Source: Saturnia japonica (taxonomy: Eukaryota; Arthropoda; Insecta; Lepidoptera; Saturniidae). From it: DNA of 64,000 nucleotides. The translations under genes and the position numbers were made by a program. Under the pieces are notes generated by a model that was not told the DNA's origin, searched no databases, and was given only the letters and a program-made list of their open reading frames with translations. Positions 1 to 64,000 of this stretch are shown piece after piece (within the stretch, counting starts at the first letter, position 1; each line of letters begins with the position of its first letter). Where the stretch lies: contig CM065334.1 in assembly GCA_033032175.1 (NCBI GenBank), positions 989,705 through 1,053,704 on the forward strand. Reading direction: 5' to 3'.

Positions 1-254
1 GCTCTTTGTAAGTTTTATGTAGTTCTACGGAAGCGGTGCTACTTTCGACGACCTTAGTATTTGCGTATAAATCCATAAGTCTTACCGAAGTTGTATATAA
101 ATCAGTGATGTTGTAAATGCAAGCAAGGTTAAAGTAATCTATCATTTTGAGAATTTCTCCTTGTTTGAGCAAAAGGATGCCGTTATTTTTATCAATGGGT
201 TGAATTATTATGTCTGCGGTTGCGTTGAGCACGAGGGCTCCTGCGATGATGATC
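1..254 (-). CDS. env: env-like third ORF, first exon segment, partial
   Basis: An open frame on the minus strand runs from about 254 to the window edge, overlapping the pol C-terminus in another frame. It has no ATG; a stop lies just upstream. A good splice acceptor (pyrimidine tract ending TTCCAG, intron AG at 255-256) sits at its start, as expected for errantivirus env, which is made from spliced RNA. The first 20 or so residues are hydrophobic and could be a signal peptide, with an N-A-T glycosylation sequon close by. Only about 80 residues are visible, so fusion and transmembrane regions cannot be judged. Assignment rests mainly on position and is moderately sure. Confidence 0.55.
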
Positions 255-3200
255 CTGGAACAAGATGAGGCCTACGTAGTAGTTTAAAATGCACTCTAAT
301 AGATTTGGAATTTGGATGATTTCCTATTATTTCAGCAACACTATTGGGGTGTAAATGAATTATCTTATACGGACCTTTAAATACTGGCTTCGTTTTATCG
401 CTGCGCGCCGTTTTCGCCACCTGTTTATAAACAACTTCACCTATTTTAAACATTATGTCCTGTGCTTCCTGGTTTCGCTTGGCTATAATCTGCTCCTTAT
501 TTTTGGACATATGTGCGGCAACACATTCTTGTACAGCCTCAGCGTTCCTACGATGTCTTATAACATAATCTTGATAAAATTCTTTAGGATAAATAAGTTC
601 TAAAGGATTTCTAGACGCTGTATGGCCAAATAATAGCTCGTGTGGTGTATATCCTGTTGTAGTATGTATTGTATTATTGTATGCTATAACGGAATATTTC
701 ATGATGGTTTGTATAGGGTCTTCTTTATTGGTTATCCTTTGTATTCGTATAATTTCACCTATAGTGGAATGGAATCGTTCTATAGGAGAGTTAGAATTTG
801 GGTTGTAGGGCGTTGTAAAGTGTATGTTGATGTCATGTAATGCGCATATGTCTTTTATGACATCATTATCAAATTTGCTATCAGAATCTGTCGTAATTTT
901 TGTAGGTAATCCTAGTGTAGAGAAAGCTTGAATTAATGCATCTGCTACATGAATACTACTAGAGGCATTTAAAGGTATTACTTGAACGTATTTAGAAAAA
1001 TTATCTATAATGGTCAAAAATGTGGCACCACCTGTGGAATATAGATCCATAAACATATGTTGCATAGGTTTTGTAGGTGTTTCAGTAAGAGCTAACGGGG
1101 GTTTTAATGGATTTCTCTCGTATTTACTTTTAAGACAGGTATCACATTGGTTAATAAATCGTTGTATTGTAAGCAGCATATTAGGCCAGTGGTAATTTCT
1201 ATGTATTTGCTTGTATGTTTCCTGAATGCCGCGATGCATAGTCTTACCTTCATGATACTTCTTAATTAATTCCTGTTGCTCTACTTTATTTTCGATAACT
1301 GTAATACGCGATGTACATCTGAATAATTTTGGACCTCTTTCATTAAAAATAGTTGTATATACTCGAGAGAAAGCGAGATACAGATTTTCATCGTAAAAGT
1401 AGCAGTGAAAAGTACGATCAGCAATAGTGTGTTCCTTTAAGAACTGAACTATTTCTGATTCTGTGTTATTAATAGGAATAAATACATCTTTTATGACTGT
1501 TCTTGTATTTGTTGACCTATCATCTACTCTGTATTTTGTGCCGGGGCTAGACCTTATGTGAAATTGTTTTAGTTGTCTATCTATGGCATCATTTACGATT
1601 GGTATACCTTTATTCTCATTATCTGCTTGTGTGTGGTTTGTGGAAGTTAATAGCTCGGGGTCATTTATAGTGGCGTTTTCTGATACCTCATCTCGTTGGG
1701 GTGAGAGGATTAGTCCTGATATAATTTCACTGTCTATGTCCATATCACTGCACGAGATCTTGTCCGTCTCAGGTCTGTTGTCAGTATTCGTTGCCGTACG
1801 TGTATTGTCAAATATCCTATTTATCATCTCGTCATCTTCATTATCGTCAAGGTTAACAGCTAAAGAATCTATACTATTATGAAAAATTTTTGCTCTTGAA
1901 AGGGCGTCAGCGTTGGTATTTTGTTTGCCTTTTTTATAAATTATCTTATAATCATATTCCGCGAGCCTAAGTCTCCAACGCGTTAATTTCGAGTTCGGAT
2001 CTTTTAATGACATAAGCCATGTTAAAGGTCTGTGGTCGGTGTAAATAGTGAATTTCTGTCCATACAAATAGGGTCGAAAGTATTTTATAGCCCATACAAT
2101 TGCCAATAACTCTTTCTCAATCGTAGAGTATCGGCTTTCGGTATCCGACAAAGTCCTAGAAGCGTAAGCTACAGGTTTATCTGAACCGATGTCTCCTTGA
2201 GAAAGAACTGCACCGAGAGCAACGTCTGAGGCGTCGGTTGTCAGAACAAAAGGCTTATCAAAGTCGGGGTACTGTAATATCGGGGAATTTGTTAATATTT
2301 CTTTACATTTATTAAAAGCGTCTAAAAATTCCGGTGAATGTACTACTTTACGATTCTTTTTAAGACAAAGTGTCAAAGGTTTAGTCAGTTTTGCAAAGTC
2401 TTTTATAAATTTTCTATAGTATCCGATTAGGCCTAAAATGGATTTTACGTCTTTGTGAGTACACGGTAAGGGATAGTTAAGTACGGCTTTAATTTTGTCC
2501 TTATTCGGTTTTAGTCCTTGGTCCGTTAGTTCGTGTCCTAGAAACTCAACTTCTTTTTGTAAAAATCGAGACTTTTCTAGTTTAATTTTTAAATTGTGGG
2601 TTTTAAATCTTTCAAATACTTGTTTTAATTTCTCAACGTGCTCTTGTAGTGACGTAGAAATCACGATGACGTCATCTAAATATGTGAAAACATTTTCAAT
2701 TCCTCTTAAGATGTGATCCATTAACCTTTGAAATGTACTGGGGGCATTTTTGAGGCCAAATGGCATTCTCAAAAATTCGTAATGCCCGCGTTCCGTTGTA
2801 AACGCCGTTTTTTCGATATCGTTAGGGTGCATCTCTAGTTGGTGGTAACCACTAGCTAAGTCAAGGGTCGTAAAGTATTGTGCCCTTCCTAGTCTGTCGA
2901 GTATGTCATGGATATTCGGTAAAGGGTATTTGTCCTCAATAATCCTGTCATTTAATCTTCTGAAGTCAATAACAAGTCTCCACGTTACGTTACCAGATGT
3001 ATCAGGTTTCTTTGGTACTATATGCACTGGGCACGCCCAAGGTGAAATACTTTCCCTAATAATTCCCTGCTTTAACAGATTTTCTACTTGATTTTGAATT
3101 TCTTTGCGTTGTTTGGGTGGTTGCCTATAACTTCTTACAAAAATTGGTGTTTCATCATTAAGTCTTAATTCATGCTTTACAGAATGTGTAAATGACAATG

Positions 3201-3777
3201 GAATATTATCAGAAAAAAATATCTCTCTGTATTGATAACAAATCCTCATTATTTCTCGCCTTTCTTCTTCATTCATGTGATCATTATGAATATTTTTTAA
3301 ATTTTCACAAAGTTCCTTATCTAAATCTAAATCTGTCCTTAAAAAATTTACTTCGCTATGCTGATTAATCATATTTTCGAAAAATGGTTTAAGCTTATTC
3401 GGATATTTATTTAAAATTATTTTCTTTTCATCAGTAAAATTTATAACAGTTGTCTTAAATGCCCCATTCATCACGTCCACTATTGCTGCTGGAGATCTTA
3501 ACCCCTCAGACCAATAGTGATCATCACATAAATACTGTCCATCAGCGTAGTTAGTTTTAACCACAATAACCTTTTCACACTTTGGTTCTATTCTAATGTT
3601 TCTAACTGGGTAGTTTAAGTAAATTGGTATATTTGCATTTGGTGTATGTAATAATCTGTCGCTTAAATTAATTGTGCAGTTAAGCTCTTTTAATAAATCC
3701 ATACCTATTAAGCCCCTATATTTAGGATCGAAATCGAATAATAAAAATGTGTGTGTTTTATTAATGTTAAATTCCAC
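208..3777 (-). CDS. pol: gypsy pol polyprotein (protease C-terminus, RT, RNase H, integrase)
   Basis: A 1189-residue open frame. Residues 1-30 are the end of the aspartic protease. The RT has LDLASGYHQL near 305 and the catalytic YLDD at 366-369. RNase H shows TTDASD near 515 and TDHRPL near 580. The integrase follows with a His/Cys zinc site (HRG.., CDTCLK) and a DDE core whose acidic residues sit in MFMDLY, TTDSDSKF and SPIERFH. The annotated Met is only the first ATG after a frame break; the natural frame continues upstream into the protease at 3778-4010. The final residues overlap the env-like frame. Function: reverse transcription and integration of the element. Confidence 0.93.
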   Translation of the reverse strand: MEFNINKTHTFLLFDFDPKYRGLIGMDLLKELNCTINLSDRLLHTPNANIPIYLNYPVRNIRIEPKCEKVIVVKTNYADGQYLCDDHYWSEGLRSPAAIVDVMNGAFKTTVINFTDEKKIILNKYPNKLKPFFENMINQHSEVNFLRTDLDLDKELCENLKNIHNDHMNEEERREIMRICYQYREIFFSDNIPLSFTHSVKHELRLNDETPIFVRSYRQPPKQRKEIQNQVENLLKQGIIRESISPWACPVHIVPKKPDTSGNVTWRLVIDFRRLNDRIIEDKYPLPNIHDILDRLGRAQYFTTLDLASGYHQLEMHPNDIEKTAFTTERGHYEFLRMPFGLKNAPSTFQRLMDHILRGIENVFTYLDDVIVISTSLQEHVEKLKQVFERFKTHNLKIKLEKSRFLQKEVEFLGHELTDQGLKPNKDKIKAVLNYPLPCTHKDVKSILGLIGYYRKFIKDFAKLTKPLTLCLKKNRKVVHSPEFLDAFNKCKEILTNSPILQYPDFDKPFVLTTDASDVALGAVLSQGDIGSDKPVAYASRTLSDTESRYSTIEKELLAIVWAIKYFRPYLYGQKFTIYTDHRPLTWLMSLKDPNSKLTRWRLRLAEYDYKIIYKKGKQNTNADALSRAKIFHNSIDSLAVNLDDNEDDEMINRIFDNTRTATNTDNRPETDKISCSDMDIDSEIISGLILSPQRDEVSENATINDPELLTSTNHTQADNENKGIPIVNDAIDRQLKQFHIRSSPGTKYRVDDRSTNTRTVIKDVFIPINNTESEIVQFLKEHTIADRTFHCYFYDENLYLAFSRVYTTIFNERGPKLFRCTSRITVIENKVEQQELIKKYHEGKTMHRGIQETYKQIHRNYHWPNMLLTIQRFINQCDTCLKSKYERNPLKPPLALTETPTKPMQHMFMDLYSTGGATFLTIIDNFSKYVQVIPLNASSSIHVADALIQAFSTLGLPTKITTDSDSKFDNDVIKDICALHDINIHFTTPYNPNSNSPIERFHSTIGEIIRIQRITNKEDPIQTIMKYSVIAYNNTIHTTTGYTPHELLFGHTASRNPLELIYPKEFYQDYVIRHRRNAEAVQECVAAHMSKNKEQIIAKRNQEAQDIMFKIGEVVYKQVAKTARSDKTKPVFKGPYKIIHLHPNSVAEIIGNHPNSKSIRVHFKLLRRPHLVPGSSSQEPSCSTQPQT

Positions 3778-4014
3778 CGGAAGGGGAAGTGACGCTACAA
3801 GGTCGTGTTGAGTGACTGCATGAGCGCTCCTTACCTGAAATGGTTCATGTTCAATGTAATTTTCAAATTCCGTGTTTTTTTATAACAGCTGGTGAGATCA
3901 TGCACCGAGAGGCACCTGTATCCAACAAAAATTTGCCTCCAAATTCATTTAAAATTATATAGGGCAGATGGTCCTTACCGTAATGGTTTACGTTGATTGT
4001 TTTAGCTAAGTCTG
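3778..4014 (-). pseudogene. gypsy protease N-terminal half, frameshifted
   Basis: Reading minus, the frame that starts in a -1 overlap with the gag stop codon contains the aspartic protease active site LLDTGAS. Shortly after it, an A-run (plus-strand T-run near 3877-3884) shifts the frame by one base, so the active-site half is separated from the long pol frame, although homologous sequence continues on both sides. The gag-to-protease switch is the usual -1 type for this group; the second shift is not and may be a mutation or a homopolymer error. Confidence 0.8.
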
Positions 4015-5076
4015 TTGGTCGTCTTCGACGTCCTGGGTAAAATCCTCCTGGTACGTTTCTTCGTCCACCAAGGCTGGGAGTGACACTTCGTGTTCCTCTG
4101 TGCTATTGTTTTCATAATACTCACCTTGCGTGTAGTAGGGTTGCTCGCTAGACGAATAAAACAGTTGTTGTGCATACTGCGGCTTTTCCGGCTTATTCAC
4201 TGACCTCATAGTGACGTCAGATGTGTCTTTTGGAAAGTTTACCTGTTGATGTGGTATATTCTGTTGTTGGCGTCTAAAGTTTCCAGAAGTCCTAAAGTTT
4301 CCTGAACCACTAGGTCTAGAATTCGGCTGACTATTGCCGGGTGATACTTGTTTTCCTGGTGTGTTATATTGTGGTTGTGTATTAAAATGTGTTGGAATTG
4401 GTTGATATAGCTGTGGTCCAAAATTATGCGGGTTTGTATTAAAATGTGTCGGAGTTGTTTGGTATAGTTGTGGTCTAATATTAGGCTGATTTATCTTTGA
4501 CTTTGCTTGCGAATAAAACTGATTTTGTTTTTTATAATTTATTTTGGCTTCTTCTTGCCGTGCTATTACTATGGCCGACTCAAGTGTCTCCGGTTTCATT
4601 ATTCTAACGCCTAAAGATACCTGAAAGTCTAAATGGTTCGTATATTGTTCTATCACCATCTCTTCATAATAAGTTTTATCAGTGTGTTTACCTACTGAGT
4701 TTAAAGTATCGAGCAACGCCCGAAGTCTCCTACCAAATGTTTCTGCGTCCTCATTTTTAAAACGAAACGTTCGAGTCAGTTCTTGCATTACTTGAATTTC
4801 ATTTCTAGGTTCCCCTAATCGTTTTTTTAAAGTATCTTTAATAGCAGCCCACGAGGTCAAGGAGTCCTCATATGCAATTGCGTCAGTTGCAGCTCCAGCT
4901 AGTCTGGATTTTATTAAACATACTAACGTGGGATGTGCTTGCACATTAACATCGAAAAGTGTTAATATATTATCTACTTGCCTAATATAATAGTTTAATA
5001 ATCGGGGATTGCCATCGTATTTGGGTAGTAGTTCCCCAACTACTTTAATCAATTGTGCCGACTCCGTAAGCGACAT
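4006..5076 (-). CDS. gag: gypsy gag (356 aa)
   Basis: Structural capsid-type protein of the element. The first 190 or so residues look like a capsid domain rich in helices (LIKVVGELLPKYDG near the N-terminus, then WAAIKDTLKKRLGEP and FGRRLRALLDTLNS). The C-terminal third is low complexity, rich in Asn, Gln, Pro and Tyr with repeated TPTHFNT-like units, and ends acidic. There is no CCHC zinc knuckle, which fits errantivirus gag rather than other gypsy lineages. The stop codon overlaps the start of the protease frame in the -1 frame. The Met at 5076 follows an AT-rich leader. Confidence 0.88.
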   Translation of the reverse strand: MSLTESAQLIKVVGELLPKYDGNPRLLNYYIRQVDNILTLFDVNVQAHPTLVCLIKSRLAGAATDAIAYEDSLTSWAAIKDTLKKRLGEPRNEIQVMQELTRTFRFKNEDAETFGRRLRALLDTLNSVGKHTDKTYYEEMVIEQYTNHLDFQVSLGVRIMKPETLESAIVIARQEEAKINYKKQNQFYSQAKSKINQPNIRPQLYQTTPTHFNTNPHNFGPQLYQPIPTHFNTQPQYNTPGKQVSPGNSQPNSRPSGSGNFRTSGNFRRQQQNIPHQQVNFPKDTSDVTMRSVNKPEKPQYAQQLFYSSSEQPYYTQGEYYENNSTEEHEVSLPALVDEETYQEDFTQDVEDDQQT

Positions 5077-5483
5077 AGCGTGAAGTTTTATATTTTACAA
5101 GAATCAAAAGACAATAGCTCGGATATCGGATGACCGCGCTTATCTGTTATGATTCACTGTACGGTGTACGTCTATAGCAATTTTAGCTTACGACAGAAAC
5201 ACTTTAACACAATATGATATATATATAAAAAAAATACACAATATAGACAGGAAATATGACAAAAGGAACTTGGATAAACGAGAGTACTCACCAAGCCAGC
5301 ATTCTGCCTCTCCTGCCGAGTCTTGTTGTAGGTACACCAATTCACCCACACAGGATCTTCAATTTTCAGAAAGTCCTTTCAAAGAGTTCGTACACGCACT
5401 TTAAGTTCTTATTATGATCGCGGTAGTAACGACTTAGAAACCGTTCACTTTGCCGAAAATTTTATCCGACGAAAAGTGCCGCG

Positions 5484-5501
5484 ATCCTACCGACTGCGCC
5501 A
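5484..5501 (-). other. Primer binding site, tRNA-Ser type
   Basis: The minus strand reads TGGCGCAGTCGGTAGGAT directly after the LTR end. TGGCGCAGTCG is complementary to the 3' end of insect tRNA-Ser (..CGACTGCGCCA), the primer reported for several errantiviruses. Confidence 0.75.
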
Positions 5502-5719
5502 GTTATGATAGGCGGTACGAGTTTAAATTAAAAAAAGATTTATTTTAAAAGAATTATAATAGGTGTTTACACTTATGGTTCTTAAACAAGACTAACTTAA
5601 AATTAATTAAAGTAATAATCAAGTTGGAGTCACGCCGTCGTTTCCCACGATCGCAATCTGCATGGTCAGCGATCCCACGGTCTGTATCCGCCGGTCCCAA
5701 GGCTTATGACGTGGTAACT
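5502..5719 (-). repeat. 5' LTR of the gypsy element (boundaries inferred)
   Basis: The inner end is fixed by the primer site. The outer end is placed at AGTTACCACG (minus), since errantivirus LTRs often begin AGT. A minus-strand AATAAA lies at 5539-5544 in the expected R region. The partner LTR is outside the window, so the length of about 218 bp cannot be confirmed. Confidence 0.5.
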
Positions 5720-5850
5720 ATCTTTCTGTTTGTTTCGAGCAATCTCCGAAACAGTTAGACCGATTTTGACGGGACTTTCACTGGCAGATAGCTGATGTCA
5801 TAAGGAATAACTTGCGCTAATTTTATTTAAAAAAAAGAAGTAGTGTAGTA
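5720..5850 (+). repeat. Dispersed retroelement tail, shared with right edge of window
   Basis: The segment around ACCGATTTTGACGGGACTTT and the following TAGCTGATGTCATAAG is closely matched by 63890-64000 in the same orientation. Such tails are abundant in lepidopteran genomes. No coding capacity. Confidence 0.6.
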
Positions 5851-5969
5851 GTTTAGCAGTATTGTTATTGTGGTGTTGAAAACCCTAGGTGGAAGTATTC
5901 CACCATTTGAATTGCTCCAAAGAAGCTACTCGGTGACCTGTCGGTTAATCTATTATGTATCGTACGTAG

Positions 5970-6106
5970 ATGGATAAAGTAAAGAATGGTGTGACGGAGA
6001 AGAATATTCTCGAATCATCGAGGAAGGAACAGTTGCCGGATAAGCCTCAGTGTTTCGAGTGCGGCAAGGTCTTCAGCTCGAAGAAAACATATAGATATCA
6101 TATGAA
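5970..6106 (+). CDS. Zinc-finger gene exon 1
   Basis: Starts MDKVKNGVTEKN and ends inside finger 1 (CFECGKVFSSKKTYRYHM). The donor is AA|GTAAGT, phase 2. A short upstream ATG at 5955 gives only a four-codon reading frame. Confidence 0.8.
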
Positions 6107-9100
6107 GTAAGTTATTAACAGTATTTTTTTTCTATGAAATTCTCAGTAGCAGCTTGGAGTTTGGCTTCGCAATAGGTTCGCCCCCTATTACATGGGACCT
6201 AAAAAACATACTCGGCGAACTGTGGGTGTAAGTTAGTACACCTCTGCCTAACCCTTCGAAGATACAGGCGTGATGGTATATTATGGAACTTCGTTATTAA
6301 CGGGTATCTTAAGCGACACCTCTCGAGTTTAAAAAAACTAATTATGTAGTCTCTCGCTGTTGTTAGTTTAAAATTAATGTTTTAATTCATTTAATTACCT
6401 ATTGTTTAAAAGATTTCTGTTGAAATGTGTTTACACCTTTGGGTATTTCATCGAAATATCATCAAAAGATGGTATTCCTAATGAATATTTAATTATCATG
6501 TATGTGGCGCCATCCATTAAGAATCCGTTCAACTAACCTGACAACTGTTAGATTGTTTACATTATAATGTAATGTGCAAAATATTCAGCTAAGTTAATAT
6601 GTGTATTATTGGAGTTAATTAGGAGTGAAATTTATAAAAGCGTTAACAAAATGCGTTACATTGTTTTTAGACAAATCATTAGCCACTCAATCAGTTCATC
6701 AGTTAGTCAGTCAATCAATCACATCTTTGCCTATTGCATATTCAAAGGAGTAAACTTCAGTCGTGCGTAGGAGTTGATATATACCACAAAAAAATATTTG
6801 TTTTTAGTGTACTTCATAAAGGGCAGAACACACACCCGTGCCCTCGATGCGGTAAGGTGTACCAGTGGAGATCGAACCTGGGAAGGCATATGAGGACCCA
6901 CAAGGTAAAAACATATTACAAAACTATACCCGTCACAAAATAATAGGTCACTTTTGACGTTTGATCGTTTACAAACTAACTTTGTTCGAGCGTTCAAACA
7001 TAAAATTTAAAAATAAAACGTAATCGCTGGAGTTATTTGCAAAATCTTACGATGATAACAAAATTATAATGTTTGATTATCTGAAATAATTGTTTAACAC
7101 AATTTATAAATTCTCTGACATCTATTTATCCTTTATCGAACAACACAGAAGCGTTGAAAAAGGGTTATTTATAGTTGGGCATAATACAAGTAAAACAAAT
7201 TATCAAAAACTTTATAAAACGTTTTTAATCTTTCCAACATATAATTTAAGCAAACCATATTAAAATTCATAAAAGTATAGCTACAAATATATTGATATGT
7301 CTGAAAGCATGTGCAGTGCGAACAACTTATCGGTTCAGTAAATGGTGGTGCTGGTAACTTGTAAGTTTATGTGACAACCAGTATATTATACCGTCCTCCA
7401 TCAAGGGTTCAGGGAAAACCATTTAGGCGCAGTCGAAGACTTCATACCTGTACCCTCGATGGAGTGGAGGTTGACAAAACACTAGCCTGCGTTTCACAGG
7501 GCTGATAAATTTCTAACAATTTATTCTACAAACTATTACAAGTTACTACGTCTACTCTGACGGGAGAAGATCCACAATTCACATGTAACGGTCAAGGAAT
7601 AGAAGAGGAAATATCTAGCTATCGTCGGTCTCAGATCAATTCCTCTTGTGGCGAAATTACAATTTTATACAATATCACAATGTAAAAAATGGCCGCAATA
7701 AGGGAAATATCTCGTCCCGTGGCCCAACATACTCGTATTTAATGAACTGATAATAATTAACAAGGCAGTTTTCGAATTATATCGGGAGCCGACCAAAAAA
7801 CATAAACTCTCAAACAATCAAGCCAACACGACGACCCGCGTGAAGTAAGTGAAGCTGTTTAGCGCGAAAGTTAGATGGAGACAACTTGTGTTGCCAGATC
7901 GCGGTTCCGAACATAGTAGGTAAATCAGTTAGTACAAATTTTGCTACTGATATTTTAGCACAAGATGCTGAGGTGATCTGGAGGTGTAACGAGACTAGAC
8001 AAAGTACGTAACGAGCATATCCGTGGTAGTTTCAAAGTCGCCTTCTATGCCAGAGAAACTAACCGAGAGCCGTCTCAGATGGTATGGTCACGTGACGCGA
8101 AGAGAGGAGCATGTAGTGAAGATAGCATTGCAACTACCTAAATATAAGAGAGATAGAAGACGACCTCCGGCTACGTGGTGGACTATTGGAGCAAGAACTG
8201 CCCGACCCGACAACCCAGGGCAGATTGACCTGGCGCCGAAAAATTATTAAGAGCCGACCCTATCTAAAGTGGGGTAGAGCTAGAAGAAGATATTTTAACA
8301 CATGAATAAAACTAGGGCGCTAATAATTCCGAGTATGATGTAATTTTCTGTTTATATGCGGTTAGCGCTCTACTTATATTCATACAACGTGTTAGAGCAT
8401 GCATATATTCCTTCATAATTTTTCCTACCTCGGTCACAATTAGCGCCATCTACAAACAAAACTAAAAACTCACGTGCGACGAGTGACAGTTGAAAAAACA
8501 GAAAAAGACAAAAACGTGTCGACTTACAGAGCGCATAAAACTATTGCGTCTCCGTCGTAAATTAAAAGAATAAATCAAATAATAGTTAAGCTCGGACTCA
8601 CAAACCCCGGGGTGCCATAGTGCTTCAACAGTGCGTGATGTGCAGTGCATAGAAGCCACGAAAATCAACATCAGCACGCCCGAGGTGAGTGGCCGGCAAC
8701 ATACCTATCCAAATTCCTACCCCGCATGCTAGGGAGAAAACGTCTAAAACAATACACAACGGTTACGTTCACAGAGGCGAAATTAGTCCTCACTTACTAC
8801 GTCGACGTCAGACCGGTTGTTGGCGTGGCGACGCTTTGATCCCAACGTTGGCGGTGTGGACCAGAATTCGTTGTTTTTAATAGACAGGCAGGATCGTTCC
8901 AAAGTTTCATGTTGAAACATGGATAAATTAAAAGCGATTGGTAGGGATCGCGACCACCATACACATAGTAATAAAAACTAGCGGTCGTCTAATAATCGAA
9001 ATTCGACCAGCGACTTTTGCAGTATAAACCTAAACAATTAATATTATATCACTTGTTGTCACTTTTCGTTGAGTGACAATGTCAATATTTTGTGGGTCTA

Positions 9101-12100
9101 AGTTCAATGGCACTGGTCGCGTTAGGATTTGCAGTATTAATTAATTTAATTTAATATATTAGTAACAGATATTATAGATAAATTTTAGCTTTCTGCACTC
9201 CTTCTCCATATAAACTTTAACCATACAAAATCTCACAGTCTTTCGTGCACGCAATACGCTTAAAGAGGGGTAAAAATTTTTGCTTCACGTATTAATATAA
9301 TGATAAACATATTCACAGTGAATTTGGTTTGTTCGTCGTGTTTTATCACCGAGTTCGTAGTTCGTAGCAGTATGATTAAATTTAAGTATTTAACATAATC
9401 TGCCACAAGACACATCAACACATGGTACTTCCATTTTTTTTAATATTTGACATTCAGGCTCGTGACTCCGGCGAGCTGTACTGCGAGCCCTGTGAGAAGC
9501 GATTCGCCTCTGTCGCCACCTACCGGCAGCATCTGAGGATTTCGCGAAGGCACGTCTCCGAGAAAGAGTTCAGGTTCGTTCATCTCATTCATCGTTATTA
9601 ACCCCACGACGTGAACAGGTGAGTTTTATAAGTACGGACGCGATGAATATTTGTGAACGCAAAAAGTTAGAGAATGCATAGAATATATCTGAGTTTATAA
9701 GCTATGAGAATTTTCAATTTTAGGAATCGTAAAAAAAAGAATTTCCAAAAAACTTCAAATTTTATTAATTCCTGACAGATTTTGATGAAATTTTGTACAC
9801 GGGAAGTTTTAGTAGTATTTACATAATTGATAGGCTATTTATTACAAAGATTGTCAGAAATATTTTAAATTTGTAAAAGAAGATTTTTTTTTTATCTTGA
9901 TTTTGCATACGTGATTTCATAATTGGTGGAATTTCGGTAATTCCCAACCAATTTTGGTGAAAGTTGCACACGGGAAGTACATGTCGTTCCTCAGTTGATA
10001 CGGCATATGAATTGTCAACAATAAGAGTAAAAATATAAGTATACCTACTTTATATACAATACTGTAGGTTAGGCGCACTGATGCGTTCTCTTTCTCGTCA
10101 CACACGTTAAAATGGGTTGGTACAATCTGACTGTCAACTCTACCACAGCGCGCGCTCATTCATCATATCAATAACGTCCTGTTACGCATTTCCGTCCCTT
10201 TGCACGAAATCACTCGCCCAGATTGCAGGAAAGCGAGAGGAAAAATGTTACTCATCAGTCGTACCATGTTTTAGACTTAGTAAGACTAATAAAGGTTTTT
10301 AGGTAAGTGTTAGGTTATTTAATATGATCCCGAAGCACATTACTGATTTACCGGACAACAAGTTTAATGACCAGTATGGATTGGATCATTATGTAAATGA
10401 CAGTGATGTCTGGAAGTGACTCCTTCTTAGTGCTCCCACTAAATTATTATATTAACACTTTTGTACGGTTGGAAAAAAAAGGATAAACCGGATCGAGTTT
10501 CTTACCGGTTCTTATCGATGTCTGGGATATTTTCCGAACCGGCAGTAGTGTTTTGACGTTCATAATTGTGGGATGTGTGTCAAAAGTGCTCAGAATAAAG
10601 ATCCTGTCATTCTTTAAATCTTCTTTTATTTAATATTTATAAATTATAATCGAAATCGTAAAAACACATATTCATTGTTCAGCCAAATTGACAGATCTGT
10701 TTTGTTGCCAGGAAAAAATTAAAAATACCTATATTACTCAAATGTTGCTGTGTTAGAATGTTCTATTCTCCCACATAAATATGCCTTCTTGGGGCCTAAA
10801 TTGAATGGAGATAATTTTGAAATAGATTTTTTAGAACTTGTGTAATTAGAAAAAAGGAGTCGAAGGAGAAAAAAAGAAATGTAAAAATATGAAAACGGTG
10901 TAAATTAATAGCGAATGCATTATTAAACAGTTACTGAAAAAGCGGATTTTTTTCAATCTAAAAGCATATATATATGATATTTCGTAAAAGCGAAGTCATG
11001 TAATAAACTTCAATTAAACTATTTTTGTAGTATGATTAATATTAACAAAGGGTTATGTTTATTATCTTTTAAAGTGAATTTTAATGATATTGTACGATTT
11101 TAAAAACAAAAATATATTCATTTTTATTATCCATATTTCAACTAATTACATTCTGGGCCCAGAAATACATGTCTCATTTAAGTCAATTTAGACGTTACTA
11201 CAAAGTTAAGTCGTCCAATTTTACTTACACGTGTCTGACACGAGGTATATTTGAATGTGGTACAGTTTCATGTGCAACGAATGCGGTAAGAAGTTCGTGA
11301 ACAAGACCCGACTTCGCGACCACATCGACTGGGAGCATCTCAACAAGATCAAGTTCCGATGTCAGCTTTGCAACAAGGTAACACAAACACCACAACCCTT
11401 TATAATATTTACCGCTTTCGCACACATCTTTTTGGAGCTTAACGAAGCTTGCGGTATGAGGTAAATTTTAGAAATCGTCACGTAAGGATAAAGCGTTTTA
11501 TGCTCCCTCCATGCGACTTGCTCTCCCTATCTCGCTGTCTCTTTCTGTTATATACGACTGTGTGTGCGTGCGAGTATCGAGATTCGAGCAAAAGAGCATC
11601 GTGAGCGGCCGGTTGTAAAAAATTATAATAATTGCAAATCATTTTAGTTCGGGCGGGGCCGCTCAGGGTGGTCTCCCGAAATACGCCCGCGTTCAGTAAT
11701 TCAGTGGTTTATCAGTTATTTCGTCATAGTACATAATTATATAAGTAAAACTTACATCGGGATGGGTTCTTTTTGAATTGGACTAAACGAATTTTGAATA
11801 ATATTTTACTTTTTTAAATATTCCTGACAGGGGTCTCCGAGCGCACACGTTTTTTTGTATACAAGTAAGATGGCAATCAAGCGTAGGGCCCGCTTGATGG
11901 TAAACGGCTACAGTAGCTTATGGACGTTTGGGGACTGGTAATAATAACCACAATGTATAGTTCCGATAAACATTTACAAAATCGGTTGTTAAGGAGTAAA
12001 CTCAAAAAAAAAGATTATTAAAATAGACACGCTTCACCTGTCTCGCTCTGTCACGTTGCCATACGATACATTGTATACTATTTCCATTTCTTTATTTTCT

Positions 12101-15100
12101 CGATGACAGTTCTAATTTGATAGTTGTAGTGTTGTGACCAAGTAAGTAATGATATCGATCGCATATATTTATTTATTATATTTTGAACACAGACAAATAC
12201 AACAAAAACATTCAAATATATTTTTTCAAGGTGGGATTTTGTGTTTGTTTTAATCAGTCACTCGCAACAAGACGGTCGTGCTAGTCACTACATTTCTGTT
12301 CGCTGAGTTTTTTCACATTATCCATACGTTACGTTGTGTTCCTCCGTGTTGATCGCTGCCCAGCTGTCAAATATCAAAATGCCGAAAGCATCTGTACATA
12401 GGAACAATATAAAGGAATACAAGTACAGGAACTTATAATAAATGTTGGGGAGAGCTCATCGAGTGACAGTGACGATTCATCAGTTTTTGATTAAAATAAA
12501 TAAATAAAGATTGCCTGTCGTTATAATTATTTCGTTTCATTGTCGAGTACCTACCTATATCTACTTATTTTACAACAGCTTCGAATTTTTTTTAAGAAGT
12601 TGGCATTATCAATTAAGAAATAATACGTGTAACATCTTGTAATGAAATATAATATTAGTTAATAAATTTGTACAAAAGTATCCGGCAGTAGTTTAGTTTA
12701 TTACATTTTGTAAAAAAAATATCGGGTCTGTTATCGTGTTACGTTTATCGATATAGCTCCATCCGTATCAGTTTCTCCGACTCTGGTATAACCTTGTACG
12801 TGTGTAAACGTCATATTTTTATAAAATAATGCATACATAATGTAAGTAAGACGCTCGTTCAAGTTTTCATAGGAGCTGTCATCGAGAAAATAAAGAAATG
12901 GAAATGGTATAGAGAGAGACGGCACGAGACGTGTGGTGATTGTTCTGATTTCATTCGTGTTTCCTTTGTAGCCTTTCAAATGTCACACGTCGCTCTACGT
13001 GCATATGCAGAACGTTCACAGAAGCAAGGAGAAGAAGGACAACCTGTGTCACGTCTGCGGGAAGTCGTACCAGGTGAGTCTCGTTTTTTGACTTTGTTCT
13101 ATCCCACACCAATGGCTCAGGAATGATGCTCATGCGCAGTAGAAGAATTGGTCATCTGGACCTTAGGTGGGATAGTGATAACATAAAGGCCGGCGGTTTC
13201 TCAGGGCTAAATAAATTGATAACAATTTACTCAGCTATATCGGCGCCCGTGTTGACGGGAGAAGGGAGAAGCCCTACATGTCTATTGTCAAGGGTATAGA
13301 AAGGGAAACATTCGCAATCAAGGCAAGGCAAAGTCCTGTGGCGAGGTTACGAGGTTCCATTCACGATTTCACGCTAAACAGTTCAAATGGCCGCGATATA
13401 GGGAGATCTTTCGTCCTTTGCTCTGTGACTTCAAAAAAAGACTGGGCTACTCGATTAGTTTTTTTTTTTTTTTGTTATGATTGTTCAGCAATAAATTCTT
13501 TGATTATGAACCGATTTCTTTTTTTTTTTGTTATAATTGTTCAGCAATAAATTCTTTGATTATGAGCCGATTTCTTTTTTTTTTTTTTGTTATGATTGTT
13601 CAGCAATAAATTCTTTGATTATGAACCGATTTCTTTTTTTTTCTTTTTTTTTATGATTGTTCAGCAATAAATTCTTTGATTATGAACCGATTTTTTTTTT
13701 TTTTTGTTATGATTGTTCAACAATAAATTCTTTGATTATGAACCGATTTCTTTTTTTTTTTTGTTATGATTGTTCAGCAATAAATTCTTTGATTATGAAC
13801 CGATTTCTTTTTTTTTTTTGTTTTGATTGTTCAGCAATAAATTCTTTGATTATGAACCGATTTTTTTTTTGTTATGGTTGTTCAACAATAAATTCTTTGA
13901 TTATGAACCGATTTCTTTTTTTTTTTTTGTTATGATTGTTCAGCAATAAATTCTTTGATTATGAACCGATTTTTTTTTTTTATTTGGTACATATTGCTTC
14001 ACAGCACATTTAACACAAAATATACATTTGTTATGTTTTGCAATCATGTGGTGCCAATTACGAAACAATTATTATTACATTTTGTTTGTTATGCAGCGGT
14101 TAAATATTTATATACATAAAAAATATCATTATGAGGTATTATGTGTTTCTATATCTCAATGTGAGTGGGAGTGTGAGTCTGCATGTACTGTGCGTGTGCG
14201 TGAGAGTGTATATGGATTTGAATGATTCTTTTTCCTTTGGATATGGGACGACGGTTTTAATCTCACTGGCATTGGACCTTCAACTTCGAGGATACACCGG
14301 GGAAAGAGGAAAAAAGAAAGATAAATTTACGTTCGTTTTACTTGGAGCAATTGAATATTGGCTAGATTTTTCTTCTTTTTTTTAGTTTACTAAATATTAT
14401 GCTCACCTTTCTGTTGCTCCCCTGGAAGACTGGTAGAGAATGCTTTTTTTAACATTAGTACTCCTTTTCTACTTTTTTTTTTGTGCAATAAAGAATATAA
14501 TAATTATGTTTCTTTCTGGGTCTTCTCGATGACGTACATAAGTACCTTCTTAGAATCGTAAATTGCTTAAAGTATGTTTCGATTAGAGCTATTGCGTGTT
14601 CGTGTTGTCAGAACGCGGCCAAGTTGAAATACCACATAGTCGCGATGCACACGAGTGAGACGCCGTACCGGTGCGTCCACTGCGCCGCCGCATTCGGCTG
14701 GTACTCCAGCCTCTACAGACACGTACGAGAAGTCCATTACAAGGTAACGATTACATAGTACTTAGCGATGACTGTGTATACTCTGGTCATAGTTGTCATA
14801 TATCGGAGCTTCCTCGTAAATTTAAGTGGTTTTACAGCTCTTTGGAGACGTAATATACCGGTCCGTCTGGTGGAATTCCTACACCTTACAGGAGATCACA
14901 ACCAAATAACCTTGGGTTGTGTTCCAGAGGTGAGTAGGGTTTCCATAGATTCATGGGGTTAGGGGGGTTCAAAGTCAGCAACGCGTTAGTTGAGGCCTAT
15001 GGTATTACCCACCAGTCCTGTTAATATGAAAAGTTCTTCATCTTTTAGGGTTCCGTAGTCAACAACGGTCAAGTCAAGTTACGATTATTTTGTTTATTAA

Positions 15101-16094
15101 TTAAAATTTTTGTTGTGTTAGTTCGTCTGTGAGGTTTTTATATTCCTACAGGCCCTGTCAGAATATCAACGCTGCAGTGCTTGCACTGGTAGACCTGCAG
15201 CATTATACTGAGACAGGGGCCTATTCGACCCCATGCAACACTTCATTTATTGTATCTATTTGTTTGTTGTATTTTTGTGTGTGTTGTGTATTTTTATTGT
15301 CGAATAAATGCTTTTTATTTCTTTTTTTCTTATAGTTTTGCAATGTACATATTATTAATCAAGCCGACAAAGTGGTAAAATAAAATAAAAAAGAATGCGC
15401 GAGTGTCGTGGAACACTCGGTTGGGACGGATTTCGTAGCCTAGAACCAATAAGCGTGCATCTGTGACTGGGCACAGATAAACAGCGTACGCGCTATGAAT
15501 AAAAGTCTACACTATAGAAAGGGTCCGGGAGAGAGAGAGGAGAGGGTAGAGAGGGATCCGTTAAGTTCGTACCTTACGACAAGGACCTTAGTTCCAAAAA
15601 AAATATGTAATTTCTAATTTGTCGTCTATCCCATTGCGCAGGGTCTTGTTGGATAGGTCGTCCAAAAATATTACGGTTGTGTGAAACCCATTTTTTCAAT
15701 TCAGCGATGCGTTTGTGAAATATTAAACTTTAATATTTATTAGAGTTAAGTTACCCCTCCCCCCCCCCCCCCCATCTCACTGCTAGCTAAAAGTTTCACG
15801 GTAGTAGATTATGTAACGAACTTAAAAGGTAAACTATTACAGCTAAGTAAGTTTTAGAAGTTACGAGTACATTGTACATAAAAGCTCCCTTGCTAAGTTT
15901 GCATATTGAGACGAGCGACTACGGAACACTACATTGCGTATGGCCCGACACTCACTTGACCGGTTTTTATTTGTTTTTTGTTGCATTACTGAAATATATC
16001 ATTATGATTACAGATGAAAGTGCAACCGAAGAAAACGAAGAAACTTAAAAAGCTAGGAAGCGAGATTCTTCCTCAGATGCTTCCTCATCAGTGA
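5970..16094 (+). CDS. C2H2 zinc-finger protein, seven exons, 258 aa
   Basis: Joining 5970-6106, 6808-6904, 9458-9573, 11266-11377, 12972-13073, 14612-14743 and 16014-16094 gives one frame of 777 nt with GT-AG introns throughout and a stop. The protein has a polar N-terminus of about 32 residues, seven consecutive C2H2 fingers and a basic lysine-rich C-terminal tail, so it is probably a nuclear DNA-binding factor. Fingers 1, 5 and 6 are each split by an intron; finger 3 has an unusual six residues between its histidines. The ATG at 5970 is directly preceded by an in-frame TAG; an upstream exon using that TAG as acceptor is possible but its pyrimidine tract is poor. The specific orthologue is not recognised. 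Confidence 0.85.
6140..6300 (+). repeat. Dispersed repeat fragment in zinc-finger intron 1
   Basis: The stretch GGCGAACTGTGGGTGTAAG..CTCTGCCTAACCC..GATACAGGCGTGATG looks like a common lepidopteran retroelement tail. Recognised by general resemblance only. The rest of this intron (to 6807) shows nothing identifiable. Confidence 0.4.
6808..6904 (+). CDS. Zinc-finger gene exon 2
   Basis: Acceptor TTTTTAG. The exon completes finger 1 (NVLH gives a CX2CX12HX4H finger) and holds all of finger 2 (CPRCGKVYQWRSNLGRHMRTH). Donor AAG|GTAAAA, phase 0. Confidence 0.85.
7480..7720 (+). repeat. Dispersed repeat, copy 1 of 2 in window
   Basis: Matches 13185-13430 in the same orientation: both have a CAGGGCT..ATAA segment, a gap of AACAATTTA, a GACGGGAGAAG box, a TCAAGG.ATAGAA box and a final ATGGCCGC.ATA.GG segment. 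Non-coding. Confidence 0.55.
7965..8290 (+). pseudogene. LINE reverse-transcriptase C-terminal fragment
   Basis: The frame around 8023-8150 contains SRLRWYGHVTRREEHVVK, the conserved tail of endonuclease/reverse-transcriptase LINE proteins. The preceding bases encode a matching LDKVRN-like stretch in a shifted frame. Only the 3' end is present; it is frameshifted and lies in zinc-finger intron 2. Confidence 0.7.
8291..9457. other. Rest of zinc-finger intron 2, no gene seen
   Basis: No spliced or long conserved frame. Part of it (8590-8870) is relatively GC-rich and may be the 5' region of a retroelement, but no protein motif supports this. Confidence 0.4.
9458..9573 (+). CDS. Zinc-finger gene exon 3
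   Basis: Acceptor ACATTCAG. Contains finger 3, YCEPCEKRFASVATYRQH followed by a six-residue gap to the last His, longer than the usual three to five. Donor CAG|GTTCGT is weaker than the others. Phase 0 in, phase 2 out. Confidence 0.8.
9760..10040 (+). repeat. Two diverged copies of a retroelement tail in intron 3
   Basis: ATTTTGATGAAATTTTGTAC (near 9779) and ATTTTGGTGAAAGTTGCAC (near 9951) are each followed by ACGGGAAGT, about 170 bp apart. The remainder of the intron (10040-11265) shows no gene. Confidence 0.4.
11266..11377 (+). CDS. Zinc-finger gene exon 4
   Basis: Acceptor GGTACAG with a weak pyrimidine tract. Holds finger 4 (CNECGKKFVNKTRLRDHIDW..H) and the cysteine half of finger 5 (CQLCNK). 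Donor AAG|GTAACA, phase 0. Confidence 0.82.
11850..11945 (+). repeat. Dispersed repeat fragment in intron 4
   Basis: Contains AAGATGGCAATCAAGCGTAG, then CCGCTTGATGGTAAACGG and a TATGGACG box, a motif series common in moth and butterfly retroelement tails. Confidence 0.45.
12035..12938. mobile_element. Non-autonomous TIR element in intron 4 of the zinc-finger gene
   Basis: A long imperfect inverted repeat joins 12035-12124 to 12860-12938; the best stretch, TTTCCATTTCTTTATTTTCT followed by CGATGACAG, is perfect in both arms. The interior has a short frame beginning MPKASVHRNN and a separate SSSDSDDSS-rich frame, perhaps remnants of a transposase N-terminus, but no transposase domain. Outer ends are approximate. 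It ends about 35 bp before exon 5. Confidence 0.6.
12972..13073 (+). CDS. Zinc-finger gene exon 5
   Basis: Acceptor CCTTTGTAG. Begins PFKCHTSLYVHMQNVH, the histidine half of finger 5, and ends with the cysteine half of finger 6 (CHVCGKSYQ). Donor CAG|GTGAGT, phase 0. A TIR element ends about 35 bp before the acceptor. Confidence 0.85.
13185..13430 (+). repeat. Dispersed repeat, copy 2 of 2 in window
   Basis: Counterpart of the copy in zinc-finger intron 2; diverged, same orientation, directly followed by the minisatellite. Confidence 0.55.
13459..13980 (+). repeat. Minisatellite, nine units of about 56-63 bp
   Basis: Unit: a T-run of variable length, GTTATGATTGTTCAGCAATA, AATTCTTTGATTATGAACCG, ATTTC. 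Nine units differ mainly in T-run length and a CAGCA/CAACA switch. It lies in intron 5 of the zinc-finger gene. The open frames it produces are a by-product of the repeat. Confidence 0.9.
14214..14310 (+). repeat. Short dispersed repeat matching 63271-63370
   Basis: The blocks ATGATTCTTTTTC, GTTTTAATCTCACTGGCATT and CCTTCAACTTCGAGGATA recur in order at 63271-63370 in the same orientation. Non-coding here. Confidence 0.5.
14612..14743 (+). CDS. Zinc-finger gene exon 6
   Basis: Acceptor GTTGTCAG. Completes finger 6 (NAAKLKYHIVAMH) and carries finger 7 (CVHCAAAFGWYSSLYRHVRE..H) after a TSETPYR linker. Donor AAG|GTAACG, phase 0. Confidence 0.85.
15129..15345 (+). repeat. Possible retroelement 3' end in intron 6
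   Basis: Ends with GTCGAATAAATGCTTTTTAT after a TTTGTGTGTGTTGTG stretch, as in 3' ends of insect non-LTR elements. The rest of intron 6, 15346-16013, holds a poly(C) tract at about 15752-15773 and nothing coding. Confidence 0.35.
16014..16094 (+). CDS. Zinc-finger gene last exon
   Basis: Acceptor GATTACAG. Encodes a 26-residue tail beginning MKVQPKKTKKLKKLG, strongly basic and a plausible nuclear localisation signal, then TGA. Confidence 0.78.
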   Translation: MKVQPKKTKKLKKLGSEILPQMLPHQ

Positions 16095-16245
16095 TTGTTT
16101 TAGTATTACCTGTCATACCGTATCCTCATAGATACGGAAATTTCCTAATATTTTTTCTCAGTGTAAGCAAGTCTGAATATTTAAGAAGTGACTATGTGGC
16201 TGTAACTTAGATAAACTTGAATGTGATTGTATGAACTTAAATTGA

Positions 16246-16251
16246 AATAAA
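16246..16251 (+). terminator. Poly(A) signal of the zinc-finger gene
   Basis: AATAAA about 150 nt after the stop codon, followed by a T-rich stretch. Confidence 0.7.
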
Positions 16252-16509
16252 AATTAAGTACTTTTTTTAAATTTCTGTTTTTATTTACAAGTTACGGTGC
16301 GCTAGCGAGGGTTTTTAAAAATGAAATAAACTAATTTATAAAGTTTACTATAGAATGAATAATATTTTTTACAAAGCTATAACAAATAAAAATATCTGGG
16401 CGATCGAGCTGTGCTCGGTGTCTTACAAAAAAAAAACACCTGTTTAGGTTAGTATACTTGTAATGTAAAACATTATCTAAATACAAAGTTTCATCCAAAT
16501 CGTTGGAGC

Positions 16510-16620
16510 CGTTTAGGGCCATCCATAAATTACGTCACACGAATTTCATGATTTTTTGACCCCTCCCCCGTCCTTGTCACAGCTGGTCACATTTGTGAGA
16601 CTCCCCCCTACCTAGGGTGA
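16510..16620. repeat. Dispersed repeat next to the LINE fragment
   Basis: Contains GGGCCATCCATAAATTACGT followed by CACACGAATTTCATG and runs of C, a motif seen widely in lepidopteran repeats. It directly abuts the truncated 3' side of the LINE fragment. Confidence 0.4.
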
Positions 16621-17829
16621 TGTCACATATTTTGCAATTTTATAATTAGAAGTTTCCACCGCGCAGCCACAGTGATGGCACCCAGGAGTGATCTCCCGTC
16701 CTATGCGACACAGATAACTCCCAAAACAGCCATGTCCCGAGAGCACCTGTGTCAACCGGAAGGTGAGGGTGCCATGCTGTCTCCGGAGCCACCGAACCAG
16801 AACTGGCCTAATGGCTTCAACAGTCGCCACGCCTGAGCTAGGGTGCTCAAGTCGTGAGTTCAACGCTTCCACCATGGGAATGTGGCGGAGCTCTAACCTG
16901 TACGCCGGAATCTCCCGCGGCGTTGGTCTTTCGCCCCGCCTCAGCGCCCCCTCGCGCCAATTAAACAACAGCGCGAGGACTCTCGGTTCGAGATCCCATG
17001 GTGGACATCCGGCCAATAGGGAGGCTGCCTCAAACGAGACCGTACGGTACCTTCGGACAGCTCTGACGGCCATCGTTCTCTGCGGTCTCCGCAGGAATGC
17101 GAGATGCTGGGCCGTCAGGCTATCCGCCCACACTGGTGCTCCATATAGGGCCATTGACTGTACGGTCCCGAGGTAGAGCTTCCGGCAAGCGGAACCGGGC
17201 CCCCCGAGATTTGGCATTAGTCGAGCAAGAGTGCGCGCTGTGCCCATGAGTCGGGGGGTCAGCTGCCGGAAGTGTTCCACGAAACTCCATCGGCTATCGA
17301 GGACGATTCCCAGGTATTTCATAGTCGACCGGATGCCGATGGAAACTCCTCCCACTATTATCTGGTACCCTTGAGGTGGTGCCTTCCGAGGCCCTATGTT
17401 TGCACGGGCCTCGGATTTACTCAGGCCCACCTCGAGTCCCAGTCGCCTTATTCGACTCACGACCTGAGCCACCGCAGCCGTGGCAAGAATTGTCACGTCG
17501 CGGTGCGTCTTCCCTCGCGCTGTGACAAGAGTGTCGTCGGCATAGCAGACGACACTGACACCGCTGAGGGGCGCACCGCATATCGCCCAGTCATAGCCGA
17601 TGTTCCACAACATGGGGCCAAGAACTGACCCCTGTGGAACACCGCTAGACATATCCCGCTGACTCCATCCTTCCGGACCCAGGAAGGTGATGGTCCTCTG
17701 AGTTATGTAGTCCTCGATGATGCAGCGGAGGTTAGGGGGGCACTTCATGGTAGCGGAGCGCCTCCCGTATGCTGCTCCAGGGCAGGGTGTTAAACGCGTT
17801 GGCGATGTCCAAGGACACCGCCAGTACAT
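16612..17829 (-). pseudogene. R1-clade LINE reverse transcriptase, truncated at both ends
   Basis: An open frame of 405 codons. It shows the RT core with GVPQGSVLGPMLWNIGYD, the catalytic YADD (residues 96-99) and the C-terminal start of a zinc knuckle (CHHCGCAVETS), after which homology stops at non-element sequence. The first 25 or so residues are out of frame; the true RT frame there (SLDIANAFNTLPW) is one base off. GC content is much higher than its surroundings. No 5' ORF or endonuclease domain is present. Dead copy. Confidence 0.88.
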
Positions 17830-18880
17830 TAAATACCCAAGTTAACTTACAAACTTATCTGAATAAAGATTAATACTGGTTAAAGAAAACAGCTTCGCAA
17901 ATAACGTACATAATTTTTTAATTATTATGAAAATAAAAATGTTTACTGTGAGTCAACCTTAGGAAATAGACATATATCATCGCGGACTCTTCTCTAGGGT
18001 TTTTGAAGAACTACAATTCTTTAGAACATTATTTTGATGTATCTCATGAGATTCAGCTATGTAAGAGCCCGAAAATAAATTTGTTACGACTTGATTACAA
18101 ACACTTGAACTTAATTGGAATGTATTGTAATAAACTATCGGTAAAAAAAAAAATTAATGTTACTGAAAACAGTATTAAAATCCATTGCGTAGTTTGAAAG
18201 AAGCGACTTCATTTAATACCATTTATATATTTATAAATCCTATGCGACACCTCGTATGCTAAACTCCATGAAGCCGTTAAGGCTACAGAGCGTGGCAAAG
18301 AAGTAGACATACATACATACACTCGAAAAACATAACCCTCCTTTTCGACAGCCGGCTAAAAACTTTTATTAACCTTTACATGTTGATAGACCCGTGTTTA
18401 GTTAAAATGCTGTTTGATTTTACGTAAATAATTTATTCACACCAGACACAAAATTCAACATAATCTCACTAGACTGTGGTCGTACTTAAAGTATTTATCT
18501 GTCTTTATGGTCCTCTTTCAGATTTCTTCCTTTTTATCACTTGATTGTTTCCACTTGGTTGTCCAATACAGAACTGATCTGGCTCTCTTTTTTTGAACTG
18601 TCTACGCTGTTAGTCTTTAGGGCCTTGAAACTTCTGAAGGCTTTGGCAGTTTACTGGGCTTGGATGTTCTGGCTCGGAACTCGACTTATACCAAAATCAT
18701 TAGAAAGTTGTTGTGAAAACGGGAAATGTACTATTTTTAGACCATTGTTAGATTACACAATAGGAGTGATAGAGCGATACGCTTTGAACGTGTGAGTAAA
18801 TGCAATGACCTTCCTTACCTACAAATAAGTACATTCTCGATGTCTCGAGTAGATTCTAGACGTTTCGGAATATTTCGAGA
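17830..18880. other. Intergenic stretch, no gene identified
   Basis: AT-rich; contains a tail-like stretch with ACATACATACATACACTCG near 18310, suggesting old retroelement DNA. The open frame of 84 codons at 18541 has no recognisable features. Confidence 0.4.
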
Positions 18881-18899
18881 ATATTGTTTTTTTTTTTTT

Positions 18900-19480
18900 C
18901 TATTTTTAACTGACTTCAAAAAAGACGGAAATTACTAAATTTTTATAACGCTTTTATTAGCTTCATACGTAAAATATTGCATACTTATCAAGGACCGATG
19001 ACAATTCAATATTTCAAACAGTTAGACCCGTTATCCTTACTAGGATAATCATGATTAGCGATTTTTTTGTTTTCCTATACTGGTAGTGCGCCGATCACCT
19101 ATTTCTCGGATAAGCTACCGACTTTGATTAAGATAAATTTTCGGAGATGGAACCTGAAAACTGGCTATCTCATCCAACTCCGCAGCAGGCGCCCACATTG
19201 CTCGTTTTTCGGATAAGTTACTGATTTTATTGAAAACCCATTTTTATAGAAAATCCAATTGGAAAATAGAAAATAAATAATAGTTTAAAAAAATTTAAAA
19301 ACACGCTTTCAATAATAGTGTAAATTTTACTAACAAATATAAATTCTTCTTCGCTTCTTTTACAATAAAACACATTTTTTCTTATTTACACTATTCTTAA
19401 TTTATATTTATTGTTAATACTTTTGTAATCTGTTATCTGTATGCTTTTGTTTTGTTCTCAACTGAATATACTAAGGTAAA
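18900..19480 (-). repeat. Dispersed repeat family A, left array edge
   Basis: Diagnostic blocks on the minus strand include AAGGATAACGGGTCTAACTG and GACAATTCAATATTTC-type sequence with GCATACTTATCAAGGACCGA on plus. The same family fills most spacers in both orientations. No coding domain was found in it, so its class is unknown. Confidence 0.65.
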
Positions 19481-19595
19481 AATAAAATGAAATAAAAAAC
19501 AATATTTTAATGACTTTTTATTTATTAATAAAACAACCAATTGAAGGTATTCATATGAATAAAAATACTTTTTTTGTGTATATCAAATCTTCTCA

Positions 19596-21467
19596 CTAAC
19601 GGCCGTGGGGTCTTCCCGGATACGTCTCTTGAGTGTCCATAGCTTCTGGTTCTGCGCTAGCAGTGGCTGTTGCTGAAGCAAATGCCAGCAGGGCCCACAC
19701 TGTCATCATTGCGTACTTTACCTGAAATTGAAAATACTAAATATGTAGTTCTTATTATAAATATCTTATTTTAATTTAAATGCGATGGTGGGTTATCGGT
19801 AGTGACGTCAGACAACCTTGTCATTCGATGTGCGCTCTAACTCTAAAATGATTTCAGTAAAGAAAACAGCCTAATGACGACATAGCATGATTGTAAGATA
19901 TTATCTTATTGCTTGTCTGCCTAACATAACATAAATAACATGTCTTAACAAACTAAATAGGTAACTATATAATGTATCTATAACAATATTATAAAGAGGA
20001 AAGCTTCGATTTTTTGTTTGTAAAAGATAAATTCAAAACCTACTGGACTGATTTTAAAAATTCTTTCACCAATATAAAGCTGCAGTTTCAGCAAGTAATA
20101 TACGCTATATTATAATTTGAAAAGTTAATTTATTCCTCATAAAAATGTCGATAGTTTTACACAAAGTATAAAAAATTGCCTACACGGGTGTGTTGGCGAT
20201 GCTTGCCGAATAAAATGAACACGGGTGAAACCGTGGGGCACAGCTAGTAATTAATATAATAAAGCGGAAGAGTTATTTATTTGTTTAAACTACTAATCGG
20301 ATTTGAAAAATTCTTTTCGTAAATGATAGCCAAATTCACGAGGAATAGTATAGGCTATCTGACATTGGGATACAACTATCAGCTAAATTTAACTATTGAT
20401 TTTGCTAAGTAAATCTGAAGAGCAAGTGTTCCCGAACTGCTTTATCCGCGTGTTCTGGCGTACCTAATGCTGTATGTGTATTATGACTTTGACTCTGAAG
20501 ATGATCTTACATTGAAACATTTTCCGTAATAGAGGCCTTTCAGAAGAGAAGATTAACAAGTTCTTATCAAGCAATGAAAACATTGATTGTTGTCAGGAGC
20601 ACTTAACCGATGAAGACATAATGAGACTTAGAGGGAAAACGAAAAAGTATTAGAGGAATCGGAAGCAATTGTAAGGATTCCACAAACTCAACTTGTGTCT
20701 GCATTGAATGAATGCTTGGAATGTGCGAATCGAGTTTAACTACTTCTAATTTCAGAAAAGTTGATATTGCGTAAATTGAGGGATAAAGCATTTTCTTTAT
20801 CATTATAAACCAACAAACAAATTAAATCCAAGTTCAATATTATGATATATGCCTTGGTTATTGACTGCAACGACAAAGGGAGTGAAATCTAAACGGGTTC
20901 CAAGTTCAATGGTCAGTCCTGAAAATTATTTATAAAAACATCAAATATTTTATAAGAATTTAAAATATCATTTCTTCTTATAACTTAGGATAATATATTG
21001 AAACCTAAGGTCTGACTTTAAAGTGTAATAATACTTAATCTTTAATATTTGTATTTACTTTCAATTATAAAAATATATTCCATTATCAAAAAACACTTCT
21101 TAAAATATCTACACACTATAATCCGAACGCGTCATGAATACAAACAGGGTGTAAATTGTTGGTGTTTACATTATCGAGGCCCTACTGAATAGGTAAAGTA
21201 TGTTACCAATTAGCTAGGTATATCATAGCATACATAGCAAAGTAAACTTCTTTATAAATGTGGGGTGTTTATGAAATAATATATATATTGGTTTTTATGG
21301 GAAAAACAACTATGCCTTCATTTCTTATTTATGGAATGATTATAAAAACATACATTTTCCACGTAGGTTTCCGTACTCAATTATAAATCGTCTATATTCA
21401 AGTTTATACAATGTTTCACAAATGAAAATATTTAATGCATTATAATATTTCTACTTACAAAGTCCAT
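19596..21467 (-). CDS. Small secreted peptide gene, copy 1 (divergent), 44 aa
   Basis: Exon 1 is 21459-21467 (ATG GAC TTT) with donor GTAAGT; exon 2 is 19596-19721 after acceptor TTTCAG. The precursor begins MDFVKYAMMTVWALLAFASA, followed by TATASA, a clear signal peptide with an A-S-A cleavage site. After it come EPEA and then MDTQETYPGRPHGR. The last 14 residues differ strongly from the other six copies, while signal and EPEA are identical. No cysteines. Minus-strand AATAAA motifs follow the stop. TATATATA at 21517-21524 lies 32 bp before a TCACA initiator. A base change in the leader makes an out-of-frame upstream ATG unique to this copy. Family not recognised. Confidence 0.8.
19977..20247 (+). 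mobile_element. Non-autonomous Helitron-like insertion, intron of copy 1
   Basis: Starts TC after an A, ends CTAG before a T, with the 3' hairpin CACGGGTgaaACCGTG 12 bp inside the end: the three marks of a Helitron. 271 bp, no coding. Confidence 0.7.
20420..20745 (+). pseudogene. Degenerate coding-like fragment in the intron of copy 1
   Basis: Short plus-strand frames in different phases read VPELLYPRVLAYLMLYVYY, then EHLTDEDIMRL, then VSALNECLECANRV. The LTDEDI and acidic EE-rich pieces look a little like the end of a pogo/Tigger transposase, but this is a weak impression. Equivalent fragments lie near 27300, 34120, 39680, 48830 and 54380; copy 5 has lost it by a deletion at about 44640. 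Confidence 0.3.
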
Positions 21468-21487
21468 GTTTGCACATCACGTAGAAT

Positions 21488-21524
21488 TGTGACTAAAATA
21501 TATAAAAATTCCTCATTATATATA
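21488..21524 (-). promoter_or_regulatory. Core promoter of peptide gene copy 1
   Basis: Minus-strand TATATATA (21517-21524) and TCACAATT initiator-like sequence (start about 21492) with 32 bp spacing predict a leader of only about 24 nt. The same pair is present in all seven copies: TATA at 28392, 34932, 40795, 45454, 49938 and 55516 (left ends). Confidence 0.6.
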
Positions 21525-21778
21525 CGTTTCATTTACAGAAAAAATGAAAAAAGGAAGACAAATTTTATTATTATCATAAGAAAAACATCATTAATCATAA
21601 AAGTAAATACTTAACGAACCATGCTACCGCTTTGGACAATATTTTGAAAAATATTTAAATAATTATGCAATTAAAAAGTCCTGCCAAAAAGACTTAAAAT
21701 ACACACAATAAAAAGTTGTTATGGGACAACCGAGGAAACCTTTTAAGTATATTTTATAATCAACTGTATAAAATATAT

Positions 21779-21910
21779 CTAATTTTCATATTGAATCTCG
21801 GCTGGCGATACTCCTGCTGCTGTGTTGACTACCTGAGGCGATGGTACCCGTTGCGAGCCTACATTGATCCGTTGGGTGGAGGTGACAACTCCTGATGCGA
21901 GTTACACTAA
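21779..21910. other. Conserved GC-rich block upstream of copy 1
   Basis: About 120 bp much richer in GC than its surroundings, 320-440 bp upstream of exon 1. The minus strand has an open frame after a CAG acceptor-like site, containing RINVGSQRVPSPQ; the plus strand is open as well (RRWYPLRAYIDP). Copies lie at about 28667-28790, 35207-35325, 41068-41190, 45730-45850, 50205-50325 and 55790-55915. Function unknown: an upstream exon, a regulatory island or TE remnant are all possible. Confidence 0.45.
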
Positions 21911-22129
21911 GCCGATCAACCAAGACTGTGCGCTCTCGATTTTGTATAAATATTTTTTTGTTAAATTTCTATTGGAGATTTTGACCACAGACAGACATAG
22001 TACTTAAAATAATTTCTTTGTTAGATTTTCTGGAAATATATTTCATTTACCTTATCTCTCATTTTATTTTCCTTTTTAGGCTTATCTTTTTCTAAATTAT
22101 AACTAATCTTAATTGTCGTAACGTTTTGG

Positions 22130-24060
22130 CGTTTTTTTTTTTTTTTTTTAGTTTGTTTTCATAAACTTTTTTATAAATGGATATTTTTTCCAAGTTAGTA
22201 TGGAAATCATTTGAACAAAAAACGTATCTTTTCCTAAAGATACGGGAAAGTATGAAATTTAATTCAGGTCTTGTAATGCCAAATTCATTAACCATTTTGA
22301 AAGGGCAAAAATGTTAATTTCCGTTACAACTAATAAAGAATAAAAAGGTTAAAAACTGGGTATGGAAATATTAAAATTTTTTTGGATAAGTAGAAGATTT
22401 CATTTTAATATATTTAAAAAGCATCCATGTTAGTTTGGGTTACACAAAAACATCTAATCAAAAGTTTTAGGAAGCTTAATTAAAAAAGCTTTTGACGTGG
22501 CTGAACAATGGAGTCATTTTTTGTGCCTTGGACAGAAATGAAACTAAAAAGGAATTCATCCATTTAATCCCAAAAAATTAAAAACATGCCAGTAGCTGTT
22601 GGATGCCTCCACAACATGTGACCTTCAAATAAAAGTATTTTATCTTGAGTTATTAAAGGCCCAGTGTTGATGACACAAGTGCGCAGGACATAAGTGTGGA
22701 TCATTTTTTGGTGGCCCCTGTCCATTTGGTTACTACAACGGTCCTTGTTTGCATCCAGTTTGAAAATTTTTGCAATTAAAACAAATTAAAAACTTCTCCC
22801 GCCATACACCATCAAAGGTCTGGAACGTTTTGAGAAATATTTAAAACCTTACCAAAATAAAAAAGGTAACAAATGTGTCTGCTATCAATATTCCGTTGGT
22901 TGAATTGCCAAATCAGGGCACCAGCCCAATTGAAAAAGGGATAGGTACATTTTTTTGTAAGACCAAACCTATCGGAAATCCATGGAAACTGAAAACCGGC
23001 TGGCATCCCGGGATGGAATAATTTGGTGGGAAAGTATGTAAACAAGAAAGCAATAAACCTTGGCTATGGCACCATGTTAGCAAACCGCAAACTTTTTGAT
23101 TATTTAGAATAATGGAAGCATAATCAAAGAAGCGTATGATGTTTGTTAATAACTCTATTAATGTCTTGAGCTTAATAGAACCTATGTTATTATATTTATA
23201 AGTATAAGCCAATTAAATGTTATAATTATTAGGGCTAAGTCACATTTTTTTTTTACTATGCCACTAGACCTTTATTTGGGGAAATTTACCATGTGTTATT
23301 TTTAAAAAAGGGTTAGGCATCTCGGGACTGGCTTAAATCAGGGGGAGAAGGTTGGTGAGACCCAACACACGGAAGCATCCCCTTGGACTTGCCCTTGTTG
23401 AGGGTCGTAGATTACTTTTAATTTGATGTTTGGAATAAAACCATTTAATTAATTTACCTTTATTTGGAAGTTTTTTTTTAAATAAAACCTTTTTTTTCTT
23501 TACCCCATTTTAATCCAAATTTATTTTAATTTTTTAAAAAAATTCATTAAGCGTGTTTTGTAGTTTTTTTAACTATAGTTTTTTTCCGAAATCCTATATT
23601 ACGTTTATTTATGTAACTTATCCGAGAAATGGCATTTGGACGCCTTTCTCCTTGGTGAGATAGCCAGTTTGGTTCTTCTTCAAAATTTCATCTATTCAAC
23701 ATTGGTAATTATCCGGAAATAGATGTGGTGCGCTGGTATTTCTTTCTTGATATGCCAAAACACTACCTTTGGAAAACGAAAAATCCTAATCCTGGTTACC
23801 TAATAAGGATACGGGTTAATTTTGAATATTAATTGTATGGTCCTTGATAATTACCAAATTTTATTAATCCAACGTTTTAGGAGTCAAAATCAGTTAATTT
23901 CTTCTACAACTAAATACGCTTGAGCTAAAACTGTTAAAATTTACTCAATTCTTAATTCAAATTTATTATATTTATTTTTATTTTTAGTATTTTCTATAAT
24001 AACCTTCTTGAAAATATGGTTTTCAATAAAACGAATATTATGTTTATTTATCGAATATCG
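22130..24060. other. Suspected low-quality consensus
   Basis: Compared with the equivalent 29000-31230 and 35540-37770 segments, which agree with each other at most bases, this stretch has frequent one- to several-base losses and gains spread over integrase, LTR and family A sequence alike. Both ends of the noisy stretch fall inside otherwise well matched repeats. Confidence 0.65.
22420..23460 (+). pseudogene. Gypsy integrase and LTR fragment, copy a, scrambled
   Basis: Aligns by eye with the three cleaner copies (e.g. GTCCATTTGGTTACT and GTTTGCATCC remain), but has dozens of small deletions and a missing piece around the LTR start. The damage extends into both flanks, which suggests poor consensus rather than ageing. 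Confidence 0.6.
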
Positions 24061-25865
24061 CTAATCCTTATATCCTAGTAAGGATAACGGGTTAACTGTT
24101 TGAATATTGAATTGTCATCGGCCTTGATAAGTATGCCAAATTTGAGTTAATCCGACGATTTGAAGGGGGCCAAATCATGTTCAAAGTTTCCGTTACATAT
24201 ATACTAACATACGTTTGAAGCTAAAAAGCGTGTTAAAAATTTACTCAATTCTTAATTCAAATTTATTAATATTTATTTTCTATTTTTAGTTCGATTTTCT
24301 ATAATAACCTTCTATGAAAATCAATGGTTTTCAATAAAATCGGAAAGTCATTGATGTTTATTCTAAGTCAGTAACTTATCGCTAATCCTATATAACCTAG
24401 TAAGGATAACGGGTATAACTGTTTGAAATATTGAATTGTCATCGGTCCTTGATAATTATGCCAAATTTTGAGTTAATCCAACGTTTTGAAGGAGGTCAAA
24501 ATCATGTTCAAAGTTTCCGTTACATACATACTAACATACGCTTGAAGCTAAAAAGCGTGTTAAAAATTTACTCAATTCTTAATTCAAATTTATTAATATT
24601 TATTTTCTATTTTTAGTTCGATTTTCTATAATAACCTTCTATGAAAATCAATGGTTTTCAATAAAATCGGAAAGTCATTGATGTTTATTCTAAGTCAGTA
24701 AGTTATAGCTAATCCTATTTAACCTAGTAAGGATAACGGGTCTAACTGTTTGATATATTGAATTGTCATCGGTCCTTGATAATTATGCCAAATTTTGAGT
24801 TAATCCGACGTTTTGAAGGAGGTCAAAATCATGTTCAAAGTTTCCGTTACATACATACTAACATACGTGTGAAGCTAAAAAGCGTGTTAAAAATTTACTC
24901 AATTCTTAATTCAAATTTATTAATATTTATTTTCTATTTTTAGTTCGATTTTCTATAATAACCTTCTATGAAAATCAATGGTTTTCAATAAAATCGGAAA
25001 GTCATTGATGTTTATTCTAAGTCAGTAACTTATCGCTAATCCTATATATCCTAGTAAGGATAACGGGTCTAACTGTTTGATATATTGAATTGTCATCGGC
25101 CCTTGATAAGTATGCCAAATTTCGAGTTAATCCGACGATTTGAAGGGGGGCAAAATCATGTTCAAAGTTTCCGTTACATATATACTAACATACGTTTGAA
25201 GCTAAAAAGCGTGTTAAAAATTTACTCAATTCTTAATTCAAATTTATTAATATTTATTTTCTATTTTTAGTTCGATTTTCTATAATAACCTTCTATGAAA
25301 ATCAATGGTTTTCAATAAAATCGGAAAGTCATTGATGTTTATTCTAAGTCAGTAACTTATCGCTAATCCTATATAACCTAGTAAGGATAACGGGTCTAAC
25401 TGTTTGATATATTGAATTGTCATCGGCCCTTGATAAGTATGCCAAATTTCGAGTTAATCCGACGATTTGAAGGGGGCCAAATCATGTTCAAAGTTTCCGT
25501 TACATATATACTAACATACGTGTGAAGCTAAAAAGCGTGTTAAAAATTTACTCAATTCTTAATTCAAATAAATTAATATTTATTTTCTATTTTTAGTTCG
25601 ATTTTCTATAATAACCTTCTATGAAAATCAATGGTTTTCAATAAAATCGGAAAGTCATTGATGTTTATTCTAAGTCAGTAACTTATCGCTAATCCTATAT
25701 ATCCTAGTAAGGATAACGGGTCTAACTGTTTGATATATTGAATTGTCATCGGCCCTTGATAAGTATGCCAAATTTCGAGTAAATCCGACTATTTGAAGGG
25801 GGGCAAAATCATGTTCAAAATTTCCGTTACATATATACTGACAAACGTATTAAGCTAATAAAAGC
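24060..25865 (+). repeat. 327-bp tandem repeat, about 5.5 units
   Basis: Units recur at 327 bp (the motif GTTCAAAGTTTCCGTTACAT at about 24180, 24508, 24835, 25162, 25490, then 25815 in a slightly changed form). Each unit is a slice of dispersed family A. The 61-codon frames it creates are not genes. Confidence 0.9.
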
Positions 25866-26280
25866 GTGTTAAGAAAAAAATAAGTATTTTATTGCAAAAA
25901 AGCGTGCGGTGCTTTTTAAGATATTATCAGAATGATAATCCTTCGACTCATATCTGTCAAATAAAATATTTATAACTATTGACACCATGCACCCCACGTT
26001 TTTTTTTAGAATAAAATACATTTTTTTTTCTTATTTACAATATTCTTAATTTATATTTATTAGAAAAATTAACACTATTCTTCATTCAAATTTAATGTTA
26101 ATACTTTTGTAATCTGTTATCTGTAATGCTTTTGTTTTGTTCTCGACTGAATATACTAAGGTAAAAATAAAATGAAATAAAAAACAATATATTAAAGACA
26201 TTTTATTTATTAATAAAACCACCAATTGAAGGTATTCATATTAATAAAAATATTTATTTTTTTAATACCAAACGTCCCAA

Positions 26281-28343
26281 CTAACCGTCAAAGCGACCTT
26301 GTGGATAAGCAGAGGGCGCAGACTCTTGAGTGTTCAGAGCTTCTGGTTCTGCGCTAGCAGTGGCCGTTGCTGAAGCAAATGCCAGCAGGGCCCACACTGT
26401 CATCATTGCGTACTTTACCTGAAATTGAAAATACTAAATATGTAGTTCTTATTATAAGTATCTTATTTTAATTTAAATGCGATGGTGGGTTATCTATCGG
26501 TAGTGACGTCAGACAACTTCGTCATTCGATGTGCGCTCTAACTCTAAAATGATTTTAGTAAAGAAAACAGCCTAATGACGACATAGCATGATTGTAAGAT
26601 ATTATCTTATTGCTCGTCTGACTAGCTAACAATCTCCAGTTGAAAATCTATCGACATTCGTACTTGCAAGCCAACAGCATGCCTGTGTCTTACGCGATAG
26701 CGCCACTTAACGTCAGAGTTTGCCCATAAATTGACATCAAGAAGGGACATTTTTTATGGTATTTCATATCCATTATAGAAAGACAAATCCTCCGGATATT
26801 CGCATCAAGTTCATAATAACATGTCTTAACAAACTAAATAGGTAACTATATAATGTATCTATAACAATATTATAAAGAGGAAAGCTTCGATTTTTTGTTT
26901 GTAAAAGATAAATTCAAAACCTACTGGACTGATTTTAAAAATTCTTTCACCAATATAAAGCTGCAGTATCAGCAAGTAATATACGCCATATTATAATTTG
27001 AAAAGTTAATTTATTCCTCATAAAAATGACGATAGTTTTACACAAAGTATAAAAAATTGCCTACACGGGTGCGTTGGCGATGCTTGCCGTATAAAATTAA
27101 CACGGGTGAAACCGTGGGGCACAGCTAATACTTAATATAATAAAGCGGAAGAGTTATTTATTTGTTTAATCTACTAATCGGATTTGAAAATTACTTTTCG
27201 TAAATTATAGCCAAATTCACGAGGAATAGTATAGGCTATCTGACATTGGGATACAACTATCAGCTAAATTTAACTATTGATTTTGTTAAGTAAATCTGAA
27301 GAGCAAGTGTTCCCGAACTGCTTTATCCGCGTGTTCTGGCGTACCTAATGCTGTATGTGTATTATGACTTTGACTCTGAAGATGATCTTACATTAAAACA
27401 TTTTCCGTAATAGAGGCCTTTCAGAAGAGAAGATAAACAATTTCTTATCGAGCAATGAAACCATTGATTGTCAGGAGCACTTAACTGATGAAGACATAAT
27501 GAGACTTAGAACGAAAACGAAGAAGTATTAGAGGAATCGGAAGCAATTGTAAGGATTCCACAAACTCGACTTGTGTCTGCATTGAATGAATGCTTGGAAT
27601 GTGCGAATCGAGTTTAACTACTTCTAAATTCAGAAAAGTTGATATTGCGTAAATTGAGGGATAAAGCATTTTCTTTATCATTATAAACCAACAAACAAAT
27701 TAAATACAAGTTCAATATTATGATATATGCCTTGATTATTGACTGCAACGACAAAGGGAGTGAAATCTAAACGGGTTCCAAGTTCAATGGTCAGTCCTGA
27801 AAATTATTTATAAAAACATCAAATATTTTATAAGAATTTAAAATATCATTTCTTCTTATAACTTAGGATAATATATTGAAACCTAAGGTCTGACTTTAAA
27901 GTGTAATAATACTTAATCTTTAATATTTGTATTTACTTTCAATTATAAAAATATATTCCATTTCAAAAAACACTTCTTAAAATATCTACACACTATAATC
28001 CGAACGCGTCATGAAAACAAACAGGGTGTAAATTGTTGGTGTTCACATTATCGAGGCCCTACTGAATAGGTAAAGAATGTTACCAATTAGATAGGTATAT
28101 CATAGCATACATAGCAAAGTAAACTTCTTTATAAATGTGGGGTGTTTATGAAATAATATATATATTGGTTTTTATGGGAAAAACAACTATGCCTTCATTT
28201 CTTGTTTATGAAATGATTATAACAAAATACATTTTCCACGCAGGTTTCTGTACTCAATTAAAATCGTCTACATACAAGTTTATACAATGTTTCACAAATT
28301 AAAATATTTAATGCAAAATAATATTTCTACTTACAAAGTCCAT
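26281..28343 (-). CDS. Small secreted peptide gene, copy 2, 48 aa
   Basis: Exon 1 is 28335-28343, exon 2 is 26281-26418 (46 codons with stop). Signal peptide identical to copy 1; the tail after EPEA is LNTQESAPSAYPQGRFDG. It ends in Gly, unlike copies 4-7, which end in Arg. Splice signals and TATA (28392-28399) are intact. The two X-Pro/X-Ala dipeptides EP and EA before the tail resemble spacers removed stepwise by dipeptidyl peptidases in insect antimicrobial and venom precursors (established for cecropins and melittin; inference here). Confidence 0.82.
26858..27128 (+). mobile_element. Helitron-like insertion, intron of copy 2
   Basis: Same site and length as in copy 1; here the 3' end reads CTAA, still within the CTRR consensus. 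Confidence 0.65.
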
Positions 28344-29029
28344 GTTTGCAGATCACGTAGAATTGTGAGTAAAATATATCAAATTTCTCATTATATATAC
28401 GTTTCATTTTCAGAAAAAACGAAAAAAGGAAAACAAATTTTATTATTATAAAATGAAAAACATCATTAATCATAAAAGTAAATACTTAACGAACCGTGCT
28501 ACCGCTTTGGACAATGTTTTGAAAAATATTTAAATAATTATGCAATTAAAAAGTCCTGCCAGAAAGACTTAAAATACACACAATAAAAAGTTGTTATGGG
28601 ACAACCGAGGAAACCTTTTAACTATATTTTTTAATCAACTATATAAAATATATGTAATTTTCATATTGAATCTCGCCTGGCGGTACCCCTGTTGCTGTGT
28701 TGACTTGCTGAGGCGATGGTACCCGTTGCGAGCCTACATTGATCCGTTGGCTGGAGGTGACAACTCCTGGTGCGAGTTACCCTAAGCCGATCAACCAAGA
28801 CTGTGCGATATCGATTTTGTATATTTTTTTGTTAAAATTCTATTGGAGATTTTGACCACAGACAGACATAGTACTTAAAAGGATTTCTTTGTTAGATTTT
28901 CTGGAAATATATTTAATTTACCTTATCTCTCATTTTATTTTCCTTTTTAGGCTTATCTTTTTCTAAATTATAACTAATCTTAATTGTCGTAACGTTTTCG
29001 CGTTTTTAGTTTTCCATACTATTATTTAT

Positions 29030-29432
29030 TTTTCACGTTTAGTTGGATTTTCTATATAAGTGTGTTTTCACTAAAATCGGGAAGTCAGTGATGTTTATTC
29101 CAAGTTAGTAACTCGCGCAAAGACACTACCAATTTAGGAAAACAAAAAATCGCTAATCCTGATTATCCTAGTAAGGATAACGGGTCTAAATGTATGAAAT
29201 ATTAATTGTCATCGGTCCTTGGATAAGTATGCCAAATTTCGAGTTAATCTGACGTTTTCAAAGGGGTCAAAATCATGTTCAAGTTTCCGTTACAAACATA
29301 CTAATATAAGTATGAAGCTAATAAAAATGTGTTAAAAACCGTGGGCTGCATGGAGTCAATAGTTATAAATATTTTATTGACAGATATGAGTAGAAGGATT
29401 ATCATTTTAATAATATATTAAAAAGCACTCCA
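29030..29432 (+). repeat. Dispersed family A segment, type A spacer after copy 2
   Basis: Has the GGATAACGGGTCTAA and GCCAAATTTCGAGTTAAT blocks in plus orientation and runs up to the inverted LTR tip of the integrase element. Confidence 0.6.
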
Positions 29433-29509
29433 TGTTAGTGTTGGGATGCATACACCACAAAACATGCATACATTCCAAAAGTTTTAAGGAAGTCAGTCTT
29501 ATCTGAGTT

Positions 29510-30412
29510 ACATAAAAGCCATTTTGGCACAGTGCGCATGAAACAAGTGGCACGCTCATTTTTCTGGTGGCCCGCTGTGGACACTGAAATAGAAACCATA
29601 ACTAACAACTGTCTGAATTGCCTATCCATTCGTAATGCCCCACAAAAAGCATTCAAAAATCATGGCCAGTAGCACCATCAGTCTGGTATCGCCTCCATGC
29701 AGACTACTGTGGACCGTTCTATAATAAAATGTACTTGTTAGTCGTTGACAGTTATTCAAATTGGCCCGAGGTGGTTGAATTGAACACAATCAGTGCAGCG
29801 AGGACCATTGAAGTGTTGGATACATTGTTTTCGAGACATGGCTACCCTGTCCATTTGGTTACTGACAACGGTCCTTCGTTTGCATCCCAGGAGTTTGAAA
29901 ATTTTTGCAATTTAAAACAAATTAAACATACCTTCTCCCCGCCGTATCATCCAGCTACAAACGGGGCTGCAGAACGTTTTGTAGAAATATTTAAAACTCA
30001 TGTAACCAAAATCAAAGAAAGCGGTAACAAAATGATGTCTGCTATCAACTTATTCCTGTTTGACTATAGAACTATGCCTCATAGTACTACAGGCGTCACT
30101 CCAGCCCAACTTATGTATAAAAGGGAACTAAGGTCACGATTTTCTTTGTTAAGACCGCAACCTATTGCGGAAAAATCAATGGAAATGCTAGAGAAACAGG
30201 CTAGGACATCCTCGGGCACAAGGCAAGTTAGTTTCAGGGTGGGAGAGAAGGTAATGGTGAGGGACTACAGGAAAGGCAATAAACCTTGGACTATGGGCAC
30301 CATTGTTGAGGTGTCAATACCAGACACAACTTATTTGATTGATGTTGATGGAAGTAAGTGGAAGAGGCATGTTAATCAAATGATGAGCTGTAGTGATAGT
30401 TTGTTAGAATAA
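29510..30412 (+). pseudogene. Gypsy integrase, copy b, frameshifted
   Basis: The open part starts at 29729 and reads 227 codons. It contains the core with VVDSYSNWPEV, LVTDNGPSF (second Asp) and PPYHPATNGAAERFVE (Glu). The zinc-binding part upstream (HKSHFGTVRMK, CLNCLS) is one base out of frame because a base present in copy d at 51180 is missing here. Confidence 0.8.
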
Positions 30413-30678
30413 CTGCCTATTAAATGTCACCACTTGTAGGCCATTAATAGAGTACCTATGTGTTATTATATTTATTATAAGTATAATGCCAATGTAAATG
30501 CTTCAGTATCTCATTGTTATTTGAGAGTGCTAAGTCACATTTTATTTTTGTACCTTATTGCCAATCTTATGGTACCATTGTTATTTAGGTGGAAAGTTTA
30601 CCACTGTTGTTTATTTTTAAATATAGAGGGAGTTATGGCATCATACAGGGAGCTGACTTAAACTCAGGGGGAGAAGAG

Positions 30679-30841
30679 TGTGGTGTATGCATCCCAACAC
30701 TAACCGGAACGCATCCCCTCACTAGTGATGCTCTGTCTCGCTCTGACTTGCGATGGCGTCGGTGTAGATTTAGCTGTGTTAATTTGTATGTCTTGGCAAT
30801 AAAACCATATTAATTAATTTACCGTTTATTTGGACACGACA
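30679..30841 (+). repeat. 3' LTR of integrase element, copy b
   Basis: 163 bp, begins TGTGGTGTATGC and ends GGACACGACA, with poly(A) signal AATAAA near 30799. Equivalent LTRs lie at 37218-37380 and 52221-52383. Confidence 0.7.
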
Positions 30842-31199
30842 GTTTTTTTTACAATAAAACACTTTTTTTTCTTATACCCCATTCTTAATCCAAATTTATT
30901 TTCAATTTTTTAGAAAAATTTTCTATATAAGCGTGTTTTGTAGTTTTTTTAACTATAGTTTTTTTCCCCGAAATCCTATATTGACGTTTATTCTAAGTCA
31001 GTAACTTATCCGAGAAATGAGCAATTTGGACGCCTTCTGCCTCCCTTGGATGAGATAGCCAGTTCTCAGGTTCCTTCTTCGAAAATTTCATCTTATTCAA
31101 CATTGGTAATTATCCGAGAAATAGATGATCGGTGCGCCTGGTACTTTCTCTTCTTGATATTGGCGCAAAGACACTACCATTTTAGGAAAACGAAAAATC

Positions 31200-32690
31200 G
31201 CTAATCCTGGTTATCCTAATAAGGATAACGGGTATAACTGTTTGAAATATTGAATTGTCATCGGTCCTTGATAATTATGCCAAATTTTGAGTTAATCCGA
31301 CGATTTGAAGGAGGTCAAAATCATGTTCAAAGTTTCCGTTACATACATACTAACATACGTTTGAAGCTAAAAAGCGTGTTAAAAATTTACTCAATTCTTA
31401 ATTCAAATTTATTAATATTTATTTTCTATTTTTAGTTCGATTTTCTATAATAACCTTCTATGAAAATCAATGGTTTTCAATAAAATCGGAAAGTCATTGA
31501 TGTTTATTCTAAGTCAGTAACTTATCGCTAATCCTATATATCCTAGTAAGGATAACGGGTCTAACTGTTTGATATATTGATTTGTCATCGGTCCTTGATA
31601 AGTATGCCAAATTTCGAGTTAATCCGACGATTTGAAGGGGGGCAAAATCATGTTCAAAGTTTCCGTTACATACATACTAACATACGTGTGAAGCTAAAAA
31701 GCGTGTTAAAAATTTACTCAATTCTTAATTCAAATTTATTAATATTTATTTTCTATTTTTAGTTCGATTTTCTATAATAACCTTCTATGAAAATCAATGG
31801 TTTTCAATAAAATCGGAAAGTCATTGATGTTTATTCTAAGTCAGTAACTTATCGCTAATCCTATATATCCTAGTAAGGATAACGGGTCTAACTGTTTGAT
31901 ATATTGAATTGTCATCGGCCCTTGATAAGTATGCCAAATTTCGAGTTAATCCGACGATTTGAAGGGGGGCAAAATCATGTTCAAAGTTTCCGTTACATAT
32001 ATACTAACATACGTTTGAAGCTAAAAAGCGTGTTAAAAATTTACTCAATTCTTAATTCAAATTTATTAATATTTATTTTCTATTTTTAGTTCGATTTTCT
32101 ATAATAACCTTCTATGAAAATCAATGGTTTTCAATAATATCGGAAAGTCATTGATGTTTATTCTAAGTCAGTAACTTATCGCTAATCCTATATAACCTAG
32201 TAAGGATAACGGGTCTAACTGTTTGATATATTGAATTGTCATCGGCCCTTGATAAGTATGCCAAATTTCGAGTTAATCCGACGATTTGAAGGGGGCCAAA
32301 TCATGTTCAAAGTTTCCGTTACATATATACTAACATACGTTTGAAGCTAAAAAGCGTGTTAAAAATTTACTCAATTCTTAATTCAAATATATTAATATTT
32401 ATTTTCTATTTTTAGTTCGATTTTCTATAATAACCTTCTATGAAAATCAATGGTTTTCAATAAAATCGGAAAGTCATTGATGTTTATTCTAAGTCAGTAA
32501 CTTATCGCTAATCCTATATAACCTAGTAAGGATAACGGGTCTAACTGTTTGATATATTGAATTGTCATCGGCCCTTGATAAGTATGCCAAATTTCGAGTT
32601 AATCCGACGATTTGAAGGGGGGCAAAATCATGTTCAAAATTTCCGTTACATATATACTGACAAACGTATTAAGCTAATAAAAGCGTGTTA
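31200..32690 (+). repeat. 327-bp tandem repeat, about 4.5 units
   Basis: Same unit as in the previous spacer; marker motif at about 31325, 31652, 31979, 32306 and 32633. Confidence 0.9.
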
Positions 32691-33099
32691 AGAAAAAAAT
32701 AAGTATTTTATTGCAAAAAAGCGTGCGGTGCTTTTTAAGATATTATCAGAATGATAATCCTTCGACTCATATCTGTCAAATAAAATATTTATAACTATTG
32801 ACACCATGCACCCCACGTTTTTTTTTAGAATAAAATACATTTTTTTTTCTTATTTACAATATTATTCATTTATATTTATTAGAAAAATTAACACTATTCT
32901 TCATTCAAATTTATTGTTAATACTTTTGTAATCTGTTATCTGTAATGCTTTTGTTTTGTTCTCGACTGAATATACTAAGGTAAAAATAAAATGAAATAAA
33001 AAACAATATATTAAAGACATTTTATTTATTAATAAAACAACCAATTGAAGGTATTCATATTAATAAAAATATTTATTTTTTTAATACCAAACGTCCCAA

Positions 33100-34883
33100 C
33101 TAACCGTCAAAGCGACCTTGTGGATAAGCAGAGGGCGCAGACTCTTGAGTGTTCAGAGCTTCTGGTTCTGCGCTAGCAGTGGCCGTTGCTGAAGCAAATG
33201 CCAGCAGGGCCCACACTGTCATCATTGCGTACTTTACCTGAAATTGAAAATACTAAATATGTAGTTCTTATTATAAGTATCTTATTTTAATTTAAATGCG
33301 ATTGTGGGTTATCTATCGGTAGTGACGTCAGACAACCTCGTCATTCGATGTGCGCTCTAACTCTAAAATGATTTTAGTAAAGAAAACAGCCTAATGACGA
33401 CATAGCATGATTGTAAGATATTATCTTATTGCTCGTCTGGCTAGCTAACAATATCCAGTTGAAAATCTATCGACATTCGTACTTGCAAGCCAACAGCATG
33501 TCTGTGTCTTACGCGATAGCACCACTTAACGTCAGAGTTTGCCCATAAATTGACAGCAAGAAGGGACATTTTTTATGGTATTTCATATCCATTATAGAAA
33601 GATAAATCCTCCGGATATTCGCATCTAGTTCATAATAACATGTCTTAACAAACTAAATAGGTAACTATATAATGTATCTATAACAATATTATAAAGAGGA
33701 AAGCTTCGATTTTTTGTTTGTAAAAGATAAATTCAAAACCTACTGGACTGATTTTAAAAATTCTTTCACCAATATAAAGCTGCAGTATCAGCAAGTAATA
33801 TACGCTATATTATAATTTGAAAAGTTAATTTATTCCTCATAAAAATATCGATAGTTTTACACAAAGTATAAAAAATTGCCTACACGGGTGTGTTGGCGAT
33901 GCTTGCCGTATAAAATGATCACGGGTGAAACCGTGGGGCACAGCTAGTACTTAATATAATAAAGTGGAAGAGTTATTTATTTGTTTAAACTATTAATCGG
34001 ATTTGAAAAATACTTTTCGTAAATGATAGCCAAATTCACGAGGAATAGTATAGGCTATCTGACATTGGGATACAACTATCAGCTAAACTTAACTATTGAT
34101 TTTGTTAAGTAAATCGGAGGTGCAAGTGTTCCTGAATTGCTTTATCCGCGTGTTCTGGCGTACCTAATGCTGTATGTGTATTATGACTTTCACTCTGAAG
34201 ACAATCTTACATTAAAACATTTTCCGTAATAGAGGCCTTTCAGAAGAGAAGATAAACAATTTCTTATCGAGCAATGAAACCATTGATTGTCAGGAGCACT
34301 TAACCAATGAACACATAATGAGACTTAGAACGAAAACGAAGAAGTATTAGAGGAATCGGAAGCAATTGTAAGGATTCCACATACTCGACTTGTGTCTGCA
34401 TTGAATGTGCGAATCGAGTTTAACTACTTCTAATTTCAGAAAAGTTGATATTGCGTAAATTGAGGTATAAAGCATTTTCTTTATCATTGTAAACCAACAA
34501 ACAAATTAAATCCAAGTTCAATATTATGATATATGCCTTGGTTATTGACTACAACGACAAAGGGAGTGAAATCTGAACGGGTTCCAAGTTCAATGGTCAG
34601 TCCTGAAAATAGTTTATAACAACTTAAAATATCATTTATCAAATATCATAGCAAAGTAAACTTATATATAAATGTGGGGTGTTTATGAAATAATATATAT
34701 ATATTGATTTTTATGGGAAAAACAACTATGCCTTCATTTCTTATTTATGAAATGATTATAAAAACATAAATTTTCCACGTAGGTTTCCGTACTCAATTAT
34801 AAATCGTCTATATTCAAGTTTATACAATGTTTCACAAATTAAAATATTTAATGCAAAATAATATTTTTACTTACAAAGTCCAT
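33100..34883 (-). CDS. Small secreted peptide gene, copy 3, 48 aa
   Basis: Exon 1 is 34875-34883, exon 2 is 33100-33237. The protein is identical to copy 2, including the Gly end. TATA at 34932-34939. The intron is about 280 bp shorter than in copy 2, mainly because a stretch after the coding-like fragment is missing. Intron keeps the roughly 190-bp block with CTAACAAT..CCAGTTGAAA absent from copies 1 and 6. Confidence 0.82.
33677..33947 (+). mobile_element. Helitron-like insertion, intron of copy 3
   Basis: TC start, CTAG end, hairpin slightly changed (ATCACGGGT on the left arm). Confidence 0.65.
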
Positions 34884-35973
34884 GTTTGCAGATCACGTAG
34901 AATTGTGACTAAAATATATCAAATTCCTCATTATATATACGTTTCATTTTCAGAAAAAATGAAAAAAGGAAGACAAATTTTATTATTATCAAAAGAAAAA
35001 CATCATTAATCATAAAAGTAAATACTTAACGAACCATGCTACCGCTTTGGTCGATGTTTTGAAAAATATTTAAATAATTATGCAATTAAAAAGTCCTGCC
35101 AAAAAGACTTAAAATACACACAATAAAAAGTTGTTATGGGACAACCGAGGAAACCTTTTAACTATATTTTATAATCCTTTATAAAATATATCTAATTTTC
35201 ATATTGAATCTCGGCTGACGATACCCCTGCTGCTGTGTTGACTACCTGAGGCGATGGTACCCGTTGCGAGCCTACATTGATCCGTTGGCTGGAGGTGACA
35301 ACTCCTTGTGCGAGTTACCCTAAGCCGATCAACCAAGACTGTGCGATTTCAATATTGTATAAACATTTTTTTGTTAAAATTCTATTGGAGATTTTGACCA
35401 CAGACAGACATAGTACTTAAAATAATTTCTTTGTTAGATTTTCTGGAAATATATTTAATTTACCTTATCTCTCATTTTATTTTCCTTTTTAGGCTTATCT
35501 TTTTCTAAATTATAACTAATCTTAATTGTCGTAACGTTTTCGCGTTTTTAGTTTTTCAGACTATTATTTATTTTTCACGTTTAGTTGGATTTTCTATAAA
35601 AGTGTGTTTTCACTAAAATCGGGAAGTCAGTGATGTTTATTCCAAGTTAGTAACTCGCGCAAAGACACTACCAATTTAGGAAAACAAAAAATCGCTAATC
35701 CTGATTATCCTAGTAAGGGTAACGGGTCTAAATGAATGAAATATTAATTATCATCGGTCCTTGATAAGTATGCCAAATTTCGAGTTAATCCGACGTTTTG
35801 AAAGGGGTCAAAATCATGTTCAAGTTTCCGTTACAAACATACTAATATAAGTATGAAGCTAATAAAAATGTGTTAAAAACCGTGGGCTGCATGGAGTCAT
35901 TAGTTATAAATATTTTATTGACAGATATGAGTAGAAGGATTATCATTTTAATAATATATTAAAAAGCACTCCA

Positions 35974-37380
35974 TGTTAGTGTTGGGATGCATACACCACA
36001 AAACATACATACATTCCGAAAGTTTGAAGGAAGTCCGTCTTATCTGAGTTACATAAAAGCCATTTTGGCACAGTGCGCATGAAACAAGTTGCACGCTCAT
36101 TTTTCTGGTGGCCCGCTGTGGACACTGAAATAGAAACCATACCTAACAACTGTCTGAATTGCCTATCCATTCGTAATGCCCCACAAAAAGCATTCAAAAA
36201 TCATGGCCAGTAGCACCATCAGTCTGGTATCGCCTCCATGCAGACTACTGTGGACCGTTCTATAATAAAATGTACTTGTTAGTCGTTGACAGTTATTCAA
36301 ATTGGCCCGAGGTGGTTGAAATGAACACAATCAGTGCAGCGAGGACCATCGAAGTGTTCGATACATTGTTTTCGAGACATGGCTACCCTGTCCATTTGGT
36401 TACTGACAACAGACCTTCGTTTGCATCCCAGGAGTTTGAAATTTTTTGCAATTTAAAACAAATTAAACATACCTTCTCCCCGCCATATCATCCAGCTACA
36501 AACGGGGCTGCAGAACGTTTTGTAGAAATATTTAAAACTCATGTAACCAAAATCAAAGAAAGCGGTAACAAAATGATGTCTGCTATCAACTTATTCCTGT
36601 TTGACTATAGAACTATACCTCATAGTACTACAGGCGTCACTCCAGCCTAACTTATGTATAAAAGGGAACTAAGGTCAAGATTTTCTTTGTTAAGACCGAA
36701 ACCTATTGCGGAAAAATCCATGGAAATACTAGAGAAACAGGCTAGGACATCCTCGGGCACTAGGCAAGTTAATTTCAGGTTGGGAGAGAAGGTAATGGTG
36801 AGGGACTACAGGAAAGGCAATAAACCTTGGACTATGGGCACCATTGTTGAGGTGTCAATACCAGACAACTTATTTGATTGATGTTGATGGAAGTAAGTGG
36901 AAGAGGCACTTTAATCAAATGATGAGCTGTAGTGACAGTTTGTTAGAATAACTGCCTATTAAATGTCACCACTTGTAGCCCATTAATAGAGTACCTATGT
37001 GTTATTATATTTAATATAAGTATAATGCCAATGTAAATGCTTCAGTATCTCATTGTTATTTGAGAGTGCTAAGTCAACTTTTATTTTTGTACCTTATTGC
37101 CAATCTTATGGTACCATTGTTATTTAGGTGGAAAGTTTACCACTGTTGTTTATTTTTAAATATAGAGGGAGATAAGGCATCATACAGGGAGCTGGCTTAA
37201 ACTCAGGGGGAGAAGAGTGTGGTGTATGCATCCCAACACTAACCGGAACGCATCCCCTCACTAGTGATGCTCTGTCTCGCTCTGACTTGCGATGGCGTCG
37301 GTGTAGATTTAGCGGTATTAATTTGTATGTCTTGGCAATAAAACCATATTCATTAATTTACCGTTTATTTGGACACGACA
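35974..37380 (+). mobile_element. Gypsy integrase plus 3' LTR with inverted LTR tip, copy c
   Basis: Inverted tip 35974-36000, LTR 37218-37380. Same junctions as copy b, so the element was duplicated with the unit rather than inserted again. Confidence 0.75.
36050..36930 (+). pseudogene. Gypsy integrase, copy c, with stop and frameshifts
   Basis: Shares the upstream one-base loss with copy b. It also has a TAA in place of a Gln codon near 36648 and a small deletion near 36866 that shifts the last part. The second catalytic Asp survives in VTDNRPSF. Confidence 0.8.
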
Positions 37381-37739
37381 GTTTTTTTTACAATAAAACA
37401 CTTTTTTTTCTTATACCCCATTCTTAATCCAAATTTATTTTCAATTTTTTAGAAAAATTTTCTATATAAGCGTGTTTTGTAGTTTTTTTAACTATAGTTT
37501 TTTTCTCCCGAAATCCTATATTGACGTTTATTCTAAGTCAGTAACTTATCCGAGAAATGAGCAATTTGGGCGCCTTCTGCCTCCCTTGGATGAGATAGCC
37601 AGTTCTCAGGTTCCTTCTTCGAAAATTTCATCTTATTCAACATTGGTAATTATCCGAGAAATAGGTGATCGGTGCGCCTGGTACTTTCTCTTCTTGATAT
37701 TGGCGCAAAGACACTACCATTTTAGGAAAACGAAAAATC

Positions 37740-38250
37740 GCTAATCCTGGTTATCCTAATAAGGATAACGGGTCTAACTGTTTGAAATATTGAATTGACA
37801 TCGGCTCTTGATAAGTATGCCAAATTTCGAGTTAATCCGACGATTTGAAGGAGGGCAAAATCATGTTCAAAATTTCCGATACGTACATACTAACATACGT
37901 TTGAAGCTAAAAAGCGTGTTAAAAATTTACTCAATTCTTAATTCAAATTTATTAATATTTATTTTCTATTTTTAGTTCGTTTTTTATAATAACCTTCTAT
38001 GAAAATCAATGGTTTTCAATAAAATCGGAAAGTCATTGATGTTTATTCTAAGTCAGTAACTTATCGCTAATCTTATATAACCTAATAAGGATAACGGGTC
38101 TAACTGTTTGATATATTGAATTGTCATCGGCCCTTGATAAGTATGCCAAATTTCGAGTTAATCCGACGATTTGAAGGGGGGCAAAATCATGTTCAAAGTT
38201 TCCGTTATATATATACTGACAAACGTAATAAGCTAATAAAAGCGTGTTAA
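37740..38250 (+). repeat. 327-bp repeat, about 1.5 units
   Basis: Marker motif at about 37865 and 38192 only; flanking family A sequence as in other spacers. Confidence 0.8.
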
Positions 38251-38656
38251 GAAAAAAAATGTATTTTATTGCAAAAAAGCGTGCGGTGCTTTTAAAGATA
38301 TTATAAGAAAAATAATCCTTCGACTCATATCTGTCAAATAAAATATGTATAACTATTGACACCATGCACCCCACGTTTTTTTTACAATAAAATACATTTT
38401 TTTTTTCTTATTTACAATATTCTTAATTTATATTTATTAGAAAAGTTAACACTATTCTTCATTCAAATTTATTGTTAATACTTTTGTAATCTGTTATCTG
38501 TATGCTTTTGTTTTGTTCTCGACTGAATATACTAAGGTAAAAATAAAATGAAATAAAAAACAATATATTAAAGACATTTTATTTATTAATAAAACAACCA
38601 ATTGAAGATATTCATATTAATAAAAATATTTATTTTTTTAATACCAAACGTCCCAA

Positions 38657-40746
38657 CTAACGGTCAAAGCGACCTTGTGGATAAGCAGAGGGCGCAGACT
38701 CTTGAGTGTTCAGAGCTCCTGGTTCTGCGCTAGCAGTGGCCGTTGCTGAAGCAAATGCCAGCAGGGCCCACACTGTCATCATTGCGTACTTTACCTGAAA
38801 TTGAAAATACTAAATATGTAGTTCTTATTATAAGTATCTTATTTGAATTTAAATGCGATGGTGGGTTATCTATCGGTAGTGACGTCATACAACCTCGTCA
38901 TTCGATGTGCGCTCTAACTCTAAAATGATTTTAGTAAAGAAAACAGCCTAATGACGACATAGCATGATTGTACGATATTATCTTATTGCTCGTCTGGCTA
39001 GCTAACAATCTCCAGTTGAAAATCTATCGACATTCGTACTTGCAAGCCAACAGCATGTCTGTGTCTTACGCGATAGCGCCACTTAACGTCAGAGTTTGCC
39101 CATAAATTGACAGCAAAAAGGGACGTTTTTTATGGTATTTCATATCCATTATAGAAAGACAAATCCTCCGGGTATTCGCATCTAGTTCATAATAACATGT
39201 CTTAACAAACTAAATAGATAACTATATAATGTATCTATAACAATATTATAAAGAGGAAAGCTTAGATTTTTTGTTTGTAAAAGATAAATTCAAAACCTAC
39301 TGGACTGATTTTAAATATTCTTTCACCAATATAAAGCTGCAGTATCAGCAAGTAATATAATTTGAAAAGTTAATTTATTTCTCATAAAAATGACGATAGT
39401 TTTACACAAAGTATTAAAAATTGCCTACACGGGTGTGTTGGCGATGCTTGCAGAATAAAATTAACACGGGTGATACTATGGGGCACAGCTAGTACTTAAT
39501 ATAATAAAGCGGAAGAGTTATTTATTTGTTTAATCTACTAATCGGATTTGAAAAATACTTTTCGTAAATGATAGCCAAATTCACGAGGAATAAATAGTAT
39601 AGGCTATCTGACATTGGGATACAACTATCAGCTAAATTTAACTATTGATTTTGCTAAGTAAATCTGAAGAGCAAGTGTTCCCGAACTGCTTTATCCGCGT
39701 GTTCTGGCGTACTTAATGCTGTATGTGTATTATGAATTTGACTCTGAAGATGGTCTTAGATTAAAACATTTTCCGTAATAGAGACCTTTCAGAAGAGGAG
39801 ATTAACATGTTCTTATCAAGCAATGAAAACATTGATTGTCAGGAGCACTTAACCGATGAAGACATAATGAGACTTAGAGCGAAAACGAAGAAGTATTAGA
39901 GGAATCGGAAGCAATTGTAAGGATTCCACATACTCGACTTGTGTCTGCATTGAATGAATGCTTGGAATGTGCGAATCGAGTTTAACTACTTTATATTTCA
40001 GATAAAATGATATTGCGTAAATTGAGGGATAAAGCATTTTCTTTGTCATTATAAACCACTCGTCAAAGTACTACCATCAAAAACATAAATGTGAAATGAA
40101 AGCCAAGTTCAATATTATGATATATGCCTTGGTTATTGACTTCAACGACAAAGGGAGTGAGATCTAAACGGGTGCCAAGTTCAATGGTCAGTCCTGAAAA
40201 TTATTTATAAAAACATCAAATATTTTATAAGAATTTAAAATATTATATCATTTCTTCTTATAACTTAGGATAATATATTGAAACCTAAGGTCTGACTTTA
40301 AAGTGTAATAATACTTAATCTTTAATATTTGTATTTACTTTCAATTATAAAAATATATTCCATTACAAAAAACACTTCTTAAAATATCTACACACTATAA
40401 TCCGAACGCGTCATGAATACAAACAGGGTGTAAATTGTTGGTGTTCTCATTATCGAGGCCCTACTGAATAGGTAAAGTATGTTACCAATTAGATAGGTAT
40501 ATCATAGCATACATAGCAAAGTAAACTTCTTTATAAATGTGGGGTGTTTACAAAATAATATATATATTGGTTTTTATAGGAAAAACAACTATGCCTTCAT
40601 TTCTTATTTATGAAAGGATTATAACAACATACATTTTCCACGCAGGTTTCCGTACTCAATTATAAATCGTCTACATACAAGTTTATACAATGTTTCACAA
40701 ATTAAAATATTTAATGCAAAATAATATTTCTACTTACAAAGTCCAT
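38657..40746 (-). CDS. Small secreted peptide gene, copy 4, 48 aa
   Basis: Exon 1 is 40738-40746, exon 2 is 38657-38794. The spacer tetrapeptide is EPGA rather than EPEA (E29G), and the tail ends GRFDR rather than GRFDG. All else equals copy 2. TATA at 40795-40802. First copy, from the left, with a type B spacer beyond its promoter. Confidence 0.82.
39234..39492 (+). mobile_element. Helitron-like insertion, intron of copy 4
   Basis: Same insertion as the others, shortened by 12 bp in the middle; the same shortening is present in copy 5. Confidence 0.65.
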
Positions 40747-41189
40747 GTTTGCAGATCACGTAGAATTGTGACTAAAATATATCAAATTCCTCATTATATA
40801 TACGTTTCATTTTCAGAAAAAATGAAAAAAGGAAGACAAATTTTATTATTATCAAAGGAAAAACATCATTAATTATAAAATAAATACTTAACGAACCGTG
40901 CTGCCGCTTTGGACAATGTTTTGAAAAATATTTAAATAATTATGCAATTAAAAAGTCCTGCCAAAAAGACTTAAAATACACACAATAATAAGTTGTTATG
41001 GGACAACCGAGGAAACCTTTTAACTATATTTTATAATCAACTATATAAAATATATCTAATTTTCATATTGAATCTCGGCTGGCGATACCCCTGCTGCTGT
41101 GTTGACTACCTGAGGCGATGGTACCCGTTGCGAGCCTACATTGATCCGGTGGCTGGAGGTGACAACTCCTGGTGCGAGTTACCCTAAGC

Positions 41190-43290
41190 TGGTCCTGACG
41201 TGGAGCTGACTATCGTTGAGGATTTTATTTATTTTTGGTTCCTGTGAGGTGAACAATTAAGAGGTCTATTAAGGACTTTATTTGCAAAATTATCCTATAT
41301 CCGGTATTGTATAAACATTTGTTTATTAATATTCTGTAGGAGGTTTTGACCACAGACAGACATAGTACTTAAAATAATTTCTTTGTTAGATATTCTGGAA
41401 ATATATTTAATTTACCTCATCTCTCATTTCATTTTCCTTTTTATGCTTATCTTTTTCTAAATTATAACTAATATTAATTGTCGTAACGTTATCGCGTTTG
41501 TCATCTATCGCCTTTTACGACTTGCATACCTTTTTAACACGCTTTTATTAGCTTCATACGTATGTTAGTATGTATGTATGTAACGGAACCTTTGAACATG
41601 AATTTGACCCCCTTCATATCGTCGGATTAACTCGAAATTTGGCATACTTATCAAGGACCGATGACAATTCAATATTTCAAACAGTTTTACCCGTTATCCT
41701 TACTTGGATAATCAGGATTAACGATTTTTAGTTTTCCTAAACTGGTAGTCTTTGCACGAGTTACTAACTTAGAATAAACATCAATGACTTTCCGATTTTA
41801 TTCAAAATCATTGTTTTCATAGTAGGATTTCTGGGAAAAAATTATTGTTAAAAAATCTACAAAACACGCTTTTATAGAAAATTCTTCTAAAAAATTAAAA
41901 ATAAATAATAATAATAAAAAAACTAAAAAGCACGCTTTTATAGAAAATAAATTTTAATAAATATGAATTAAGAATAATGTAAATAAAAAAAAATTGAGCG
42001 TCTCGGAACGCTCGACAGAAGTGATAACTTAAACTAATCAAAAAGAAAAAAAAGACCAAAATTTCAAGAGAGAAAGGGAAGCCGGCGAGGATTCGAGAAT
42101 CTAGGACTTCGGCCATAGCAGTCACGCTTACGACCGCTAGGCTATGAACGTGTTGTTAGAATTGACTGAAACTATGCGCTATGCTAACTATTAATGACAC
42201 CGTAACGCGTTACGTTACGAAGCAGTTTACCCTCCCTCATAAGAAGTTTTGAGGGTATTTATTGATTCGACTATGGAAAAGGGACGATCCCCCGACTAGA
42301 CGGGTGTTGTGTCTGACGGGCTACTGCCCCAATGGTTGTTGTCGGCTTCTTGTATATATGTTCAATTGTTGGGTTAATTTTAATATCGCGATGTAGGATG
42401 CGCCAGTTCTTAGTTCGTATGTGGCGAGATAGATGTCGGTACAGAGTTATTACTTGAAAAATAGTATTTATTGTAAAAAAAGTGAGGGTGCTTTTTAAAA
42501 TATTATCAATATGATAAACCTTCTACTCATATCTTTCAATAAAAGAAGAATCTGTCAATAAATGTCTAAGTCAGTAACTTTCCGAGAAATGAGCAATTTG
42601 GGCGCCTTCTGCCTCCCTTGGATGAGATAGCCAGTTCTCAGGTTCCTCCTTCGAAAATTTCATCTTATTCCACGTTGGTAATTATCCGAGAAATAGGTGA
42701 TCGGCGCGCCTGGTACTTTCCCTTCTTGGTCTTGGCGCAAAGACACAACCAGTTTAGGAAAACGAAAAATCGCTAATCCTGGTTATCCTAATAAGTATAA
42801 CGGGTAAAACTGTTTGAAATATTGAATTGCCATCGGTCCTTGATAATTATGCCAAATTTTGAGTTAATCCGACGTTTTGAAGGAGGTCAAAATCATGTTC
42901 AAGGTTTCCGTTACATACATACTAACATACGTTTGAAGCTAATAAAAGCGTGTTAAAAATTTACACAATTCTTAATTCAAATTTATTAAGATTTATTTTC
43001 TATTTTTAGTTGGATTTTCTATAATAACCTCCTGTGAAAATCAATGGTTTTCAATAAAATCGGAAAGTCATTGATGTTCCTTCTAAGTCAGTAACTTATC
43101 GCTAATCCTGTATATCCTAGTAAGGATAACGGGTCTCTAACTTTTTGATATATTGAATTGGCATCGGTCCTTGATAAGTATGCCAAATTTCAAGTTAATC
43201 CGACGTGGGGGCAAAATCATGTTCAAAGATTCCGTTACGTACAAACTGGCATACGTTTGGTAGCTTAATAGCTAATAAAAGCGTGCGGTG
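41190..43290. repeat. Type B spacer between copies 4 and 5
   Basis: Begins with a segment TCCTGACGTGGAGCTGACTA not found after copies 1, 2, 3 and 6. It then holds family A in minus orientation (41520-41960), a SINE-like unit, an unassigned 330 bp with a palindrome near 42200, and family A in plus orientation with about 1.5 units of the 327-bp repeat. Confidence 0.7.
41985..42150 (-). repeat. tRNA-derived SINE-like unit
   Basis: Minus strand shows an A-box-like TAGCCTAGCGGTCGTAAGCG and a B-box-like ATTCTCGAATCC in tRNA order, then a unique tail ending in the hairpin GAGCG..CGCTC and an AT-rich run. It does not fold into a full tRNA. Repeated at 46640-46810. Confidence 0.5.
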
Positions 43291-43672
43291 CTTTTTAAAA
43301 TATTGTCAAAATGACAATCCTTCGACTCATATCTGTCACATAAAATATTTATAACTATTGACACCATGCACCCCACGCTTTTTTTACAATAAAATACATT
43401 TTTTTTTCTTATTTACAATATTCTTAATTTTTATTTATTAGAAAAATTAACACTATTATTCATTCAAATTTATTAAAATTTATTGTTAATACATATTTTT
43501 GTAATCTGTTATTTGTATGCTTTTGTTTTTTTTCTCGACTGAATATACTAAGATAAAAATAAAATGAAATAAAAAACAATATATTAAAGACATTTTATTT
43601 ATTAATAAAACAACCAATTGAAGATATTCATATTAATAAAAATATTTATTTTTTTAATACCAAACGTCCCAA

Positions 43673-45405
43673 CTAACGGTCAAAGCGACCTTGTGGATAA
43701 GCAGAGGGCGCAGACTCTTGAGTGTTCAGAGCTTCTGGTTCCGCGCTAGCAGTGGCCGTTGCTGAAGCAAATGCGAGCAGGGCCCACACTGTCATCATTG
43801 CGTACTTTACCTGAAATTGAAAATACTAAAACTGTAGTTCTTATATAAGTATCTTATTTTAATTTAAATGCGATGGTGGGTTATCGGTAGTGACGTCAGA
43901 CAACCTCGTCATTCGATGTGCGCTCTAACTCTAAAATGATTTCAGTAAAGAAAACAGCCTAATGATGACATAGCATGATTGTAAGATATTATCTTATTGC
44001 TCGTCTGGCTAGCTAACAATCTCCAGTTGAAAATCTATCGACATTCGTACTTGCAAGCCAACTGCATGTCTGTCTTACGCGATAGCGCCACTTAACGTCA
44101 GAGTTTGCCCATAAATTGACAGCAAGAAAGGACATTTTTATGGTATTTCATATCCATTATAGAAAGACAAATCCTCCGGGTATTCGCATCTAGTTCATAA
44201 TAACATGTCTTAACAAACTAAATAGATAACTATATAATGTATCTATAACAATATTATAAAGAGGAAAGCTTAGATTTTTTGTTTGTAAAAGATAAATTCA
44301 AAACCTACTGGACTGATTTTAAATATTCTTTCACCAATATAAAGCTGCAGTATCAGCAAGTAATATAATTTGAAAAGTTAATTTATTCCTCATAAAAATG
44401 ACGATAGTTTTACACAAAGTATAAAAAATTGCCTACACGGGTGTGTTGGCGATGCTTGCCGTATAAAATTAACACGGGTGATACCGTGGGGCACAGCTAG
44501 TACTTAATATAATAAAGCGGAAGAGTTATTTATTTGTTTAATCTACTAATCGGATTTGAAAAATACTTTTCGTAAATGATAGCCAAATTCACGAGGAATA
44601 GTATAGGCTATCTGACATTGGGATACAACTATCAGCTAAATTTAATTTAATTTAATTTCAGATAAAATGATATTGCGTAAATTGAGGGATAAAGCATTTT
44701 CTTTGTCATTATACACCACTCGTCAAAGTACTACCATCAAAAACATAAATGTGAAATGAAAGCCAAGTTCAATATTATGATATATGCCTTGGTTATTGAC
44801 TTCAACGACAAAGGGAGTGAGATCTAAACGGGTGCCAAGTTCAATGGTCAGTCCTGAAAATTATTTATAAAAACATCAAATATTTTATAAGAATTTAAAA
44901 TATTATATCATTTCTTCTTATAACTTGGATAATATATTGAAACCTAAGGTCTGACTTTAAAGTGTAATAATACTTAATCTTTAATATTTGTATTTACTTT
45001 CAATTATAAAAATATATTCCATTTCAAAAAACACTTCTTAAAATATCTACACACTATAATCCGAACGCGTCATGAATACAAACAGGGTGTAAATTGTTGG
45101 TGTTCACATTAACGAGGCCCTACTGAATAGGTAAAGTATGTTACCAATTAGATAGGTATATCATAGCATACATAGCAAAGTAAACTTCTTTATAAATGTG
45201 GGGTGTTTATGAAATAATATATATATTGGTTTTTATAGGAAAAACAACTATGCCTTCATTTCTTATTTATGAAAGGATTATAACAACATACATTTTCCAC
45301 GCAGGTTTCCGTACTCAATTATAAATCGTCTACATACAAGTTTATACAATGTTTCACAAATTAAAATATTTAATGCAAAATAATATTTCTACTTACAAAG
45401 TCCAT
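43673..45405 (-). CDS. Small secreted peptide gene, copy 5, 48 aa
   Basis: Exon 1 is 45397-45405, exon 2 is 43673-43810. Ends GRFDR with EPEA spacer. Two silent changes in the signal-peptide/spacer region, one of them (CTC for Leu) shared with copy 6. The intron has lost about 370 bp including the degenerate coding-like fragment. TATA at 45454-45461. Confidence 0.82.
44242..44500 (+). mobile_element. Helitron-like insertion, intron of copy 5
   Basis: TC start, CTAG end; shares the 12-bp internal deletion of copy 4. Confidence 0.65.
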
Positions 45406-45849
45406 GTTTGCAGATCACGTAGAATTGTGACTAAAATATATCAAATTCCTCATTATATATACGTTTCATTTTCAGAAAAAATGAAAAAAGGAAGACAAAT
45501 TTTATTATTATCAAAGGAAAAACATCATTAATTAAAAAAAAGAAATACTTAACGAACCGTACTACCGCTTTGGACAATATTTTGAAAAATATTTAAATAA
45601 TTATGCAATTAAAAAGTCCTGCCAAAAAGACTTAAAATACACACAATAAAAAGTTGTTATGGGACAACCGAGGAAACCTTTTAACTATATTTTATAATCA
45701 ACTATATAAAATATATCTAATTTTCATATTGAATCTCGGCTGGCGATACCCCCGCTGCTGTGTTGACTACCTGAGGCGATGGTACCCGTTGCGAGCCTAC
45801 ATTGATCCGGTGGCTGGAGGTGACAACTCCTCTGCGAGTTACCCTAAGC

Positions 45850-47625
45850 TGGTCCTGACGTGGAGCTGACTATCGTTGAGGATTTTATTTATTTTTGGTT
45901 CCTGTGAGGTGAACAATTAAGAGGTCTATTAAGGACTTTATTTGCAAAATTATCCTATATCCGGTATTGTATAAACATTTGTTTATTAATAATTTATAGG
46001 AGGTTTTGACCACAGCCAGACATAGTACTTAAAATAATTTCTTTGTTAGATATTCTGGAAATATATTTAATTTACCTCATCTCTCATTTCATTTTCCTTT
46101 TTATGCTTATCTTTTTCTAAATTATAACTAATATTAATTGTCGTAACGTTATCGCGTTTGTCATCTATCGCCTTTTACGACTTGCATACCTTTTTAACAC
46201 GCTTTTATTAGCTTCATACGTATGTTAGTATGTATGTAACGGAACCTTTGAACATGAATTTGACCCCCTTCATATCGTCGGATTAACTCGAAATTTGGCA
46301 TACTTATCAAGGACCGATGACAATTCAATATTTCAAACAGTTTTACCCGTTATCCTTACTTGGATAATCAGGATTAACGATTTTTAGTTTTCCTAAACTG
46401 GTAGTCTTTGCACGAGTTACTAACTTAGAATAAACATCAATGACTTTCCGATTTTATTCAAAATCATTGTTTTCATAGTAGGATTTCTGGGAAAAAATTA
46501 TTGTTAAAAAATCTACAAAACACGCTTTTATAGAAAATTCTTCTAAAAAATTAAAAATAAATAATAATAATAAAAAAACTAAAAAGCACGCTTTTATAGA
46601 AAATAAATTTTAATAAATATGAATTAAGAATAGTGTAATTAAAAAAAAATTGAGCGTCTCGGAACGCTCGACAGAAGTGATAACTTAAACTAATCAAAAA
46701 GAAAAAAAAGACCAAAATTTCAAGAGAGAAAGGGAAGCCGGCGAGGATTCGAGAATCTAGGACTTCGGCCATAGCAGTCACGCTTACGACCGCTAGGCTA
46801 TGAACGTGTTGTTAGAATTGACTGAAACTATGCGCTATGCTAACTATTAATGACACCGTAACGCGTTACGTTACGAAGCAGTTTACCCTCCCTCATAAGA
46901 AGTTTTGAGGGTATTTATTGATTCGACTATGGAAAAGGGAGGATCCCCCGACTAGACGGGTGTTGTGTCTGGCGGGCTACTGCCCCAACGGTTGTTGTCG
47001 GGTTCTTGTATATATGTTCAATTGTTGGGTTAATTTTAATATCGCGATGTAGGATGCGCCAGTTCTTAGTTCGTATGTGGCGAGATAGATATCGCTACAG
47101 AGTTATTACTTCAAAAATAGTATGTATTTATTGTAAAAAAAGTGTGGGGTGCTTTTTAAAATATTATCAATATGATAAACCTTCTACTCATATCTTTCAA
47201 TAAAAGAAGAATCTATCAATACATGTCTAAGTCAGTAACTTTCCGAGAAATGAGCAATTTGGGCGCCTTCTGCCTCCCTTGGATGAGATAGCCAGTTCTC
47301 AGGTTCCTCCTTCGAAAATTTCATCTTATTCCACGTTGTTAATTATCTGAGAAATAGGTGATCGGCGCGCCTGGTACTTGCCCTTCTTGGTCTTGGCGCA
47401 AAGACACTACCAGTTTAGGAAAACGAAAAATCGCTAATCCTGGTTATCCTAATAAGGATAACGGGTCTAACTGTTTGAAATATTGAATTGTCATCGGTCC
47501 TTGATAAGTATGCCAAATTTTGAGTTAATCCGACGTTTTGAAGAAGGTGAAAATCATGTTCAAGGTTTCCGTTACATACATACTAACATATGTATTAAGC
47601 TAATAAAAGCGTGAGGTGCTTTTTA
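45850..47625. repeat. Type B spacer between copies 5 and 6
   Basis: Nearly identical to the spacer between copies 4 and 5 through the SINE-like unit and palindrome region, but with only one marker of the 327-bp repeat (about 47558). Confidence 0.7.
46640..46810 (-). repeat. tRNA-derived SINE-like unit, second copy
   Basis: Same junctions and near-identical sequence as the unit at 41985; duplicated with the spacer. Confidence 0.5.
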
Positions 47626-48000
47626 AGATATTGTCAAAATGACAATCTTTCGGCTCATATCTGTCACATAAAATATTTATAACTATTGAAACCATGCACC
47701 CCACGCTTTTTTCACAATAAAATACATTTTTTTTTCTTATTTACAATATTCTTAATTTATATTTAATAGAAAAATTAACACTATTATTCATTCAAATTTA
47801 TTAAAATTTATTGTTAATACATACTTTTGTAATCTGTTATTTGTATGCTTTTGTTTTTTTTCTCGACTGAATATACTAAGATAAAAATAAAATAAAATAA
47901 AAAACAATATATTAAAGACATTTTATTTATTAATAAAACAACCAATTGAAGATATTCATATTAATAAAAATATTTATTTTTTTAATACCAAACGTCCCAA

Positions 48001-49889
48001 CTAACGGTCAAAGCGACCTTGTGGATAAGCAGAGGGCGCAGACTCTTGAGTGTTCAGAGCTTCTGGTTCTGCGCTAGCAGTGGCCGTTGCTGAAGCAAAT
48101 GCGAGCAGGGCCCACACTGTCATCATTGCGTACTTTACCTGAAATTGAAAATACTAAATATGTAGTTCTTATTATAAATATCTTATTTTAATTTAAATGC
48201 GATGGTGGGTTATCGGTAGTGACGTCAGACAACCTTGTCATTCGATGTGCGCTCTAACTCTAAAATGATTTCAGTAAAGAAAACAGCCTAATGACGACAT
48301 AGCATGATTGTAAGATGTTATCTTATTGCTTGTCTGCCTAACATAACATAAATAACATATCTTAACAAACTAAATAGATAACTATATAATGTATCTATAA
48401 CAATATTATAAAGAGGAAAGCTTCGATTTTTTGTTTGTAAAAGATAAATTCAAAACCTACTGGACTGATTTTAAAAATTCTTTCGCCAATATAAAGCTGC
48501 AGTATCAGCAAGTAATATACGCTATATTATAATTTGAAAAGTTAATTTATTCCTCATAAAAATATCGATAGTTTTACACAAAGTATAAAAAATTGCCTAC
48601 ATGGGTGTGTTGGCGATGCTTGCCGTATAAAATGAACACGGGTGAAACCGTGGGGCACAGCTAGTACTTAATATAATAAAGCGGAAGAGTTATTTATTTG
48701 TTTAATCTACTAATCGGATTTGAAAAATTCTTTTCGTAAATGATAGCCAAATTCAGGAGGAATAGTAAAGGCAATCTGACATTGGGATACAACTATCAGC
48801 TAAACTTAACTATTGATTTTGTTAAGTAAATCGGAGGTGCAAGTGTTCCTTAACTGCTTTATCCGCGTGTTCTGGCGTACCTAATGCTGTATGTGTATTA
48901 TGACTTTGACTCTGAAGATGAGCTTACATTAAAACATTTTCCGTAATAGAGGCCTTTCAGAAGAGAAGATAACAATTTCTTATCGAGCAATGAAACCATT
49001 GATTGTCAGGAGCACTTAACCGATGAAGACATAATGAGACTTAGAGCGAAAACGAAGAAGTATTAGAGGAATCGGAAGCAATTGTAAGGATTCCACAAAC
49101 TCGACTTGTGTCTGCATTGAATGAATGCTTGGAATGTGCGAATCGAGTTTAACTACTTCTAATTTCAGAAAAGTTGATATTGCGTAAATTGAGGGATAAA
49201 GCATTTTCTTTATCACTATAAACCAACAAACAAATTAAATCCAAGTTCAATATTATGATATATGCCTTGGCTATTGACTTCAACGACAAAGGGAGTGAGA
49301 TCTAAACGGGTGCCAAGTCAATGGTCAGTCCTGAAAATTATTTATAAAAACATCAAATATTTTATAAGAATTTAAAATATCATTTCTTCTTATAACTTAG
49401 GATAATATATTGAAACCTAAGGTCTGACTTTAAAGTGTAATAATACTTAATCTTTAATATTTGTATTTACTTTCAATTACAAAAATATATTCCATTTCAA
49501 AAAACACATCTTAAAATATCTACACTACAATCCGAACGCGTCATGAATACGAACAGGGTCTAAATTTTGTGTGTTCGGATTATCGAGGTCCTACTGAATA
49601 GGTAAAGTATGTTACCAATTAGATAGGTATATCATAGCATACATAGCAAAGTAAACTTCTTTATAAATGTGAGGTGTTTACAAAATAATATATATATATA
49701 TATATATATTGATTTTTATGGGAAAAAATAACTATGCCTTTATTTCTTGTTTATGAAATGATTATAACAAGATACATTTTCCACGCAGGTTTCCGTACTC
49801 AATTATAAATCGTCTACATACAAGTTTATACAATGTTTCACAAATTAAAATATTTAATGCAAAATAATATTTCTACTTACAAAGTCCAT
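48001..49889 (-). CDS. Small secreted peptide gene, copy 6, 48 aa
   Basis: Exon 1 is 49881-49889, exon 2 is 48001-48138. Protein identical to copy 5 and sharing its silent CTC codon. The 3' half of the intron, however, lacks the 190-bp block like copy 1 (junction TTGTCTGCCTAACATAACAT), and its spacer is type A. The gene is therefore a mosaic. TATA at 49938-49945. Confidence 0.82.
48394..48664 (+). mobile_element. Helitron-like insertion, intron of copy 6
   Basis: Full length (271 bp) like copies 1-3, unlike the shortened form in neighbouring copy 5. Confidence 0.65.
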
Positions 49890-50973
49890 GTTTGCAGATC
49901 ACGTAGAATTGTGACTAAAATATATCAAATTTCTCATTATATATACGTTTCATTTTCAGAAAAAAGGAAAACAAATTTTATTATTATAAAATGAAAAACA
50001 TCATTAATCATAAAAGTAAATACTTAACGAACCGTGCTACCGCTTTGGACAATGTTTTGAAAAATATTTAAATAATTATGCAATTAAAAAGTCCTGCCAA
50101 AAAGACTTAAAATACACACAATAAAAAGTTGTTATTGGACAACCGAGGAAACCTTTTAACTATATTTTTTAATCAACTATATAAAATATGTGTAATTTTC
50201 ATATTGAATCTCGCCTGGCGATACCCCTGCTGCTGTGTTGACTACCTGAGGCGATGGTACCCGTTGCGAGCCTACATTGATCCGTTGGCTGGAGGTGACA
50301 ACTCCTGGTGCGAGTTACCCTAAGCCGATCAACCAAGACTGTGCGATTTCGATCTTGTATAAACATTTTTTTGTTAAAATTCTATTGGAGATTTTGACCA
50401 CAAACAGACATAGTACTTAAAATAATTTCTTTGTTAGATTTTCTGGAAATATATTTAATTTACCTTATCTCTCATTTTATTTTCCTTTTTAGGCTTATCT
50501 TTTTCTAAATTATAACTAATCTTAATTGTCGTAACGTTTTCGCGTTTTTAGTTTTTCATACTATTATTTATTTTTCACGTTTAGTTGGATTTTCTATAAA
50601 AGTGTGTTTTCACTAAAATCGGGAAGTCAGTGATGTTTATTCCAAGTTAGTAACTCGCGCAAAGACACTACCAATTTAGGAAAACAAAAAATCGCTAATC
50701 CTGATTATCCTAGTAAGGATAACGGGTCTAAATGTATGAAATATTAATTATCATCGGTCCTTGATAAGTATGCCAAATTTCGAGTTAATTCGACGTTTTG
50801 AAAGGGGTCAAAATCATGTTCAAGTTTCCGTTACAAACATACTAATATAAGTATGAAGCTAATAAAAATGTGTTAAAAACCGTGGGCTGCATGGAGTCAT
50901 TAGTTATAAATATTTTATTGACAGATATGAGTAGAAGGATTATCATTTTAATAATATATTAAAAAGCACTCCA

Positions 50974-52383
50974 TGTTAGTGTTGGGATGCATACACCACA
51001 AAACATACATACATTCCGAAAGTTTGAAGGAAGTCCGTCTTATCTGAGTTACATAAAAGCCATTTTGGCACAGTGCGCATGAAACAAGTGGCACGCTCAT
51101 CTTTCTGGTGGCCCGCTGTGGACACTGAAATAGAAACCATAACTAACAACTGTCTGAATTGCCTATCCATTCGTAATGACCCCACAAAAAGCATTCAAAA
51201 ATCATGGCCAGTAGCACCATCAGTCTGGTATCGCCTCCATGCAGACTACTGTGGACCGTTCTATAATAAAATGTACTTGTTAGTCGTTGACAGTTATTCA
51301 AAGTGGCCCGAGGTGGTTGAAATGAACACAATCAGTGCAGCGAGGACCATCGAAGTGTTGGATACATTGTTTTCGAGACATGGCTACCCTGTCCATTTGG
51401 TTACTGACAACAGATCTTCGTTTGCATCCCAGGAGTTTGCAAATTTTTGCAATTTAAAACAAATTAAACATACCTTCTCCCCGCCATATCATCCAACTAT
51501 AAACGGGGCTGCAGAACGTTTTGTAGAAATATTTAAAACTCATGTAACCAAAATCAAAGAAAGAGGTAACAAAATGACGTCTGCTATCAACTTATTCCTG
51601 TTTGACTATAGAACTATGCCTCATAGTACTACAGGCGTCACTCCAGCCCAACTTATGTATAAAAGGGAACTAAGGTCACGATTTTCTTTGTTAAGACCGA
51701 AACCTATTGCGGAAAAATCCATGGAAATGCTAGAGAAACAGGCTAGGACATCCTCGGGCACTAGGCAAGTTAATTTCAGGGTGGGAGAGAACGTAATGGT
51801 GAGGGACTACAGGAAAGGCAATAAACCTTGGACTATGGGCACCATTGTTGAGGTGTCAATACCAGACACAACTTATTTGTTTGATGTTGATGGAAGTAAG
51901 TGGAAGAGGGATGTTAATCAAAGGATGAGCTGTAGTGACAGTTTGTTAGAATAACTGCCTATTAAATGTCACCGCTTGTAGCCCATTAATAGAGTACCTA
52001 TGTGTTATTATATTTATTATAAGTATAATGCCAATGTAAATGCTTCAGTATCTCATTGTTATTTGAGAGTGCTAAGTCACATTTTATTTTTGTACCTTAT
52101 TGCCAATCTTATGGTACCATTGTTATTTAGGTGGAAAGTTTACAACTGTTGTTTATTTTTAAATATAGAGGGAGTTATGGCATCATACAGGGAGCTGGCT
52201 TAAACTCAGGGGGAGAAGAGTGTGGTGTATGCATCCCAACACTAACCGAAACGCATCCCCTCACTAGTGATGCTCTGTCTCGCTCTGACTTGCGATGGTA
52301 TCGGTGTAGATTTAGCTGTGTTAATTTTTATGTCTTGGCAATAAAACCATATTAATTAATTTACCGTTTATTTAGACACGACA
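50974..52383 (+). mobile_element. Gypsy integrase plus 3' LTR with inverted LTR tip, copy d
   Basis: Inverted tip 50974-51000, LTR 52221-52383. The best preserved of the four copies. Confidence 0.75.
51073..51954 (+). CDS. Gypsy integrase fragment, open over 293 codons (copy d)
   Basis: Frame includes the zinc site (upstream HKSHFG, then CLNCLS near residue 30), the catalytic core with LVTDNRSSF and YHPTINGAAERFVE, and a C-terminal domain (GENVMVRDYRKGNKPWTMGT) ending SCSDSLLE. The residue after the second Asp-Asn is Arg in copies c and d, Gly in b. It has no promoter, RT or start of its own; an upstream in-frame stop cuts off the rest of pol. A remnant, though open. Confidence 0.75.
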   Translation: MRMKQVARSSFWWPAVDTEIETITNNCLNCLSIRNDPTKSIQKSWPVAPSVWYRLHADYCGPFYNKMYLLVVDSYSKWPEVVEMNTISAARTIEVLDTLFSRHGYPVHLVTDNRSSFASQEFANFCNLKQIKHTFSPPYHPTINGAAERFVEIFKTHVTKIKERGNKMTSAINLFLFDYRTMPHSTTGVTPAQLMYKRELRSRFSLLRPKPIAEKSMEMLEKQARTSSGTRQVNFRVGENVMVRDYRKGNKPWTMGTIVEVSIPDTTYLFDVDGSKWKRDVNQRMSCSDSLLE

Positions 52384-52794
52384 GTTTTTTTATAATAAAA
52401 CACTTTTTTTTCTTATACCCCATTCTTAATCCAAATTTATTTTCAATTTTTTAGATGGTTTTTCTATAAAAGCGTGCTTTTTAGTTTTTTTTTAATTATT
52501 ATTTATTTTTCATTTTTAAAAAGAATTTTCTATAAAAGCGTGTTTTGTAGTTTTTTCCACCGAAATCCTATATTGACGTTTATTCTAAGTCAGTAACTTA
52601 TCCGAGAAATGAGCAATTTGGGCGCCTTCTGCCTCCCTTGGATGAGAGAGCCAGTTCTCAGGTTCCTCCTTCGAAAATTTCATCTTATTCCACGTTGGTA
52701 ATTATCCGAGAAATAGGTGATCGGTGCGCCTGGTACTTTCTCTTCTTGATATTGGCGCAAAGACACTACCATTTTAGGAAAACGAAAAATCGCT

Positions 52795-52985
52795 AATCCT
52801 GGTTATCGTAATAAGGATAACGGGTAAAACTGTTTGAAATATTGAATTGTCATCGGCCCTTGATAATTATGCCAAATTTTGAGTTAATCCGACGATTTGA
52901 AAGGGGGCAAAATCATGTTCAAAGTTTCCGTTACATATATACTGACAATCGTATTAAGCTAATAAAAGCGTGTTAAGAAAAAAAA
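52795..52985 (+). repeat. 327-bp repeat, single partial unit
   Basis: Only one marker motif (about 52918) remains in this spacer. Confidence 0.7.
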
Positions 52986-53382
52986 AAGTATTTTATTGCA
53001 AAAAAGCGTGCGGTGCTTTTTAAGATATTATCAGAATGATAATCCTTCGACTCATATCTGTCAAATAAAATATTTATAACTATTGACACCATGCACCCCA
53101 CGCTTTTTTCACAATAAAATACATTTTTTTATCTTATTTACAATATTATTAATTTATATTTATTAGAAAAATTAACACTATTCTTCATTCAAATTTATTG
53201 TTAATACTTTTGTAATCTGTTATCTGTATGCTTTTGTTTTGTTCTCGACTGAATATACTAAGGTAAAAATAAAATGAAATAAAAAACAATATATTAAAGA
53301 CATTTTATTTATTAATAAAACAACCAATTGAAGATATTCATATTAATAAAAATATTTATTTTTTTAATACCAAACGTCCCAA

Positions 53383-55467
53383 CTAACGGTCAAAGCGACC
53401 TTGTGGATAAGCAGAGGGCGCAGACTCTTGAGTGTTCAGAGCTTCTGGTTCTGCGCTAGCAGTGGCCGTTGCTGAAGCAAATGCCAGCAGGGCCCACACT
53501 GTCATCATTGCGTACTTTACCTGAAATTGAAAATACTAAAACTGTAGTTCTTATTTTAATTTAAATGCGATGGTGGGTTATCGCTAGTGACGTCAGACAA
53601 CCTCGTCATTCGATGTGCGCTCTAACTCTAAAATGATTTCAGTAAAGAAAACAGCCTAATGATGACATAGCATGATTGTAAGATATTATCTTATTGCTCG
53701 TCTGGCTAGCTAACAATCTCCAGTTGAAAATCTATCGACATTCGTACTTGCAAGCCAACTGCATGTCTGTCTTACGCGATAGCGCCACTTAACGTCAGAG
53801 TTTGCCCATAAATTGACAGCAAGAAAGGACATTTTTATGGTATTTCATATCCATTATAGAAAGACAAATCCTCCGGGTATTCGCATCTAGTTCATAATAA
53901 CATGTCTTAACAAACTAAATAGATAACTATATAATGTATGTATAACAATATTATAAAGAGGAAAGCTTCGATTTTTTGTTTGTTAAAGATAAATTCAAAA
54001 CCTACTGGACTGATTTTAAAAATTCTTTCACCAATATAAAGCTGCAGTATCAGCAAGTAATATACGCTATATTATAATTTGAAAAGTTAATTTATTCCTC
54101 ATAAAAATGTCGATAGTTTTACACAAAGTATAAAAAATTGCTTACACGGGTATGTTGGCGATGCTTGCCGTATAAAATTAACACGGGTGATACCGTGGGG
54201 CACAGCTAGTACTTAATATAATAAAGCGGAAGAGTTATTTATTTGTTTAATCTACTAATCGGATTTTAAAAATACTTTTCGTAAATGATAGCCAAATTCA
54301 CGAGGAATAAATAGTATAGGCTATCTGACATTGGGATACAACTATCAGCTAAACTTAACTATTGATTTTGTTAAGTAAATCGGAGGTGCAAGTGTTCCTG
54401 AACTGCTTTATCCGCGTGTTCTGGCGTACCTAATGCTGTATGTGTATTATGACTTTGACTCTGAAGATGAGCTTACATTAAAACATTTTCCGTAATAGAG
54501 GCCTTTCAGAAGAGGAGATAAACAATTTCTTATCGAGCAATGAAACCATTGATTGTCAGGAGCACTTAACCGATGAAGACATAATGAGACTTAGAACGAA
54601 AACGGAGAAGTATTAGAGGAATCGGAAGCAATTGTAAGGATTCCACAAACTCTTGTCTCAAACTTGTGTCTGCATTGAATGAATGCTTGGAATGTGCGAA
54701 TCGAGTTTAACTTCTTTTAATTTCAGATAACATGATATTGCGTAAATTGAGGGATAAAGCATTTTCTTTGTCATTATAAACCACTCGTCAAAGTACTACC
54801 ATCAAAAACATAAATGTGAAATGAAAGCCAAATTCAATATTATGATATATGCCTTGGTTATTGACTTCAACGACAAAGGGAGAGAGATCTAAACGGGTGC
54901 CAAGTTCAATGGTCAGTCCTGAAAATTATTTATAAAAACATCAAATATTTTATAAGAATTTAAAATATCATTTCTTCTTATAACTTAGGATAATATATTG
55001 AAACCTAAGGTCTAACTTTAAAGTGTAATAATACTTAATCTTTAATATTTGTATTTACTTTCAATTATAAAAATATATTCCATTTCAAAAAACACTTCTT
55101 AAAATATCTACACACTATAATCCGAACGCGTCATGAATACGAACAGGGTCTAAATTTTGTGTGTTCGGATTATCGAGGCCCTACTGAATAGGTAAAGTAT
55201 GTTACCAATTAGATAGGTATATCATAGCATACATAGCAAAGTAAACTTCTTTATAAATGTGGGGTGTTTACAAAATAATAATATATATTGATTTTTATGG
55301 GAAAAACCACTATGCCTTCATTTCTTATTTATGAAAGGATTATAACAACATAAATTTTCCACGCAGGTTTCCGTACTCAATTATAAATCGTCTACATACA
55401 AGTTTATACAATGTTTCACAAATTAAAATATTTAATGCAAAATAATATTTCTACTTACAAAGTCCAT
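53383..55467 (-). CDS. Small secreted peptide gene, copy 7, 48 aa
   Basis: Exon 1 is 55459-55467, exon 2 is 53383-53520. Same protein as copies 5 and 6 but with the CTG Leu codon of copies 1-4. TATA at 55516-55523. The degenerate coding-like fragment is kept in the intron. Last complete gene of the array; its upstream flank is a type B spacer without the SINE. Confidence 0.82.
53939..54209 (+). mobile_element. Helitron-like insertion, intron of copy 7
   Basis: Full length, but the 5' terminal TC has changed to TG. Confidence 0.6.
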
Positions 55468-56249
55468 GTTTGCAGATCACGTAGAATTGTGACTAAAATA
55501 TATCAAATTCCTCATTATATATACGTTTCATTTTCAGAAAAAATGAAAAAAGGAAGACAAATTTTATTATTATCAAAAGAAAAACATAATTAATCTTAAA
55601 AGTAAATACTTAACGAACCGTGCTACCGCTTTGGACAATGTTTTGAAAAATATATAAATAATTATGCAATTAAAAAGTCCTGCCAAAAAGACTTAAAATA
55701 CACACAATAAAAAGTTGTTATGGGACAACCGAGGAAACCTTTTAACTATATTTTTTAATCAACTATATAAAATATATGTAATTTTCATATTGAATCTCGC
55801 CTGGCGATACCCCTGCTGCTGTGTTGACTGGCTGAGGCGATGGTACCCGTTGCGAGCCTACATTGATCCGGTGGCTGGAGGTGACAACTCTTCTGCGAGT
55901 TACCCTAAGCTGGTCCTGACGTGGAACTGACTATCGTTGAGGATTTTATTTATTTTTGGTTCCTGTGAGGTGAACAATTAAGAGGTCTATTAAGGACTTT
56001 ATTTGCAAAATTATCCTATATCCGGTATTGTATAAACATTTGTTTACTAATATTCTATAGGAGGTTTTGACCACAGACAGACATAGTACTTAAAATAATT
56101 TCTTTGTTAGATATTCTGGAAATATATTTAATTTACCTTATCTCTCATTTCATTTTCCTTTTTAGGCTTATCTTTTTCTAAATTATAACTAATATTAATT
56201 GTCGTAACGTTTTCGCGTTTGTCAACTATCACCTTTTACGACTTGCATA

Positions 56250-56835
56250 CCTTTTTAACACGCTTTTATTAGCTTCATACGTATGTTAGTATGTATGAAG
56301 ATATCTTTGAACATGACTTTGACCCCCTTCAAAACGTCGGATTAACTCGAAATTTGGCATACTTATCAAGGACCGATGACAATTCAATATTTCAAACAGT
56401 TAGACCCGTTGTCCTTACTAGGATAATCAGGATTAGTAAAAAATTACTGACTTAATTAATGAATAAACATCAACGACTTCCCGATTTTATTGAAAACCCT
56501 TGATTATCATAGTAGGATATTGAAAAAAAAAATAGTTTCATAGATAATCCTACTGAGAAATAAAAAATAAATAAAAGTTAAAAAAAAAACACGCTTTTAT
56601 AGAAAATCCAACTCAAAAATTGAAAATAAATTTGGATTAAGAAGGGGGTATAAGAAAAAAAAAGTGATTTTGGAGTGCTTTTTAATATATTATTAAAACG
56701 ATAATCCTTCTACTCATACCTGTCAATAAAATATTTATAACTATTGACACCATGCACACCACTCTTTTTTTTACAATGAAATACTTTTGTTTTTCTTATG
56801 TACACTATTCTTAATTTATAATTATTAAAAAAAAA
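56250..56835 (-). repeat. Family A and vestigial eighth unit at the right array edge
   Basis: Minus-strand family A (56250-56640) is followed by the module that precedes exon 2 in every unit (GTGCTTTTTAATATATTA, then CTATTGACACCATGCAC and a T-rich run). Homology ends near 56835, just before exon 2 would start. Confidence 0.65.
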
Positions 56836-57324
56836 TATACTGTTCATATTTCAAATTTATATTTATATACAAAAACATTTTTTAATATTGTTACGTGACA
56901 ACGTCTTATAATTCGATGGAGCCGGCTGCACGCACGAAAAAACATGACTCGTGTGGCGTTACCTCGCTCTGAGGCGTTCCATTTAAGGCTTGAAGTGCAA
57001 GCGAGAGCGCGGAACGAGCGACAAAGAGGCACAATCGGCCTCCGCGTTCGGCCCTTTCATTTCCTACTTTTCCTATCATCGTCCTATTCTCAACAGAATA
57101 ACACAAATTGTAAGAAGTTAAATATCACACATGTTTAATAGTTGTAAATAAAAGCTGTAAAACAATTGCTCAAAGCACATTCATACTTGTAAAAACTATG
57201 TACATTGTAAAAAAAAAGTTTTACATAATTGTATTTATGCGTCCAAATAAATGTAACTTGATCAATTCAATTGTCATTTCCATTTACCTCCTCTATATCC
57301 ATAGAAAATATCTATCAAACAAAT

Positions 57325-57439
57325 TGTTTAGTTAAGAATTGTATTGTCGTCTAACCAGTGTCCAATAAACTATTAACGAGAGTGCACGCGTTTTATTTCA
57401 TGTTATTGATACAAGTAAAACTAAGCTTTAACGCCAACA
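57325..57439 (+). repeat. BEL 5' LTR
   Basis: 115 bp, TG..CA ends, with AATAAA near 57364. Short for this group. Confidence 0.88.
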
Positions 57440-57444
57440 TATTA

Positions 57445-57462
57445 TGGTCCAAATTCGAACCA
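57445..57462 (+). other. BEL primer binding site
   Basis: TGGTCCAAATTCGAACCA starts five bases after the LTR, as expected for a tRNA 3' end match. The tRNA was not identified. Confidence 0.55.
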
Positions 57463-57614
57463 GATACCAGTGACGAAGATTTAACCCATCGGCCGTCCGA
57501 GAACAATAGATCAAGATAAGAAGTCGATGACTCAAGTTGTTTACGCTTAATATTGGAGTTTTAAATAGATTCATTTCATAACTTTGCAAAGGATTGAAGT
57601 TTTTGTGATTTACA

Positions 57615-57830
57615 ATGGCTACAGAAGTGGAAAAAGCGTTGAACATTGTAGAAAATGTGGCTCGTGCGTTAAAGAAGACCCAAGAGAACTTCAAAAAGTG
57701 TTCGAAAAGTAGATTAACGAGAAATTACGTTGAATCACGTCTAGCATGCGTCGAAGAATATTGGAGTGAATATAGGCAAGCCTATGGTGAAATAATACGC
57801 AATACTACGAAAGAAAAAAAGCTTTAATGC
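57615..57830 (+). CDS. BEL gag N-terminal segment
   Basis: Opens MATEVEKALNIVENVARALK and reads as a helical coiled segment of 70 residues typical of BEL gag starts. Ends at a stop right after an A-run (near 57808-57816) where the frame changes to the next segment. Confidence 0.7.
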
Positions 57831-58963
57831 CATACATCACCAAGGACGAATATTATGAACACGAAGAACTATATATAAGCTTCAAAACTGAATTGAAAGA
57901 TTTATTGACATCACTGTCAGTTAATATCAGCGAATCGTTACCCATATCCAATGAGTCACAATGTACACAGGTAGTTCTACCGAAGATACAACTACCGACT
58001 TATAGCGGGAATTATGAAGAATGGTTATCGTTTCACGATTTATTTGTAACATTGGTACATAACAACGCAACCTTGAGTAATGTACAGAAACTACACTATT
58101 TAAAAACTAGCCTTACCGGGAAAGCTGCATCCATTCTTAAACACATTCAAGTCACGGAGACAAACTACAATCAAGCATGGGACATATTAAAAAGAAGGTA
58201 TGGGAACAAACGCATAGCTATCAACGCCATTATGAAGAGGTTCTTTTCACAAAAGAAGATAACATTTAGTTCAAGTTTAATTAAGAATTTGCTAGACACA
58301 ACATTTGAATGTTTACATCATCTCAACAATATGAAGGTTAGTACAGAGAATTGGGATCCACTTATAATATTCGTAGTAGTACAGAAACTAGACTCAGAGA
58401 TGCATAAAGACTGGGAAGATCATGTCAGCAACAATCTACAGGACTCTGACGGTCTTCCATCGCTAGATATGTTTCGTAAATTCCTTGAATGTCGATTCCG
58501 TACATTAGAGCTAACAGAAACAACAAAACCAAAGACAAGTTCTGTTTATCTACGAGAGAAAATATTTCACATTGCAACTAACATTGATAAGATCAAAAGG
58601 TGTCAACTGTGTAAAGAAAGCCACACACTGAGTCATTGTAAGGAATTCGGAAAACAAACACCAAGTCAAAGAAGTGAATTTATTAAAACAAACAGTCGAT
58701 GTTTTAACTGCCTTGCATCTGGACACTCTGCAAGGCAGTGTCGTATACCTACATGCTGTCGATTATGCGGAAGGCGCCATCATTTCCTGCTTCACGAAAA
58801 TAAGGAGAATAATACAAGTCATTTTACGGGCAATATAGAGAGCAAACATAAACACCAACCCGAAGTGGCCTTACATGCAAGCGTGGAGAAGATAGATGAA
58901 GAAGAAAACGATACAACATGGTGGCGTCACACATCTCAATTAGACAAAGTACAACATTATTAG
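57827..58963 (+). CDS. gag: BEL gag (capsid and zinc knuckles)
   Basis: 378 codons. The capsid-like part contains LPTYSGNYEEWLSFHDLFVT and LHYLKTSLTGKAASI, characteristic of Pao/BEL gag. Cys/His motifs follow: CQLCKESHTLSHC, the CCHC knuckle CFNCLASGHSARQC, and CRLCGRRHHFLLH. The last 15 or so codons are out of phase with the protease that follows. Confidence 0.85.
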   Translation: MPYITKDEYYEHEELYISFKTELKDLLTSLSVNISESLPISNESQCTQVVLPKIQLPTYSGNYEEWLSFHDLFVTLVHNNATLSNVQKLHYLKTSLTGKAASILKHIQVTETNYNQAWDILKRRYGNKRIAINAIMKRFFSQKKITFSSSLIKNLLDTTFECLHHLNNMKVSTENWDPLIIFVVVQKLDSEMHKDWEDHVSNNLQDSDGLPSLDMFRKFLECRFRTLELTETTKPKTSSVYLREKIFHIATNIDKIKRCQLCKESHTLSHCKEFGKQTPSQRSEFIKTNSRCFNCLASGHSARQCRIPTCCRLCGRRHHFLLHENKENNTSHFTGNIESKHKHQPEVALHASVEKIDEEENDTTWWRHTSQLDKVQHY

Positions 58964-59631
58964 CAACAGCATTAGTACACGTGAGCAGCGAACATAATTA
59001 TAATATTACACTTCGAGCTTTGATTGATCAAGGCTCGCAAGCAAGTTTTATTAGTGAACGAGCTGCACAATTACTCAAAACCAAACGATATCCAATGAGG
59101 GGAAAGGTAGTCGGTGTGGGATCAATTACAGAAGATATCAAACAAGTAGTTCAAATTAACATAGAATCAAGATGCGAAGTTTTCAGTCTGAATATTAAAG
59201 CATATGTTATGTCAAAACAATTAAGTACCAAAATACCGTCTCATACAATCACTATAAGAGAGTGGCCTCATCTAGATGGGCTAGCGCTGGCAGATCCAAA
59301 TTATTGTACGCCAGGGTCGATTGATTTACTTTTGGGTGTAGACGTGTATGCACAAATCATACAAAGTGAAATAATCAAAGGTCCGCCAGGTTCTCCATGT
59401 GCACATAAAACCAACCTTGGCTGGATTCTATTCGGGGAAATAGAAAACAAAATACAACAACCGAATTGCGTCCTTGTTATGCATCATCAGATTATAGCAG
59501 AAGATTTCTTAAAAACACTTTGGGAGATAGAACAGGATAAAAAAAGAGGAAACACACAAGAGAAGAAAGGCTTTGTGAAGAATTTTATGAAAATAATCAC
59601 ACCAGGACCAGCAGTGGAAGATATGTCGTGA
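58900..59631 (+). CDS. BEL aspartic protease segment
   Basis: Contains ALIDQGSQASFISE, the D-x-G-S type active site seen in BEL proteases (here DQGS), and the downstream LLLGVDVYAQI. The frame from 58918 ends at 59631; its last 20 or so codons overlap the next frame, in which the conserved linker to RT can be read. Confidence 0.85.
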   Translation, partial: RRKRYNMVASHISIRQSTTLLATALVHVSSEHNYNITLRALIDQGSQASFISERAAQLLKTKRYPMRGKVVGVGSITEDIKQVVQINIESRCEVFSLNIKAYVMSKQLSTKIPSHTITIREWPHLDGLALADPNYCTPGSIDLLLGVDVYAQIIQSEIIKGPPGSPCAHKTNLGWILFGEIENKIQQPNCVLVMHHQIIAEDFLKTLWEIEQDKKRGNTQEKKGFVKNFMKIITPGPAVEDMS

Positions 59632-60587
59632 GATTGCCATTCAATACTAATAATCCAATAACACCGAATGGAAATACACGAGAAATAGCGATGAAACGAT
59701 TGAACCACCAAGAAAAAAAACTACAAAAAACACCTGATTTAAAAGAAGAATATGACAAAGTGCTGGAAGAGTATTTAGCAATGGGGCATATGGAAGAAGT
59801 TCCAAAAGATGAATTAAAAAATCGTTCTGTTTACTTACTGCATCATGCAGTTATTAAAAAGGAGAAAGAAACAACGAAAATCAGAGTCGTGTTTGATGCT
59901 TCATGCAAGAATGATAATGGTACATCTTTAAATGATGAGCTCATGACTGGACCAGTACTACAAGAAGATATGCGAAGCATAATAATGAGATGGCGTATGC
60001 ATAAAATATGTTTCACAAGTGATATTGTGAAGATGTATAGAATGATTCTTTTAGATGAAAGGGACATAAACTATCACAGATTTCTCTGGTGTGGTAGTAA
60101 CAAAAGTAAAGCCACTACCAGGCCATCAGATATTATGGACTATAGATTGAAAACCATTACGTTTGGCACAGCATCCGCACCGTACCTTGCCATAAAAACT
60201 TTGATGCAATTAGCAGATGACGAGGGTGCACAATATCCTGAAGCTGCCAAAATTATTCGCGAAGACTTTTATGTCGACGATTTGGCATCAGGTTGCGATT
60301 CCACTGAACAGGCGATCCAACTAACTAAGCAAATCATGATTATACTGCAACGAGGTGGTTTTGAACTTCAAAAATGGGCATCCAATGACACCGAGTTTCT
60401 TAAATCGATAGACATCGAGAAAGTCACTACAAAGGAAAATATTGATTTCAAACTAGATGGTACTATAAAGGCTCTTGGATTGTCATGGAATTTTGGAGAT
60501 GATGAGTTTAATTACCAACTGCAACTGGAACGAATATCACGAAAAGAACGATACTATCAGATTTACAAAGATTATTTGACCCATTAG
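59565..60587 (+). CDS. BEL reverse transcriptase segment
   Basis: The ATG at 59628 gives 319 codons; homology already begins near 59565 in the same frame. It contains IRVVFDASCKNDNGTSLND, LMTGPVLQEDMRSIIMRWR and the catalytic FYVDDLASG (YVDD at 215-218). It stops at 60587 because of a one-base shift in an A-run near 60541; RT homology continues in the next frame. Confidence 0.88.
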   Translation, partial: ERLCEEFYENNHTRTSSGRYVVRLPFNTNNPITPNGNTREIAMKRLNHQEKKLQKTPDLKEEYDKVLEEYLAMGHMEEVPKDELKNRSVYLLHHAVIKKEKETTKIRVVFDASCKNDNGTSLNDELMTGPVLQEDMRSIIMRWRMHKICFTSDIVKMYRMILLDERDINYHRFLWCGSNKSKATTRPSDIMDYRLKTITFGTASAPYLAIKTLMQLADDEGAQYPEAAKIIREDFYVDDLASGCDSTEQAIQLTKQIMIILQRGGFELQKWASNDTEFLKSIDIEKVTTKENIDFKLDGTIKALGLSWNFGDDEFNYQLQLERISRKERYYQIYKDYLTH

Positions 60588-62818
60588 GTTGGATAGCACC
60601 AACCATTGTAACAGCAAAAATTTTAGTACAACAATTATGGTTAGAAGGATTTTCTTGGGACTAAGAAATCAGCGAATATCTGGCAAAGAAATGGAAGTTC
60701 ATCAGATATGATTTAGAGAATGTTAAGGAAATAAGAATTAAACGTTGGTTAAACACTCTAAACACTGAAAATGATAGAATTACGTTACATGGATTCTGTG
60801 ACGCTTCTATAAAGGCATATGCTGCTGCAGTTTATTGTCGTGTACTAACTAAAGATGGAAATATAAAAACGCACCTTATCGTCTCTAGAACGAAGGTAGC
60901 TCCTGTCAAGACAATTTCACTTCCAAGACTCGAACTCAACGGAGCAGTACTATTAGCCAAATTACTACATAAAGTAAGTCAAGCTATGAGAATCCCGCCA
61001 CAAAATATATTTGCGTGGACTGATTCTAAGATTGTCCTAGCGTGGCTTTTAGGAGATCCAAGTAGATGGAAGACATTTGTCGCAAACAGAGTGGTAAAAT
61101 GTTTGGAATATATAAACAACAGTAACTGGCATCATGTAAGATCAGAACATAACCCAGCTGATGTTGCTTCAAGAGGTAGTACAATCGCAGACTTACAGAT
61201 GAACAAATTATGGTGGCAAGGGCCACATTGGCTTTTAGAAAAAGAGATAGAATTAACAAGACCTGAGAACAATACTACAGAGTTAGAGAAAAGAAAGATA
61301 ACACAAATTAATTTTCACCTTACAGAAGATCATGAAAGAGACAGAACAGGAATTATTTATGAAAATTTTAACTCACTTACCGAATTGAAGAATGTTATTG
61401 CATATTGTAGAAGATTTCTTTACTATAAAAAATGGGATAAAATAGATAAAGCATTAACTACAGATGAATTGGATAAAGCATTAAAAATATGTATAAAGAA
61501 AGCACAACTAGAAGGTTTTGAAGAAGATATAGATAGAATTAAGAAACAAAATACAGTCAAGCAGAGAAGTCATTTAAAATCATTAAACCCTTACCTGGAT
61601 GAAGACGGTTTACTCAGGGTGGGCGGTAGATTAAGACATGCAAACATAAGTACAGAAAATAAAAATCCTATAATACTAAATAATAAGAATCCACTTACCT
61701 TGCTCATTATCGCTGACGCTCATCAGAAGACGCTGCATGGAGGAATCCAGATGATGTTGTCATTCCTACGGTCTCGATACTGGATTATAAGGGCAAAGGG
61801 GCCCGTTAAATCATGTATCTATAAATGCCTGATATGCGCGAAGTTGCGCGCCAAGTGCAGAACACAACTCATGGGTGATCTGCCTAAAGAAAGAGTTAAC
61901 CCTGCACGACCCTTTCTACATAGTGGTGTAGACTTTGCTGGGCCTGTTGACGTACTCATATCAAGAGCGAGAGGAGTCAGAACTACGAAGACATATATTG
62001 CTATCTCCATTTGTATGTGTACCAAGGCCATTCATATTGAGTTAGTTGGTGATCTCACTTCACAAGCATTTATCGGAGCTTTTAAACGATTTGTGGCACG
62101 GAGAGGTCGATGCGCACATCTATGGAGTGACCAAGGCAGAAATTTCATAGGAGCTAACAAAGAGTTAGTAGATGCATGGGCCGAAGCTCGCTTAAACTTC
62201 CAAGATGATGTTGCAAATTCTCTAGCGCAGGATGGAACACAGTGGCACTTTATCCCACCCTACAGCCCAAATATGGGCGGTCTGTGGGAAGCAGCCGTAA
62301 AATCAATGAAATATCACTTGAAGCGGATATTGAATACTATCTTAACTTACGAAGAATTAACGATGCTTTTGTGTCAAATTGAATCTTGCCTAAATACACG
62401 ACCATTGGTTCCAATCGATGACACAGATGTTGATAACATAAACCCGCTGACGCCTGGACATTTTCTGATTGGTGAAACACCAGTTATTGTGCCAGCACCA
62501 GACCTTAGAGAAGTGAATGTGAACCATCTAGCTAGATGGCAATATATACAGAAATTATTAAGTGATTTTTGGCAAAGATGGAACAAAGAATATCTCACAA
62601 GACTACAACAGCGACCAAAATGGATGAAGCAAAGGGCCGAATTCAATGTCGGTGACATTGTGTTTATAAAACATAGCAACATCGCTCCAGGCAAATGGAT
62701 GTTGGGGCGAATCGTCGCAAAACACCCCGGAGAAGACAATTGTACTCGCGTATATAGCGTTAAGAGTGGAAGTACCGTAACTAAAAGATGTATAAGTAAA
62801 CTTTGCCCATTACTTTAA
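60549..62818 (+). CDS. BEL RT end, RNase H and integrase (one internal stop)
   Basis: From the shift the frame reads LFDPLGWIAP, then meets a TAA at about 60662, then continues open to 62818 (610 codons from the Met at 60986). RNase H shows HGFCDASIKAYAAAVY; the integrase zinc site is HGGIQMM..CLICAKLR; the DDE core is GVDFAGPV, WSDQGRNFIGA and PPYSPNMGGLWEAAVKS. The C-terminal domain ends VTKRCISKLCPLL. Confidence 0.88.
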
Positions 62819-62960
62819 CAATTGTATTTGTCACTCACTATCTTGGTAATATTTAGATACTTAAAATAATCAATTTCCATTTTTGTGTTTAACTAGTAAC
62901 CTCATTCAATATTATATTTTAAGATTTATTTGTCGATGGAAAAGGTTTTAATGACCTTTT

Positions 62961-62971
62961 GGTGGGCGGCA
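62961..62971 (+). other. BEL polypurine tract
   Basis: GGTGGGCGGCA directly before the TG of the 3' LTR, a form common in BEL/roo elements. Confidence 0.7.
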
Positions 62972-63086
62972 TGTTTAGTTAAGAATTGTATTGTCGTCTA
63001 ACCAGTGTCCAATAAACTATTAACGAGAGTGCACGCGTTTTATTTCAAGTTATTGATACAAGTAAAACTAAGCTTTAACGCCAACA
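62972..63086 (+). repeat. BEL 3' LTR
   Basis: 115 bp, identical to the 5' LTR except one T/A change in TTTCA(T/A)GTTATTG. Confidence 0.9.
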
Positions 63087-63270
63087 CAAATAAAATTAAA
63101 AATTTCTTTTGAAAAATGATACCATTTCATCAGTATTTTCTTATGACGTTGTCACGTTCAACTATCGTCAGTAAACCGACTTTACAGAAAACCGATGTTA
63201 TTTAAAACTATTATTTAGTTGAATGTTTTGTTTAATGAATGTTCAGCCGTAACTTCTTCGTTATTAAACC

Positions 63271-63370
63271 TATTTGGATGATTCTTTTTCTGTTGGCTGG
63301 TCCCATTTTAATTTCATTAGCATTGTACCTTCAACTTCGAAGATATACGAGGAAACTCTTCAAAATCATT
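63271..63370 (+). repeat. Short dispersed repeat matching 14214-14310
   Basis: Open in one frame here (ILFLLAGPILISLALYLQLR), which looks like a membrane anchor, but the matching copy is not open, so it is listed as a repeat. Confidence 0.45.
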
Positions 63371-63593
63371 TAAGTTGGTTTCCATTATTGCTAAATACTG
63401 TATTGTTTATCTGTTCACAACAATATGATAAGGGTGTCGTGCATGATATAATCAAGTCAATCTTTCAATAATTATAAATAATTGTACAATTATCATTTGA
63501 ATTATCAGTTTCCAGTTTGAGGGTTTAAGTATTTAAATATATAGGTAATTGTGTTCAAACTGAATCATTGTCTAGCGTTAGTGCTGTATTACA

Positions 63594-63721
63594 ATGCTTC
63601 TAAATATATTAATTTTCGTAATATTGTTTGTAATATCAAATGGACAACTCTATGGCACGTTTACTGGTGAACAAATCTCGAGGGATAGATTCGTGGAGTT
63701 GGAGAGAGCCGGCTTAGTCCC
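63594..63721 (+). CDS. First coding exon of a secreted protein, partial
   Basis: ATG at 63594 opens MLLNILIFVILFVISNG, a strong signal peptide, followed by QLYGTFTGEQISRDRFVELE and RAGLVP up to a consensus donor CC|GTAAGT (phase 2). A TATA-like AATATATA lies about 50 bp upstream (63536-63543). No acceptor or further exon is visible before the window ends. The family is not recognised from 42 residues. Confidence 0.6.
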
Positions 63722-63869
63722 GTAAGTGAATTTTTATGATTAATCTATGACTGAGGAAATCTGTGCAATTAATAACATTTAAGTGTCTGTTTGTAATGTC
63801 AAAATAACAGCTTTTTATTAAATGCATATGAAAGTATATATGATACCTATTAAAAAAGCCCGTTTTTTT

Positions 63870-64000
63870 TATTTTTGTCTGTCTGCCTGTTTTTACCGGG
63901 TAATTTCCGAAATGGTTGGACCGATTTTGATGGGACTTTCACTGATAGATGGCTGATATTATAAGAAGTAACTTTGGCTACTTTTATTTTAGAAAAAGGT
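63870..64000 (+). repeat. Dispersed retroelement tail, partial
   Basis: GACCGATTTTGATGGGACTT and following bases match 5760-5850. It lies in the intron of the gene starting at 63594 and runs off the window. Confidence 0.55.

What the first reader, a model, noticed from the sequence alone, without database searches (positions are those of the whole stretch)
19596..55467. Seven intact tandem genes for an unrecognised cysteine-free secreted peptide
Seven two-exon genes encode precursors of 44-48 residues with a textbook signal peptide. All exons, splice sites and TATA boxes are intact while introns and spacers carry indels and dead transposons, so purifying selection on coding parts is likely. 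The genes are below usual ORF-length cutoffs and exon 1 codes only three residues, so automated annotation would probably miss them. I cannot match them to cecropin, moricin, ENF or other lepidopteran peptides I know.
Basis: partly seen in the sequence, partly recalled or inferred. Interest (0 to 1): 0.88.

Follow-up and report, generated by a model that had tools for sequence, protein, structure and literature searches.

The report
Moth family of hypervariable secreted peptides
The seven tiny genes belong to a family of about a hundred gene copies in one moth genome that share the same secretion tag but end in very different short peptides, an arrangement like that of cone-snail toxins and frog-skin peptides and apparently not annotated before.

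Summary
The seven two-exon genes are real, intact and exactly where reported, on the minus strand. They are a small part of something larger. The window's own 580-Mb moth genome holds 109 loci matching exon 2, on seven chromosome-sized contigs; 90 have a matching three-codon exon-1 site upstream and 100 keep an open frame. Signal peptide and acidic pro-region are conserved, but the last 4-12 codons form a core that differs between subfamilies: QDYWPPL, VNLPFMYGR, QMFPPFGR, SAYPQGRFDR, PACFGPFGSLCV and others. In five close pairs picked for different cores, nonsynonymous change is 1.2% in the leader and 30% in the core, against 5.0% in non-coding flanks. In four subfamilies (named by core) the core hardly varies. 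Of distinct cores, 7 of 19 that follow a proline begin with Gln and 11 of 26 end in Gly or Gly-Arg, which predicts post-proline release, pyroglutamate and amidation. No relative turned up in a protein collection containing nr and UniRef, in Pfam, in PDB or in the open papers searched. Best reading: a diversifying library of short extracellular peptides. Expression, processing and target are untested.

The parts
19596..19721 (-). gene 1 exon 2 coding part (41 codons + stop); core GRPHGR at 19599-19616
21459..21467 (-). gene 1 exon 1 coding part (MDF)
21488..21524 (-). gene 1 TATA box (21516-21524) to TCACA initiator-like site (21488-21492)
26281..26418 (-). gene 2 exon 2 coding part; core SAYPQGRFDG at 26284-26313
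28335..28343 (-). gene 2 exon 1 coding part (MDF)
28364..28399 (-). gene 2 TATA box to initiator-like site
33100..33237 (-). gene 3 exon 2 coding part; core SAYPQGRFDG at 33103-33132
34875..34883 (-). gene 3 exon 1 coding part (MDF)
34904..34939 (-). gene 3 TATA box to initiator-like site
38657..38794 (-). gene 4 exon 2 coding part; core SAYPQGRFDR at 38660-38689
40738..40746 (-). gene 4 exon 1 coding part (MDF)
40767..40802 (-). gene 4 TATA box to initiator-like site
43673..43810 (-). gene 5 exon 2 coding part; core SAYPQGRFDR at 43676-43705
45397..45405 (-). gene 5 exon 1 coding part (MDF)
45426..45461 (-). gene 5 TATA box to initiator-like site
48001..48138 (-). gene 6 exon 2 coding part; core SAYPQGRFDR at 48004-48033
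49881..49889 (-). gene 6 exon 1 coding part (MDF)
49910..49945 (-). gene 6 TATA box to initiator-like site
53383..53520 (-). gene 7 exon 2 coding part; core SAYPQGRFDR at 53386-53415
55459..55467 (-). gene 7 exon 1 coding part (MDF)
55488..55523 (-). gene 7 TATA box to initiator-like site

Best explanation
The seven genes are members of a large family of secreted peptide precursors in a moth. Each gene makes one precursor, mostly 37-51 residues: a three-codon exon 1, then a signal peptide, an acidic pro-region of about 12 residues, and a short C-terminal core running to the stop codon. Shown from sequence: about a hundred copies, shared promoter and splice structure, a conserved leader, and a core that hardly varies among close copies but is very different between subfamilies. 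Inferred: signal peptidase cuts after A-x-A; a post-proline (or, on C26, a monobasic) cut releases the core; a leading Gln becomes pyroglutamate; a trailing Gly or Gly-Arg becomes an amide. The product would be a peptide of about 4-12 residues, often blocked at one or both ends, acting outside the cell on a receptor, channel or microbe. Tandem duplication followed by bursts of selected change makes new cores, as in conotoxins and frog-skin peptides. Which tissue and target are involved is open. The cores average near-zero charge, so I favour receptor or channel ligands (defensive, reproductive or signalling) over classic cationic antimicrobials.
For: Family: 109 of 109 scored candidates match the exon-2 protein at E<=1 in the own genome (ten lie between 0.025 and 1). 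100 of 109 keep an exon-2 frame of at least 33 codons, in 60 distinct proteins. Exon-1 patterns: 77 and 75 sites, reversed-pattern controls 0 and 0; together 96 distinct sites. 90 of 109 exon 2s have one within 6 kb upstream on the same strand, using 88 of the 96 sites (two sites serve two exon 2s). All 11 upstream regions read on C7, C15, C23, C26 and C31 have a TATA-like element before exon 1 (10 of the 11 were chosen by their exon-1 match, the C26 one was read blind). Selection: 5 independent close pairs give pN 0.012 in the leader, flank 0.050, pN 0.297 in the core; core N vs flank p=3e-13, leader N vs flank p=0.001. Without picking pairs (1576 pairs of 65 distinct sequences): at flank divergence below 0.03 the core differs by 0.010-0.014; at 0.10-0.15 the leader differs by 0.070 and the core by 0.360. 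Capping: 7 of 19 proline-preceded cores start with Q (0.96 expected, 0 of 20000 shuffles reach it); 11 of 26 cores end in G or GR (3.5 expected, 0 of 20000).
Against: No transcript, peptide or species comparison was available. The five pairs were chosen because their cores differ. Core N against core S alone is not significant (p=0.10), and core S is somewhat raised over flank (p=0.06), so part of the core change may be mutational or by conversion. Core boundaries were set by eye from the conserved proline, and 12 of 100 genes have no such boundary. Constancy of cores within subfamilies is partly circular because subfamilies were picked by core string; leader vs core variable codons give p=0.05. 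In a leader tree of 67 rows (18 of 64 inner branches well supported) the VNLPFMYGR copies do not form one group, so leader and core histories may differ. 15 of 26 cores do not end in G or GR and 12 of 19 do not begin with Q. 19 of 109 exon 2s had no exon 1 found. Signal peptides were judged by eye; no SignalP was available. Some copies may be assembly duplicates (15 of 109 lie on four small contigs).
Confidence: 0.72

Rival explanations
1. The mature product is the whole stretch after the signal peptide (about 16-25 residues, EPEA...core). There is no cut after the proline, and the hypervariable C-terminus is the recognition or effector end of a haemolymph, gut or antimicrobial peptide.
For: No processing enzyme is shown. 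An A-x-A before EPE is seen in many leaders. Gene 2 ends FDG and gene 4 FDR within one array, which does not fit strict amidation. Known lepidopteran antimicrobial peptides are also released by signal cleavage and N-terminal trimming (recalled).
Against: Among the 19 proline-preceded cores, 7 of 8 Gln stand at the first residue after the proline, which makes sense if that residue becomes an N-terminus. Among close copies the pro-region tolerates replacements while the core hardly varies.
Confidence: 0.22
2. Amplified relic: a recently multiplied repeat whose tail drifts without function, the leader looking conserved only because the copies are young or homogenised.
For: 9 of 109 loci are broken or truncated. 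The sampled array DNA is rich in transposons. Two VNLPFMYGR copies have lost the exon-1 ATG.
Against: 100 of 109 frames are open. Leader nonsynonymous change lies below flank (p=0.001) while the core lies far above it (p=3e-13). The core hardly varies among close copies. TATA element, splice sites and, in the window genes, the poly(A) signal are kept.
Confidence: 0.05
3. Cores are swapped mainly by recombination or gene conversion between paralogs, or by small indels, rather than by selection on point mutations. The family is a shuffled cassette system.
For: The gene 1 versus genes 2-7 block of difference covers the core and about 30 nt of adjacent 3'UTR while most of the intron is about 94-96% alike. 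Synonymous core change is raised. VNLPFMYGR copies fall in several places in the leader tree.
Against: In several close pairs the changes are scattered substitutions, 5-10 nonsynonymous with 0-2 synonymous, with the flank little changed, for example C7:7085k/7037k with 3 of 140 flank sites. No donor copy was identified.
Confidence: 0.2
4. The seven genes are a conventional small antimicrobial peptide family of the cecropin, moricin or ENF type, only divergent.
For: Small secreted precursors in a tandem array with TATA promoters.
Against: No Pfam family passes its cut-off (four precursors). Net side-chain charge of 26 cores averages +0.15. Cores are 4-12 residues, too short for a cecropin-like helix pair (recalled).
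Confidence: 0.04

Closest known systems
Conopeptide gene superfamilies (Conus; PMC7900195, passages read)
   Same: Conserved signal peptide, pro-region and hypervariable mature peptide; many small-exon genes (133 in C. betulinus; 109 loci here).
   Different: No sequence relation found. Most cores here have no cysteine and only 4-12 residues; two exons with a three-codon first exon; a moth, with no venom organ known to me for this group.
[quoted passage not shown]
   Same: Conserved signal, acidic propiece, mature peptide to the stop codon, great mature diversity.
   Different: FSAP peptides follow an X-Arg site, X usually Lys; here a proline precedes the core in most members (C26 has Pro-Arg). 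PF03032 was not matched.
Adipokinetic hormone/corazonin-related peptides that occur in limacodid venoms (PMC11187147, passages read)
   Same: Predicted pyroGlu start, aromatic residues and amide end in some cores (pyroGlu and amide in that family are recalled).
   Different: The mature peptide follows the signal directly in that family (recalled); here a pro-region lies between, and cores share no common motif.
Fungal MSDIN and other core-variable ribosomal peptides (recalled)
   Same: Proline-delimited, short, often hydrophobic hypervariable core after a constant leader.
   Different: Here there is a secretory signal, no follower peptide, and no evidence of cyclisation.
Lepidopteran cecropin, moricin and ENF peptides
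   Same: Small secreted precursors, often in tandem arrays (recalled).
   Different: No profile match; near-neutral short cores.

Membership tests
Conserved-leader, hypervariable-core secreted peptide families (a kind, not a homology group) | Signal and pro-region much more conserved than the mature part across paralogs | tested here: met
Conserved-leader, hypervariable-core secreted peptide families (a kind, not a homology group) | Expression in a secretory gland and release of the mature peptide | not testable with these tools
   no RNA or peptide data held
Frog skin active peptides (PF03032) | Match to the PF03032 profile | tested here: not met
   four precursors against all Pfam at E<=10; only DUF5408 and DUF1145 below their cut-offs
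Frog skin active peptides (PF03032) | X-Arg (usually Lys-Arg) cleavage site before the mature part | tested here: not met
   AP, SP, VP, EP or YP precedes the core; only C26 has Pro-Arg
Conopeptides | Sequence relation to a known conopeptide | tested here: not met
   Searches (Pfam; PDB; collection holding nr and UniRef) show no relative of any kind
Conopeptides | Cysteine frameworks in the mature peptide (recalled) | tested here: not met
   two cysteines in 10 of 11 open C26 members; otherwise single cysteines in C15:10584k and C15:10593k among open members
Cecropin, moricin, ENF and other Pfam peptide families | Profile match over the curated cut-off | tested here: not met
   four precursors
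Amidated and pyroGlu-blocked peptides | C-terminal Gly or Gly-basic, N-terminal Gln at the cut | tested here: inconclusive
   enriched but not universal, and processing is not shown

The most novel reading that the evidence does not exclude
A moth lineage runs a conotoxin-like genetic library: about a hundred copies of one gene with a frozen secretion leader and a fast-diversifying 4-12-residue core, cut after proline and capped by pyroglutamate and amide, giving dozens of different short ligands from one family that annotation has missed.
Probability: 0.5. Interest if true: 0.9.

Novelty: new variant of a known kind. Interest (0 to 1): 0.78.

Why it matters
Large families with a fixed leader and a hypervariable core are the hallmark of evolved chemical arsenals and have yielded many receptor ligands and drugs. 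One in a moth, absent from the protein sets searched here, would show that such libraries also hide below annotation cut-offs in ordinary insect genomes. The family gives a direct test bed for how new short ligands arise, since close gene pairs with different cores can be compared base by base.

Tried and rejected
Tried without result. Protein collection search with one precursor and with an alignment of 20 members: none. Viral contigs: 105 stretches matched a pattern, none confirmed. PDB sequences: none. Pfam: nothing over cut-off for four precursors. Rfam and tRNA scans of the window: none. Ten literature searches, one of them for sequence words of leader and cores, listed nothing that matches; open-licence PMC only, no preprints. 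Wider searches of the genome with a C26 and a C15 member gave no loci beyond the 109.

Considered and rejected: that the seven genes are a single conserved peptide (gene 1 already differs in its core); that the C-terminus differs because of a third exon (3'UTR and poly(A) signal follow the stop directly in the window genes; alternative splicing is not excluded); that the moth is a stinging limacodid or saturniid (the COX1-like copy is nearest to geometrid moths, although 92-97% identity to all 120 listed entries makes this weak). MAFFT's gap for gene 1 hid that TYP aligns to SAP, so its core is GRPHGR and not YPGRPHGR. The four IMWP genes look like shortened relatives of the IIWPELVGR core. 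Whether C31 is a sex chromosome was not settled; contig lengths fit the smallest of 31.
Full report
What was checked. The window contains seven two-exon genes, all on the minus strand, at the stated places. Exon 1 codes MDF. Exon 2 codes VKYAMMTVWALLAFASATATASAEPEALNTQESAPSAYPQGRFDR (genes 5-7), the same ending FDG (genes 2, 3), a version with E to G in the pro-region (gene 4), and in gene 1 VKYAMMTVWALLAFASATATASAEPEAMDTQETYPGRPHGR. Each gene has TATATATAA 31-32 nt before TCACA, and AATAAATAAAA 69 nt after the stop. The units are tandem duplicates; aligned stretches are about 88-98% alike, most above 93%. Among genes 2-7 the CDS varies at 4 of 147 sites against 169 of 1977 intron sites (p=0.011), and promoter, CDS and 3'UTR together at 8 of 307 (p=8e-5). 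Absence of indels in the CDS alone is not significant (p=0.41). With gene 1 included, the post-signal part varies more than the intron (16 of 63 vs 180 of 1981 columns, p=2e-4). Of 18 stop-to-stop frames of 100 codons or more listed in the window I scanned 7 against Pfam: 5 carry retroelement domains and 2 match nothing.

The family. The window is part of contig C31 (9.2 Mb) of a 580-Mb genome with 402 contigs. The contig lengths read run from 29.9 Mb (C1) to 9.2 Mb (C31), then drop to 0.3 Mb at C32, which fits 31 chromosomes. A search with the exon-2 protein found 109 matching places among 109 scored candidates at E<=1: 47 on C31, 28 on C15, 12 on C26, 3 on C7, 2 on C25 (both broken), 1 each on C23 and C6, and 15 on four small contigs. 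I fetched exon 2 of all of them (plus the window). 100 of 109 keep an open frame of at least 33 codons, in 60 distinct proteins; nine are broken or truncated. One counted as open, on C6, lacks the AG acceptor, and one on C15 runs on to 68 codons. Searches with a C26 and a C15 member found no further places. Exon-1 patterns (up to 3 and 1 mismatches) gave 77 and 75 sites, 96 distinct, with no match to the reversed control patterns. Of 109 exon 2s, 90 have an exon-1 site within 6 kb upstream on the same strand, using 88 of the 96 sites; two sites serve two exon 2s each, 19 exon 2s have none and 8 sites have no exon 2. The 11 upstream regions read on C7, C15, C23, C26 and C31 all have a TATA-like element before the exon-1 ATG; the initiator is not recognisable in two C15 ones. 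Ten of the 11 were chosen by their exon-1 match; the C26 one was read blind and also holds MNF|GTAAGT.

Conserved leader, hypervariable core. From the first residue of exon 2 to a proline at about position 35 most of the proteins are alike across chromosomes; after it they are not. Cores include QDYWPPL (22 copies), GGVAGVWV/IWV (11), VNLPFMYGR (8), SAYPQGRFDR/G (6), LRMLPLGG (4), IIWPELVGR, QMFPPFGR, QSWPTVGR, QNEIFDIFP, MDGWPSL, IFWGADHGR, IYWGVDRVH, QLIPLGRL, QIIFLLSR, QGAWDRILG, KLPFRPFRR, YFAEPYYGYGV, and on C26, after MPR, PACFGPFGSLCV, PFCTGALISFCG, PICTAALASLCG, PDCFHWDIFCN, PACMPLDIFCT, PICMGPLDTICF and SVSSAATISLAG. In five independent pairs of close paralogs with different cores, nonsynonymous change is 5 of 405 sites in the leader and 33.3 of 112 in the core, against 34 of 683 sites in non-coding flank. 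Core N exceeds flank (p=3e-13) and leader N lies below flank (p=0.001). Core N against core S is not significant (p=0.10), and core S is slightly raised over flank (p=0.06). These pairs were picked because the cores differ, so I also took all 1576 pairs with the same boundary position among 65 distinct sequences (88 of 100 genes have a P or MPR boundary; 12 dropped). At flank divergence of 0-1, 1-3, 3-6, 6-10 and 10-15% the leader differs by 1.7, 2.3, 3.4, 5.7 and 7.0% and the core by 1.0, 1.4, 3.8, 18.2 and 36.0%. So the core is held in young copies and then replaced abruptly. Within four core-defined subfamilies, 23 of 140 leader codons but 1 of 34 core codons vary in amino acid (p=0.05), with the reservation that subfamilies were named by core. 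A leader tree of 67 rows resolves only 18 of 64 inner branches well; many core groups come together, but VNLPFMYGR copies fall in several places, which leaves room for recombination between leader and core.

Likely processing. In many members an A-x-A precedes EPE, a textbook signal cleavage site judged by eye. Of 19 distinct proline-preceded cores, 7 begin with Gln, 0.96 being expected from shuffling within cores (0 of 20000 shuffles reach 7). Of 26 distinct cores, 11 end in Gly or Gly-Arg, 3.5 expected (0 of 20000). I set the boundaries by the conserved proline or MPR and merged one-residue variants (FDG under FDR, GIWV under GVWV). Genes without such a boundary were left out of these counts; three of the core types left out end in Gly. 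The simplest reading is release after the proline, pyroglutamate at Gln, and amidation at Gly or Gly-Arg; 12 of 19 and 15 of 26 cores lack the respective sign. Net side-chain charge of the 26 cores averages +0.15, unlike cationic antimicrobials. All of this is inference from sequence.

What animal. A COX1-like copy on C11 (446 codons open under the invertebrate mitochondrial code) is 97% identical to the best geometrid moth COX1 and 92-97% to the 120 listed entries, nearly all named as Lepidoptera (7998 candidates were scored). I conclude a moth or butterfly, most likely a moth near geometrids; the family name is weak. Literature searches of open-licence PMC papers listed no matching report; passages only were read in PMC11335235, PMC11187147, PMC13334177, PMC7900195 and PMC12664280.

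Comparison. It works like conopeptides and frog-skin active peptides: fixed signal, acidic pro-region, hypervariable mature peptide. It is not a member of either by any test made here. The seven window genes are therefore ordinary members of an unusual family.

Verdict. Observation confirmed; interpretation enlarged and corrected. Architecture and family: strong. Selection on core and leader: good, with the reservations given. Processing: plausible. Function: open.

Noticed in passing
window 24051-25984, 31197-32803, and single or double copies near 37737, 42769, 47430 and 52789: A 327-bp tandem repeat lies between the genes, with very different copy number between otherwise similar units.
   Followed up: no
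window 29636-30412, 36177-36650, 51028-51954 (+): The same retroelement integrase fragment sits in three spacers, so the insertion was probably carried along in the duplication of the units (Pfam on the first copy only).
   Followed up: partly
window 57791-62818 (+) and 208-3879 (-): Long open frames of a BEL/Pao-type and a Gypsy-type element flank the array (the type names rest partly on recall).
   Followed up: partly
window 13459-13986: Short tandem repeat block, copies over 91% alike.
   Followed up: no
L011:2063-2728 (C31:22063-22728): Ribonuclease T2 open frame (Pfam E=3e-29) in the transposon-dense start of C31; of 10 frames scanned out of 37 listed, 6 matched retroelement-type families and 3 nothing.
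   Followed up: no
L140 (C11:2669937-2671274): Nearly full-length COX1 with the mitochondrial code and no stop inside a chromosome-sized contig: a recent nuclear copy of mitochondrial DNA or a mis-join.
   Followed up: partly
C31:443407, 661305, 723175, 806928, 967213; C98:36548; C15:10534784; C21:11296318: Exon-1-type sites without a recognised exon 2 within 6 kb downstream; possible further members with diverged or lost exon 2, or chance.
   Followed up: no
C31:602273 and 618665 (minus): Two VNLPFMYGR copies have lost the ATG of exon 1; exon 2 still offers in-frame ATGs.
   Followed up: no
L049-L051, L120-L126 (C26): 10 of 11 open C26 members have two-cysteine cores, P-x-C-(6 or 7)-C-x after MPR, a possible small disulfide ring.
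   Followed up: partly
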